The notes under the pieces were generated by a model. The model was not told the DNA's origin and ran no database searches. It saw only the letters and a program-made list of their open reading frames with translations. The translations under genes were made by a program, and so were the position numbers. Below are positions 1 to 64,000 of a stretch of DNA of 64,000 nt, piece after piece. The stretch covers positions 51,805,864 to 51,869,863 of the forward strand of contig OV121084.1 of the NCBI GenBank assembly GCA_921293015.1, in the 5' to 3' direction. Source of the stretch: Phorcus lineatus (lineage: Eukaryota > Mollusca > Gastropoda > Trochida > Trochidae). The stretch's first letter is position 1. Each line of letters opens with the position of its first letter.

Positions 1-171
1 TCAAATATGAAAGATATTTCCCTTAGGCACCAACAGACACCAACGCAAATGCAGATCATTCCGGAATCGTCACTTTAATTTCAATCTTCTTCGTCGCACG
101 TATTTGCTGATAGTGGCAGTCACTGTATTCTTTGCTGCAAAATGAAATTAGTTTTCAGTGACACGTATGCT
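1..171. other. no recognisable feature
   Basis: AT-rich sequence before the first MITE. I see no coding frame, repeat arm or motif that can be supported. Confidence 0.4.
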
Positions 172-613
172 CATTCTCTCCCCACAGAGGTAGCTCCGTC
201 ATATATTCCTATACAACCGCTCTCTTGATCTAGAAACGTAAAACTCTGATTGGATGCAATCAAGGTTAGTTGTGCAATCAGCGACGCCGTTTCAATAGTT
301 ATCATTTAAATCCTCTTAGTTAATTCCGTAAGCTTTCCAAAAGCTAAACTTTATTCGAATGTGCATCTTGCACTTTGAGTCTTCTTTACATAACAGAAAC
401 GCCTAATTTTGCGACTGCATCATTGCATAGGCCTTTGTGAAAACAAATATGTTATTCATGCATTCTGTGTTTTCATTGGCTGAAATATTGCCAGGTAGAT
501 TAAGTTGCAAAATTGCGCCGGTAGGGGAACTGCCGGAAAACCGAGAGACCTTCGTAATAAGATGGAGGTTGTATAGGAATTTATCACTGAGCTACCTCTG
601 TTGGGAGAGAATG
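172..613 (+). mobile_element. hAT-like MITE, copy 1
   Basis: Non-autonomous inverted-repeat element of about 440 bp. The left end CATTCTCTCCCCACAGAGG is mirrored at the right end by CCTCTGTTGGGAGAGAATG, and the arms stay complementary for roughly 50 bp (GGTTGTATAGGAATTTAT against ATATTCCTATACAACC). The interior is AT-rich and non-coding, with a small GC palindrome near GCCGGTAGGGGAACTGCCGG. Flanks hold an imperfect repeat (GTATGCT left, ATATGCT right) that may be the target duplication. The short open frame at 437-676 lies mostly inside the element and recurs in other copies, so it is not a gene. The class is inferred from copy 2. Confidence 0.8.
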
Positions 614-3600
614 ATATATGCTATGAATATTTTGTACGTAGTTTCCATTATTTGTATTTATTTGAAAATGATTTGATAGCGATTTATTTTCAGTCTTGTC
701 AAAGGTACCAAACTATTTGTTTACAAAGCCACTGAATAGTGTGAAATGTTTAATCCTTCCCTGACTTTTAAATTTTAAAAGGCAGGCAAGAATTCCTGAC
801 ACATCCCTAAGGTACTGGTGTACCCATATGTTTCGTACACATAAATAATGCACAAATAATGCATATCTCTTGGTATTTTATCATATTGTTATATGGCAAA
901 TATACGTAATTCAGGCTATACAGTTGATTTTTTTTAATCGGAAGTAATAAATGCAACATTTGCATGAAGTTCTATATTGGCAATATTAAAGTCAAAACAG
1001 CAGCAGCTACCTGCAACAGCATTGCTTACAATGTTTACAATGTAGGGGGGGGGGGGGTTATTTATGTCTCAGTTAAAATATGTCATCCATTGTCCTCATT
1101 TCAGAGATTACAGTATATTCAAAAGCTAAATGTGTTCCTAGTTCACCAGTTTTCTACAATCAATATTTCCAGAAGTGACACTTTATTTTTTTACATCCCT
1201 TTACATCCTCTGCCGCGATTATGGTTCACTATTACGTTAACTAACAAAGAACGAAAACTAATTTTGAAATAATATTCACCTCATAATCAAATGATAAAGA
1301 AAAATAATTATGAATGAAACATTATCAATATGTTTTTCTTTAATGTAAGGACTGTTGCAGAAAAAAACTTTTTCATGTTTAAGTTTAAGTTACATGATAA
1401 AGGAAGAGTGCTCTTTACGAAAAACAGGGGCGCCAGCCAATTGGTCAATCATTATAATGGAAACTTTTCCGAAGCAACCTTCCTATCTAGTAAACAACAA
1501 CGAAATAATTTAGGTTGAGAATGGATGAAGGTCGAATACAAAGTATAGATATGAACTTGAGGTGTTATTTATCACGTGCAGGGAAATCGGATGTGTTATT
1601 TCGCTTAACGGTAGACTATTGTTATTAATAATGGATTTAACTTCGTAACCTACCTGTTGGAAACGACAATTTCTCACCATGGGCAAAATTAAGGTTTCCA
1701 TACGAATTTGTGGTCAAACATTCAAATGATATTGCCTAAAAGTGTTATAGTAAAATGTTTTGTCATAATTTCATAATGGGAGTTAAAATACTGTTGTATG
1801 CCAGACGTCAACATCTACCCTAGCGTGCTATCTCCCCCACCCCGCCTCCCGAAATTGAAATTGCGGGGCTTTCTTTGAGCAGATTCTTATATCTATTTCT
1901 TGGTATGGTTTAACTTACATGCTGAATGAATTCTTAATCAAACTTGTTATATTCGTTTAGTTGATAATTCACTCTTACATCACATATTTTTTTCAGATCA
2001 ATGAATTGTTACTTTGTTATTTATCCATCAGTTAGCTAATCGTTGATTGATGTATTTTGAAAAGCTATAGTGTCTACTTTCTCTCTCGTGAGATTACACT
2101 AGGATGTTGGCCAAGTATTTTATTTACCAATGTTAGAAGAATTTCTTGGTTTGACAGGAAGCAATGGACGATATGTTTGCGTCCCGTGATTTTATTAGGT
2201 TAATGTCACTCTCTGCCAACTGTATGGCTCTCCCTGAATTAGCCTTGGCCTGTATAAACTACCACCATGTAGACAATAATCATGACAAGACATATATTTG
2301 GCAAAATACCATCTATAGTCGATGCTGCGTAGAAGGGTTGGTTTCTGAAGTTAAAGGAACACATAATTTGTTTCATATGTTTTATGTAATTAAAACTAAT
2401 GCCAAAATAAATAAAAATTCCTGAGTAAATCTAATCGCCTCCCTAAACTTTCATCAGTATCTCTGAAATGCCAAACTTTTGACACTCTCTTGTTTTGAAC
2501 TATAATCGAAAGACGATAATAAAAAACGTTAATAGGTCCAAATTCTACGACATTTTCTCTTATATTAGTAATGTGGCCTATCAAACACTGCCACCTCATA
2601 TTTGCTTTTGTGTCTGCTGTAAACAGGTATCCAAAATTACGTTTGAATTACCTGATTTCAAAGCATACAAACAACGAGGGAAATCATCATTGTATGCACT
2701 AAATTAAAACCAGTAGCGTTAATCGTTTCATTTTAAAACTTGGACATACTCTTTTCAAAACCTAACGTTTGGAATAAGATGTAAGAACTTATTCGAATTT
2801 CCTACTGAAAATAACCAATTATGTTTAAAATCACATAGAACGAAGATGTGACAGTTTGGTGGAGTAGTAGTGTCAATTTCTATAAGTTATCTTTACCAAT
2901 AAATTGATTACTACTGTCAGATGACCTTCGGAAGTATTAGTGTTTTCAACACCCACGATAGCCAATAATGAAGTGATCTGTTCGAATAAATCCTATTTGC
3001 AGCCTTACAGTCTTTTTTCCATGTATTCACTAAAATTGACAATCATACGAATTTGTCCTAAGCATAAGTGTTCTCATTTTCCGGCGAATGTCACCTCGAT
3101 TTCTAACACGCCTGAGTCAGGGATTAACAGTATCATTCGTTGCTTCTCTTAAATCAAATGTCAATATTTACCAATTCAGCGGGGTTTTTTTTGTCAAGGA
3201 ATCTTGCTGTGGGTGATCCTGGTCATCACTGCATGTCGTTTTCTGTAGCTGTAGGAATTTATATTTTGAAAGAGTTCAAAAAATGGTGTGACTTTGAAAG
3301 TGCTCAATGTGTTATATTTGAATAGAAATGTATAATCATTCACATATTTTGTTTTCAATTTGCCATTTGGCCCTATTCCCATATGCATGGTAATTGCTAA
3401 AGGGAAAACGTGATTACTACAACATCTTAATAATCATATTTGTCGTAATCGAAAGCTTCATCATTTCAAAATGCCAAAATGCAAAGTCAGTTTGATAAAT
3501 AATAACATGTCTGATGTAAAGTAATGTACAAATTTTGAATCAAGTTTATGATGATAACAAGTCATATATTGGCTCACTAGTATATGTTATTCCTGTTGAT

Positions 3601-3900
3601 AACGTGTTTTAGTACGTCTGACCAATATTAACGCTGATTAGGTACATATTAGTGTGAGTTGTAATCGTGTTCGGGAGACATTAATATGTTTTTGCCTTTC
3701 GAATTACCAGTAAGGGCTTGGAAGTACCATTACAATCATAACAATGTTGCGTGCTTCCTAAATGATTTACACAACTTTGATATTTGGTATTTTGACTGAC
3801 TTTGATGCATATAGTTAACACAGTGGGGAAACTACCAATTTTAAGCACACTGTAATACCTATGTTGCTTGTAATATAAGTTTTTGCGAGCGAATATGATG
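614..3900. other. no recognisable gene; plain AT-rich DNA
   Basis: I see no exon, module or transposon I can support. Short simple runs occur, such as a poly-G tract at about 1046-1058. The small open frames here lack conserved counterparts and look like chance. Confidence 0.4.
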
Positions 3901-4469
3901 GTATGATTTCAAAATGACCATTTGGGTATAATTACTATTTATTAGGAAAGCTTAAAGAAGAAGGTATCAGTCGATTAAGTTGAGTCATGGTCAATTTGAA
4001 ATCCCTTTATGAATATCATGCTGTCAATGGGTTATTAGAGTTCATGTATAAATCTTGCTCAGTTTAAGACGTGCACTTAGTGCGATATAAAATGGACAAA
4101 TCCTTTCATTGATTTGGAAGTGAAAATAACCACTGCACCAAATATGTATATTAGGTTAAAGTAATCGTTGAAAGTATTTCGATGAGGTTTTAAAATGCCA
4201 ACGTGCATAACATTAAATCTGTAGTTTCCTAGCTACAAGGCCCGACTAATTAGTATCCGTCAGAAACTACAATCAGAGTAGAATCACAGGCCAAAGCCTG
4301 AAGTCTTGATCAATCTAAGATGTTATCAGTTATTTCTTGTCACAATATTTTGAACTTCTAGAAATTTATAAGTGTGCATGTTATTCCATTTATTACTATA
4401 TCCAAAGTACTGGCGTGAAGGTCAAAGGATAAACAACAAGAATTGCTACACTGCCCGTTGGGATGCACC

Positions 4470-4600
4470 AGATGGTACAGTGACACTCATTAGCTCAGTC
4501 TATTGCTCTTCCGATGCTCAAGGCACATCTAATCATTGTCTCCTAACTTAATCCGCCTAATCAGATCTCACCTGGGAGTCTTAGTTCACGTACATTACAC
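4470..4600. repeat. recurrent module C, copy 1
   Basis: Block of about 130 bp starting near CAGTGACACTCATTAGCT and ending TAATCCGCCTAATCAGATC. It contains closely spaced TAAT cores (CTAATCA, TTAATCC, CTAATCA). The same layout recurs near 6.3, 11.6, 19.4, 21.0 and 26.3 kb. Function is unknown: a regulatory element with homeodomain-type sites, or an old dispersed repeat, would both fit. Confidence 0.5.
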
Positions 4601-6269
4601 TGATATCGAGTTGAGTTATCATAATGTTCAGATAATTGATACGTTCGACAATGTAAGCAACTGTTTCCATTAAAGAATTTATTTACACTTTCAGTTTGTT
4701 TTCTTTCTTCGAGGTCACACAAGATACTCTATTGAATATGTTAAACGTTATCAATGTTAAACGTTATTATGTGTTTTTGTTTATCAAAACTGTTTCTAAA
4801 AAATAACTAAATGAAAAAACGAAAACCCCAAAATGATTGCCCTTTAGGTTAAAATGGCCCATTGATGCACATATAAAATGTTAATAATGACAATAATCAC
4901 TTTGATATCATCTGAATCGACAGTAATTTTGAGTCAAAAGTAAGTACATGTGCAGAGCATATCATCTTATAATAGTTGTGACTGAAGCCATAATCGAACA
5001 GTGTGCCAATATTTAAAAACGATAAAACTAACGGTCGTCACTACAAATTATTGGCAGGAATAACTTTTTTGTGCTACTGGACGAAGGGGGATATTTTTTC
5101 TCCTTAATTCGGAATAATTGTATAATTATATAATTCAAATTACTTAAATTAATCACATGCAACTGGGAATATCCATAAAACCAGACTTTGGTAAATATCA
5201 AGACCATTTCAACAATGATGTCTGTAGTGAGAAGCGTGTTAGTCTATGTTGTTGATAAAACCGAATTGATATGTTTCTATTTCTGATATCTCACCAGTCT
5301 GCCAAGTACACAAGAATACTTGGAAGAAAACAGATTTGTTTTTGTTTACATTTATAAATGACTGCTATTAATTGTAAATAAGTACCTTTAGGTCGCATCA
5401 TAAATTCGGTATTTCAGAAATATTCTTTAACAATATTTGATTTATCATGGAATATTTGATAAGGTTTGGAAATATTGATAAATCCTTTCTCGTAGGATTC
5501 ATTCAATGAATCTGAGTTTCATGGTTGTCCTTATAATCGTTATCAATGTGTATAATAATATATAATATTTCTTAATTAATTATGGTGGCACGTAGTCACA
5601 AACTAAATTGCTAATTGAATAATTTGAACACAATCAGGCAAACCCAGTGAAATGAAACATTCGATTACCACCCAAGTCTGTCTGTCAACAATTTCCATGG
5701 GCTATGCATTGGCTAAACGATGTGTTTGGAGGAAGCTTGGTCCAGCACACACTGGAATGTATGCTCAACCATCTCGCATCTGCTAGTAACATGGTCTAAT
5801 AGAAATATTTAGTCAGTTCATTTAATTTTGCTATCAGCTTCACCAAACCAAGAATTCTTTGCAAATTCTAACTATACAAACAAAGACATATAACATAGCA
5901 GTAAGGCAATAAGGTAGAGATACAGGATAATAAAATCAATAATCTTTCTAAACTGAACTCAGACAATTAATTCTTAAGATTGATTGGTCGTATCACATCA
6001 TTAAAAAATAAAATAAACAGTTAATAGAATTAAAAGAACGATGAAATGTACCATCTGAAATACGATTAAGGTTGATAACAAACATGTAGTATTTTTAAAG
6101 TGTTAACAGCTGAGATATCTTTATTTTATGAAATATCTATATTTTTCTCACCTCTTACGGTTTACAAGTTTTTCATCTTTTGCCGTTGACAAAATTGTGT
6201 AAACATCATTGATAGTATCAGGTTACAAAACTCACTAACACGCAACTCAGTAGCTGATTAGGGACTGAC

Positions 6270-6550
6270 ATTTAAAATGGTCTTTTTCAGGGACACAAGT
6301 TTGGTCTATTTGGGAGTTCAGGTGCTTTAGACACAACTAATGGTTGTCCTATAGTTAATCTACCCAATGAACTCTTGGGGTTAGACGGTAATGTCGTCAC
6401 ATTTTCTGTTATGACCAGTACCAGAGGAGTTTATTAAATTTTATCTCTGTCTCAGTGAATAGTTATTACCTCGACATTTGGTTCTATTCAAACTACGTTA
6501 TGTTTATCCCATAAGCAGAGGAGTTGTCAGTTTAAAATTTTATGGACGGT
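6270..6550. repeat. recurrent module C, copy 2, with extended flank
   Basis: Diverged copy with ACACAACTAATGGTTGTCC and GTTAATCTACCCAATGAACTC. Its 3' flank (ACCTCGACATTTGGTTCTA and following) aligns with 26330-26600 better than with copy 1, so two subtypes of module C exist. Confidence 0.5.
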
Positions 6551-6944
6551 TAACAAATTCGTAGAGATTGTGCAAGAAATTTGTCATAACTGGTTTGAGT
6601 TGTAAGAAATGTGTACTGCAGAAGATTAACTTTATAATTACAGTAAATTTGCTGCAAAATGTTATTCTATAAATTTAAGGATATATTTGCAAAGCAAATA
6701 AAATGTCAAATCAAATCAGTGAAATTGCAACTATATTAGTTATGAAATTACCCATGCAAAGTATAATAGCAAGACTCTTTTGATAGTGGTACATATGGTA
6801 ATTCCAGATACCAAAACACTTACACTGGTTATGATCTCTTTAAATTTCTTTTAATGCTTTAGAAATTTTCGCCTTGGAATCTCTAATTGTGTGTTTTTGG
6901 ACGTACTACTTCAGGACGCTTCAACGAATTAAAGTCATTAAGGG

Positions 6945-6975
6945 TTCGATATGTCAACAACATCGACATATCGAA
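6945..6975. repeat. perfect 11-bp hairpin
   Basis: TTCGATATGTC at 6945-6955 and its exact reverse complement at 6965-6975, separated by 9 nt. No poly-T or known RNA context, so probably incidental or a remnant of inverted-repeat DNA. Confidence 0.6.
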
Positions 6976-7674
6976 CGTCATCTTATTTTAACTTAATATT
7001 CAAATGTTATTATCTTAAACTTAAAATTAAAACAGTCTGTTGAAAAAAAAAACATATCAGAAACAGCGCTAGCACCTTTTATGTGTTTGACAGATATGAA
7101 AATGTATTAGCCAATACCCTGATGAGTAAACTTCTGTATGATATTTACAAAACATAGGCTTTTTAAAGACATTGAAAAGTCTTTGTTTGGCAGCAGTATT
7201 TTGTTTTCAGTTTTCAAGAAAATTAAATGTGGTTGCTTTAGCCATTGAGTGCGATAGGCAATCTTTTTTGCGTATTTCGGGTATTTCATCGAAAAGGCTG
7301 CAGAATTTTAGCAGTTGAGATAATAGATTTGGCATAGACATTAGAATTTTAGTTATGGTAAAACTTCAATGTGGATATTTTAATAATTTTTTACTTTTTG
7401 CAATAGAAATAAATATTCATTTATCTATTCATTTATTGATTATAATAATTTCAATATAAAAAAATCTGTCTTGCCTCAATGCGTCAATTCTCCACAGAAA
7501 CCGAATATAGTTCATGTTTTGTCTACAAATGACCATCGGACGCTGAAGTCATGAATGATTTTTGGATAATAAACCAATTCAAGAGTGACATGATAATCTA
7601 TTTGCAGACATGTACCTCTAGGAAGATTAAAGTATTGTTACTCAAATAAAACAGTTCCAATTAATCAAGATTGC

Positions 7675-7935
7675 ACTGTTAACAGCATTATTGACGAAGA
7701 CGTCTAATAAAAACATATAACATTACAATATAAGTGTTCACATCCCACACATATAGCTCCAAGCATCGATCAACACGGTAATGTAAACTTCCACTCAGTT
7801 CATACAATAACTGTGCAAATATCAAAGGATACAGTCCAAGTAGGAGAATGAAGATGAAAGCAGGATTGAGGTCGGTGATTGCTGCCCGTGGGGTATCTTA
7901 CAATATAATATCATATAATATAATATCAGTTGAAG
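7675..7935 (-). repeat. array A module D, copy 1 (possible exon)
   Basis: Well-conserved island with counterparts at 14757-14990 and 24500-24655. On the minus strand one frame reads through a hydrophobic stretch (PAFIFILLLGLYPLIFAQLL) that resembles a membrane segment and stays open here. Copy 2 has a TAA in the middle of that stretch and copy 3 stops soon after it. A second minus-strand frame (starting IPHGQQS) ends at a TGA shared by copies 1 and 2, with several silent changes between them. No Met start is seen. Coding is therefore a possibility, not a call, and the correct frame is undecided. Confidence 0.3.
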
Positions 7936-8164
7936 GTTACGCTATCTGAACAAACATGATTAGTGACAAGAACATATTTTATCAACCAAAATGAAATAAA
8001 GCAACATCAAGTTAAGGTCTGTTCAGTTTGATTTTTACCAACTTAAATGCTTATTCATGCAGTAAATATATATATTATATGACATTACACGACATAAAGG
8101 TAGAAAAAATAACGTTTTCTAAAACGATTTTGATAAACAGATTATTTTTCCCATGTTACTAGAA

Positions 8165-8420
8165 CATCAGTGAAATACGTTTATCTTACTCTTGCTTAAT
8201 GCATTGAAAGAAGAGGCACCTGTTCCCTCCCTGACCCCGGACAAACTCCCACCACATCACAAAGGGCTCTCGGCTTGATTCCATCAGTTATCTCGGCTAT
8301 CACAAGCAGCAAACAAAAGGCTGCAGATGCTTGTAGTTTTTATTATTACATTACGTTTCCCTGGAGGGGCTTGCAAACCTGTATTAATATATATATGAGT
8401 AAGTCTTAGTTATTGTATAA
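8165..8420 (-). repeat. array A module D2, copy 1 (possible exon)
   Basis: About 250 bp, near-identical over its core to 15225-15475, with a weaker third copy at 25615-25790. On the minus strand a CTGCAG acceptor-like site precedes 101 nt, ending at CAG|GTGCCT. The open frame includes a hydrophobic run then IKPRALCDVVGVCPGSG, and copy 3 keeps RALCDGVGVNLG. Differences in the core between copies 1 and 2 are silent in this frame (GTG/GTT, CCG/CCA), but one plus-strand frame (IERRGTCSLPDPGQTP) is equally silent. Copy 2 carries a 1-nt insertion that breaks the frame upstream. The strand is inferred from agreement with module F. Confidence 0.3.
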
Positions 8421-8644
8421 GTTGTGGGACTTCAGAGTGAAACACGACATAGTGTTAAAGTGTTCCAAGATGTTTGACATATGCTATCGATATGTATGTT
8501 TAATGAACGTTAGCGTTAGTCTTTTGCTGTCTCATCTTTGTCCTATATATGCATGTCTCATTTGTGATTCTCTTTATCAATCGCCCTTACCTGACATTGG
8601 TCATATACCATAAATGACAAAATACTTTAAAACCAGTTGTCCTA

Positions 8645-8830
8645 AGCAATTAGCATCACTGACGGCAAATCAACAATTGATAGAAAAAAATCACCTTGAA
8701 ATTTGATAATCTAATGGTATTATTCATGGAAATGTGTAAGCATATATGCGTCGAATGTGTCCCGGCTATGCATAGCGTAATAATAGATACGACGTCGACA
8801 ACAGCATCAGATACCATGCTCTCGTGATGA
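8645..8830 (-). repeat. array A module E, copy 1
   Basis: Aligns with 16550-16735. On the minus strand both copies end a partly open frame at AAATTTCAAG|GTGA, a plausible donor. The upstream acceptor is unclear and copy 2 has an in-frame TGA. It could be a decayed exon or simply a conserved island. Confidence 0.3.
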
Positions 8831-8899
8831 TTGTGTATAATTACCTTATCTCTAAAGACAATATCCTTTTTTCTAAAAAGAAACATAAACTTATTTTAC

Positions 8900-10453
8900 A
8901 TTGATGCTGATAAATCTACTTTCTTCCAAGACTCTGGTTTCAAATACGATGAGAAACGATAAATCTAACTGTAGTTAATGCATCCTAACTCGAAAACAAA
9001 ATGCTGATTGTCTTTCTTAACTAGGGGCTGATAAAACTATTCAACAGTGGTATTGAGGGAAGTTACAATTACACATTTGAAAAACAATTTGAAATACATA
9101 CTTTTGAACATTTTGTTCCATCAAAGCAAATGCCTTGTAGGATATGTGCAACTGAAGTACTCAAGTAGGGTCAAATTATTTACAAGTACACATGCCTTAA
9201 ACTCAGAGTACATTAAACATATGACATTGCATCACCTTTTCAATCCATTGTCTTGTTGAACATAATATAATTCAGCAGATGATGTTTAAAGCCATCAAAC
9301 GTCTTGGCAAAATCTAGAAACAGACAGTGCATCTTTCCTTAAGATTAAAATAGATGTTTTAGTCTGTAGCCCTTCCTAAACCTAGCTCTTAGATCAATGA
9401 CATCACATCCACTCCAGCCTTGATGTGTTCATCCATCAGGGTCTCGGGCTTTGTTAGTTGGCCAATATTTCAATATCTGTGATTTCTTTGTAAAAATATA
9501 ATTTATAGGTTTAGGCTGATATGTGTTCACACTTAATCTGTCAAAGACTGTTTCATAAATCTCTCAATAACATTTTGGTGTGTTATACAAGTTCCTTGAA
9601 GTGGTTAATCCATCAGATGATAGAATAGTCATAACTTTGAAATCACTTTTTATCTTGTATTTTTTAATATTTTACCACGATTGTTTTATTGATGTTTTTC
9701 CTGTATCCAGTTTTGATAATGTTATATTATTTTTACAGACTGTCTCCGTTGAAAATGTCCTTTCCTTTCCCTGCATAAGTGCTTTAGTTTGTTTCACAAA
9801 AGTTTCTGAGTTTGAGGTTCTTGATCTGACTTTCCAACACCACAGACAGCGACTGCAAAATTTGACGTTCATCAAATCAGGGGCGATAATTTGCCTTCTT
9901 GATGGAACACCATTTTTTGCAAACGATTCTTGCTGGTTTGGTTAACATTTTTCATTGAAACGTGGATTTGTGTTGTTTGTAGTTTTCATTGTTCAGACAA
10001 GTGAATAAAAAAAAATATATTGACCCGTATGTAGCGATCCTGTGCTTGGATCGTAATTTTGTATTGCACACATCCTGAACTCTTTTTGTGGAATCAATCT
10101 GCCGGAACTGACCAAAATTGGAGCATAAGGTTCTCTGATCTCAAACGTAAGGCAGATTGTAACTCAACAGTTTAGATAACAATTGAATTGACGTGTAGTG
10201 ACGTTTTTATTTTCGCCTCTCAGTTGTAGCATAATGATAGACTGATTTCAAGCATAACGACTTTTCATCAAAAGTGCCTTTGAAATAACGTATGCCTTTC
10301 TATGCCTATATATACCACATTCATATCAACTCTTATGTAAAAGTTGCTTTCCATGTTTTTTAAATGATTTTTTGCTTTAAAAAATCTTACTATGCATTTT
10401 ATACAATAAGAAAAGTTAAAATTGGTCCCTTTTTATGTTTGAGTTGTAAAAAA
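8900..10453. other. no supported gene
   Basis: AT-rich spacer of unit A1. An open frame of 121 codons at 9580-9945 (plus) and a shorter one opposite at 9672-9875 have no recognisable domain and no counterpart in unit A2, so neither is called. Confidence 0.35.
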
Positions 10454-10755
10454 TTAAACAACAATGATGTTATGGAAAGAATTAATACAGTTTTTGTGCT
10501 TTTCAACGAGTCCAACATTCTCCAAATCAATTAAGCGTTTCCGTTTGTGAAGAGTGTATGTCACCAGGTCCTTTATATAATTGCCTGTAATGATTTTCAC
10601 CAGGCAAAACAGCGCCTGTATTCAATAAGAAAAGATTGTTAACCCGTTCGCTAAGGATACAGATTTAAAAAAGTATTCAGTTATTCAACGGTGATGTGTA
10701 ATTATCTATTTTCTTTCAAGACGTTGGTATCAACACAACAGAATCGCGACGCCAT
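10454..10755 (-). CDS. candidate two-exon small gene in module F, copy 1
   Basis: No family is recognised. Exon 1 (10723-10755) reads MASRFCCVDTN from an ATG in the context AAAGATGGCG, then AAC|GTCTTG as a donor. A 107-nt intron ends in ATCTTTTCTTATTGAATACAG, a good pyrimidine tract with CAG. Exon 2 (10454-10615) continues in phase 0 with ALFCLVKIITGNYIKDLV and reaches TAA after 53 codons, 64 residues in all. The paralogue at 17159-17407 keeps the ATG, exon-1 length, splice sites and phase. Exon-2 differences are silent or mild (TGC/TGT, I/L, D/E). Similarity drops just upstream of the ATG, as expected for an untranslated leader. Exon 2 may instead splice out at CTG|GTGACA. The plus strand also offers splice-like signals here, but no shared start. 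Confidence 0.38.
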
Positions 10756-11584
10756 CTTTCAAGGAATGAAACGGTGAGAGCAACTGCAACTGTGACTATC
10801 TTTGTTATTTCAGTCAAATATGGGCACATTTGAAGAATTATTAAATATGTGGGGTTATGATATTGTGATACCAGTATATGTTTAAATGTCAAGGTTCATG
10901 CAGTGGTTGAAAAGATATTGCGCTAACAAGAACGGGACCCACGTACTTACGTATGTAAGTGGTGGCGTATAGAATTGAATATAAATGAGGTAGAGTTAAT
11001 ATTTTTAGTTGTATTTAAATTTTTAAATAAACATGTGTACTGAATGTATTGGTTTGTTATATTTCGATGTAAAATATACTCATTTATATGTTAGAATTGG
11101 TCAGTTAACTATATGTACACTAAGTGCAACATCATACGGAAAATTCCTATCAGTAAGTTGGGAGTGAATTTCTATTAATCATCATTGGACACAAATATTT
11201 AAAAAATCTCGAAAAGTGGTTCCTTGAACTTTTAAAATGACAAAATGTACAACATTTAGTCTGTGTAGCTTCCTAGCTACAAGGCTCAAGTATCAGTGAC
11301 TGAAGAAATGATACCTTAATACCTCGCACCTTCGAGCCATTGAGAGTATAGGCCGTGTTTTTAGTCTTTCTCAGTCAAAGAAGTCGAATCATATTAACCT
11401 TCGTAAACGTTAGAGATATTCATGACATTACATAACACTCTGAGAAGACTGATAAAGAACCCACAAGAGCAATCTTGCTTTCTTATTCGAATTATCCAAA
11501 TAATCCAAGTAATGATGTAAAGGTCAAATGCTATGTTTAATGATAAAGACAAGAATTGCTGGACTTCCCCATGGGAATGTACCA

Positions 11585-11710
11585 GATGGCACAGTGACAC
11601 TCATTAGCTAAGTCTATTTCTCTCACTGTGCCCAAGGCACAACCAATTATTGTCTCAGAACTTAATCCACCCTAATCAGATCTTGCCCAGGAGTCACCTG
11701 TTCACAGTTA
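11585..11710. repeat. recurrent module C, copy 3
   Basis: Begins GCACAGTGACACTCATTAGC and contains CTTAATCCACCCTAATCAGA, matching copy 1 closely. One TAAT core differs (CCAATTATT here). Confidence 0.5.
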
Positions 11711-12700
11711 CAGTGTTATAGAGTTCAGCTAGTCTAATTTAAAGATCATCTAGAGAGTTAAACAAATTAAGGAACTGTTTCCATTAAAGCATTAATTTAT
11801 AATTATTTACACTTTCGGAATTTCTTTTTCCTCAAGGTTACACTCAATATTTTCTGATGAGAAATATGTTCAATGTTATGTATTGTGTTTTTATTTATCA
11901 AAAGGTACGTTGTACTGACTTCTGCTTGAATTAAAATGGTACATACAGACTGTTGCTTAACATTACAATTTAAATTGTAAATAACAGACCCAAATATAAG
12001 CGTCTTTTAATGCTAAATTCGTTAGTCAATACACATTTGAAATATTTACTGTCATCAATGATCACTTGATACAATCTGAACCGGTATCAATTCGTATGAC
12101 AATATTCAAAACTGATAAAAAGTTATGAGTAACTAATTTTTCAAATTTGGCAAACTTCTTTTTTACAGCTGTTAGCAGGGAGTAATTTTTTTCTAAGATT
12201 TTATACCATTTTTATATATTAAAGCAAAATCCTCATCTTTGCATGGTCCTTAAAAGTAACCTAAGAGACAGAAATAGGCAAAGATCGAGACTAATTCAAC
12301 AAGAAGCCTTGAAAGTCTATCTCATCGATACTATGGAATTGATGTGTTTCTATTTCTGACATCTGACAAGTCAAATAAACAAGAATCCCTAGAAGGAAAC
12401 ATATTTACTTTTTCAATGATTTTTTTAAAACATAATAAATGACTGTGCTTTCTTTGATTGCAAATCAGTGCGTTAAGGTTGCATCGAACGATGAACGAAT
12501 TCATAAATGCATATTTCAAACAATATCTTATCTATCTTGGAATCTTTACAAGCTGTATAAAGACTGATAATTTCTTTTGGCATTCTTCATCGTTTTGAGA
12601 ATCATTATTATGGTTATCCTTATCATCATTCGTAATGTGAATCAGGTATGTATAAAAAATAATAACTGTATTAGTTATTGTGACACATGGTCCTGCAATG

Positions 12701-12870
12701 CTCATGAGAGCATCAGGCCTGGGTCGCCCGTCGGGTGGGTTGCCACATTTATCGCTGGATTAACTGAGTGTTATGATAAGAGCAACTCATAAGAGCATCA
12801 GGCCTTTGTCGCCCGTCGGGTGGGTTGCCCCATGCATTGCTAGATTAACTGAGTGTTATGATAAGAGTAA
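12701..12870. repeat. 85-bp tandem duplication (2 copies)
   Basis: Two adjacent copies (12701-12785, 12786-12870) each contain CATCAGGCCT, then GTCGCCCGTCGGGTGGGTTG, then TTAACTGAGTGTTATGATAA. They differ at only a few positions, so this is recent. The GC-rich core stands out from its AT-rich surroundings. No counterpart is seen in unit A1. Confidence 0.9.
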
Positions 12871-14689
12871 CGGAGGTATCTTCATCATTATTGTCATTCA
12901 TTCTCATTTTTCACATTCTTCTCATCAATCGCAAACTAAATGTTAATCAATCAAAAAGTTGTGAATGCATTTGAGCCTCATCATAACAACATTAAGTTTA
13001 ATTAGTTTTATTCAGTTTGTTTTAAAAATGTAAAATTTATGTTTTTGCTATTACCGTTCCCACTTATTGGATCTTAATTTCAGATTAATTTTACGTTCAC
13101 AACAATATGAAATAAAAAGAAAAGCTGTGAATTTAATCATACGAGTGCCACTCCATTCTACCTGTCAACAATGGCCAGTTGCATGGGCTAGAGGACCGAG
13201 TGATTGTCTACCTGCAACTGCATATTTGGGGAACATGTTGTCTGTTGAGCATTGAAACCAGAAGCTGTTTCCAAAACTCCCCAGAAATTACACTTTACCA
13301 TCTCGCACCTGTCAGTAATAGGTCATAAATAGTTTTGAGTTAGTTCTGTTTATAAAGGTTATCTGTTCAAAACCAGTTCTTTGCAAATTCTAACAACAAA
13401 AACAAGGAAATTTAACGTAACAGTAAGACAATAAGGTACCCAGATAATTTAGTACATAAACTAAACCAAGATTATTAATTCTGATGATGGGTTGGTCTTA
13501 CACATCACATTACAAAACATTAGCAGTTAAAGAATAAAGGCTGCACTGCACCTTCTGAAATATGATAATGTTTGATAACATTTAAGTAGTTTATCATTTT
13601 ATTTTCTCTATAGTTTTAAAAGTGTTAGCAGCTGAACAAGTATGTATAGACTCTACCATCTCTTATATCTAGACCCAGACCATAAAGCCCTTATACCACT
13701 TACTGTACAAATTGGTTCTAAAGCAATATTCTTTGCTCATGATGCACATTTTATCCTTCACTGTGAATGGTTAATGTCTCAAAGAAATACCTTCAACGTG
13801 GCCTTACTTGATTTAGATGCCTATGTATTGTAGAGCTCTTAGATGATGACGATGTTCCTGCTATTTCGCATTGACAAACCAACTGTCGTTGTTGTAAAAA
13901 TTGTGTTGTACAGCGTATTGCTTTGAATGCCTTGTAGATTTCCTGTGTATATGCATGCAACTTATTCATAATTTATGCTTGTAATCTTCAACTGCCATTG
14001 CAGGAAATAGAAACATTCAATTATTCATGTTTTCTTGGGGCAAATAATTCTTATGTTATGCCGGTCAAATTCAAAAGATATATTATGCATTATGGTGAAA
14101 CCTGGTACACCTTTACATATAAATTGGTACAATAAATAAAAAGTTGAAGTTCTTGACATCTAGTTTTTCCTTATTCCATCTGTTTTAATTTTACAGTACA
14201 AGTTAAATGATTCAGGCTGATTCAGTCAGGTTAGATAGTTTACTCAGAATAAATTATGTTTAAGGCGCTTGGTAAAAGTTTGAAATAGACTGCGTTTTAG
14301 GGTAAATAAGTAATGTTAGTTGCCATGTCAAGGTTCACGACTGCACCGTGTTTTAGTACGGTAGGTGTCTTACCATAATTCATTTTACGAAATTATTTTT
14401 GTTTATGTTCTTCCATGGTACATGTTCATGTTGAAGGTCATGATATCCTTTAGTGAATGTGAAGTGTAGAACGATTGACAAACTAATTTCGGGTACTTGA
14501 CATGGAAAGGACTGCAAATTTCAGAATTCTTATTTTAAAGTCCTAAGTAAAAGCATTGACATACAAGAATACAAATAGATAAATACAAGAATAAAATTTC
14601 CAAATTAGAACTTCAATCGCAATATTGTTTCATCATAAAGAGAATTTGAATGTTCCAAAGTCTGTTCTGCTCCCCCGGATTTTATTTTC

Positions 14690-14731
14690 AAATATATATA
14701 TAAATATATATATATATTTATATACATATAT
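14690..14731. repeat. AT microsatellite
   Basis: Imperfect (TA)n run with A and T interruptions, just before module D copy 2. Confidence 0.85.
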
Positions 14732-14756
14732 TCTTACTATTATTCAGATGTTAAAC

Positions 14757-14990
14757 TCTTAACAGCATTATTGACGATTATGTTTATTGAAAACGTGTAA
14801 CATTACAATAAAAGTGTTCACGTCCCACACGCTTACCACACGGTAATGTAAAATTCCACTCAGCTCATACAATAACTGTGCAAATATCAACGGATACAGT
14901 CCAAGTAGGAGAATTTAGATGAAAGCAACATTGAGGTCGATGATTGTTGCCCGTGAGGTATCCCACAATAACGTTTCAGTTGAAGGTTAC
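14757..14990 (-). repeat. array A module D, copy 2
   Basis: Paralogue of 7675-7935. In the hydrophobic minus-strand frame it reads LLLGLYPLIFAQLLYELSG with silent changes (CCT/CCG, GAA/GAG) relative to copy 1, but has TAA in place of a TTC codon just before that stretch. If the frame is coding, this copy is broken or starts after the stop. Confidence 0.35.
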
Positions 14991-15224
14991 ACTGTGTGTA
15001 CTATCAACCAAACCGAAACAAAGCAACATCAAGCCAAGGTATGTTCAGTTTGACATACAGCTAATAACAACCCATATGCATATCTATGCAATAACTCTAT
15101 GTATCATATGTCATTACACGACATGAAGGTAGAAGAAATAACATTCATTTGACGGGATTGATTTAACGTTGACTAAAAGGATTCTGATAAACAGCTTATT
15201 TTTCCCATATTACTAGAACATCAG

Positions 15225-15475
15225 TAAAGTACGTTAATCTTTGTCTTCCTCGCTTACAGCATAGAAAGAAGAGGCACCTGTTCCCTCCCTGACCCTGGAC
15301 AAACTCCCACAACATCACAAAGGGCTCTCGGCTTGATTCCATCGGTTAGCATCGTCTACCACAAACAGAGAACAAAAGGCTGCAGATGTTTGTAGTTTTT
15401 ATCATTGCATTGCGTTTCCTTGGAGGGGTTTACAAACCTGTATAAATATATATATATGAGTAAGCGTTAGTTATT
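15225..15475 (-). repeat. array A module D2, copy 2
   Basis: Very close to 8165-8420 across the central 100 bp. One extra base upstream of the RALCDVVGVCPG stretch breaks the longer minus-strand frame, although an ATG (ATGCTAACCGATGG) starts the remaining part. A GCT|GTAAGC donor-like site lies downstream on the same strand. Confidence 0.35.
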
Positions 15476-15734
15476 ATGTAAGTGTTCGGACGTGGGAGTG
15501 AAACATTACGCAGTGTTAAAGTGTTCCAAAATGTTTGACACATGCTATCGATATGCACATGTATAAATGGAATGTAAGCATAAGTCTTGTGCACTCTTAT
15601 CTGTGTCCCATATATGCCAGTCTCATGCGTGTTTCAATGGTTCCAAACAGGTCAGTATGCCACACTAATACAAGAAAAATCATAATTAATCTCATAAAAG
15701 CATAATAATTTTATTAAGTAAAGCACACTGTCAT

Positions 15735-16184
15735 CCATTCTCTCCCAACAGAGGTAGTTCCGTCATAAACTCCTAGACTACCTCTGTCCTAATACGAAGG
15801 TTTCGTGTGCACGAAATGTAGAAATCTGATTGGATGCAATCAAAGTTAGTTGTACAATCAGCGAGGCCGTATCATTTAAATAGTCTAAATTATTTTCGTA
15901 AAGTTTTCACAAGCTAAACTTTATTCGAATATGCACCAGGCACTTTGAGTCTTCTTTACAGAACACATACGCCTCATTTTGCGACTGCATCATTGCGAAG
16001 GCCTCTGTGTCAACAAATATGTTATTCATGCATTCGGTGTTTTCATTGACTAAAATATTGCTAGGTAGTTAAAGTTGCAATATCGCGCCGATAGGGGCAA
16101 CTGCCGGAAGTTCGAGAAACCTTCGTATTAAGACAGTGGTTGTATAGGAATTTATGACGGAGCTAACTCTGTTGGGAGAGAATG
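15735..16184 (+). mobile_element. hAT-like MITE, copy 2, with 8-bp target duplication
   Basis: Best-preserved copy of the family. ACTGTCAT at 15727-15734 is repeated exactly at 16185-16192. The ends are CCATTCTCTCCCAACAGAGG and CTCTGTTGGGAGAGAATG. An 8-bp duplication with short inverted ends is typical of hAT-superfamily elements, so this is inferred to be a hAT-type MITE. It sits in unit A2 between modules D2 and E; unit A1 lacks it, so insertion followed the duplication. Confidence 0.88.
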
Positions 16185-16549
16185 ACTGTCATTGAAAGGA
16201 AAACATTTATCTGAAACATGTTTATTATTATCATGACGTAGCAAATGTACAAAAAGGCTAATGAAACTAACACTAGCAAACTATGTAATACATGTACAGT
16301 CGAAAACTCCATTAATCACATGTCCTCACTATTACTCGTCTTTTGAACAACAATTTTACTGATATCTCATTTATACTTAATGAACCATATCTTTTCCCAA
16401 TCATTTTCTCGAAATGGCAATATTGACAACTATATATTTCCAACTTAAAAAACAATAGAAATGTTGAATGTCAAACATTACCTTCATTCCTCTTTACCTG
16501 ACATTGGTCATACAATAAATTACAACAAATGTAAATTATTAGTAAGTTG

Positions 16550-16735
16550 AACTAAGCAATTTGGATCATTGACAGCAAATCAACGAATAATAGAAAAAAC
16601 AGTCACCTTGAAATTTAGTCATATGCTACTATTCATTGAAAAGTGTAAGTATATAATATTATGCCATGAATGTGTTCTGGCTAGATTAAGTATAACTTTA
16701 GATACGGCAACACCATCTGTTGACATGTTTTATTC
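16550..16735 (-). repeat. array A module E, copy 2
   Basis: Counterpart of 8645-8830 sharing CAAATCAACNA, CACCTTGAAATTT and ATACGGCAACA-type segments. It has an in-frame TGA in the minus-strand frame that is open in copy 1. Confidence 0.35.
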
Positions 16736-17158
16736 AGTTATTTTACATTATTTTACATTTTTTACATGGATGATGATTAATCTGTCTTCTTTCAACATAT
16801 TGGTTAATACGATTTCCATCAAGGAAAATGCTGAAACAATTAAAAACACATTTTTTAGTAAAATCTTAATAAAATCAGACGTTTGCCAAGCGGTTTTAAC
16901 ATAGCCGTTTTTAGGTTTCATTTCGAGACTTATTTATTTCATTTTCAAGATAATTAACCTTGTCAACAATACCTATGCAAAATCAATGGCCATAGTTTGA
17001 TTTGCCAGAAACTTGTACATATGACCGTTTTTTGCCCTCTTAAATTATGAAACATACACATTCTACATGTTTCTAGAAATTATTGGTACATGTGGATATC
17101 AGAATTAAATCTGACTTTTACTAAGTATGCTAATCAAAGACTAAATAGAACTGGCTGA

Positions 17159-17407
17159 TTAATTTAATCCAAATTGATCATGATCAGGGCCTAGATTTTT
17201 TTTAAGAGTGTATGTCACCAGCTCCTTTATATGAATGCCTGTAAGGATTTTCACCAGACAAAACAGCGCCTGTATTCCATAAGAAAAGATTATTAACCCG
17301 TCCCTGAAGATACAGCTTTCGAAAATTATTCAGTTATTTAACGGTGATGTTGATAAATAGTTTTTCTTTCAGACCTTGGTATCAACACAACAGAATCGCG
17401 ACGCCAT
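17159..17407 (-). CDS. candidate two-exon small gene in module F, copy 2
   Basis: Paralogue of 10454-10755. Exon 1 (17375-17407) encodes MASRFCCVDTK and ends AAG|GTCTGA. The intron is 105 nt and ends ATCTTTTCTTATGGAATACAG. Exon 2 (17159-17269) continues in phase with ALFCLVKILTGIHIKELV, then diverges from copy 1 after VTYTL and reaches TAA after 36 codons. The abrupt loss of similarity after VTYTL suggests that the true exon ends near there, perhaps at CTG|GTGACA, with the rest being intron. Product unknown; no domain is recognised. Confidence 0.36.
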
Positions 17408-17784
17408 CTTTCACGCAAGGAAGAAGTGAGAGTTTCTCAGCTGAAAAGAAAGCAAATGTTGATTGTCAAACAATTGATTTCGGACAAATAATCTATTAGA
17501 AACACATTAAAAATTATATTTGTAGGGAAATATTATTTTTGAAAGTGATCTTTGTATATATGTAAATGTCAAGGTGTTCAACATTAAACTCATTCAGCTT
17601 CCGCAGCCGAAGGCCATGCATCCATGCCCTGTAGGAATTATACCTTACCATCTTACACTTCACCACGGCACCCTTCCATTTCGTCTGTAGGCGCCATTAC
17701 GTTGTGTTACAAAGAAAACTTATCAAAGATGTGTAACGGTCTCTTTTAGGTCAATGTCAAATTGAAATCCGTTTAAATGAATAT

Positions 17785-17819
17785 CGTAAGTGACCATTAT
17801 GTAATCTTGGTCACTTACG
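17785..17819. repeat. perfect 12-bp hairpin
   Basis: CGTAAGTGACCA at 17785-17796 and its exact reverse complement at 17808-17819, with an 11-nt loop. It lies in the segment leading into module A of unit A3. Function unknown. Confidence 0.65.
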
Positions 17820-18746
17820 CTTGGTGCAACAACATAGGGAATATTCTCATTTGTGAGTTGCTAGTGAATATCTATTTATCACTAAACCAAGTAAGGACAT
17901 AAGGATAAAATAATCTATGTGGTTCCTGGATCTGTTCAAATGACTCATGTAGAACAATCAGTCTGTGTAGTTTCCTAGCTAAAAGGCACAACTTATCAGT
18001 GTCCTTCACTTCCACCTAAATACAGCACACCTGCAAGCATTGGCTCAAGGTACCGGCTGTGGAGATCAGTGCGGGCCATCATCACTTATATAGAGAATCT
18101 CACCCAAGTGTCTTCAGATATGATATGTTTAAACAATCATGTATTAATGATGAAAGCAAGAAATACCTGAGGTTTTTGCCGATGACATTTTTACTTTAAT
18201 CAACGAGTGTTGATATACTTGATGTCAGAAGACACAGGGGTGAATTTTTTTTTATCAACCATATTCATTCTTCAAAATTTTTCAGTAAAAGAATAATTGT
18301 AACATGACTTCGTTGTGTTTTCGATTCTGATTGGTTGATTTGAAAAAATTACCCTATGTTGAATGACAATGAATACCCGCAAACTAGCTAAGGCGATTCA
18401 CCGCGAAGTGCAGGCCCGACTCAAGTTCTCCTTTTCCAGTTTTGGCTAGTTTAAGACTTTTATACTTGGGGTTTTACGATATTTTTCTACGAGCTTTTTG
18501 ATTGTTGAATTTCGATTTCAAATTAAACAAGTATGTTGTAAGGTCTCTCTGTTACGATTGCCACTATTTTGTATTATCAGTACTATGTTTGTAATGTAAA
18601 TTATGCCGGGAATTCACATTAGTTAGACCTTATCACACCTCTTACAGAAATAGAACAGTCGCAAAGTCCTTTAAACATAATAATAAGTACGCAAAAACAG
18701 AGTCCGCTCTGAAACTTCTAATAACTAACGGTCATGTTACAATATC

Positions 18747-18907
18747 GATAAATAGCTGCGTTTGTAAAATTTCCGGGATTCATTTTTATTCAACGACCGC
18801 AAATTTTAGCGTGTAAAACCTCCGGCTAACGCCGTCGGTTTTAAACTAAATTTGCGGGTGTTGAATAACAATGAATCCCGGAAATTTTACAAACGCAACT
18901 ATTTATC
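18747..18907. mobile_element. foldback (inverted-repeat) element, about 160 bp
   Basis: Left arm GATAAATAGCTGCGTTTGTA pairs with right arm TACAAACGCAACTATTTATC. Pairing continues inward through AAATTTCCGGGATTCAT / ATGAATCCCGGAAATTT to a short CG-rich centre (GGCTAACGCCG). The arms are about 60 bp, so nearly the whole element folds on itself. A related half arm (GTTGAATGACAATGAATACC) occurs at about 18358. No protein is encoded. Confidence 0.85.
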
Positions 18908-19354
18908 TTCTAAATCGCTGATCATAAAACTGCCAGTAGGCATCTTAAATAGTAAAAGCATAGCATTTAACGTAATCAGCATTACGTAAAAACGTAAATA
19001 GGTCATCAACATTGTGACGTCATAGCATTGTTCTCATGTTCTCAGTGATGCCAATGCATTCTTAGGTTATTACCTTATGATGCACTTGTACATATCTACA
19101 TTGTACATATCGCTTGTAGATATCACTTGATCTTACAAAAACATTATCTACTTTGAAAGCCTTTTTAGGATGCTAGATCTTATAAAAGTGTTTTGATCTT
19201 CATGAAATCGAGGATTATGCATGTCACTTCATTACTCTTTGAAATGAAATGTTGGCGTATCCACATAATCGTTATTTGGGCAATCCTGCATTGCTATTCT
19301 TTTTACTTAGTGAGCCATACCGTGAGGATTAAATTGTCTGTTTGACAATAACCC

Positions 19355-19480
19355 ACAATCAGTGATGGAGATTCCAAGCAGCTACGGTGGTATTCATTAC
19401 CTGTGTCTGTTGTTCTTCCGATGCTAGAGGAAATATTGATTATTATCCCCAAACTTAACCAGAGAGTCAGCCTTCATCTG
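19355..19480. repeat. recurrent module C, copy 4
   Basis: Diverged copy with TTGTTCTTCCGATGCTAGAG (copy 1: TTGCTCTTCCGATGCTCAAG) followed by TTGATTATTATCC and AAACTTAACC. Confidence 0.4.
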
Positions 19481-20606
19481 CTGGTCATATTTTATGTACA
19501 AATACAAAAAGTTAGTATGCACCAAAAATTACGAAAATAAAAAACCTTTCGAAATATTTACACATTGTTTATTTCAACATTCTTGTCTGTTTATATCATA
19601 AACGTATATTTGTATTATCTTGTACTGTTGTTGTTGAAGTTTGAGGAAAATAAACTTTGCTTGATATTCACATTGCACTCATTAATCAAGTTAAGACAAT
19701 GATCCCCTTTTTTTAGATAAAATATATTAACATTTAAGTTTATATGATTAAAAATAATTTCATACAAGTTACATTAAATTTCTTTTGGACATTTGTCAAT
19801 CATTTTTGGTATTCTTAACTAGAGGTACTAAATGTACCTGAAAATGACCATTTGAATGATAAGTACAAATAAGTTGGCCCGATTAGACAAAACCAAGGTC
19901 AATTGTAATTTATATGATATATTCAATTATACTGATAATAATGACAGGAGTTAAATAAGGGGCCTGTCTCTTTGAACATGGTCATCAAGGTCGTCTTCAA
20001 CTAAACGATCCGACTGACCTTGGAACAATGATAACACTGAAATAAGGGTACAATTCGTTTTCAGCAGTAAGATCAGTATTTTCTTATTTTCTTGCTGACA
20101 GAGTGAACTTGCATTGTTTTTTATAGATCTAATTTGCAAAAGACAAGGATGGTATTTGTTTCGTGACATCAAACACACCACTTCAGTGTCCCATGGTCCC
20201 ATGAGAAGACGACTTCTAGATAGTCAACCAAGAACTCTTTAGATGTCAACTTGTACAACATTTACTCTACGAATTCTTAAAGTTCGAAGCAATATCCAAC
20301 AGAAATTAAAGGTAACCAAATACATGTAGCACCTGCGAGCAAATTTTTGTAAAATACGTCTTGAGTCCCGAGTCTTTTTAAAATCGTTACCAGTTTTAAA
20401 AATACCTTAAAAGTCAATATGCAAAATGCAAGTTTTTAAATAAACATTTATCAAAGCAGCCCCAAGTATATTTGATATATGCTTATTTAAAAAAATTGTA
20501 TATAAGGATGGCTTAAAAATTTATTTCACCAAGTTAGACTTCTTTTTAAGTAAATTTACCTAGAAAGAATTTGATATGCAAATCTAAAATCATTTTTGTT
20601 TATCTG

Positions 20607-20753
20607 TATGGGTGGTACTGCGCTGATTTTCAGTGAAGCACTGCATCCAAACCTTACTGCCTGCAGAACAGTTCTCTACTGCAGACAAAGTTGATGAGCT
20701 CCTGGCGGGATTCGAACCCCGGATCTCTCGTTCCGAAACCGAAATAGCCTACC
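20607..20753 (-). mobile_element. tRNA-derived SINE, 5' part, minus strand
   Basis: Reverse complement of the 5' half of the SINE at 40715-41029. It includes a B-box-like GGGATTCGAACCCC (minus sense GGGGTTCGAATCCC) and the spacer with GAGAACTGTTCT. The 3' tail is missing, so the copy is truncated. Confidence 0.75.
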
Positions 20754-21009
20754 TGAATGAATTGAAAAATGCTTTAAAAATCTGCATCAAGTTGCATATA
20801 CCGAATTAATGTATTTCATGATTCTAAATCCATTTGAGATGGTGACGTTAATCCTTAATTACTAACTAAACAAGGATGTACATTACAAATGACGCTTCTT
20901 TGGGAGGCAAGTAACACAAGCACTGATAGACAAGATTATAAATTGCCTTTACATTTGGACATACATTACATAAAACCAGCTGATGGGCTTACTAGAGCTT
21001 GTACTAGAT

Positions 21010-21110
21010 CCGTGTAAATGTCATAGTGTCACACACTGGGTGAGACAGTTAATGATTGCCCTTTACTTAGTCTGCCTAATCAACTTCCTCTAGGAATGAC
21101 ACGGTCGCAA
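21010..21110. repeat. recurrent module C, copy 5
   Basis: Contains AAATGTCATAGTGTCACACA, GTTAATGATTGCC and TAGTCTGCCTAATCAACTTC, then GACACGGTCGCA. Closest to the copy near 26.3 kb. Confidence 0.45.
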
Positions 21111-22113
21111 AAATATATAGGTGAATCTTAGTGACATTATTAGTACTACACGAGTCCTGTTTCATAACATACAAAAACATTATTGACGCAAAAGGCGTAC
21201 GTAATCTAACTTTTGTCTTGAAATAGTTTAAAGCTTCTGACCCTCGATATTTTATCAATCTAATTGAGTTCACCACACAAAATGAATTCCCTGGTGATGT
21301 CTGAATTCCTGTGTAAAGATAAATACTTCAACAAATTGAAAACGTCAATGCTCTTGTTTGGTTGGGTGCAGTCCTTAATGAAAAAGGAGACCATTAAGAT
21401 AACAAATTATAAAATCATAAGTAAGAGCGTTTGGCATTTTGTCGTAAATTTGAATTAGTCATCATTTCTTGGCAAAATACTATACAGTCAATACTTTTAG
21501 AATGTTATTTTAAGAGACAATTTTTAAACAAATAAGGATAAGTGTGTGGTATGCCAGGAACACTTTTGTAAACCCCTACAGGGACATGGGGTCAAAAAGA
21601 AAATAGAGATCATATTTCTGCAATGAAATATTAATTGCGCACATTTTCGACAATTGTTTGGTCAAATTAGACGAGTGGTGAATATTATGAGATATCTTGA
21701 CTTTTTTCAAAAAATAATTTGAAATGATAATGAAGAAATGTGTCAAATCCCTGCCTAATGTGTTCCTGTAGTACTATAAGTGTCGTCTTGAAGTATTCAT
21801 GTTTTGTCATCATCTCAAAAACTCGTAACTTTTGGATGCATGATGCTTGCATAAGTCGACCTCAAATAAATACCTTTCCACGATAGTTAGAAATTGGTAA
21901 CACAAATTAATGTTCAGCAGCTGTATCATCAATGCATCTACAAGTTGTTGCTGATAACATTACCCTTCCATGTAGATCGTAAATATTTTTTTTTCATTGC
22001 TTCATTGCTTAACTCTGATGATTAGATTAAAACGTAAATGTAATTTGACCTCGGACAAATATGATTAGTTATTAGGAATTTTGGGCAGCAAGCATATCAA
22101 TTGATAAATGACC

Positions 22114-22160
22114 GGTTGGTATAGGAATATATGACTGAGCTTCCTCTGTGGGGAGAGAAT
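22114..22160 (+). mobile_element. MITE right-end remnant
   Basis: Only the terminal arm remains: GGTTGGTATAGGAATATATG followed by GCTTCCTCTGTGGGGAGAGA. It matches the right end of the elements at 172-613 and 15735-16184. Confidence 0.7.
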
Positions 22161-22199
22161 AACGGATGGATGTTCAGATATGTTAAGAAGGTTTATGCT

Positions 22200-22345
22200 A
22201 AGAATGAGTGAGGGGGGTTTAACAGCAATATTTCAGCGAATTTAACACGTGCATTTTGCCATCCAAATGAGAATGGATAGATCAGGGAGCAAAGGAATCG
22301 AAAGGTAAAGGGAACAGACGGAATGAAATGACAAAGTGAGAGAAA
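22200..22345 (+). repeat. old dispersed repeat R2, partial copy
   Basis: Core GGGTTTAACAGCAATATTTC followed by AACACGTGC and a purine-rich segment ending AAAGTGAGAG. It shares this layout with 22935-23185, 44733-44830 and 51712-51965. The core resembles a SINE-like repeat common in gastropod genomes (from memory, not a search). Confidence 0.5.
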
Positions 22346-22934
22346 TACTGCAGGTTTCTTGCTTGCTTCCTTCCTCTGTAGACCAGTTCATCGTGGGTAT
22401 TGCATATGCCTTTTTTTAATTATTACTTTGTCTTTTTAGTATAAATATTACTGCGTTGTCATGGTTATCCGACAGTTTGGCCAAGCCATCAAAATCGGTA
22501 TCCTAAGACTGAACAGACAATCGCGGAGGTGTTTTGAGATACTTAATAACATAATTCATCACCCAAAACAATGCCCATTGATTTGTTTGTTTAACAGATC
22601 TGTGTGTCACAGTCTGTCAAAGCGATTTTCAACTTTGCCATCAGGCAGTATATTCTTAGTCCTCAAATGTTTTAAATCATTGTCCTCGTCACTTGGATTA
22701 TCATGTGGACAGATGATATGAGACTTTAAACAATTTGTGTCTTAAGGATTATGAAAATTATGCAAATTGCAAGAACAAGGCTGTGTAACCACTAATTAAA
22801 ATAAAGGTAAAACTAACGAACGTTTTAAAGAAATGATTGAGCATGATTTAGCTTTTTACATTAAAAAACAAAATGAATACGAATACATTGAACATCTTTG
22901 ACAAATCAACATTCTCCTCGTGTATACATAATAA

Positions 22935-23185
22935 GTGAGTATGTGAGTTGGGGTTTAAACATGCTTTCAACAATATTTCATTTATTAAACACGTGGACAA
23001 GTATCGAAAACAGTGAACAGACCAGGAAGAAACGGATCGAAAGGATAAGGGAAAGAAAGGCACAGTGAGAGATAAAAAGCAGGTTTTTAGAAGGACTCAA
23101 ATTTGACCTGGCTTCTACCGTCGACATGTTAGCTCCAGCTGGCATAGCTCTTTAGGTCTCTGAAGCACGCAAACCACCACACCAC
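22935..23185 (+). repeat. old dispersed repeat R2, longest copy
   Basis: Runs from GGGGTTTAAACATGCTTTCA through AACAATATTTCA and AACACGTGG to CATAGCTCTTTAGGTCTCTG and CAAACCACCACACC. The 3' half aligns with 51880-51965 (GTAGCTCTTCGGGCGGGGAG). The overlapping small open frames at 23152-23398 are probably chance. Confidence 0.5.
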
Positions 23186-24082
23186 GATAAGGTATTGAGT
23201 TCAGTGGTGGAAATGTATATTCCGGATTGCAATTTAGACAGATTTACGAATGTCCGAGGACACATTAGCAGAATCACATTTACTTTACACCCTGAATTAT
23301 TCATCAGACACGTTTCAAGGTGGCAAATTAGAAATGTTCCTTCTTTAAGAAAGAAACACATGTACTGGATTGAAAAGGTCTCATCCAAACTCAAGTAAAA
23401 AATTCGATTAATGATTGGTCACCCATGACAATAACTGATGAAACTGTCTTCAACAAGATACTTCTTAATACTTCCGTCATGACATAGCGTGCCATGAAAA
23501 AAGCTTGCAAAGTGTCTGTTTTGAAATGTATGTCGCATGGAACTCATCGATCTCATCGATACTTTTGATCAAACGATGCTATCCTGTTTTTCAAACTTAG
23601 AAAATGATAAATTATATAACAAAACTGGGGCGTTGTTAATATTATACTTGGTGTTTGATGAGTCTAATGTTGACGATCAATCAACTGGTGTAGTGGTGAT
23701 CTTGAACATTATATACTAATGACATTTTTCTTCACTCACAGTTTTCTTTCCGTGTCCTGCACGGGCAGCTGTGACAAATTATGCGACAGTCGTTTCTGAT
23801 CATTTTCCGAAATAATCTTAACTACGCAGTCGGCCCTAACACGACTGACGATGCATGTTTTCAATAGAACACTTCAAACTTATGACCTTGACCCATGAGC
23901 TTATAGTGTTGACTTCTGACGTAATCTATAACCACTGAGTCGTCTGGTCGAGTGTTGACCCAGTTTGAACTTATCAAAAGGATCTGGTACAGTTTGGTTT
24001 GTATCTCTAATGAGCTCAATTAATACAATCGGGAACATAAAGTTTTATAACATTCCGTTAAGGGACACAGGCGCCTAACATA

Positions 24083-24227
24083 ATACCACCCATGGTTTGC
24101 TAGTTCCAGCTAATGCTCGCAGGTTTCACCGCATTGCATAGCCACAATGGTGTTGCCGGCTTTCTCCCTGCAATAATACCAGCAGACGCAATATAAGTGA
24201 AATACTCTTGAGGGCGGCGTTAAACCC
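24083..24227 (+). mobile_element. SINE 3' part
   Basis: Matches the 3' half of 40715-41029: ATACCACCCATGGTTTGCTA, GATGCTCGCAGG-like block, TTCTCCCTGCAATAATACC and the tail TGAGGGCGGCGTTAAACCC. The tRNA-like head is missing. Confidence 0.8.
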
Positions 24228-24499
24228 ACAATCGTCACATAGTCTTCTCTCTGTGACATTTGTCCAAAATATCAATAAAAACCTCAAACTCGGCACCTAG
24301 TAAAACACGTCTTATAAGGCAAAACAATCAATAATTTTATCCTCCGACCAGATGAAAATCGAACTGCATCCTGGAGATAAAACGTTGTATTGATATAATT
24401 GACATTGCACGGTACACATCTTTTCTACGTCGCTATCTAACGAAACAGTTGACGTTTACAATACTTAAGTGTATTGATTTAATATTTTTGCCCTTATAC

Positions 24500-24655
24500 C
24501 TCAAAGCATTAGTCAACACAGCCATGTAAGTATCTCCTAAGATCATACCAATCATTATATAAATATCAAAGGAGTTCGTACAAGCAGGGTAATAAAGATG
24601 TAAGCAGTGTTAAGGTATGTGAATGATGCCCTTAGGTAACCCTCTTAAAGGAATC
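24500..24655 (-). repeat. array A module D, copy 3
   Basis: Weak paralogue of 7675-7935. The hydrophobic minus-strand frame stays open for about 28 codons (AYIFITLLV, TPLIFI) and then meets two stops. The homologous frame being the open one is mild support for coding ancestry. Confidence 0.3.
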
Positions 24656-25437
24656 AATTCGAGGTTCACTCCCTGAAGAAACATTAGCAAATCTAGAGCG
24701 AGGGAATTGGGATTTAACGTACTATATTTCATTTCTGACGTTCTTCCATGGTTTTTCGATTAAATGACCCTTGACCTGCCAAATGTCACAAAAGAGTCTT
24801 TAAGACTAGTGTGCCATACCATCGGCAGGAAAATTAAAAAGATAAATTCAGAAAGAATTGAATGCTGACACAAGTCAACATGTTTGTGTTATTCTGAACA
24901 CCATATATTATTTCGGTTTGTTTTTTTGTAAATATAAATTACGCCCAAATGAATGTGCAACTCATTTTTTTTAATTTAAAAGCACATATCATGATTTCAT
25001 AATGATAAAATACAACGTCACAAAAAATCTTTTAACTTATATGGTGAAGTTAATAATTACTTGGATGTCACTTTGTAAAAGAAAAAACTAATAACTTATA
25101 TAATTATAAGAAGTTAAGTAATGTTATTTAGGTGTGGTTAATATTCTTTAGATAATCATCATGCTACGTATATCCTTTTTATATTCAATGTTCTATGTTT
25201 TTCCCACTGTTTTTCACAAGTACAACACTGAGTACAACAAAGATATGCAGTCATTGAAGAAACTCCAGTAAGACGCTCTAGAAGGCGTGCTTAAAACTTA
25301 ATAGCTGTACTACATACAGGTTATTGGAAATCTCTAATCTATTAACTGCGCTACCGCAACTTTATTTCCAACTGAATCAGAAGCCCGCATTTATTATAGT
25401 GGAAATTCCACTAAATTCTATTTTCATTGCACAGGTA

Positions 25438-25614
25438 TGTGTGATAACAAATATGTTATTCATGCATTTGTCGTTTTCATTGGCTGAAATATTGCCAGGT
25501 AATTCAAGTTGCAATATCATGCCGGCAGGATAAACTGCCGGAAGTCCGAGAAACCTGCGAATTAAGAGGGAGGTTGCATAGGATTTTAAGACAGAGATAC
25601 TTCTGTGGGAGAAA
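25438..25614 (+). mobile_element. MITE, 3' half, decayed
   Basis: Contains AACAAATATGTTATTCATGC, the internal GCCGGCAGGATAAACTGCCGG palindrome region and a worn right arm GGAGGTTGCATAGGATTTTA. The left half is missing. The small open frame at 25324-25533 overlaps it and mirrors the one in copy 1, so it is element-derived. Confidence 0.75.
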
Positions 25615-25790
25615 GGCTTACCCCAGGTTAACTCCTACGCCATCGCAAAGAGCTCTCTTGTTGACTTTTATGTTTCTCTGCCTCAAACAGAGAAAATAAT
25701 TCTTCATATATTATTAGTTTTTATCATTGTACGTTTTTCTGGAGGGTTTAAAAACCTGTGTAAATATGTTCATGGGTAGGCAAAAGTGTT
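25615..25790 (-). repeat. array A module D2, copy 3
   Basis: Minus strand reads KRALCDGVGVNLG, then a GGG|GTAAGC donor-like site. The 3' flank (TAGTTTTTATCATTGTACG, CCTGTGTAAATATG) also matches copies 1 and 2. Confidence 0.35.
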
Positions 25791-26040
25791 TGTTAGTATC
25801 GGGCCAAGTGGTTTAATACACACAGTGTAAATGTTTTTTTATCGATTTATAGATGTATCTATTGGAAAATACGTGTATGATTTTGGCCAAACTTATCTAT
25901 ATCTATATATATATATAAGACAGTGACCTTTTTGTTTGTTGTTGTTTCCATATATATCACAACGTTTCAGTGCTAGCTGTCGATCACCTGAGGATTATGT
26001 ATATGGTCCAATGCAGGACTTATCAGTGTACTGATGCCAC

Positions 26041-26081
26041 ATCATCATCATCATCATCGTCGTCGTCGTCATCGTTGTTGT
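26041..26081. repeat. trinucleotide microsatellite
   Basis: (CAT)n grading into (CGT)n and (TTG)n. A poly-His frame at 26034-26237 is a by-product of this repeat. Confidence 0.85.
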
Positions 26082-26289
26082 TGTCCTTGTTGTCATGTTG
26101 GACGATCAAATCACTCGAACCAAGCTGATCTGCTGGGTTATTATTTCACACCGAAGGCTATAATGTTTCAAATGTTTATGATATTCATGAATTATATTCA
26201 GTTACAAATTCATGCTCACATCAAGGCTCTTGCTTAGTAGGTGTGAAGTCAAGTAGTCTTGTTTGCACTGATGGCCAAGTGTTAGTACT

Positions 26290-26600
26290 AAAACTGCGTA
26301 AATGTCACTGTATCACTAATTAGTTGAGTCTAGAGGGGTTCGGCTGCTCCAGACACAGCTAATGCTTGCCTGTACGTAATCTACCTAATTAACTCAGATC
26401 TGTTGGTGACACGGTCACATTGCCGGGATATTTCAAACATGGTCAGTATCAGAAGAAGTGAGCTTCATAACATTGATGATTTCAGCAACAGCGTATTTAA
26501 TCTAATCACGGACTGAATAACCTCGACATTTGATTCTAGTCAAAAACGATGACGTCTATACCACGAGGGGAGAGTATATATACCAATTTTATGTTTCACA
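26290..26600. repeat. recurrent module C, copy 6, with extended flank
   Basis: Contains CACAGCTAATGCTTGCCTG and GTAATCTACCTAATTAACTC, followed by a flank that aligns with 6400-6550 (ACCTCGACATTTGATTCTAG). Confidence 0.5.
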
Positions 26601-26850
26601 ATTAAATTGATATATGTCGAAATTTGTGTAAAGAAATATATGTTAAGACGGTGAAACACGTCAAGATTTTCCGTTGATAGAAAATAAAATAAGGCAGAAG
26701 AAAATGAATAAAATATAAGCGATGATTACCTTAAACAACACACCGATCTATAAAAAAACTTGTAATATCCGCAAGTTTTTTAAGGTAGGTTCTGCTTGAA
26801 GATTGATTATTGTTTCAAGATACTAACTAATACTTTTTTGGAATTCGCAG

Positions 26851-26911
26851 TTAAGCTTTCTCCAAGGAAATCAGAAGAATATAAAGTGAACGAGAAGCGA
26901 CGCCTTCTAAC
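26851..26911 (+). other. candidate internal exon (61 nt)
   Basis: Predicted from splice signals only. TACTAAC at 26821-26827 is an ideal branch-point sequence, followed by TACTTTTTT and GCAG at the acceptor; the donor is AAC|GTAAGT. The third frame is open (KLSPRKSEEYKVNEKRRLL), rich in charged residues. No paralogous copy is evident and no neighbouring exon can be joined to it. Confidence 0.25.
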
Positions 26912-27167
26912 GTAAGTGCTAAATGCCGAACAATTTAGAATCAGTACACATCTAAATATACTTACTTGTGTAAATTGTTCGGACAATGTACCTGTGAAGC
27001 TATCACAGAGAGGAAAGTGTATATTTATTTCCACTCAGCCAAAGCTCCATTGTGGACGTTTGTTCACTTCACTTATACGTATTAAATCCAAAAAAATAGC
27101 AATATCTCTAACGCGTGCAGGCATGTGAAGGTGCGGTATATGTAAACGATCGCGAAATATATAGAAG

Positions 27168-27747
27168 ATACTAAACGAACTTCCATTTAATACTATTTTT
27201 ATCAAAAGAGTTAAAGAGCCACTCCGTGAGTTGTTGGAGTCATATATGCCAAACTTAATCGATGGTGTCATTTGATCGCGAAGTATCGACTGTTACCAAA
27301 ATGTCACATTTTAAAGCTTGTTTTTACAGTGACAATATGAAGGTAGAACTTCGCAATTATGATCGAAGACCGGACAGTGGAGACTTATCTAAAACAGCCA
27401 GGAGGGCAGTTAGGATTTGATAGTGTTTATATTATTATATAACCAGTATCCATGTTTATTGGACGTGATATCTACACCTCTGTGCATTTATAAGGCTGTT
27501 TTTAGATTTTCGTGGAAAACCCGTATTTGTCATATATATGTCTTTTGGATATGAAAATTTAATATGTTTTGATTTTATATCACCACATATGACATTTAGG
27601 TGCGTATCAAAGGTAAATAATATGTTATGAAAATCACAGAGTGGCTCTTTAATGATAAAGTATAACACGAGCGATAGCGAGTTTGGTATCAAATTATTTA
27701 CGAGATTGATAAAAAAAAATAGTATTTAATTGAAGGAAGTTTAGTAT
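27168..27747. mobile_element. foldback element, about 580 bp
   Basis: Left arm ATACTAAACGAACTTCC and AATACTATTTTTATCAA is mirrored at 27706-27747 (TTGAT, A-run, AGTATTTAATTGAAGG, TTTAGTAT). A second paired segment, TTAAAGAGCCACTCCGTGAG near 27212, matches AGAGTGGCTCTTTAA near 27641. The right arm has about 40 extra bases including CACGAGCGATAGCGAG. The interior has no convincing protein. Superfamily not assigned. Confidence 0.7.
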
Positions 27748-27840
27748 TCTGTTTATTACTTACAAGCATGATTGCCGAAAATGTATTGAACGAAACATTT
27801 CCGCTACTTTGCCGCACTTGTGACGGCTGTGTTAACATTG

Positions 27841-27872
27841 TGACGTCACAACCACACAAGATTGTGACGTCA
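27841..27872. promoter_or_regulatory. two CRE-type palindromes
   Basis: TGACGTCA at 27841-27848 and 27865-27872, 24 bp apart. The sequence matches the ATF/CREB consensus. A third occurs at 19015-19022 in a similar AACATTGTGACGTCA context, also close to a foldback element, so it may belong to repeat DNA rather than a promoter. Confidence 0.3.
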
Positions 27873-28207
27873 TAAGTGCAGCAGTATTACACTAGTTTGA
27901 TATCACCGTAAAAATATTACACTGCAGTAATTTACACGAGCGAATAATAAAACGGTTTGGATAGTCTTTGATGCATCATAGCAAGCTAAACCGGTATAAC
28001 CAATTGCTTTGTGTATCTGATTTTTGAAAGGTATTTAAACAGTCTATAACACACTTTATACTTTATTTGTTAATGATCATGTTTGAAAACACTTAATACG
28101 ATACCGTCATATTTTATATAGGCAACTGTATTAGTGGATAAAATGCCTTCAATTGAAATGGACTTTATTTCACAATGGGCCATTTACTGTAAGGTCAAAT
28201 ATACAAA

Positions 28208-28346
28208 TGTGGTTGTGCATTGATGTAAAACCTGCGAGCATCGGCTGGACTAGTCAACCATGGGTGGTCTTGCGCTGAAATGCATTGTTGCATTGCACCC
28301 AAACCTTACTGTATGTAGAACAGTTTTAATTGTTGTCGAGCCCCGG
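28208..28346 (-). mobile_element. SINE fragment, minus strand
   Basis: Reverse complement of the central SINE part: AAAACCTGCGAGCATCGGCT, CATGGGTGGT and TGCACCCAAACCTTACTG match the complement of 40715-41029. Both ends are missing or worn. Confidence 0.7.
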
Positions 28347-28927
28347 ACCGTATGGGTAACAAGGTCACAATCTAATGAATGTATTAGATATTGATATTGA
28401 TAAAATTGCAATTGAGGACCAAAAGATGTCCCGCGTATTGGATATTTGTAGTTATATACACAGGAAGATATTTAATAATGATGCTGAAAGCACTGAACAC
28501 AGTGTATAAGTCAGACAGAATGTCTCCTAAAGTAAATGGAGATCGTCAGCTGCGTCCACCGTCTTACCTTTTTTTTTTTTTCTTTTTTTTTAGAAATTTT
28601 TTTATTAACAGAAAAGAGATGGTACAATCACTCAATCATTGTTGAAAACTCTTCAGTATCACCATTAATCATCAGAAATAAAACAGAAGAAGAAAGGTAG
28701 ATAGGATAGGAAATAGGCGAGAATGAAAGAGTGAAAAGATTCAGAAAAAGAGGGGACTCACAGTACATTATCTATTTGGAACAAACACGACCATTTTCTT
28801 TGAAAATTGGGGTTATCCTCCGAGAAAATGTATTTTTCTAACTTAAAATGAAATTCTATGAAGTTAATTAGTTCATTGAAATTCAGATCGTTGGTGCTAA
28901 ACCTTGCTTTGTTTACAAACTCTTTTG

Positions 28928-29047
28928 TTACCTGTGTCTTACCTGTGTCTTACCTGTGTCTTACCTGTGTCTTACCCGTGTCTTACCCGTGTCTTACCCG
29001 TGTCTTACCCGTGTCTTACCTGTGTCTTACCTGTGTCTTACCTGTGG
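28928..29047. repeat. 11-bp minisatellite, about 11 copies
   Basis: Unit TTACCTGTGTC. Copies come in blocks: four with ACCT, four with ACCC, then three with ACCT, a pattern expected from unequal exchange or slippage. Overlapping open frames (28858-29138) are by-products of a repeat without stops. Confidence 0.95.
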
Positions 29048-29659
29048 TATAAAATATGAGACTAACGTGTTAATATCTCATCATCGTGTGTTTCACTTTC
29101 AATTCATCTCGTCTTTAATTGCCGTGAACCTGTTGTAACGACCTTTTGGAAACCATCCAGTTATAACCTATTTCTGTCATCATTTCAAAGACGTTTGAAT
29201 TGATTTTTTATCTTTCTAATCTCTTATAATTATGGTCTTTACAGAAATAGGTTTTACCTTTTGCGTCTCACAAACACACGGCAATCAGAACAACGTTTGT
29301 CCTATCTGTTTTATATTGTCAGGAGTTTTTCCTTTTGAAATTTTCTTTTTTTCACAAAGTTTGAGTTAAAGTTAAATTGGATGGATCTTTTTATTCACGA
29401 CCCAAACCTATTATTGATTTTCAATGAGCAGGACACCATTTCTCATATTGTGGTAATTGGTTCAAAATTTGATGATTCAAATCACAACAAAAAGCTCTTC
29501 TATATATATTTTCTTTTAATTCAGCTCGATGTTTAAAAAACAACAAATCATTTGGCCTGTTCAGTATGGAAAATGACTGCAGGACATTACTACGAGACAC
29601 ACTGTTCAAGTCATCTTGTAGGCTTTAGTTTTATCCTTTAAAAGGGTCCTGTATTATCC

Positions 29660-30110
29660 TAGTGAAATGAATGCAGAAGTAATGGAGCTGTGAGCTACAT
29701 TCAGTCTCACTTGATCCTCACGGTTATCCACCTAGATCTGAAGCAATATGTAAGCTTTTCTCTAATGGGTGTCCATGTCCATGCTACATCCGACAGCCTC
29801 AGGTTATAGATATGTACATTAAGTTGAACATGTTTACACAAACTTGACAGTTATTTCCATAAGCTAGAACTAATGGTCACATGTTCCCTTCCCTTCCAAT
29901 CAGATATTCACGAAGCAACTGGTGTCAAAAAAGTTTTCGTTTTAATGGAATATGAACAGGATTGCAACTTAGGTTTGGCATGAGGCTATTCTTTGTCATA
30001 ATTTTTGGGTTTTTTTTGTCAGAAATATCTTTTGTTTCACGCGGAGAGACTATGAAAACTAGAAAGACAATGTGTCTTCTTTGACTGAAATATAATTCTT
30101 TAAAGGTATA
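29660..30110. repeat. array B module G, copy 1 (outlier)
   Basis: Most diverged copy of module G: GTGAAATGAATGCAGAAGTA, TGTTTACACAAACTTGACAG, TTATTTCCATAAGC, and CAGATATTCACGAAGCAACT. It lacks the palindromic TATATAAA found in the other three copies. It stands alone, upstream of the main array. Confidence 0.5.
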
Positions 30111-30129
30111 TTCTAACATGTACTGCTCA

Positions 30130-32030
30130 CACGCAGTACAAATGAGTCTATGTAATAAATATTTTAATGCCTAAAATTTGTAAAAATCCAATTCAATGTT
30201 GTCGAATTGTCATTTATTGTCAGGGTGGCAGTCAGTAAAATACGACAGTACTTTTAGTAAAAGGGAATGATAATCGTATAATCTAAACCTCGTCACTTAA
30301 GGAAATGTTTATTTAGTTTATAGACATCATATTCATTAATGTAAACGATTTTGTATTAATTATTGATCCGCTTGCATATAATAATGTGCCACATTTGCAC
30401 CAGGTAAGAGTATTTTTAATGAAAAATATTGAACAATGTCATGTTAACACATGCTTCAAGTCCATTTCTTATTCCTCTCCACAAGTTTCAGAATAACTGC
30501 CAATGTCGACTTCGACCATAAATATTTTAGAAAATGAAAATGATATGCAAATGTGAATTTAGATATAAATTGTTATTCGAATACTAAGGTTGTTTATTAA
30601 TTCTCACCCAAAACGGATTTTGATAACTTTTCCCTTGGTAAAATCTTGCTTCATTTTAAAACAGTGAGTGACTATGTTAGGATATTTTTGCAGATTATGT
30701 GATGCTAGTCTTTGATCTGATTTTCATGTAGGGAATTGGTAAAAGCAGTGTTGCCTGACTTTGATGGTTTGTGGGGTCCTTACATTGTAAGAGACGTAGA
30801 TTTACTTTGTAATCAAATAAGTGCAATGTGACTCCATGTTTACTCCTCTTAGTCTATATCCTAGCTAACTGCACCATGTTAAAGGTCTGGACTTCTGGAA
30901 ACCAAAATCAAACTTGTCTTTGACGTGGAATTTGAGTCTCACATTTCAAAGTAATGACGATAATGACCTCACAGTAAAGTCCCTCAATTCAAAGTTGCTG
31001 GTTTACAGCTAAAGGCACTAGCGCCCACCAATAAGTCGTGAACACCATGTATAGATACTGCATATCTCTCGATATTGCTCATGACACGCTTTCAGGGAAT
31101 CTACCTCGTAAGTTAGTTAGCAAATATGTGCGTATAAAGGTTATAAGTTTGATTCTAAAAGACCGGCAGTATTTAATGCAACGTTGTCTTAAATCCGTAA
31201 AACTACGATATCGGAAATACTAAGATGTTGCCTACAACCAGAAAAGCGAAAACAGCAGCCAGTTTGGTTGATCCAAAATCAATATGCTAATACCTTTAAT
31301 ACACTATATTTCATCCTTTGTTTTCAGTTAAGAGTTTAGGTAAATTAATTGCTGCACTCATTACTAATTCAACCGTTTTCAACTGTCCATAACTTATCCC
31401 CGTTGTTCACAGCTGACTGATTTTTTATATATATTTAAGCCGACAGCTGCCGTCTTAACATTTTCATTGTTGATTGCAGGTCAATTGTAAAGAGAATGCC
31501 CATGTCCTCATATGCTATATAATAGCCAATTTGTACTTGTACTGGAAAAGTGTACTGCAGTGCCTTTAATAACCTCCTATCGAAAATGTCAGTCACTCAT
31601 TGTTTGAAGAAATACGAACCGATAGAATACAACTCCATAAACGTATTAGCAATCACACGATTGATTATAGAGTTTTAACATGGTTGTCATGCCACACGGG
31701 GATCATTTGAATGCTTGAAATGAAACTTATTGTATTCAAACACAATCAAAACGTCGAGTAATTAGCAATCAATATTTACTCTCTCATTCTTCACAATTCC
31801 ATGAAACCTTGGATTAGTGTATGAATTCAAAGCATTAGCATTTAACAAGATCAAAATCGATAAAACGTCAATTACGATATCACTTGTTTACTACCCGTGG
31901 TTCAATACATGGATTTATACGGAGTGGTTGTTATTAGATATTTGAATTCAATGTGGTGGAGGTAATTTTTTAGATTTCCGTTTTTTTTTCCTGAATATAA
32001 ATTTCGTTAAAGATGGAAGTACTGTTAGTA
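30130..32030. other. no supported gene
   Basis: AT-rich spacer between the outlying G module and array B. The only open frame is short (31038-31223) and has no counterpart or motif. Confidence 0.35.
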
Positions 32031-32037
32031 TTTATGA

Positions 32038-32154
32038 TGTGCAAATAATGTTGTCATGGTCTGTTCAGTTTTATAATGTGCGAAAGAAGTTGTCACGGTC
32101 TTTTCAATTTGATAATATTCAAATAATATTGTCAAGGTTTGTTCACATTGAGAA
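32038..32154. repeat. 39-bp tandem repeat, 3 diverged copies
   Basis: Three adjacent 39-bp units starting TGTGCAAATAATGTTGTCA, TGTGCGAAAGAAGTTGTCA and TATTCAAATAATATTGTCA, each followed by a TGTTCA or TTTTCA block and ending in ATAA or AGAA. The period is exact despite divergence, so the duplication is old. Confidence 0.8.
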
Positions 32155-32334
32155 TTTACGTTACACCTTGTTTATCGTACCGACAAGGATTTTCTAGGTA
32201 ACTGGCTTTCCGACTCCTCATATAAGTAAATAAACATTTACGCTATTCTTGTCATTAATATCATCACATAATCCTTTTTCCAAACAGTGAGCTTTGTATA
32301 GGTTTTGAAGATATATCCATAGAAAAACGTTTTC

Positions 32335-32770
32335 TTTCAGAGGATATGAAAGTAATATTGCTTCATTTTTATCATTGGATAAACATCGGAGCAATTTTGC
32401 GGCAAAAGAAAAGATTTAGACACTGCAACAAACCGAAATTTGTTTACCTCGAATTTGTTGATATTTCTTCACATACATGTCGCATGAGTATTTATAAATA
32501 TCAAATGAATCATTCTTCTCCATCAGAGGCTCCTCAAACCATGTCCTCCCATGGTGTACCTGTTACAAGTGGACCAAATTTCCTGTCCCTAATAATCAAA
32601 GAAATTTTAATTATTTTTATCTCTGTCTGGCTTCTGTGTTGGAATAGATATGTGCTCATTCCACAGGCATATTCCCAATGGTTATGCGCACTGACAGAAT
32701 GTTCTGTTTCACAAACATCAATGATTATATATCAAACCAACAAACTGCTCTACATGTAGTTTACGTTAGG
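32335..32770. repeat. array B module H, copy 1
   Basis: Aligns with 44820-45135, most clearly at TTCTTCACATACATGTCGCA, and again at ATATGTGCTCATTCCACAGG and TTTCACAAACATCAATGATT. A 137-codon frame (32346-32759), the longest in the window, spans it. The frame is not kept in the second copy and shows no domain, so it is not called a gene. Confidence 0.5.
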
Positions 32771-33565
32771 TATAAACTTTAAGTGAGAAGTATAACTGAC
32801 TTTCATGCAATATGGTCTTTAGAATTAAACAGTAAAACATGTACATATAACAGTACCTTTAGATTACGCAGAACTCACGCCTTTATTCATTCTAATGAAA
32901 ATAGCAAATCGATAACATGATTTATATGTTTATTTGCCAACATTATACAATATCGATTATTCAACGAGTGTAAATATCCATTCCATAATCAATCGTCTTG
33001 TACTGCAAGACTAAAAATACAAAATAATTGACAGGTTGCCACAGTTGTACATTCGCCTTGTAACCAAGTCATTGCCCTGGAAATAAAAATGAAATAAACA
33101 CATTTAATGTCTTCGTTTTCTTAAAATCGGCACCATCACCATTATGAGGTGGCAGACTCGACTCAGACCCGAAATTCTTATCTTTACACAAGAAGCGATG
33201 TTATTGTTGTTCAACATAGATGTAATACATATAACTATGACTTACATTAGTCAAATAAGGTTTACTTTGCCTGTACCCGTGAAAGCCTACTAAATAGATG
33301 GATAATATTCTATATTTCCTCCATCAGTTAAAGATTACAAGGTACAAAGGTTTAAAACAGCGTATTTCACATATTGCAGTCACTATATATTGACAACAAA
33401 TGTTTCCATTTACTCACAGCAGAGCTTACAAATAACATGACCTTTTCCAAATACTATACTCTAAGACGTCTTCAGAAGACGGGTATCTCACCTAGTTAAA
33501 AAGATAAGAGAATATCTTCTTCATCATTCCATAGAATAATAGACATCTCGACATCTAAAATATCC

Positions 33566-33758
33566 TTTATATGAGTAACTTTATATGAGTAACTTTATAA
33601 GAGTAACTTTATATGAGTAACTTTATATGAGTAACTTTATATGAGTAACTTTATATGAGTAACTTCATATGAGTAACTTCATATGAGTAACTTCATATGA
33701 GTAACTTTATATGAGTAACTTCATATGAGTAACTTTATATGAGTAACTTTATATGAGT
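33566..33758. repeat. 14-bp minisatellite, about 14 copies
   Basis: Unit TTTATATGAGTAAC with a TTCATATGAGTAAC variant concentrated in the second half. It lies just before module I copy 1 and is absent before copy 2, so it expanded after the duplication. Confidence 0.95.
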
Positions 33759-33834
33759 GCTTGCCGTCTTGGTCCTCATAAACAATCAAAACCATTTAAC
33801 GATCATATGCGTATTTCGGGCTCTCAGTGTATCA

Positions 33835-34450
33835 ACCTTTTGGAGCGTATTATTAAACTTCCAGCATCGTCTACACCGTTTCCGACTGTCATGGCTGTTA
33901 ACAATGGAAGTGTCTAGCACCGACAGTATGCTAATCGGATTTAACTTTGTAGCATTTGGTCACAAGGTTCGCATAAATTGATGTGCCGGAACATGCACAA
34001 AACATATATACATCGCCAATTTGGCAAATCATACAAGTTATATCATATCCGTAAAATGGCTTGTTTTACTCTTGAAAACAATCCGATTCAACAAAATTGA
34101 ATTTCTAAAAAAAATTTTAAGAATTGTCAATGCAACTTCTGATGCAAATGTTGAAAAGAAACATCAATTCAATAAATAGAAGGCAGAAATTAGGGAGCAT
34201 GTCGACAACCAAAACAATTCAACAAGTAGATTACCACAAATAACAAACTCGTTTTTTTTCTTATAAAACATGCCATTGTTCGTATTGTCGAATTTGATCA
34301 GGCACTTTAAAAGATCCTTTGTTCTAAACGAGCAGGTAATGAGAGGGACGGTTGATTTATAGAACAAGGTATTGTTGTTGTATCTAGATCTCACGGGATG
34401 TGTCGTTAGAGGCTCCTTGTCAGGAAGTTAATCAACAACATCAATCAAAG
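33835..34450. repeat. array B module I, copy 1
   Basis: Long, well-conserved island. Its last 180 bp (from ATTGTTCGTATTGTCGAATT to ATCAATCAAAGCTTTGA) differ from 46032-46212 at only about ten positions, far fewer than the surrounding sequence. Open frames on the minus strand in both copies (34164-34394 and 45928-46149) share a stretch including LFYKSTVPLITCSFRTKDLL. Changes between copies are mostly non-silent in that frame, so coding there is doubtful. Confidence 0.65.
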
Positions 34451-34894
34451 CTTTGAGCAATCAAAGCATTTGGGAAGCGCATGATGCATATAAAAAAAAC
34501 ATTATTTAGTTAATAAGTATATATATTAAGATTTATTTAACGTAGTAATCTTTCTTACCTCGTCATAAAAGTTAAAATGGTGAAATTCTGAAACTCACAT
34601 GCATATTTCGCAGATAAATGATACATGGAATGCTCTTGTATATAACATTGAAACAACAAAATACACAATGGATCATCCTTTTGAAATCAGGAAATCTGTT
34701 GAAATGAATATGGTCGGGGAGATAATGAAACTTTCTTTTTTAAACTGGAGTAGATAGTAGTGTTAACTTAATGCTGATGCGAAAATTGCTTATCACAGTC
34801 CCTTAGCTGCCATGAATCGCGTACGTGCTTATTTTTTAACACAGATGTTTATGAATAAATTGTGTGATAATGACTAGGAATTAAAGCGACCATT

Positions 34895-35720
34895 GTTATG
34901 ATGTAACGAGAGGTTACTTATGTTGTCAGATTTTTTTATTCGACATTTACAACTGATAAGAACAAAAATTTATACATAATATGAATAAGTACTATATAAT
35001 ACATGTTTTACAATATTTAAACTAAAAACAGTACAAATGGTATTTTGTAACGTATTAAAAGCACTTGGATGTCAGCCAGTTTTGTCCTATTTTCCAGTAT
35101 GATGACCTTAAAATCTATTGACAAACAATCTAAATGCCCAAACAAATTCTTCTGCAATGCATAAAGGAATAAAATCACATTTGAAATGCAGGTTTCATTT
35201 CATATCTTGAATGTAAAAATACTTATGATAACTTTTAGCTTTTTGAAATAGTTTTTCAGGTTAATAAATAAATAACAAATAATCGTTATTTCTTCCTACT
35301 TCAAGGTCTCTGGGAGCTCCAAATCAACCGAGCTACATAAGAAATAAAGGTTATCTCTCAACCGGTGTTGTCACTGTCTCATCATGTTAACATTCACATT
35401 TATGCAATCTTTCTTAAATTGACACTGCTTCGATAATAATGTTTGGCAACAAATAAAAGGTTTTGAACAATAAATTTGTGATAACGAACATTTTATATTT
35501 CATCTCATGATTTTTAATCATCAGTTTATCTATAGGACTATGTGTGGCCCCATTTAAATCCTGTCGCTAAAAAACGCTAAAAGAACAGAAAAGGTAAGGC
35601 GGTATCGGCGTATGTTGACGGAACCAGCTGGCTAAACGAGTGCAACTAAGTTTAAACTACCCAGGGGTGACATTTTCACTTAATCGATGGATTATCCATT
35701 AACCTAATTTCTTAAACTTT
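34895..35720. repeat. array B module J, copy 1
   Basis: Matches 46610-47535: GTAACGAGAGGTTACTTATG, CTCAACCGGTGTTGTCACTG, CATCAGTTTATCTATAGGA and GGGTGACATTTTCACTTAAT. Only the last part has a third copy near 52440-52570. Confidence 0.6.
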
Positions 35721-35769
35721 CTCCCAGAGTTATGAGCAATATTGCGAAGGTTAACTGAAATTTCCTGTG

Positions 35770-37332
35770 AAAGCCATGGTAAATGCTACAGATCACAGTG
35801 AGTACAATAAAGCTAAACTCAAGTTTAATATGTCGCATCATTTTTTGCCCGAATTGTCCAAAATAAATATTCCAAAAGTCTGTTATTGAAAAAAATACAG
35901 ACCTAGCTCACCTCATTGTCTACAGACACGCCGTGTTACAAGTAATGGTTACAGTGTCACACATTGTTAACCTGAGTCCAATTATTTGATCAAATAAGAC
36001 ACTCAGAACACAGCTCATAGCTAGATTTGAGCAATGTACCCATACTTACAATAACCCATAAACTACCTATCTTACATGATATATTAATGACCCAAACTTC
36101 TTTTTCTCAAAAATATTACAAGGGGAGCAATAAAAGTAAAACCATAAAACCATTTGGCGCAGCTTGAAAAGCTACTTGCAATTTCTGTTAGCAAGGACAG
36201 CCTATGTTATGTAGAACCAATGTGTACAGCTACATCTTTATATACAAAACACAAACTTATTTGTTAGGTTGATCATCATTTTTATTTTGTAACAACCTTA
36301 AGCCATTACATCAAATACGAAAAGGTTACAGCCAATATCAAATCTCCATATTGATCTACCGTAAATCTGACCTTATGTAAAATTATATAATTTGAGATTA
36401 CCAGAGAGAGCTTGAACCAACATTAAAGTATGTAACATTTCCTCCTTGCTTATCTTTCCTTTTCTTATCTTTACTTTACATTATTATCTCTAACTGGAAA
36501 AGACCAACAACCAAAAGCCCACAACAACCCCAAAAATAGTGTGTCGAACGAATATGTGGGTGCTTGTCCTGCTTGTCCTGTTATACCCTAATCATTTCTT
36601 CTCAACCTGCTGTAAGGAAATTGTATTGGTTTGCTGCTGGTTAAACTTTAACAATTGCTACTTAAAGCATACGTGATTTCATGCGCTCCCGTCTATAAAG
36701 ATAGACTATTTGTAGTGCTATTTCGCAGTAAGCCCTTAATTACACAGCCTCCTTTCTTTGAGTGCATGCGGTCAGATCGCAATAAAATATAAGTTGGTAT
36801 TACAAATAAATAATTCAAAAACAGTTTCAGTTCACATTCACTTTTGTGAATGAGTATCAATTCTTCTAATTCGAACTCTTTGACTTTCTGACGTCTATGA
36901 TAAGTGAAATTTTGCAAATAGATAGCTCCTGATAACTATTATTCAACCTGACACTATATTAGACATCACGTATAAGGTGTATTGATATTATTAGTGTCTT
37001 TTTTAGCGTATCATAACTGACCAAACATAAAAATAAGTAATGTTCTAATCACATCATGCCATATCATATATGCACAATAAAATCTCTATTAATGTAAAAT
37101 CAATCGACCATTTTCCAGTTTTGCGAAACGAGTCGATTTAGAGTGACGTCCCTTTGAAAAGTCATGTGACCGCGGTCAAGCTGTTCGTTACGTAAAGTTG
37201 AACGTTATTTTTGACTACTTTTCATGCTTGCCTAGACCTTTACTTTTATTCCCTCGAACTATGACAGGTCTCAAACAACCGTACACCATATCAGCTATCA
37301 TGAAAAAAATCAATGAAGATGATTATGTTGGT
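35770..37332. other. no supported gene
   Basis: Part of unit b1 without a clear counterpart in unit b2, so it is either inserted here or lost there. No coding frame or transposon is recognised. Confidence 0.3.
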
Positions 37333-37763
37333 CATTCTTTCCCAACAGAGGTATCTCCGTCACAAATTCCCATACAACCTCTGTCTTAATACAAAGGTTT
37401 CTTGGTCTAGTATTGTAGAAAGCTGGTTGGATGCAATAAAAGTTAGTTGTGCAATCACCGTTTCGTTATCATTCATATCGCCAAAGGTATACCCGTCGGC
37501 TTTCCAAAAGCTTAACTTTATTCGAATATGAGCCTTCCTTACAGAACACATTGCATAGACCTGTGTGACACTTAATATGTTATTCATGCCTACGGTGTAT
37601 TCATGGCTTGAATATTGTCAGGAAGTTTAGGTTACAATATTGCGCCGGTAGGGGAAGCTGCCGGAAGCCCGAGTTTCCCCTACCGGAAGCCCGAGCAACC
37701 TTCGTAATTAGACAGAGGTTGTATAGGAATTTATGACGGAGCTACCTCTGTTGGGTGAGAATG
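37333..37763 (+). mobile_element. hAT-like MITE, copy 3
   Basis: Ends CATTCTTTCCCAACAGAGGT and CTACCTCTGTTGGGTGAGAATG match copies 1 and 2. An internal short duplication (GCCGGAAGCCCGAG twice) is private to this copy. No clean target duplication is seen. It lies inside array B; the paralogous stretch of unit b2 lacks it. Confidence 0.85.
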
Positions 37764-38914
37764 GGAATAACGTCGATGTCGAGTTGGTTTCTTATAAACC
37801 CGAAATGTTATTGAGGAATTACAGGCGAGCCAAATGCACAACTGCAAAGCTGCCTCCTGCATTTGACACAAATTCATGTGTGAAATAGATAATTCATGTT
37901 ATTCATACAAATATTAACGTCCCAATATAATTGAGAGTAATAATACATTATTCTTTATACAACAGCAACGTGAATTTCGACTTCAAATATTCGATGGTTA
38001 AAATTTCTAGTGTTTGTCGGATGACCTTACCAATCACGGTTTAAATTTTTAATAAAACCTTTGATCATTATCTCAGCAGATGAGCCTCCCTTTCAGTGTA
38101 GCCGTACTATTTCAAATGTATGTCATTAAACAATAAACAAACGGTTAGCATCTGTTCTGAAAATGCGAGGACTATTACCTCATGACGTTCATTAAGTTTA
38201 TGATTTATATATTTGCAACGCATTATTAGTAGGTTTACACATGGTGTCATACTATATCATCTATATATACAGTCAGACACTGTCAGAAAGGCATGTTTAC
38301 TCTATCAATTGGAGGGAAGGTATTAAAATATTCACATTTTTAATCAAATTAAAAACAATTCCTTTCAATAACCGTGACAGATCCCCTCCGATGCTTTGAT
38401 GTTACCGCAATGATGTTCTCCTAATCTCTTCACGCACAGTAAGGAATATTTCATAAGGTAAAAATAGCATAGCAATATGTGTGTGAATATGCCAGAAATC
38501 AATCGGAAGCAATGCTTCTTTCTATGATTGTCTATAACGCCTTTCCAAGAAGACTCGAAGCGCCTGCATACTTTATAATGCATTCCCTCAGGATAGTGCT
38601 GCAAAAATTGCTTAGTAATTTCTCAAGGATGATTATCAATCAATTTTCTTTTAATGCACTGGCATCAACTTTCATGGTGTTAACATTTGAGCAAGAATAA
38701 AATTAATTGGCAGTCTTCTGTGTAGGATTGAATCGATTCTAAACGAATTAGAGAGAGTTTGAATTACACTTTTGAAGGCCAGTTGAAATTGAAATAGTTT
38801 TCAATACTTTGAAAACAATATTCTCAGGTGGAAACGTTTACGGGTAATATTCATATGATTGAAATGATACAGACAAAGTGTTTACTACCCTTATAAAACT
38901 TGGCTACAATGAAA

Positions 38915-39125
38915 TCATTGACCTGAAGCTATTACTTGATATCATTTGGAATGGAGTTACATAAGAAAATGCATTCATGGTTTTTTTTCTTTATGGTCTT
39001 ATCTTGTGTAAAAACAGTTAGAGGTTTTGAATCCCCAAACACAATTAGAACAGAAATAATTGATTCTGGTTCTACGTTGCTAGCCAATCTAACACGTTTT
39101 TTTATGTTGATAATATTTTTATTTC
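38915..39125. repeat. array B module K, copy 1
   Basis: Aligns with 47575-47780: CTGAAGCTATTACTTGATAT, AATGCATTCATGG, AATTAGAACAGAAATAATTG. Short frames exist on both strands (for example minus MNAFSYVTPF here, MNAFACVTSF in copy 2), but changes are mostly non-silent, so no gene is called. Confidence 0.5.
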
Positions 39126-39364
39126 GCAATTACAAAGAGAGAGACTTGCTGAATTTCTGAACAAAGATGTTTCTTTTATTTCCAGAATGTCAAAATGACA
39201 GAGTAGCTTCATCAAAGCAGTAAGGCCATAAAGTGTATATCAAAACAAAGGTTTGCAAAATATCCAAATGATAGTCAAGGGTTCAAACTAAACATTCAAA
39301 ACGACAAAAAGAAAGTTTGCTATGAATTCTTCTGGTTCTCATTTCAAATATTTTTAATGCTAAG

Positions 39365-39560
39365 ATAAGCAACCTTGAACCAAAGGGATCTATTTATGTA
39401 GCTATTTACCCACACAGAGAAAGAAGTTTATTTGTTAGGATTCGGTTAATTTGTAGAGCTGATTGAATCTATGCTAATGGCTGCTTGTTGTGTCAGCCCC
39501 ATTTCCCCAACCATTGTAGCCTTGTCACAGTGAAAACCTCCATTGTTGACCCATCATTAA
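39365..39560. repeat. array B module L, copy 1
   Basis: One of four copies. Shared blocks: TTGATTGAATTTATGCTAATG-type segment (here GCTGATTGAATCTATGCTAA), then TGTGTCAGC, then TTGTCACAGTG. On the minus strand this copy and the one at 48770 read ATGGAGGTTTTCA, but the frame breaks here by a 4-bp difference. Confidence 0.55.
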
Positions 39561-40184
39561 AACTTATCGATTTTCAGTTCTGTAATTTATTGTTAAATAA
39601 AACATAGTGCCAAATATCATGTGTGTTACTGATAAGGTTTACTAAGGTTTGATAGAAGGGAGAACTCTGACATATGACATACAGTTAAGAAATGACTTTA
39701 GTCTACATTGAAACAAAAGTACAGGTATGTTTCAAGTATTTTAAGAAATTAGACGCAGAGTAGATGATAAGCGTTTATAAGTTTAACCTTGGTATAGATA
39801 AAAACATTTTTTAAATAATTTTTATTGATAAAAAAATATCCCTAAAATTGTCTTTAATTGCTTTTAATTTTACCCAAAACGGTGAAAGCAGAGAAAAGGA
39901 TCTAACTCAATTCAAAGAAATGGCTTCAGGTGCAGTAGATAGGTAATACCGATATTTATTTTTTGTTATCACTCATTACTCTGACATTGAACATTACTTC
40001 AGGAAAACGCCAGCTTTTTAAATGTATCAAAAACATATCTTTAAAACATGTTTGATTAAAGACCTACAAAAAAGTTCAACATGGCATAAGTTTTACATTG
40101 TAAATCACATTCATGTCTTTTGGATTATATAGAAAAGTGCATCGTTTTAATATTGCTAATCTATAATGTCATAGTTTGACAGTG

Positions 40185-40620
40185 AAATGGATGCTGAAGT
40201 AATGATATCTTTGCTGCGTCAATTCCCACCTGATGGACGCGTTAGTCAATCTGAACCTGTCAACCGAAACTTGTATAAATAAAGACCTCTGAGCTTAGAA
40301 CTGTTCATTTCTGTGTTACACCCCAATTGATATATCCTCGTGGTGTATTTGTTTACACGGCTTTCCAACTCTCTTCTGATATGCAGACAATTTATTTCCA
40401 TAACCTGCAACATAACATTGCTTCCAGGAAGTCAGACAGGAAACAAGTGGCGATTATTAATAAAGATATATATGTACTGGTTTAAGAACATCATTGTATT
40501 GGAAGGTTTCCATTTGGCAATCATTTATGTTCGAAATATTCACAAATATTTCTATCACGCTGAGAAAACTGTTTATATAAACTTACAAATAATCTATTAA
40601 GAGTAATATCTGCTTCTCAT
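40185..40620. repeat. array B module G, copy 2
   Basis: Best copy of module G: GTGAAATGGATGCTGAAGTA, AACTTGTATAAATAAAGACC, CAACTCTCTTCTGATATGCA, TTATTTCCATAACCTGC and CTATCACGCTGAGAAAACTG. The open frame at 40340-40600 spans it, but the paralogous frame stops early in the 49.9-kb copy and is lost in the 60.4-kb copy, so coding is unlikely. It may be a conserved promoter region; see the palindromic TATA entry. Confidence 0.6.
40571..40582. promoter_or_regulatory. palindromic TATA-type element GTTTATATAAAC
   Basis: Perfect 12-bp palindrome containing TATATAAA, readable as a TATA box on either strand. It is kept at the same place in module G at 50188-50199 (one change) and 60773-60784 (exact), always next to CACGCTGAGAAAACTG or a close variant. 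No transcription start can be seen from sequence. Confidence 0.35.
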
Positions 40621-40674
40621 ATGCTTCATATTTCTAAGACAAAAACATTTTGCCATTGGCAAGGGAAATAGAAG

Positions 40675-41230
40675 TCGATGTTTATGTGATGTTGTTGCAT
40701 ATTCCGTGCACTTTGAGGGTGGCATAGCGCATTGGTTAGCGCGTTCGGCTTCGGATCATGCGTTCCGGGGTTCGAATCCCGCCAGGAACTCGGCAACTTC
40801 GTCTACAGTAGAGAACTGTTCTCCATGTTTGGGTGCAATGCTACACTGAAATTCAGTGCAGTACCACCCATGGTTCGTAAGTTCCAGCCGATGCTCGCAG
40901 GTTTTATTCCAATGCATAGCCACACTGTTGTTGCAGGCGTTCTCCCTGCAATAATAATAATTGTCGTGATATAAGTGAACTACTCTTGAAAGCGGCGTTT
41001 AACCTCCAAATGACCTTACCTCACCTCCATGCACTTTACTCAGAATAGCCTTTATTAATACCCACGAGTACAGTCATATCGGTTTTTATATTATTTATGA
41101 GATTGGTAGAATACAACTTTTTCATTGTGACATCATTTCATTAATAATTTATTTTTGGTCACTGTTTGGGTATGACGTTGAAGGTAATCTGCCTGTGGTT
41201 GGATATTGATTGTGTTATTATTCTAGATTT
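40675..41230. repeat. array B module N, copy 1, split by a SINE
   Basis: AAGTCGATGTTTATGTGATG before the SINE and CTTTTTCATTGTGACATCAT plus GTAATCTGCCTGTGGTTGGA after it align continuously with 50285-50520, which has no insertion. Confidence 0.7.
40715..41029 (+). mobile_element. complete tRNA-derived SINE with 8-bp target duplication
   Basis: The head is tRNA-like: A-box TAGCGCATTGG at 40725-40735 and B-box GGTTCGAATCC at 40769-40779, forming an internal RNA polymerase III promoter. The body contains GAGAACTGTTCTCCATGTTT and GCCGATGCTCGCAGGTTTTA; the tail is GAAAGCGGCGTTTAACC. TGCACTTT at 40707-40714 repeats at 41030-41037. The empty paralogous site (CCACGCACTTTACTAAG, about 50318) confirms the boundaries. 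SINEs are non-coding and need a partner LINE to move; the partner is not identified. The open frame at 40732-40974 is a by-product. Confidence 0.92.
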
Positions 41231-41854
41231 TCAAGACTTCGGAAGAAAATTGAATAGTATATAATATTTAAGCAACCGTGTCATAAACATCGTATGTATT
41301 TGCTGTACAATATTGCTATGATGATTAAAATTTATCTTACAGCTAAATCGATATCGATTAAATCTATACTACCCTCTTGTCCTCTCAAATACATGTTTAT
41401 GAAAGCAAAAACAATCTAATCTCAAACAAATCATTCGTTGCAGAATATGCATTAAAAAATGCTATCCAGTTAAAGCGACAGAGAGTGTGTATAAGGATTT
41501 TAAGTGGCTTAAACCAGATTCAAAATACCATATGTCCTGTCTAAACTTGCAACTGTTTTAATCACCGTAGTGAACGTAGATAACAAATATTAAATATTGT
41601 ATTTACTGTCACCGAGAGTTATCTCTAAACTGTAATTGGCAGGATGTAAACATGAATACGTAAATTTACTGTTGCTCTTCTTAATCAAACTGCCACACAT
41701 AAGGTCTGGTATGTGTATTTGAGATAAACATATCATCAAGTGTAGAGCAATAAACGCAAACCTTTTCAAGCAAGGACTGACATCAAAGGAACTTATTATG
41801 CTGATAGTTGAACATTAATATCAACACAAGTATAATTTTTGAAGAATTAATGAA

Positions 41855-44420
41855 AATGAAACAAAGTAAGTAACAGGATTTCAACACTGTAATTAAGAAA
41901 TAACCTGTCAGACCCTCTTTGATGCTTTGATTTAAAAGGATAAACTTCTCGGTAAGCTCTTTCCAAACCAGGAGTTTTGATCAAGGTAATGTGCTGTACA
42001 GAAAGAATGGTAATGTTTAATTGATGTTTTTATAATGCATCAATCTTTTACCAAGACAAACAAATTTGTATAACAATACCTAGGATTCTTCTCCTTATGG
42101 TCATGATAATTTTTGAGATATCAAGAAACCGTAGTAGGAACAAATGTACTTGGAATGAGGATGTTACTTTGGAAAATATGCATTTGGAAACCTCTTATCG
42201 GAAAAAAATCACATTATGATTGTTACTACCGTTTATTTACAGTAGATTAACTAAATGGTATTGTGTAACTGATGTATTGTTCATCATAATATCACTCACA
42301 GTTGCACATTTAGAGACCCTAATGAATAGTCTACCTTCATTGAGGATATTGGCCTTATTGTTTAGGATTGTTTTTAATTTTGAAGAACAAATTTACGTCC
42401 TCGCAACCAGTTTTTAATGTTTTTTAAAGGAAAATCTGTTTTAATTGTTTTTAAAGATAGATATCATAATGTGTTTGTCCACTGACTAAATGGTTTGAAA
42501 GGTGCCAAATGTTTGTCTTCATTATTTCCTGGGTATTATTACCCTGAATAAGAATAAGTTTGAATAAAGGATTACAGATTAATCATAAGATGAAAAGAAA
42601 TACTTACACCAAACTTATACACCAATGTTGATATATCAGTACAGCTGTCATGTTTTAAAATGTGTATACGGCCAAAATTCATCAGAAGCTGAAAATTCTT
42701 ATGGTCAATGCTTACATTGATTCGGTAATTTGCTCTGGCATTTTATAGCATTTGTCTTGATGATATTCAATGGCCTGATATGCTGTTTGGTCAGGAGTGA
42801 TATACAGTAAGTAGATTAGTTAATGGTACATTCTATAACGTTTATTTTCTATTGCTTTGATGTTGAGTTTACCAAGGGGAATGAGCTTACACATTCATAT
42901 TATTGGATTGCGTCCCATCACGTCAGAGGCATGCATCTTATCACATTGTTCAATTGGAGACGCATATGATACTTATATAAATGGCAGTTAAATATAGTTT
43001 ATTTAAAGACTGAAATCATGATCTTAAATTCATCAGTCCATTTTAGAGGCGCATATTTGAACAGAGAGCTTTTCGGAGTTTCAACGTTGGGTTATTTACC
43101 GTTTGCTACGGAATCAAATGTATGCTTGTTAAATATAAGTAAACACCGACAAATATAACGAAGGTTTAGAGCAACGTATACGGAAGTATTAATTGCAAAA
43201 TGAACTTTCGTTTCGTTTCGAAATATCATAACAGTTAAGAATCAGTAACATAAAAATTATGTTGCCCGTCAATTCAGACACATATAGTCTTGACGGTAAG
43301 GACTAGGTGCGAAAGTCTTACTTTCTTTAAAACGACCGCTCATCAATACACATCCGATTAAACCCCCTGTTGAAAGAGAATGTCAGCCACGATTAATGAT
43401 TTGGATTCTGTAGCTGTGGCAGGAAATAGGATAGGAAAAGTGAATTTTTTTCTAATGCCCGACACTACTTTCAAAGAACTATGAGCATAAGCTTTTGGTC
43501 TGACAGAATGTCTACTGAAGCAAATGTAGCTTGACTTCTCATTGACCATTAACATCTTACTAGTATCTGAATTGATGACGTCCAGTTGTAGTATAAGAAT
43601 TTCAACAGAGGTCATTATGGATTAATCAAACTTTAATTCCAACACTGCAATAAATTAAAAGTTTTTCAATCTTCTTAAGAGACTGAAGGTCATAGGACTT
43701 TAAAACCCAAAGATTTCCACACACAAAAATAGTACTCATAGAAATGTTAATATGGGTTTTATTATGAAAAGATAGTGTTCTTGGTTTCAAAGTAAATGAG
43801 TTGTATGCTTACATATGGAAATTACAGACATGTAGTGTCTGACTATCCTGTTATGATGAAGTAGTTCCAATCAATGCATTCATCTTTATTTCGTTCCCTA
43901 ATATTTTTTTAGAAATTTTCAGATTTGAAGAATTGTTTAATAGTGAGCTTTGAGTTGGGTTACAAGCAAATTGCTTTCTTTTTAACAAAAATATTATAAT
44001 ATTATTTATTTTATATTTCCTAGACATGAAGTGACCTTAGTTTGAGATTACATTATCTTAACAAGTGGGATCATATTTTCATTGTGATACAACTAAGTAA
44101 CACATCTGAATAAGAATAAGCTATGTAAATCACAAATTTATCTACGTCTTTTCGACACACTGTGAGACAATGAAATGATTCCAACGACAAAATTCAATGA
44201 GTTATTTAACTATACATATATCTGCATATAGGTAACCACATCAACGTTTATCTAGATTTGTATCATTATAAATTGGCATCAGCCTTGTGAACATTTATTG
44301 TCAAAAATTGCCTTAAACTGTTTCTCTTTATCGTTTGTGTTTTTAAGTGACAAATAAGTTATTGGATTGATCCTATATGATGTTGATGTACCTTCATATA
44401 AACCAACAGGAAATCAATAT
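41855..44420. repeat. array B stretch Y, copy 1
   Basis: Long interrupted alignment with 54590-59530. Markers: GATTTCAACACTGT, CTCTTTCCAAACCAGGAGTT, TTGATGATATTCAATG, CATCAATACACATCCGATTA, TTGGTCTGACAGAATGTCT, and GTTATTGGATTGATCCTATA near the end. It lacks the CR1/L2 tail present in copy 2. No coding frame is supported. Confidence 0.6.
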
Positions 44421-44424
44421 CACA

Positions 44425-44640
44425 CATTGTCCTGTTTGAGATTTACAGCCAAAGTGTGATCTTTATGTAGATTGCAAGGTACTCACAGTGAGAGAAGAAG
44501 AAATATTCATTAGTTTTTTGTATTCTTTGTAGAGTTGGTTGAATTTATGTTAATGACATACGTTAGTGTCAGGGCCTGTATAGCCTTCAGCCAGTGCAGC
44601 TATGTCACAGTGAAAGTTCAGTTTGTGTGCCGATCCTTAC
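44425..44640. repeat. array B module L, copy 2
   Basis: Follows stretch Y. Contains GAGTTGGTTGAATTTATGTT, GTTAGTGTCAGGGCC and CAGTGCAGCTATGTCACAGT, closest to the 59.5-kb copy. Confidence 0.55.
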
Positions 44641-44732
44641 AATATATTCTACATACTGTTTTTAGTTATGTCATTCATTTTCATGACGAATTTTATTCAT
44701 GACTAAACTAAAGATGTCTGTTTGAGTAAGTT

Positions 44733-44830
44733 AGGGTTAAACGTGTTTTGAACAATATTTCAGTTATTAAACACGTGGATGTCAAGCATCAAAAAGACAG
44801 TGTACAGATCTGGGAAAAGGGTATCTTTTT
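44733..44830 (+). repeat. old dispersed repeat R2, partial copy
   Basis: GGTTAAACGTGTTTTGAACA, AATATTTCAGTTATTAAACA and CGTGG match 22935-23010. The 3' half is lost. Confidence 0.5.
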
Positions 44831-45135
44831 TATCATCAGATGAAAGTCGGTATTTTGCTACAATAAAAAAGATGACCTATTTAAGAATACTACTTAAAAG
44901 CAATATTTCTGTACATTGAATATATTGATATGTCTTCACATACATGTCGCAATGGTTATATATATATATATATATATATAATTTCAATATTTCCATTCTC
45001 TCTAATCAATGAAATATAATTTTACTCTGATTAACTCGGGCCGGGAATAAATATGTGTTCATCGTACAAGTATACTGAATCTCCCGTTTCACAAAACGTC
45101 ACTGATTGTACAATCAACTTGCATTACTTTGTGTT
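44820..45135. repeat. array B module H, copy 2
   Basis: Counterpart of 32335-32770, disrupted by the (TA)n run. The long open frame of copy 1 is not preserved. Confidence 0.45.
44957..44981. repeat. (TA)n microsatellite
   Basis: Uninterrupted dinucleotide run inside module H copy 2, absent from module H copy 1. Confidence 0.95.
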
Positions 45136-45649
45136 TCCAGCCAACACACAGTTTTCGTTCAGTAGAAACTATACTTTTATGCTATATAGACTTTAAATAA
45201 AACATTGCAATATTTATTTATAATAGAAAATATGAAATAGAATCCACTTCTTGTTTCATTGGGAAATAGCAAATCAACAACATATATAAACACATAACTA
45301 ACAACGAAAGTCGAAATCAATGTTCATGATAGAATGATATATTTAATGTAAAGAGACCTTGACCAATTTCCATGCTTATTTTTTTATATCATTATTACAT
45401 ATCGATTAATAAACCAGTAGCTATATCAATTTCAAAAGTAATTAAGTGTCTCGTATTATATATATTATATTATATAAGAATAAATACAAATATAATGACA
45501 TCGTCGTCTTAGTCATGAATAATCATATTCAATGTTCTCTATGTGATAAAATCAGCACCATCATCACCTTTTCATCAAAGCTTGTAGTCCTGGCTGTCAA
45601 AATATCATAACCATCATAGGATCATCACCGCATGCTGGGTCGGTGATGT

Positions 45650-46212
45650 ATCAACCTTCCAGAGCGAATCATTAAACTTCCAGCATCGTCTATACAGTTT
45701 CCGACTGTCATGGCTGTTAACCATGTAAGTGTCTGGCAGCGACAGTATGCGTATCGGATAAAAACATTTAGCTTTGCAGCATTTGGTCTCATAATTCATA
45801 TATTCCATTAAATGTCTTGTTTTACTCTAAGGAACATAAAACGATTCAACAAAATTGAGTTTCTAAGAGCCATTCCTAGAATTGCCAATGCAATTTGTGA
45901 TGCAAATTGTTAAAAGAGACATCAGGTCTATGAAAAATAAGAAGAATTAGGGTGCATACACACAAGGAAATTATTCAACAAGTAGATAAACAACACTAAC
46001 AAACTCATTTTCAGTAATAAAAACATTCCATTGTTCGAAATGTCGAATTTGATCAGGCACTTTAAAAGATCCTTTGTTCTAAACGAGCAGGTAATGAGAG
46101 GGACGGTTGATTTATAGAACAAGGTATTGCTGTTGTTTCTCGATCTCACGGGATGTGTCGTTAGCAGCTCCTTGTCAGGAAGTTAATCAACAACATCAAT
46201 CAAAGCTTTGAA
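45650..46212. repeat. array B module I, copy 2
   Basis: Counterpart of 33835-34450. This copy keeps two sets of plus-strand splice-like signals lost in copy 1: CTTCCAG before AGCGAATC with CAT|GTAAGT after it, and CTCATTTTCAG before the ATG-containing segment at 46016-46092 with CAG|GTAATG after it. Confidence 0.65.
46016..46092 (+). other. candidate first coding exon in module I
   Basis: Bounded by an acceptor-like ACTCATTTTCAG and a donor AACGAGCAG|GTAATGAG. It contains ATGTCG in the context TTCGAAATG and reads MSNLIRHFKRSFVLNEQ to the donor. In copy 1 near 34270 the ATG is TTG and the acceptor AG is missing, while the donor is kept. Similarity continues beyond the donor, so conservation is not exon-limited. 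A minus-strand frame also exists here. No family recognised. Confidence 0.2.
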
Positions 46213-46609
46213 ACACTGAACTTTACCTTTACACTCAAGATAGCCAACAAACTTTACATACTAATTTCGTTCTAAATGCTTGGTTCTGTCCTTTTCGTTT
46301 TGTTTTTGCAATTGTGCATTTATGCACGTGTATAATATTTGAAAAAATAAATACACAAAGGATAATTCTTTTCAAAATAGAAGTGTATACTTTGTGAATG
46401 AATCCGGGAATCAGTTGCATTGAATATGGAAATTATTTCCTGTCCGCATTTGGGGAGGTAGGTAGGGAAACTTTTTTAATCCGAAACAGAAAGTATCGGT
46501 TGCTCTTCTCTGGAGTTTGTGCTAATGCGAAAATTTAGTACTACCATACGTAATAATAATAAATGTTTTTATAAATAAATAGATAGTATGATCCATGACG
46601 AGGCATTAA

Positions 46610-47535
46610 CTTGGCCATCGGTATACACGATGTTACAAGAGGTAACTTACGTTTTCAAAAATATTTATTCAACATTTGACACTTACTAATGATTATCACA
46701 AAACTTCAGCATAAATACTACACAATGCATTGTTGGTAACATCGTTTAAACTAAAATCATTACATATGTTGTTTTGAACGTATAAAAAACACTTAAACTT
46801 ATACTTTTACCATCGTAATATAGATAACTTTAACAACCTCTGGGGCATGACTTGAATCTTCCCTTACCTTGCTCCAGCTTGAGGATTTACAAATCTATTG
46901 ATAAACAATCCAAAGCCCAAACAATGATTCTTCAATGCATAACGGATTCACTTCATGAAATGTCATTCAGGGTTTCATTCAAACAAATGAAAAATAACGG
47001 TCATTTCTTTCAACTTCAAGCCAAGATACTACACAAGAGCGACACAAGATAGGAGATCTATAGCTCAACCGGTGTTGTAATTGTCTCCTCATTTATACAT
47101 TCTCCTTCATACCACCTTTATTACAATGTCACAGCTTCAATAATGATGTTTGTCAGCAAATAATGTTTTTAACAGTAAACCTGTGATAATGTGCATATTA
47201 TATATTTCATTTTATATTTATTTTTATTTCCATAACAGCTTTCTTTCAATGTCAAAGCGTCGACGGTAATATTTGTCAAATAATATATTTTAATAACCTT
47301 TGATAATGAAACATTTGTCTCTGATCCAAAGCGTTGCTTGTAAATTATTTTTATCATCAGTTTATCTATAGGAATGTAAGTTACCCATTTGAATGCTCCC
47401 GCAATAAATACTTTATGAGCAGAAAAGGAGATCATAACGACGTATGTAAATGGACCCAGCTGGCCAAACGAATTCTTTAAACAAACTAAGGGTGACTTTC
47501 ACATAATCGATTTGCTCTCCATTTACCAAATCCTC
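46610..47535. repeat. array B module J, copy 2
   Basis: Counterpart of 34895-35720; GTTACAAGAGGTAACTTACG and CCAGCTGGCCAAACGAATTC are the clearest blocks. Confidence 0.6.
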
Positions 47536-47574
47536 TAACATTCTCATGAAATGTCTTCTTTAGAATTTAAGCTG

Positions 47575-47780
47575 TAACTTTTCATTGATCTGAAGCTATT
47601 TCTTGATTGGACTGGGAATGAAGTTACACAAGCAAATGCATTCATGAGGGGTTTTTTTCATCATGGTCAGATCTGGTGTAAATAATTAGAGTTTTGTATC
47701 TCAAAACATTAAGGAATAATTAGAACAGAAATTGATTCTGGTTTTACATTTCCAATCTAAAATAGATTTTTTTACTAAAA
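47575..47780. repeat. array B module K, copy 2
   Basis: Counterpart of 38915-39125. It follows module J directly, whereas in unit b1 over 3 kb, including a MITE, separates J and K. Confidence 0.5.
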
Positions 47781-48769
47781 TTGTTTTTGCTTCAAAATTG
47801 CAAAAGTGAGTTGGGCAACTAGCAAACTTCTTGGTTTTCTTTAACTAAGTTGTTCTTTACCGACAATTATTGCTATAATACCAGACTGCCAGATTAGCTT
47901 CATTAATATAGGTAAGATCATATGGTATACTAAAACATGGATTTGCGAAATATTCATCATATCAAACTGACAGTCATGGTTTATAACTAAATATCAAGGG
48001 GGCTAAACTGTCTTTAAATGACTTAATCCCCATGCACCCTTTTAAACAAGCATTTGTACAATTCTTTTGATAGTGGTAAAACGTACACATAGTTATAGTA
48101 AAGTTTCTTGAAACAACAAAAGAAAAGATTGCTATTACTGCCATTATTATCATCATCTTTCGTTGCTACGCATTTCTCCATACTGTTTTCATTTCATGTG
48201 CATTGTATAGTAATAATTAGGTAATTTCAACAGTTCTAGAACAACAAAGTCTGTTGTCGTGTATGTAACAATGGTAAAGAGGGGCTATTAAAAAATTAGA
48301 TATTAACTTAGGACCTTTCTTTACATATTGCAAAATGCCTATGGACCTGCAGGTATGTAATTTATAAAGAATCCTATCAAGTGTGGATGTATCATTGTAG
48401 GACATTTTAATACGAAGATCACTTTATCCTTTTCTACGTTTTCCATGTTAACCGTGCCTTTGGGAATTAACTGATATTTTCTAGTGATAATAATAAAATC
48501 CAAATAAGGAATCCATGTATTGCATCTTGGTGTCTTCCCAGCATATAAGGAGAGTTGTATTGTGAAAGCTCAGATTCATTTCCGTTAAGCCTCGGCAATG
48601 CCTGAACAACTTCTTTGTATCTTTTGTGTCTGTGAGTGTCAGTTAAGTTGGATATCAGTCGCATTTGACGCCTTAATGTTTGGCATTCAACTGAATGTAC
48701 TTGAACACGACCCAACTAGTTAAATCATCAACCCCCATATTCTTATTTAATATTTTGCAATACTACGAT

Positions 48770-48970
48770 TAGCAATCTTGAACCAAACGGATCAATTTAT
48801 ATAGATTGTTAGGTACTCAGAAAGAAGTTCTATTTATTAGGATTCGGTTCCTTTTGTATAGTTGATTGGATTTATGCTAATGGCTGCTTGTTGTGTCAGC
48901 TTCTTCATTGTCTCCAACCAGGGCAGCTTTGTCACAATGAAAACCTCCATTGTTGACCAAGCACTTCAAC
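48770..48970. repeat. array B module L, copy 3
   Basis: GTTGATTGGATTTATGCTAA, TGGCTGCTTGTTGTGTCAGC and AAAACCTCCATTGTTGACC match copy 1 closely. The minus-strand frame from ATGGAGGTTTTCATTGTG is open for about 36 codons here, but is not kept in the other copies. Confidence 0.55.
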
Positions 48971-49844
48971 TTCTTGTTCGTAATTTATTCAATAATTTAT
49001 TGTTAAATGAAACATTGTGTCAGTTACCAAAAGTGTTACCGATAAGGTATATTGCAAGGAAGATATTCCTGTTAAGTATTTTATTTTAATTTGAAAATTC
49101 TTCTTAGTATAGTTAAAAATTGACAACATTCTATATTGAAACATCAGTATATGTATGTGTCAAGTAGTTAGAAATTAGAATCAGAGTATGCGATAAGTCT
49201 TCATAAGATCAAGGAGTTATCAAGTAAAGAATATTTAAATTTGAATCTTCGTATAGAGAATAAGTTGTGAAAAATAAAACATTTTAGTTCATATATTTTT
49301 TCCATCCTCGATAATCTACACTACACTTGGTAGTACACATGAAATGAAAAAAGTATGAAGTACTGCGTAGCAACGAACGATAATGATAACAATGGCAGTA
49401 ATAGCAAACTTACCTTGGTAGTGTAGATTAATCGGAACGAAAGCGCTGGATTATCGAGGATGATATTTTTCTTACTTATCAAAATTACAACTATAAAATT
49501 TGTCTTCCATTGTTGATTGTCATTGTGTTCAAAACGGTGAAAGCAGGAAAAAACAACAGAAGTAACAGGATTAAAAGAAATTGCCTCAAGTGGTTTAGAT
49601 AAAAAGTACCGACTACTAGTTTTTTATTACTTATAACTCTAATATCAAATATCAGTTTAGGAAAATGATAAATAAGGGTAAAAACATATCTCTTTGACGT
49701 GTTTCATTCAAGACCAAGGACACGTTCAAAATGGCATACAATACAGTTACACATCATGTTAAACGAAATCATATTCAAGTCTTTTTTTATTTAAAAGAAA
49801 AATGCATCCTATTGATATAAGAAAACATTAATATCAAATTATTA

Positions 49845-50235
49845 GTGAAATGGATGTTGAAGTGAGGACATCTGTGCTGAATCACATCTAACCTGATCAA
49901 CACGTCAGTCAACCGAAACTTGTATAATTAAAGACTTCTGAGCTGAGGGACGTTCATTTATATCTTCATGGTCTGTATATTTACACAGCTTTACAACTCT
50001 CTTCTGATATGCAGACCATCTATTTCCATAACCTGCGAAATAACATTGATTCCTTGTAGAAGGTCAGGAAGCAACTGGTGGTTATTAATATAGATATATT
50101 TGTACTGGTGAAAGAACATTATGTTTGCATGTCGCTATTCTTTCTGTTGGGAATATCAACAAACATTTCTATCACGCTAGGAAAACTGTTTATATAAATC
50201 CACAAATAACGTAGTCAGAGTAATATGCGTTCCTC
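49845..50235. repeat. array B module G, copy 3
   Basis: GTGAAATGGATGTTGAAGTG, AACTTGTATAATTAAAGACT, CTCTTCTGATATGCAGACC and TATCACGCTAGGAAAACTGT align with 40185-40620. Confidence 0.6.
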
Positions 50236-50279
50236 TTTTACTTAATGTGTCTAATATAAAACAATTTACCTATTGCAAT

Positions 50280-50520
50280 GGAAATAGAAGTTGATGTTTA
50301 TGTGATGTTGATGCACATTCCACGCACTTTACTAAGAAAAGCTTTTACTACTATCCATGAGGGCAGTCATATCGAGGTTCATAATATTCATATGTTGGGC
50401 AAAATATAACTTTTTCATTGTGACGTCATTTCATTTACAATGCTGCGATGTCACTATTCGTCTATAGCGTTGGGGTAATCTGCCTATGGTCGGATATTGA
50501 TTTTGTGATTCATATTCATG
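50280..50520. repeat. array B module N, copy 2 (empty SINE site)
   Basis: Uninterrupted version of 40675-41230. CCACGCACTTTACTAAG is the pre-insertion form of the SINE target. A TGACGTCA palindrome lies at 50421-50428; copy 1 has TGACATCA. Confidence 0.65.
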
Positions 50521-50929
50521 AACTACTCATATTTAGCCCCCCCCCCTCCCCCTTTCTTAAACATTGTATGCTTTGGCTGTACATTATGTTCATTTTGAAT
50601 AATGTTCATAATGAAAGCAAAAACATTCTTATCACAAACAATTCATTTGTTACAGGATATTCATAGAAAAGAAATACAATCAAGTAAATATTGGTTTTGT
50701 TGTCACATGAGTATTACCTTGAAATACTGTTGTCTCAACGAATAAATGTCTGTTAATATTTTAATCATTCCGTTTTGTTACGCAAACTATCAAACACTCC
50801 CCATAACGATTGAACATGATCAACAATTTACATACTTACACCTGCTTCTCAAGAGGGATTTACTTCATTAGTGGAAACAATCAGTCGTTCGGGAGAGTTG
50901 AATTGTACAATTATTAAGATCCAGTGTTA

Positions 50930-51065
50930 AAGTGGCTAGAAGTTAACTAGGAGTACAGCTGATGTATGGAACAAGGTATTGGTGTCGTACTTTGATCTCA
51001 AGGGATCTTCAATTAGACAGTCACTATCTGGAAGTTAATAGATAGCGTCAATCAAAGCTTTGAAC
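50930..51065. repeat. array B module I, copy 3 (partial)
   Basis: Only the 3' part remains: TATGGAACAAGGTATTGGTG, TCTCAAGGGATCTTC, GGAAGTTAATAGATAGCGTC and AATCAAAGCTTTGA. It is more diverged than copies 1 and 2 are from each other. Confidence 0.55.
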
Positions 51066-51711
51066 CAGGCCTTTTGTTTTGTTAACTATTGTTTTGTTTT
51101 TATTCAAATATCATGTGATTAAGCAAGTTCAAGACAAACACTAATTTGAATCTTAAGAGTAATGTATTGTTGAATGATATAACATATATAGTCAACTCGC
51201 ACACATATTTCTGTGACAAATTTGAAATAATTAAATAAACAAATGACATTTTTCAAAATGATCCCTTTGTGAAAACAAAGATGTTTGTTTACTGTGAAAC
51301 ATGATTTCTGTCTGATCGTAGGAGGGGAAACTTTTTCATTTAACCTACAAAAGGAAATCGAGATAATAGAGAATTTTGCGAGAACTGATTGTCACAAACC
51401 TTTGCAATTGTCTGCAAAGCCTTATTTAGTAGCTGCAAACAAAGGTATATTACAATAAACATTGTGGTAAATAACATGACCTTTGATAAGCTCATTAAAC
51501 CGTAGTTTCATGTCTTTCCAAGTTTCATAGTAGACTGTTGATGTCACGAGCCTTTTGATTCGTCTGTACTGGCAGATCGTAGTTTTGTAAAATTAACGGT
51601 AGCCAGCAATCACTTTGAATAGCACCTCTAGATAAACAAATTAAGTGGTTCGCCATTTATTTCTCATAAACAACATGACATAAATCATTTTTCAGATTTG
51701 TGTTGTTAAGA

Positions 51712-51965
51712 CTTTTGAGTCAGCAATAATTCAGCTATTTAACACGAGGAAGTTGCCATTTAAAGGGAGTAACCAGAACAGTTGTGAACTGGGAGGGAAA
51801 GGGAACGAGAGATATATTATGGAATAAGCCAGTAGAATTTGAACGAACCAAGTTTTGTCTTGTTTTTACCCTTTGACCTGTTCAGCATTGTTGAACCTAC
51901 TGGGACCTACTACGCTGACGTAGCTCTTCGGGCGGGGAGACACACAAACCCCCACACCGCAACAA
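51712..51965 (+). repeat. old dispersed repeat R2, copy with 3' half
   Basis: TCAGCAATAATTCAGCTATT, AACACGAGG, then GACGTAGCTCTTCGGGCGGG and CACAAACCCCCACACCGC, matching the layout of 22935-23185. Confidence 0.45.
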
Positions 51966-52619
51966 AAAAAGGGTTACATGGAGGCCAAGATGTTTAACAT
52001 TGTGCGAACGTTGCGCCATTTGCTTATATAATGCACTACAGAAATGACTTGCTTATGTTGTTTGAGAAAAATAAGTCGCACGTTATCAAAAAGTGCTGAT
52101 TGTTGCTAATAGTATCATTTAAATGCTTATGACCTTGGTGTAATGACTTTATATTGGTTGAAATGATTATTTGTGATCGAATATTATATGGCGGCTGCCA
52201 CGTGTCAATGAGTCATGTGAAACTTTGGTAGCGTATCACAACGAAACGTTAACAGTTTGGTAGCGATTGAAAGGTGGTTTAATTTGTCATCATATTGGAG
52301 GGAGAATTCGGACTTCCGATCATATATGTTTGCATAGAAAACTTGAGATTTAATAAACAGTATGTCTAACTTGAAAGGAACACCAGGTAAATTCTTTCAA
52401 TCTGTCCGTCGAAATGATTTTTAGCAGATATAAGAAGTTAATATCGACCTATGACAATAGTATCAGCTGGGCAAACAACTGCATATTTGTTAAGACTACC
52501 AAAGGGTGACATTTTCGGTAACTCAATAAAATATCTGTCTTAAAATTATTCAACCATTTTCAAAGGGTTTTATGGAAAGAGCAATAAGAAAAAGTTCAAT
52601 TGACAAATAATTTGCATCT

Positions 52620-54585
52620 TTTTGTCATAAGCTAAAACATACGGATTTAAACTAATTGATCATGGCATTGTAATTGTTTCCGAAACGTTTTTATGAATAA
52701 TGATAAAATAATAATATTACAATTTAAAGTAAGTTTTGCTCAAACTATGAAACATAGATATTCAGACTGTTATACAATTACATATTTGTATGAGGACCAT
52801 GCACATTTAAATTGTATAAATAAACAGCAGACTGAATATAATGGTGTCATATAACAGTGTGGCACCTTGTTTATGATCTTCCACTTAATGTATCGAATAA
52901 GACACTCAGAACACAATTTTGCTTGTTGATTTAAGTACTGTGCCAATATTTTACTTTTAAAAATTCGTAGTTCTTGATCACAATCCTTGCGCATTTTACA
53001 TTTTAAATATCATCAAGCTTGATGTATATAAGGTTAAGACATGCATTTTAAATAAGAAAAACTTCAACATAAGTAAAACAATAAAATTATCTGAAACCCT
53101 AACTGAGAAGGATTCTATGCAGTTACTATGTGTGTTAATAACTCGCAATTAAGATTACAAGATCGAAAACAGCTTCATATATTCATAATTTAAAGTTGAG
53201 TTTAACTTACACTTTTTAAAAAAATAAACTCATATATAAAAAGCTGTGTTGAATGTCACCCAGATTTATTATTTCAGTGTAAAAGGCTGGACATCTACAT
53301 TATACACGAACGTATATAGTGTTGCAGTTCGAACTGCCTCTTTGACCTGGTCTTTTTAGTTGAGATAAATGGATCAACATTTTACAATTAACGCCCGCAG
53401 ACTCTTACTGAGTCCTAACCTTATAGGGAAGAGGGCTGGTAATTCAAAGTTTTCATTCAAGGATTGACATAAAATGTGATTGTTTCAGAGGTTTTGTGAT
53501 GGGAATTTCTGTCAAGAATCTGTCTATATTTGTTTATGGTGGTAGGTTCCATGAGTTTATCATACTATTTTATCACTACAGCTGCATATCGAAAGTTTGT
53601 TCACTTACCTCTGAATCGTAGTGCAAATATCATGTAATTTGGGTTAAGTTTCGACGTCAATGAATTAACTTCAGTACAACTGACGAAGGGTCACCCATTG
53701 TCCATGTGTGAAAAAGCCATGCTTGAACTTATTTAGCAATCGTCTTGTGTCTCGTGCAAAAATTCGAATTTTCTATTTTGTTGAAAGTTGAATAAAATAT
53801 TCAGTATCGACTCTCTAAGATTAAATTCAATACAATCACATTGACTTAGTGCAGAGGAACAAACATTAATAATTTTCAAAGCAGTAAAGAACATAAAAAT
53901 GAGTGTTTTCGAAATTTTGACCCCGGGCCACTTGAACTGAACTGCCAAAACGATTAATAATGGGGTTTGACAAACATTCAAAATTTTACATTTCTTTTTC
54001 GCAATGTTACGATACCTCAAAGCCATCCAAAGTTACATGGTATTTGCTCTAATACACCCAGGTACACGAACAAACGTTTTGTACGCAACTGTATAGTTTT
54101 CTAGCTTCATGACATTAATTACTACATCAAGTCTAAATTAGGTTTTCTTTCAAAGGAAGTTATATATCATTATATCGATCATTTATATCTATCAAATAAC
54201 CTTGTGCATCAACACTATGAAATCAAATTAGCTTTAGTTGTTAAAAGTAGGAATACAAGGTTTCAATTCACGACAAATTAGACTTTATTAAGGATCAGTG
54301 ATAAAAATACACACCACATCTGCATTGATTTCGAGCTTATCCACGCAGCATTTTCTTTCTCTCACTTAATTATGATCAACAGTCTGTATTTGTTTTCTTA
54401 AGTTCCTTATTTTCTTTCTATGGCATATTAAGAAAACAGGTTCTGTTTGACATTAATATTATTCCGTTAGAAATTGGTTCAATAATCAATACCGTTACGC
54501 CCATGGGAAACTTTCATAATCTATTGATTGAATCGTTGAACATCAACATCAAAACACAGATTATATCTTCAGAGAATAAATCAAC
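52620..54585. other. no supported gene
   Basis: AT-rich spacer. The open frames at 52770-52994 and 53733-54026 (minus) lack motifs and counterparts. Confidence 0.3.
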
Positions 54586-56791
54586 ATTACACACAGGATG
54601 TCATGGATTTCAACACTGTGTAAGAGAAATAAAACCTGTTATATCCCTTTGATGTAAAATGCAATAAAGTTCCCTGTAATCTTTCCCCGCTTCATTACTC
54701 TTTCCAAACTAGAAATTTCAATAAGGTTAATGTGGTGTATTGGAAGGATGTTGAAAGGGATTTTAACTGAATTTTCATTTCGTGTCAATCTTATCTTAAC
54801 AGATAAAGCTTTAGGATTCTTCTCATTACGATCATAATAATGTTTACAGAAATCGACAATAGCAGTGCGACAATATTCATTCGGAAGCCTCCTCACAACA
54901 CGATGGTTATTGCCGGGTGTTTTAAAGCAGATTTGCTGAACAGTTCCAGTTCAAATAACTGAACTGAACTTGGTACCAACATTTGTACAATTGATTGACC
55001 TATCGATCAACACTCATGGAACCATTAAAAATCATAAATAAAAGACAAGTGTTACAGTGTAAGCATCCATCTCGACACAGAAGCAAGCATTGGTCGACTG
55101 TGAATTTTTTCATTTTCCTTTTCTTTTAGTAAACGGGGAAATGGGGGTCATTTAATGACTTTGATTCCTATCACTTCAAGTCGAAATCGGCCATAAATGT
55201 AATTCTCTATCAAGATGATTTTTCATGAAACTACAACAATGAATAATGTAAGATAGATGTGTCGATGCTATTTATCGTAGCTGATCTTCAACTGTTATTT
55301 ATTTCTATGGTCTGATATCTATTCAGTGATAAGTCCTTATATCCAAGAAAATAGTTGTTTTTCTTTCAAATGGTACTCTGGGTAATAGGTCATTTGTGCG
55401 GAGAAACACTCTCACATATGGATTATTTATACTGTATTTTGCAGAAGTCAGAAAGAAATGAATATTAAATTGGGACTCTTGGTGTTTTGTATGTATTGAA
55501 TAATCCTTTTTATGCATTTGACATGATTTTGTAAAGGCTATGATCGTTGCTCATTAACAGTCAATTTGACAACGGAACAGTATGATGCTAAGGTTCCCGA
55601 TCAGCTACTGAACGTACTTGGAACTACTTTTTGTTCTTCAGGAACACACCAACCACTTGCTAAATGACTCTTTGACTCGAAGACTGTGAGTACAACTCTT
55701 AGTTGGATACTGTGATAACAAGAATTCAAACATAAGGATCCAGAATAGCTTCCACTAAAACAGAGAGCAGTTTAAATTGGAAAATATATGCATACAGCAA
55801 AACCTCATGCAAGGATATTTTTCAAGCCTAAAATATTGATTGTCTTGAAAATTTGTTCCTAAAAGGATATTTATAAAGTCTATCAAAACGTTCATATTCA
55901 TGATCTTGGAATACTATCTTTTATTAATGGCAGCAATGTGTCCTAGCTTGTGTCAATCACTTGGACATTGATCATCACCTACATTTTATACCATTTGCGT
56001 TGATGATATTCAATGCCCTGTGATAATGTATTTACTTGTAAGGACTTTTTATAAAGTTATGGTAACTCCGTGGCTACGAACAATCACTTGCTATTAGTAA
56101 CTTTGGTTTTCTATTTGCACAGGGGAATGACCTTGTACATTCATATTATTAGATTGTGTCACATTATATCTTAGGCAACTACTAATACTTACATGCAACT
56201 TATTGTTATCTTCATATTTTGACAGCAGGAAAGGCTAAGGATCCTTCTATAGATATTGGAGAACATAGTTTATTTTAATTTTGAAAGCATGATCTGGAAT
56301 TCTTCAGTCCCCTTTTAAATACGCTTGTTTTATAACAACATGGAGCCTTTCATAGTTTTAAAATTAAGCTATTTTCCTATTAATACAGAATCAAATGTAT
56401 AAAATATAAGCAAAATAGTGACAAACAAAACGTATATAAAAGTTTCAATTGCAGATTAAGCTTCTCATCTCCTTTAACAACCTATATTTGGTTTTGCAAT
56501 AATTTGTACTTCACCTGGTCAAAAAACACACAAAAAATATCGAATTATCAACACAATCATTAAAGACATTTCCCGTCATTTCAGATGCATTGAAAACTTG
56601 TCTCTTTGAAGGGGATGACCAGATGTGAAACTGTTACTTTCTTTAAAATCAAACCACCAACCTCAACCTTATCAATACATCTCCGAGTAAACTTCCGGTT
56701 GAAATAGATTATCAGCTATGACAAATGGTTTGGATTCCGAAGTTGTCACAGAGAGGAAAGTGTATCTTCTAATTCCCTACACTAGTTGGTA

Positions 56792-57252
56792 ACCTAATAA
56801 CCACAAACTGCCGATTGAAACAGGCCGGTGGCAAGCAATACCTAGAGCAGAACGGGTGTGCAATCTTTGTAACTCGCCCGCAGTTGGTGACGAGTTTCAT
56901 TATCTACTAAGGTGCGAGGCTCTCCACCAACAGCGAGAACAACTTATCAACCATTACTATTTTACCTGGCCAAATCTTTTAACATTTAAAAAACTAATGT
57001 CCACTAAAGATATTAAGGAATTAAAAAAACTAGCGAAGTTTATCAAAATCATTTTAAGATGATCCTGATCTGTACCATTAGTATCATAGTTGAAAAAAAT
57101 CACTTCACCAACATACACTATTTTATTTAATTGACTGTAACCTTTCTTTGTCCATCTTGGAAACTATATCTCTATGATTTGCAATATATGTTTTAGCTCA
57201 TGTACCACCGTTGGTGGCGTTTTTGAGAAATAAATGAAATTTGAATTTGAAT
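56792..57252 (+). mobile_element. 5'-truncated CR1/L2-type non-LTR retrotransposon tail
   Basis: C-terminal coding end plus 3' UTR, closing with AATAAATGAAATTTGAATTT and a short TTGAATT repeat. TTGGTA occurs at both borders (56786-56791 and 57253-57258), a possible target duplication. The corresponding place in stretch Y copy 1 (near 43460) is uninterrupted, which fixes the borders. Truncation at the 5' end is usual for LINE insertions. Clade placement is by resemblance only. Confidence 0.8.
56793..57062 (+). pseudogene. C-terminal fragment of a non-LTR ORF2 protein
   Basis: Open for 89 codons to TGA. It begins in HKLPIETGRW, a motif common after the reverse transcriptase domain of such elements, then a zinc-knuckle-like CNLCNS, with HYLLRC further on, and ends in a Lys-rich helix-like tail. 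Endonuclease and reverse transcriptase domains are missing, so this cannot make an active enzyme. The frame is intact, which suggests a fairly recent insertion. Confidence 0.75.
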
Positions 57253-58208
57253 TTGGTAGTTCCTAAGGACTATTAGCGTAAGCTATTGGTCTGACAGGAT
57301 GTCTTCTGAGGTAGATGTAGCTTTGCTTTTCATTTCACATTTTGCCCATTACCATCTGAACTGAAAAGATCAAGTTGATCTATAAACATTTCAGAGTTGT
57401 TTGTGAATTTATCAATCCAACATTGCATTAAGATACAAGTTGTCACTCATAAATCTTGGTAAATGACTTATGGCCATGGGCCCTTCAATCACCAATCACA
57501 TTAAGACAACAAAGACAAAGTTTTGCACAAATAGCGGTTTATCCGCATAGAAATGTCAAAAATTAGTCGTCGGCATATGAATACAAATAACAGACATAAA
57601 GTTCTACATAGTCCTGTCTTCAAACTTGGCTACGATGAAGTCGTTTAGATGCATGCGATCATCTTTACTTCATTCTCTTATATCATAATCTCATAATTGT
57701 CTGGCATTGAACAATTAATGAATATATGTTTTGCATCACACAATCTTACACCAGCAATCAGAAAAGAAATTGTCTCTGACGTTACTTTGCTGGGCGATCA
57801 AGCACTCCCCTTTTAGTTTCGATTTTCTTCAGATTTGGAGAATTGCAAATAGTGAGTAACAAAAAACCGCTTTCTTTTTTTACCAAAGATGTTTCTTTAA
57901 CGTCTCCCATTTCCATTAAAGTCCAATCAATGTGGAGGCTGATAATGTGTGTAAGACTTGAAATACTATTTGAGGGCCAAGGACATGTTACATTGTGAAC
58001 ATATGACATCATGTCTAACTAGTAACACTTTATAGGATTCTGTCAAAGGCGCCTGTTACAAAATGACTCAATGCATTTCTGTAAACAAGCGTTTGTACAT
58101 CTCATTGGATTTAAATACCAAGTCACGCACAAAGTTATTCATAGAAGATTATAGAATCCATGTGTCATCTGTATTTTCTTGATCATTCCCACTTCAGTTT
58201 TGCCTTTT

Positions 58209-58560
58209 AATAATAAGAATAATAAGTGCATTTATAGAGCTCATTTGTCCATCATTCAGTTGCTCAAAGCGCATTTACAGTTCCTCGAAGAAGTATTTGG
58301 AAAAGAGATAAGTCTTCAGTTTTGACTCGAAAACAGTTAAAGAATGAGAGTTCTTGATTTCAAACGGGAGACAATTCCAAAGAGAAGGACCGCTGTCCGA
58401 AAGATTTGAGATTTTTGGAATAGTCAGTAAAAGTTGATCGTGTGATCTTAGTTTTCGGCTTTGCTTATGCTTCTGGAGAATTACTTGTAAGCCTTTATTT
58501 GCCAATGTGTAGTAATGCGTGTCTATCTTATATATTAAGTTCATGGTATAACTTTAGTTT
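58209..58560 (-). mobile_element. CR1/L2-type retrotransposon 3' end, minus strand
   Basis: On the minus strand the coding end is followed by a 3' UTR containing GCGCTTTGAGCAACTGAATG and CTCTATAAATGCACTTATTA, finishing in an ATT-rich microsatellite at 58209-58230, the usual end of L2/CR1-like elements. It is a different, older copy from the plus-strand one at 56792. Confidence 0.75.
58275..58544 (-). pseudogene. C-terminal fragment of non-LTR reverse transcriptase ORF
   Basis: Reads SGPSLWNCLPFEIKNSHS and then FESKLKTYLFSKYFF, the conserved C-terminal signature of CR1/L2/jockey-group ORF2 proteins (GPxLWNxLPxxIR...FKxxLKTxLF). Upstream the frame meets a stop, and the reverse transcriptase core is missing. 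Confidence 0.8.
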
Positions 58561-59539
58561 TCTTAAATTGAAAGTTGTTATACAACCTTCTTCATTTGTC
58601 AGTATGTGTTAACGCTCTTTTGTAAAATGTGGTTCTTCATTGATAAAGAGTTTATATTCAGAACAGAATTTCGATGATCCCAAATTTTGCTTGAGGGTTT
58701 TTTTCTGGTTTCCCTTTCTTTTAAAGAGTGTGTCCTGTTGGCAATCGGTCTGAATTGCACGAATTGTGGAATGACGTGAAATAGGAAGCTGTACTTTTAC
58801 TTTTTTTTTACAGCATCATAAAATTAATTATATGTAATGACAGAATATTCACACATTAACAAATGGTTTATGATAATCAACAATGCCTTGTTATGCAGTA
58901 GTTAAACTTTTCACACTCGTAGCGCCGATGAATGGCTTCTCTGTTCTTTGTGTTGTTTACGTGTATGCTCTCCTACTCGTCAAGGTGTCAGTCTTAATCA
59001 TCCAAATTGTTACCCTGATATTTCAACTGTGTTTTGTTAAATCATTTTCTAATAACTTTCAGGAATGTCCCCTTCAATCTCGTTTCCACTAAAAATCTCC
59101 ACGACAGGGCTGTTCTTTTAACGACCTGAAAGACATAACCGTATCCTTATATGCTTCGATATTGTTCTTTTCTGGCATTCATGCTTAAATCCATTTGCAT
59201 TTCATTAAGGTCGATATTCAATTTTCATAACACTTTATGTACGAATCGATGATTTGTGACTCAAGCATAAATCAATTGACATTACATATCTGAGTTTTTA
59301 GTGTTGGCACATAATCAACGCTTAGGATACGACCCAGAATTGTATCGGTAAAATGGGGCTCCGTCTCATGAAAAGTCATCTTGATTATTTTCTGAAAGTC
59401 TTTTTTTTTTATCGTTCGTGTCTGAAACTGACAATTTGTTATAGGATTGATCCTATATGGCGCATTGATGTCGTTGTTTGCATATTGATGTACCTTCATA
59501 TAAACCAATAGCAAAATCAATATCACACATCATTTTAGT

Positions 59540-59740
59540 TTATATATCCAGCGAAAGGGTATATTTATGTAGCTTGCGAGGAACTGACACAGAGAAAAGA
59601 AGTATTCATCAGAATTCAGTACTCTTTGCAGAGTTGATTGAATTTATGCTAATGACTAATTGTAGTGTCAGGATCCGCATGGCCTTCGGTCAGTGCAGCT
59701 ATGTCACAGAATACCACAATGGTGACCGCATCCTTACACA
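59540..59740. repeat. array B module L, copy 4
   Basis: GAGTTGATTGAATTTATGCT, TAGTGTCAGGATCCGC and CAGTGCAGCTATGTCACAGA, closest to the 44.5-kb copy. The open frame at 59478-59852 crosses it, but has no counterpart. Confidence 0.55.
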
Positions 59741-60389
59741 TAATCTATTAGTTATTGTCATTCATTTTCATGAAAAAAAATTTCCAATGACTAAAGTTTT
59801 AATGATGTATGATGAAATTTGGACAATGATTTTAATCATTTGCCTGAAATAAAGAATGGCAGGTAATTTTTTCAATATTAAACGTATCCGGAAAGTGTAG
59901 ACGATTTTAATCTTAACCTTTGTAATGACAAACCCTGAGGCAATTTTATTTCATTTTTTTTTCCATCAAACAATTTTTTTAAATATTTTCACTGCAAGCA
60001 CTTGTTTGTCCATGGCTGATTGCCATTGTTTCCAAAATGAAAGCAGAAAGCAGAAAAAAATTAGGCCTATCTCCATTTGAGTTAATGAACCCGTTTCTAT
60101 TGATACCAGCAACCATAACATAATGTGTTGACAGGAAAGGTCGACCGTATATTCATTACTTTTTTTCACATATTACTCATAAGTTAAGGAATAAGTTTTT
60201 TACTTTAAAACAAGCAAATTCACAACTTGGGTCAATTTAAAACTAAAGATAGATTAGCGAAAAATAATATGGGAAAAGTTGAAATGATTTAAGATAAGTT
60301 TTTGTTTTATAAAATGAAATCATATATATGTTATTTTGATTTAAAAAGAATGTTCAGTGTAAAAGGAAATTCAATTTATTATATGTTCT

Positions 60390-60800
60390 TCCGTGAAATG
60401 AATTCTGAATAAATGACATCTGTTGCATCACTTCATCCACACGTTGTTGAACTCATAAGTGTGTAAATAAAGACTTTAAACTAATGGATGTCCATTTGTA
60501 TGCTATACGTCCGCATTAACATCCAATGAGGTGTACCTTACTTGTAAGTATATTTACACAGCTTTAACACTCTCCTATTAGATGTAGGAAAGCTATTTCC
60601 ATACCTCACACCATAACTTGTTGTTATTTTCCAGTCAGATAGTCAAGAAGCATCTGATGTCAATCAGTTTAAGATATATGTGTACTGGTTGAAGAACAAG
60701 ATAATAGTTTCAATGTGCCTATCCTTTTCTGTCAGATATATCCACAAACAATTCATTCACGCTGAGATGACTGTTTATATAAACGTCGCTATCAGCACAA
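60390..60800. repeat. array B module G, copy 4
   Basis: GTGAAATGAATTCTGAATAA, GTGTAAATAAAGACTTTAAA, TATTTACACAGCTTTAACAC, TATTTCCATACCTC and CACGCTGAGATGACTGTTTA align with the other copies. It is preceded by a reduced module M (GAAAGCAGAAAGCAG near 60040). It lies between two retrotransposon fragments. Confidence 0.6.
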
Positions 60801-60849
60801 TAAAGGAGTTGATAATCCATAAAATAAGTTGTCTTCCTTAATGTATTTT

Positions 60850-61730
60850 CAGGTCAGTTTGAAATGAACTTGTGGTCCTACAGAGGACACTGTCTCCTGT
60901 TTATCAGAGGCTTATCTCAAAGCTCTCTTTGCTTGATACAATGACACTAGTTCAGTCAGGCATTCAGGACCTTTGTTGTGAAGTGCCTTGTGAAAATACC
61001 CTAGCACCTTCAACACCATTCCCTGTCTTATCGGAGGCCAGTGCAGCTCATGTAAAGAAGGCGTGATGTTCATATTTACCTACAACAGTGATGAGCCTTG
61101 TGAAAATACGCTAGCACCTTCAACACCATTCCCTGTCTTATCGGAGGCCAGTGCAGCTCATGTAAAGAAGGCGTGATGTTCATATTTACCTACAACACTG
61201 ATGAGCCTTGCTACGGTATTCTGAACTCTCGTGAGTTTGTTGAAAGTTTGCTGTTTGGCATCAAACATTAGAGAGTTGCAATAATCCAAACGCGAGATAC
61301 CCAGTGCTTAGACTAGAGACTGGACAGCTGATCTGTTAATAAAGTTCTTGATATGGCTAATATTTCTCAGAATGAAATGCAGATTTGCAGACAGCAATTT
61401 CTTGCGGATCCATGCTCAGGGTAGAATCAAATATAACACGTAGGTTTCGAGCTTTAAGACTCGATAATACAGTGCTCTTTTAAACGTAGGCTGCTTCCAG
61501 CAAACATTAAAGTGATACAGAGTGTGTTTCATGAATTTTGTAATTGGCCTAGATAAAACGAAATTACCATATGATCTGAGATGTTTAGATCGCTTGTCTA
61601 ATGTTGCATCTTTATATCCTCTGAAAGCTAATTTCCTTGGATTCTCAGTAAAGAAAGTGAAACGTTGAAGGGATGGCAATATGTCATTTAAATCATTAAT
61701 ACTAGCAGCTGACAATGAACGTTACTTTCA
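60850..61730 (-). mobile_element. decayed CR1/L2-type reverse transcriptase fragment, minus strand
   Basis: Across shifting minus-strand frames one reads, in the family's order, a thumb-region signature SRLDYCNSL (about 61270-61297), VQNTVARLIS, then ELHWPPIRQG (the usual HWLPxxxR motif), HKALHNKGPE and LTELVSLYQ. Several frameshifts and stops make it a dead copy. The 99-codon open frame at 61416-61715 (minus) covers the upstream part. A 110-bp tandem duplication lies within it. It overlaps in protein terms with 58275-58544, so the two are separate insertions. Confidence 0.75.
60985..61204. repeat. 110-bp tandem duplication (2 copies)
   Basis: Copies at 60985-61094 and 61095-61204 differ at only about four positions; both contain CTAGCACCTTCAACACCATT and GGAGGCCAGTGCAGCTCATG. 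The start of a third unit (GCCTTG) follows at 61205. Near-identity inside a decayed element shows a recent local duplication. Confidence 0.95.
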
Positions 61731-62620
61731 ACATAGAATGAAGAGAAATGTGTATGTTGTTGTCATCGCGTATTAACCTTTCAGGGGTGCCTAATTAAAA
61801 ACCAAAAAAGGATCAACTGTATGACTTCCGACTTGCAAATCTGGTAGTGATGGCAGTGTCTGGTACTGGCAGTTTGGTAATCAGATAACGGTGAAGGCTT
61901 TGCAGAGTTTGGAAGGTTCGAGGTTCACATCAGATGGTTTACCTATGAATAAGATTTATTCATCGCCAAAAGACAAGGACAAATAACACAGCTGTTTGTA
62001 TATCTTGGTGAAAAAGTAGAAAACATATTTCTTTGTGCGGTAAAGAATAATGAATATCAATTGTCATCAAACAGAGAATGCTAACTGTATTTTAGCAAGT
62101 GGTTTGACATGTTGACACAGATGCTTCAAAAGAACGTTCATAAGGTTCAGAGATGTAGTTATTTTTGGGAGGAATCATCAATTGAATAGTTTGCTCCTCT
62201 ATTAGCCCAAGAATATCGTTTTAAGCAGTATCAACGTATTCAACGAAACGTGTTATTTTGAACTATTCTAATTATTAGTATTAAAACAGTTTGTGATGTA
62301 AAAGAGGGGAGACATTCATTCCATACTGAGTCAAAATAGTAACTGTGCATGGATGTAATTGTATTTCAATTTCATCAGCATTCATACACAGAATTATTTT
62401 TGTTACGGGCAGAATAAGATGTTATTGAAAAATGAATGAATGAACCAAAAATGATAGGTGGAATCAAATTCCCCAAATATCGGGGATTTCATTAAGCAAC
62501 CGGGGTGTATTGTCAAATGTTCACAAACCTAATACCGGTGCGTCCACTCTGATCACCTCCGTCACATTGAAGTCATCGGATAAACAAGAAATGACTGTTG
62601 AATCTCAGTCAAGCTCTCAG
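61731..62620. other. no supported gene
   Basis: AT-rich sequence between two transposon fragments. No frame, repeat arm or module recognised. Confidence 0.3.
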
Positions 62621-62629
62621 TCGATTTCA

Positions 62630-62830
62630 TAAAATCATCTATACCAATTGGACGACCAGACCGAGGATGAGCACTATAGTCATTGTGTCATCTGTGACTT
62701 CGATTTGGTGCTGAAAATGTGTTTTAAAGCGTTCTGCAACTTCCTGGTGCGATAAGCCTGCAGCCGGCATTCCGATTGCATGATTTCGTTCAATTAAGGT
62801 AAGACGTGGCAGGCGTAACTCCGCAGTCAC
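62630..62830 (-). pseudogene. Tc1-type transposase N-terminal fragment
   Basis: Minus strand reads RLTLIERNHAIGM and AGLSHQEVAERF, the first helix-turn-helix of Tc1/mariner-superfamily transposases. After a frameshift another frame gives AHPRSGRPIG, matching the GRPR AT-hook-like linker. The DDE catalytic domain is missing, and upstream and downstream sequence does not continue the match, so this is a dead fragment. No terminal inverted repeats were found. Confidence 0.7.
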
Positions 62831-62839
62831 TAAAAAAAT

Positions 62840-63640
62840 ATTGAATATTCTAAATCCCTTACTTCAAACGTTGTGATGATTCACAACAGTTTCTGTGTAT
62901 TGTAACCAGTTCTCACAAAATAAAATTTTCATTCCATCTTTCCTTACTCTACGTTTTACCACCAATAATCAGTTAAGTAATGCATTCTCTTCTGCTAAAA
63001 ATTTGACTGCACTGTACTTTACGAGTACATCATTCCAAGAAGGTTTTATTTACGGAAAAAGTAATGGTGTTGTTCACTATCCTTACTCATTCTAATAAGA
63101 CTTATTCGCAAAAAGTTAAACATCATTATCAATCGAGACTTTGAAAGATAAAACAAACATTTAAGCCCATGGTTTAAATCAATAAGTGTTACATTATGGC
63201 TTGATATGAGAAGTCTATAATGATCTCAGTAGAGAAATAATATTAATCTATATATTTTGGCGAGATAATTGAAACTAACGTTGTCTTAATTCTTAACTTA
63301 ATACGATACTACTTGACACTAACATTTTATTTGTATTTTCTGTGTTTTACGAAAAAAACCCTGTGATTGCGGGCAGGATTATGTTATTATTTGCTAATAT
63401 GATAGCATTATGTTTGTTATTAACTGAATAAATGAAACTGACAGAAAATGAGTTACCATTCAGGAAATTCAATTTGAGTGAACAAACATAAGTGAAATAG
63501 AAATGTTGAAACACAACAGCATGACGTATGACGATAAACAATATGTAAATAACTTCCACATGATGAATATTATCTAGGTCATTGATTCATCCTTTATAGA
63601 AAAAGAAATATCAGATGTGATTGAAATCGCTGTCCTCAGC
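62840..63640. other. no supported gene
   Basis: AT-rich DNA with small open frames on both strands (62895-63095 plus, 63347-63559 minus), none with a recognisable motif. Confidence 0.3.
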
Positions 63641-63651
63641 CACCATGTCTC

Positions 63652-63879
63652 ATGTCTTTGTGTTATGCATCTAAGTGGAAACCAATCACGTGTACACCAG
63701 ACAGTAAAATATTCTTCTATAACACAGATTGTACTAACCTTTATTGTTTTTGCATAATTGATGCTAACGATGGTGTATTTAAAATCTGTAAGTTATGCAG
63801 AATCAAAAACGCTTTTCAAACTCAAATTTGTAATAATTGCATGTATACTGGCTCAGGCTATGAGAAAAATTACAGATAA
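63652..63879 (+). CDS. possible small Cys-rich protein with RanBP2-type zinc-finger spacing
   Basis: 75 codons from ATG to TAA. Residues 46-63 show C-x2-C-x3-N-x6-C-x2-C (C46, C49, N53, C60, C63), exactly the spacing of RanBP2-type zinc fingers, preceded by DGVFK. The usual Trp two residues before the first Cys is Lys here, with Phe next to it, which weakens the match. Four more Cys lie in the N-terminal half (C14, C27, C32, C34). An AG after GCTGTCCTC at 63631-63639 could be a splice acceptor. It may be a last exon, a retroelement piece, or chance; no neighbour helps decide. Confidence 0.3.
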   Translation: MSLCYASKWKPITCTPDSKIFFYNTDCTNLYCFCIIDANDGVFKICKLCRIKNAFQTQICNNCMYTGSGYEKNYR

Positions 63880-63986
63880 ATCATAACACGACCCTTTAGA
63901 AATATATTCACCGGCAAAAGAAACGCTGCCTTCCAATTTTCCCATCAACTAAAAACTTATGAAAAAGGGTAAGTTAAAACGTGAGT

Positions 63987-64000
63987 TCTCTCTCTCTCTC
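63987..64000. repeat. (TC)n microsatellite, cut by window end
   Basis: Dinucleotide run continuing to the last base of the window; true length unknown. Confidence 0.9.

Follow-up and report, generated by a model that had tools for sequence, protein, structure and literature searches.

Self-alignment of the window, the whole stretch of 64,000 nucleotides (64 kb) analysed here, revealed tandem copies of a segment of approximately 7 kb (array A), with a conserved copy order, a switch of closest partner at ~11.4 kb, and uneven identity along the copies. The tandem duplication is genuine and ordinary, and decay along its copies is moderately uneven; the most likely origin is ordinary unequal crossover in a region that contains a decayed, non-coding, or unrecognised gene. 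The DNA is eukaryotic and animal-like in character and AT-rich throughout (GC 0.31-0.37 per 2 kb across the 64 kb), and the 64-kb window contained no open frame (ATG, GTG, or TTG start) above 137 amino acids and no tRNA genes according to ARAGORN. No description of the array was present among literature titles and abstract openings, and the core of one of its modules (F) gave zero matches to viral contigs.

Tandem copies and module order in the window

Direct, collinear diagonals lay ~7 kb off-axis in the self-alignment, as the sequence-only reading had anticipated, with offsets of 7042-7529 for the modules from 'start' to F, 7907 for module G, copy 2 having gained a mobile element ahead of it, and 6654-6700 for both H and the beginning of the next unit. 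Copy 1 (4300..11400, + strand) and copy 2 (11400..18050, + strand), both with approximate ends placed by self-alignment and by the partner switch at ~11.4-11.55 kb, were 74-87% identical where alignable and carried their modules in identical order, in agreement with the same reading. A third copy (17690..26630, + strand; self-alignment, profiles, and identities) is older and more decayed, with identities of 0.63-0.73 in A, E, and F and 0.69-0.77 in 'start'. The earlier picture of three equal units therefore needs correcting to one ~7 kb duplication plus an older decayed copy, and the claim that most modules recur in the third unit stood only when H and 'start' were counted: from nine modules scored (H, 'start', A, C, D, D2, E, F, and G), five were found there in order (H at 17198, 'start' at 17754, A at 19364, E at 24396, and F at 25617). 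Module D2 was marginal in copy 3 (E = 0.025 in one search, E = 0.0027-0.0053 in another), and a profile search of that copy found neither C, D, and G nor the stretch between E and F.

The module coordinates were set in this analysis, so that the letters may not match those used previously, and all modules of array A lie on the + strand. The left-most 'start' (unit 1; 3939..4290) was identified by blastn (3939-4262 to 17707-18008) and nhmmer profiles, the latter also giving the copies at 11061-11348 and 17754-18050 and a partial one at 20228-20370. Self-alignment and profiles placed the peak of module A at 4450..4590 and the less conserved modules C, D, and D2 at 4680..6090 (copy 2, 11800-13590); A, a small repeat in its own right, occurs six times in array A (4470, 6294, 11584, 19377, 21017, and 26300). 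The peak of module E (7774..7893; copy 3, 24396-24637; alignment and profiles) matched copy 2 at identities of 0.95 and 0.88 over two windows of 60 columns, and is followed by the stretch between E and F (7981..8215; copy 2, 15003-15273), locally 0.85-0.90 identical. Module F (8205..8570; copy 2, 15268-15635; copy 3, 25617-25910) reached a peak identity of 0.97 at 8218-8277. Module G (8577..8950; copy 2, 16484-16813) was recovered by blastn and profile, and module H (10544..10895; copy, 17198-17575) by alignment and profiles.

A second array of the same kind (array B; 28490..64000, + strand) was delimited by self-alignment, profiles, and a tile test. It comprises two copies of a longer duplication, at ~32.36-44.8 and ~44.8-59.8 kb and joined at 44.8 kb, each with what is left of two earlier units (modules P to V), together with a remnant of module U at 29657-30049 (+ strand; E = 1.9e-19) and a further copy that starts at ~61.75 kb and runs out of the window. 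A relative of H was detected in array B at 38514-38669 (E = 2.1e-8) by a profile built without it, and module Y occurred in both arrays (22205, 22942, 44723, and 51699) in pairwise comparison and then by profile. Since H and Y are common to both arrays in the same orientation, arrays A and B may be one old array.

Mobile elements interrupt the copies. An element of ~450 bases with inverted ends of ~70 bases (15736..16185, unstranded) lies in copy 2 between F and G and has no counterpart at the equivalent site in copy 1; further copies were located at 168-613 and 37329-37763, with fragments at 22110-22160 and 25424-25612. By eye, its 9-base flanks are alike at 8/9 positions for the copy at 15.7 kb and 7/9 for that at 0.2 kb, and the copy at 37.3 kb has no matching 9-base flanks. 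A further element with a tRNA-like head and a tail was identified at 40730-41020. The ~450-base element is probably a Mutator-like MITE and the other a tRNA-derived SINE, whose tail may resemble molluscan ones.

The orientation of self-matches in the window was that of collinear, direct tandem segmental copies. In the unmasked window, 63 of 80 blastn self-matches were direct, and the 17 inverted ones comprised 11 between MITE ends, three between SINEs, two self-palindromes (752-794 and 18747-18907), and one pair at 48125/49336. The direct share rose to 51/54 with the MITE and SINE masked and to 40/40 with a longer hand-made mask, which also removes the 48125/49336 pair, one palindrome, and simple repeats. 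An nhmmer tile search of the masked window gave 78 direct pairs among 81 merged ones, the three inverted pairs being local fold-backs. Reversed controls were empty, with zero blastn matches for the reversed masked window and zero nhmmer matches at E <= 0.01 for 103 reversed 600-base tiles. Within the window, the modules are not scattered in both orientations, nearly all matches being direct once the MITE and SINE are masked.

Partner switch and proposed duplication history

The tiles of unit 2 changed their closest partner along its length: those at 10500-10949 and 11100-11399 scored higher against unit 3, and those at 11550-12599 higher against unit 1. Two tiles do not decide, namely 10950-11099 (25.5 versus 27.0, the higher score coming from a non-collinear position) and 11400-11549 (21.0 versus 21.0), and 17 reversed tiles, a null that covers array A only, scored <= 22. 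The tiles in H show only that unit 1 has no H at its left. Junctions of this kind, at which the partner switches as in a tandem duplication, were found at ~11.4-11.55 kb and ~44.8 kb. Identities over A, E, and F were 0.81-0.87 between units 1 and 2 and 0.63-0.73 between either and unit 3, and the two copies of H were 0.835 identical. For 'start', identity was highest between units 2 and 3 (0.768), followed by units 1 and 2 (0.745) and units 1 and 3 (0.693); the preference of the unit 2 'start' for unit 3 over unit 1 (0.768 versus 0.745) is small, which counts against the history proposed below. A single ~7 kb duplication nested within an older pair accounts for the partner switch and the identities.

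Tandem duplicates arise through unequal crossing-over, and successive events of this type would account for an old tandem array. In array A, a first and older duplication would have given two units, and in a second event ~7 kb would have been duplicated, with breakpoints immediately downstream of the unit 1 'start' and of the 'start' of the old right-hand unit, leaving unit 2 like unit 3 at its left end and like unit 1 elsewhere. Mobile-element insertions and indels would later have worn down the copies, and the better conserved patches are most likely the remains of a duplicated locus that lost its constraint at different times, candidates for which are non-coding exons, regulatory DNA, or the exons of a gene since broken. 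The probability that the window holds an old tandem array formed by unequal crossing-over, with slowly decaying patches left from a duplicated locus, is put at roughly 0.5.

Uneven decay and tests for coding or structural signal

The divergence along the units was uneven, as previously claimed, with a variance of identity 1.46 times the binomial expectation (p = 0.004, 82 forty-column windows). None of 90 simulations of uniform divergence, run with simple settings of our own, reached this value (ratio <= 1.30). The five best windows averaged 0.94 identity against <= 0.91 in the simulations, a comparison biased toward unevenness by the simulated mean identity (0.69-0.76), which is below the observed 0.79. 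The unevenness is real but moderate. The top seven 40-column windows all belong to modules A, E, F, and H, that at 8193-8232 extending across the front edge of F. Next comes 8073-8112 (0.90), which, like several windows at 0.85-0.875, lies between E and F.

The patches in which copies 1 and 2 resemble each other most closely include modules A, E, and F, and these three can still be recognised in copy 3, a hint of shared constraint. Two findings count against it: the stretch between E and F is equally similar in copies 1 and 2 yet was not found in copy 3, a pattern that conversion or chance fits better than lasting constraint, and 'start' was found in copy 3 though it shows no identity peak. 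Base composition may also contribute, as A, E, and the 5' part of F lie at the 86.6th-99.8th GC percentile of 100-base windows, and in GC-rich sequence an appearance of conservation may have a mutational cause; GC was not striking in the first 100 bases of H (64th percentile) or the 3' part of F (80th percentile).

The sequence-only reading had taken the patches for exons or regulatory elements of a tandemly duplicated gene. Tandem duplication with unequal decay was borne out, but exons were not demonstrated, a codon-aware test giving no more signal than its controls. Only 3/204 open aligned runs had z <= -2.5 (lowest -2.89). Column shuffling, done four times as a control, gave 5/192, 1/185, 4/180, and 1/165 (lowest -3.85), with values below -3 in two of the four. 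Of the real runs at z <= -2.5, two lay in F, one per strand, and the third in array B at 38955. An earlier codon test gave a median z of -0.19 over 153 windows, and the islands showed no codon-wise substitution pattern beyond the shuffled controls. Indels in the alignment of array A were multiples of three in 34 of 151 cases, no more than chance. A Pfam scan of 4000-63800 in six frames with X at stops, or four of the six for 32301-33802, at thresholds of E <= 1 in part and E <= 0.1 in the rest, gave no family above its curated cut-off; weak matches to PF08999, PF14387, PF22795, and PF23775 were all far below theirs, the best having E = 0.0068 and 16.3 bits against a cut-off of 80. A protein reading from six-frame stop-to-stop comparison was set aside: among the matches listed, many involved the two strands and more than one frame simultaneously, a pattern expected of any conserved DNA.

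Judged from its sequence, module F is the best coding candidate, with a frame broken between the copies. A 31-codon run in the + frame from 8200 carries four synonymous and two non-synonymous changes between copies 1 and 2 (z = -2.6); both non-synonymous changes are at the ends, and the 29 inner codons specify the same residues. The overlapping minus frame has z = -2.89. The frame of copy 2 is open at 15228-15392, and by eye a one-base length difference separates copies 1 and 2 just after the 31-codon run, copy 3 carries a stop as well as a deletion beside a piece of a mobile element, and a pyrimidine-rich stretch with CAG stands just ahead of the conserved run in copy 2, copy 1 being without the CAG. 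This pattern fits a broken-down gene or chance. Against solved structures, the copy 2 frame (15228-15392) matched only two chains of beta-lactamase, with E = 0.83, a result attributed to chance.

Two further exon candidates were rejected. In module E, first, second, and third codon positions all carry substitutions, and a single base is inserted in copy 3 (by eye). In H, a 53-base piece (10721-10773 and 17373-17425) is flanked in both copies by a pyrimidine-rich AG and GTGAGAG, and an exon is not claimed because, by eye, GTGAGAG occurs in 0/3 weaker relatives (array B, G1, and G2) and the AG only in G1. For structured RNA, no Rfam family reached its gathering score in the 64-kb window; relaxing the threshold to E <= 1 gave one match, snoZ118 at 12043-12135, which lies outside the islands and scored 35.8 bits (E = 0.0077) where 48 are required. 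No unusually stable fold was found on either strand of A, E, F, H, and the array B module P (ten folds, z from -0.88 to +1.43). A role of the patches as regulatory or non-coding-exon islands is possible.

Alternative explanations and comparison with known systems

Plain tandem duplication of non-functional DNA, in which the patches reflect chance and gene conversion under zero constraint, is a possible but doubtful account. The overdispersion inside alignable parts is modest at 1.46 times binomial, and the failure to find the equally similar E-F stretch in copy 3 and the lack of coding or structural signal in the tests above agree with it. However, A, E, and F remain readable in the older third copy, which conversion between copies 1 and 2 alone does not explain, and 0/90 simulations reached the observed overdispersion. 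At the other extreme, the window could be one long-lived array of at least seven head-to-tail units, devoid of coding sequence, in which the short non-coding elements E, F, H, and P are kept by selection in successive copies, for example as exons of a multiplied long non-coding RNA or as parts of a multiplied control region; this is considered unlikely.

A working cluster of tandem protein-coding genes, with A, E, F, and H as short exons of a family outside Pfam, is quite improbable: shuffled controls yield z-scores like those of the two F frames (-2.6 and -2.89) as often, the two strands of F compete for one signal, and the GC-richness of the patches and the CAG of copy 2, which speak for such genes, are set against the length difference in F, the stop and deletion of copy 3, the missing CAG of copy 1, the indel lengths (multiples of three in 34/151 cases), and the lack of any Pfam family above cut-off. 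The six copies of A in array A, the four of Y over both arrays, and the presence of genuine dispersed elements (the inverted-ended element and the tRNA-like SINE) speak for dispersed repeats, or an old large transposable element, occurring several times in the window by chance. This account is very doubtful given that module order and spacing are kept over ~7 kb, that 51/54 matches outside the MITE and SINE are direct, and that partners switch at ~11.4 and ~44.8 kb; the scanned stretches also held no transposon protein domain at the Pfam cut-off.

The reading preferred here, an old array probably formed by unequal crossing-over, makes the window a clear example of tandem duplications nested in one another, the middle unit being a hybrid. 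If the patches were selected without coding, copies within one genome would offer an internal comparison for finding functional non-coding DNA. The array resembles known unequal-crossover tandem duplicates in its head-to-tail units of the same orientation, hybrid middle unit, nested duplications, and single-copy insertions, and differs in that every copy is without a recognised gene. Its short GC-rich patches that outlast their surroundings and its more decayed third copy are also features of the pseudogene-rich tandem gene clusters of animals, although here there is no recognisable parent gene. The tRNA-like head at 40730-41020 and the inverted ends with near-matching flanks of the ~450-base element are like those of tRNA-derived SINEs and Mutator-like MITEs, but these elements break into the array and are not its repeating unit.

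Nested duplication in array B and modules common to both arrays

Array B, the second tandem array (28490-64000), displayed nested tandem duplications, with two copies of ~12-15 kb that each hold remnants of two older units, plus the beginning of another copy, and it runs on beyond the end of the window. The highest conservation seen in the window was a patch at 34297-34420 and 46052-46175, which were 100% identical in one 60-column window and 92% in the adjoining one. A stable fold was sought for this patch and none was found, and in the codon test of open aligned runs (negative values being more coding-like) z was no lower than -1.72 among the runs listed. Two short modules were common to array B and the old tandem copies of array A, namely H (10567-10736, 17221-17425, and 38514-38701) and Y, spread across both arrays in four copies, all direct (22205-22391, 22942-23193, 44723-44824, and 51699-51968).

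Short tandem arrays and other repeats

Short tandem arrays were identified at 12701-12871 (unit of 85 bases, inside unit 2 of array A), 28928-29046 (11 bases), 33565-33758 (14 bases), and 60978-61210 (110 bases). An inverted pair of 76 bases with 89% identity lies at 48125-48200 and 49336-49411, and a direct repeat (807-1166 versus 31010-31392; E=1.6e-9) links the left edge of the window with the gap between the arrays.

Mobile elements

An element of ~450 bases with inverted ends of ~70 bases was found at 168-613, 15736-16185, and 37329-37763. Near-matching 9-base flanks in two of its copies suggest a Mutator-like MITE. Copies of a tRNA-derived SINE were identified at 40730-41020 and also at 20608-20743, 24082-24226, and 28208-28325, their tail being possibly of a type present in molluscs.
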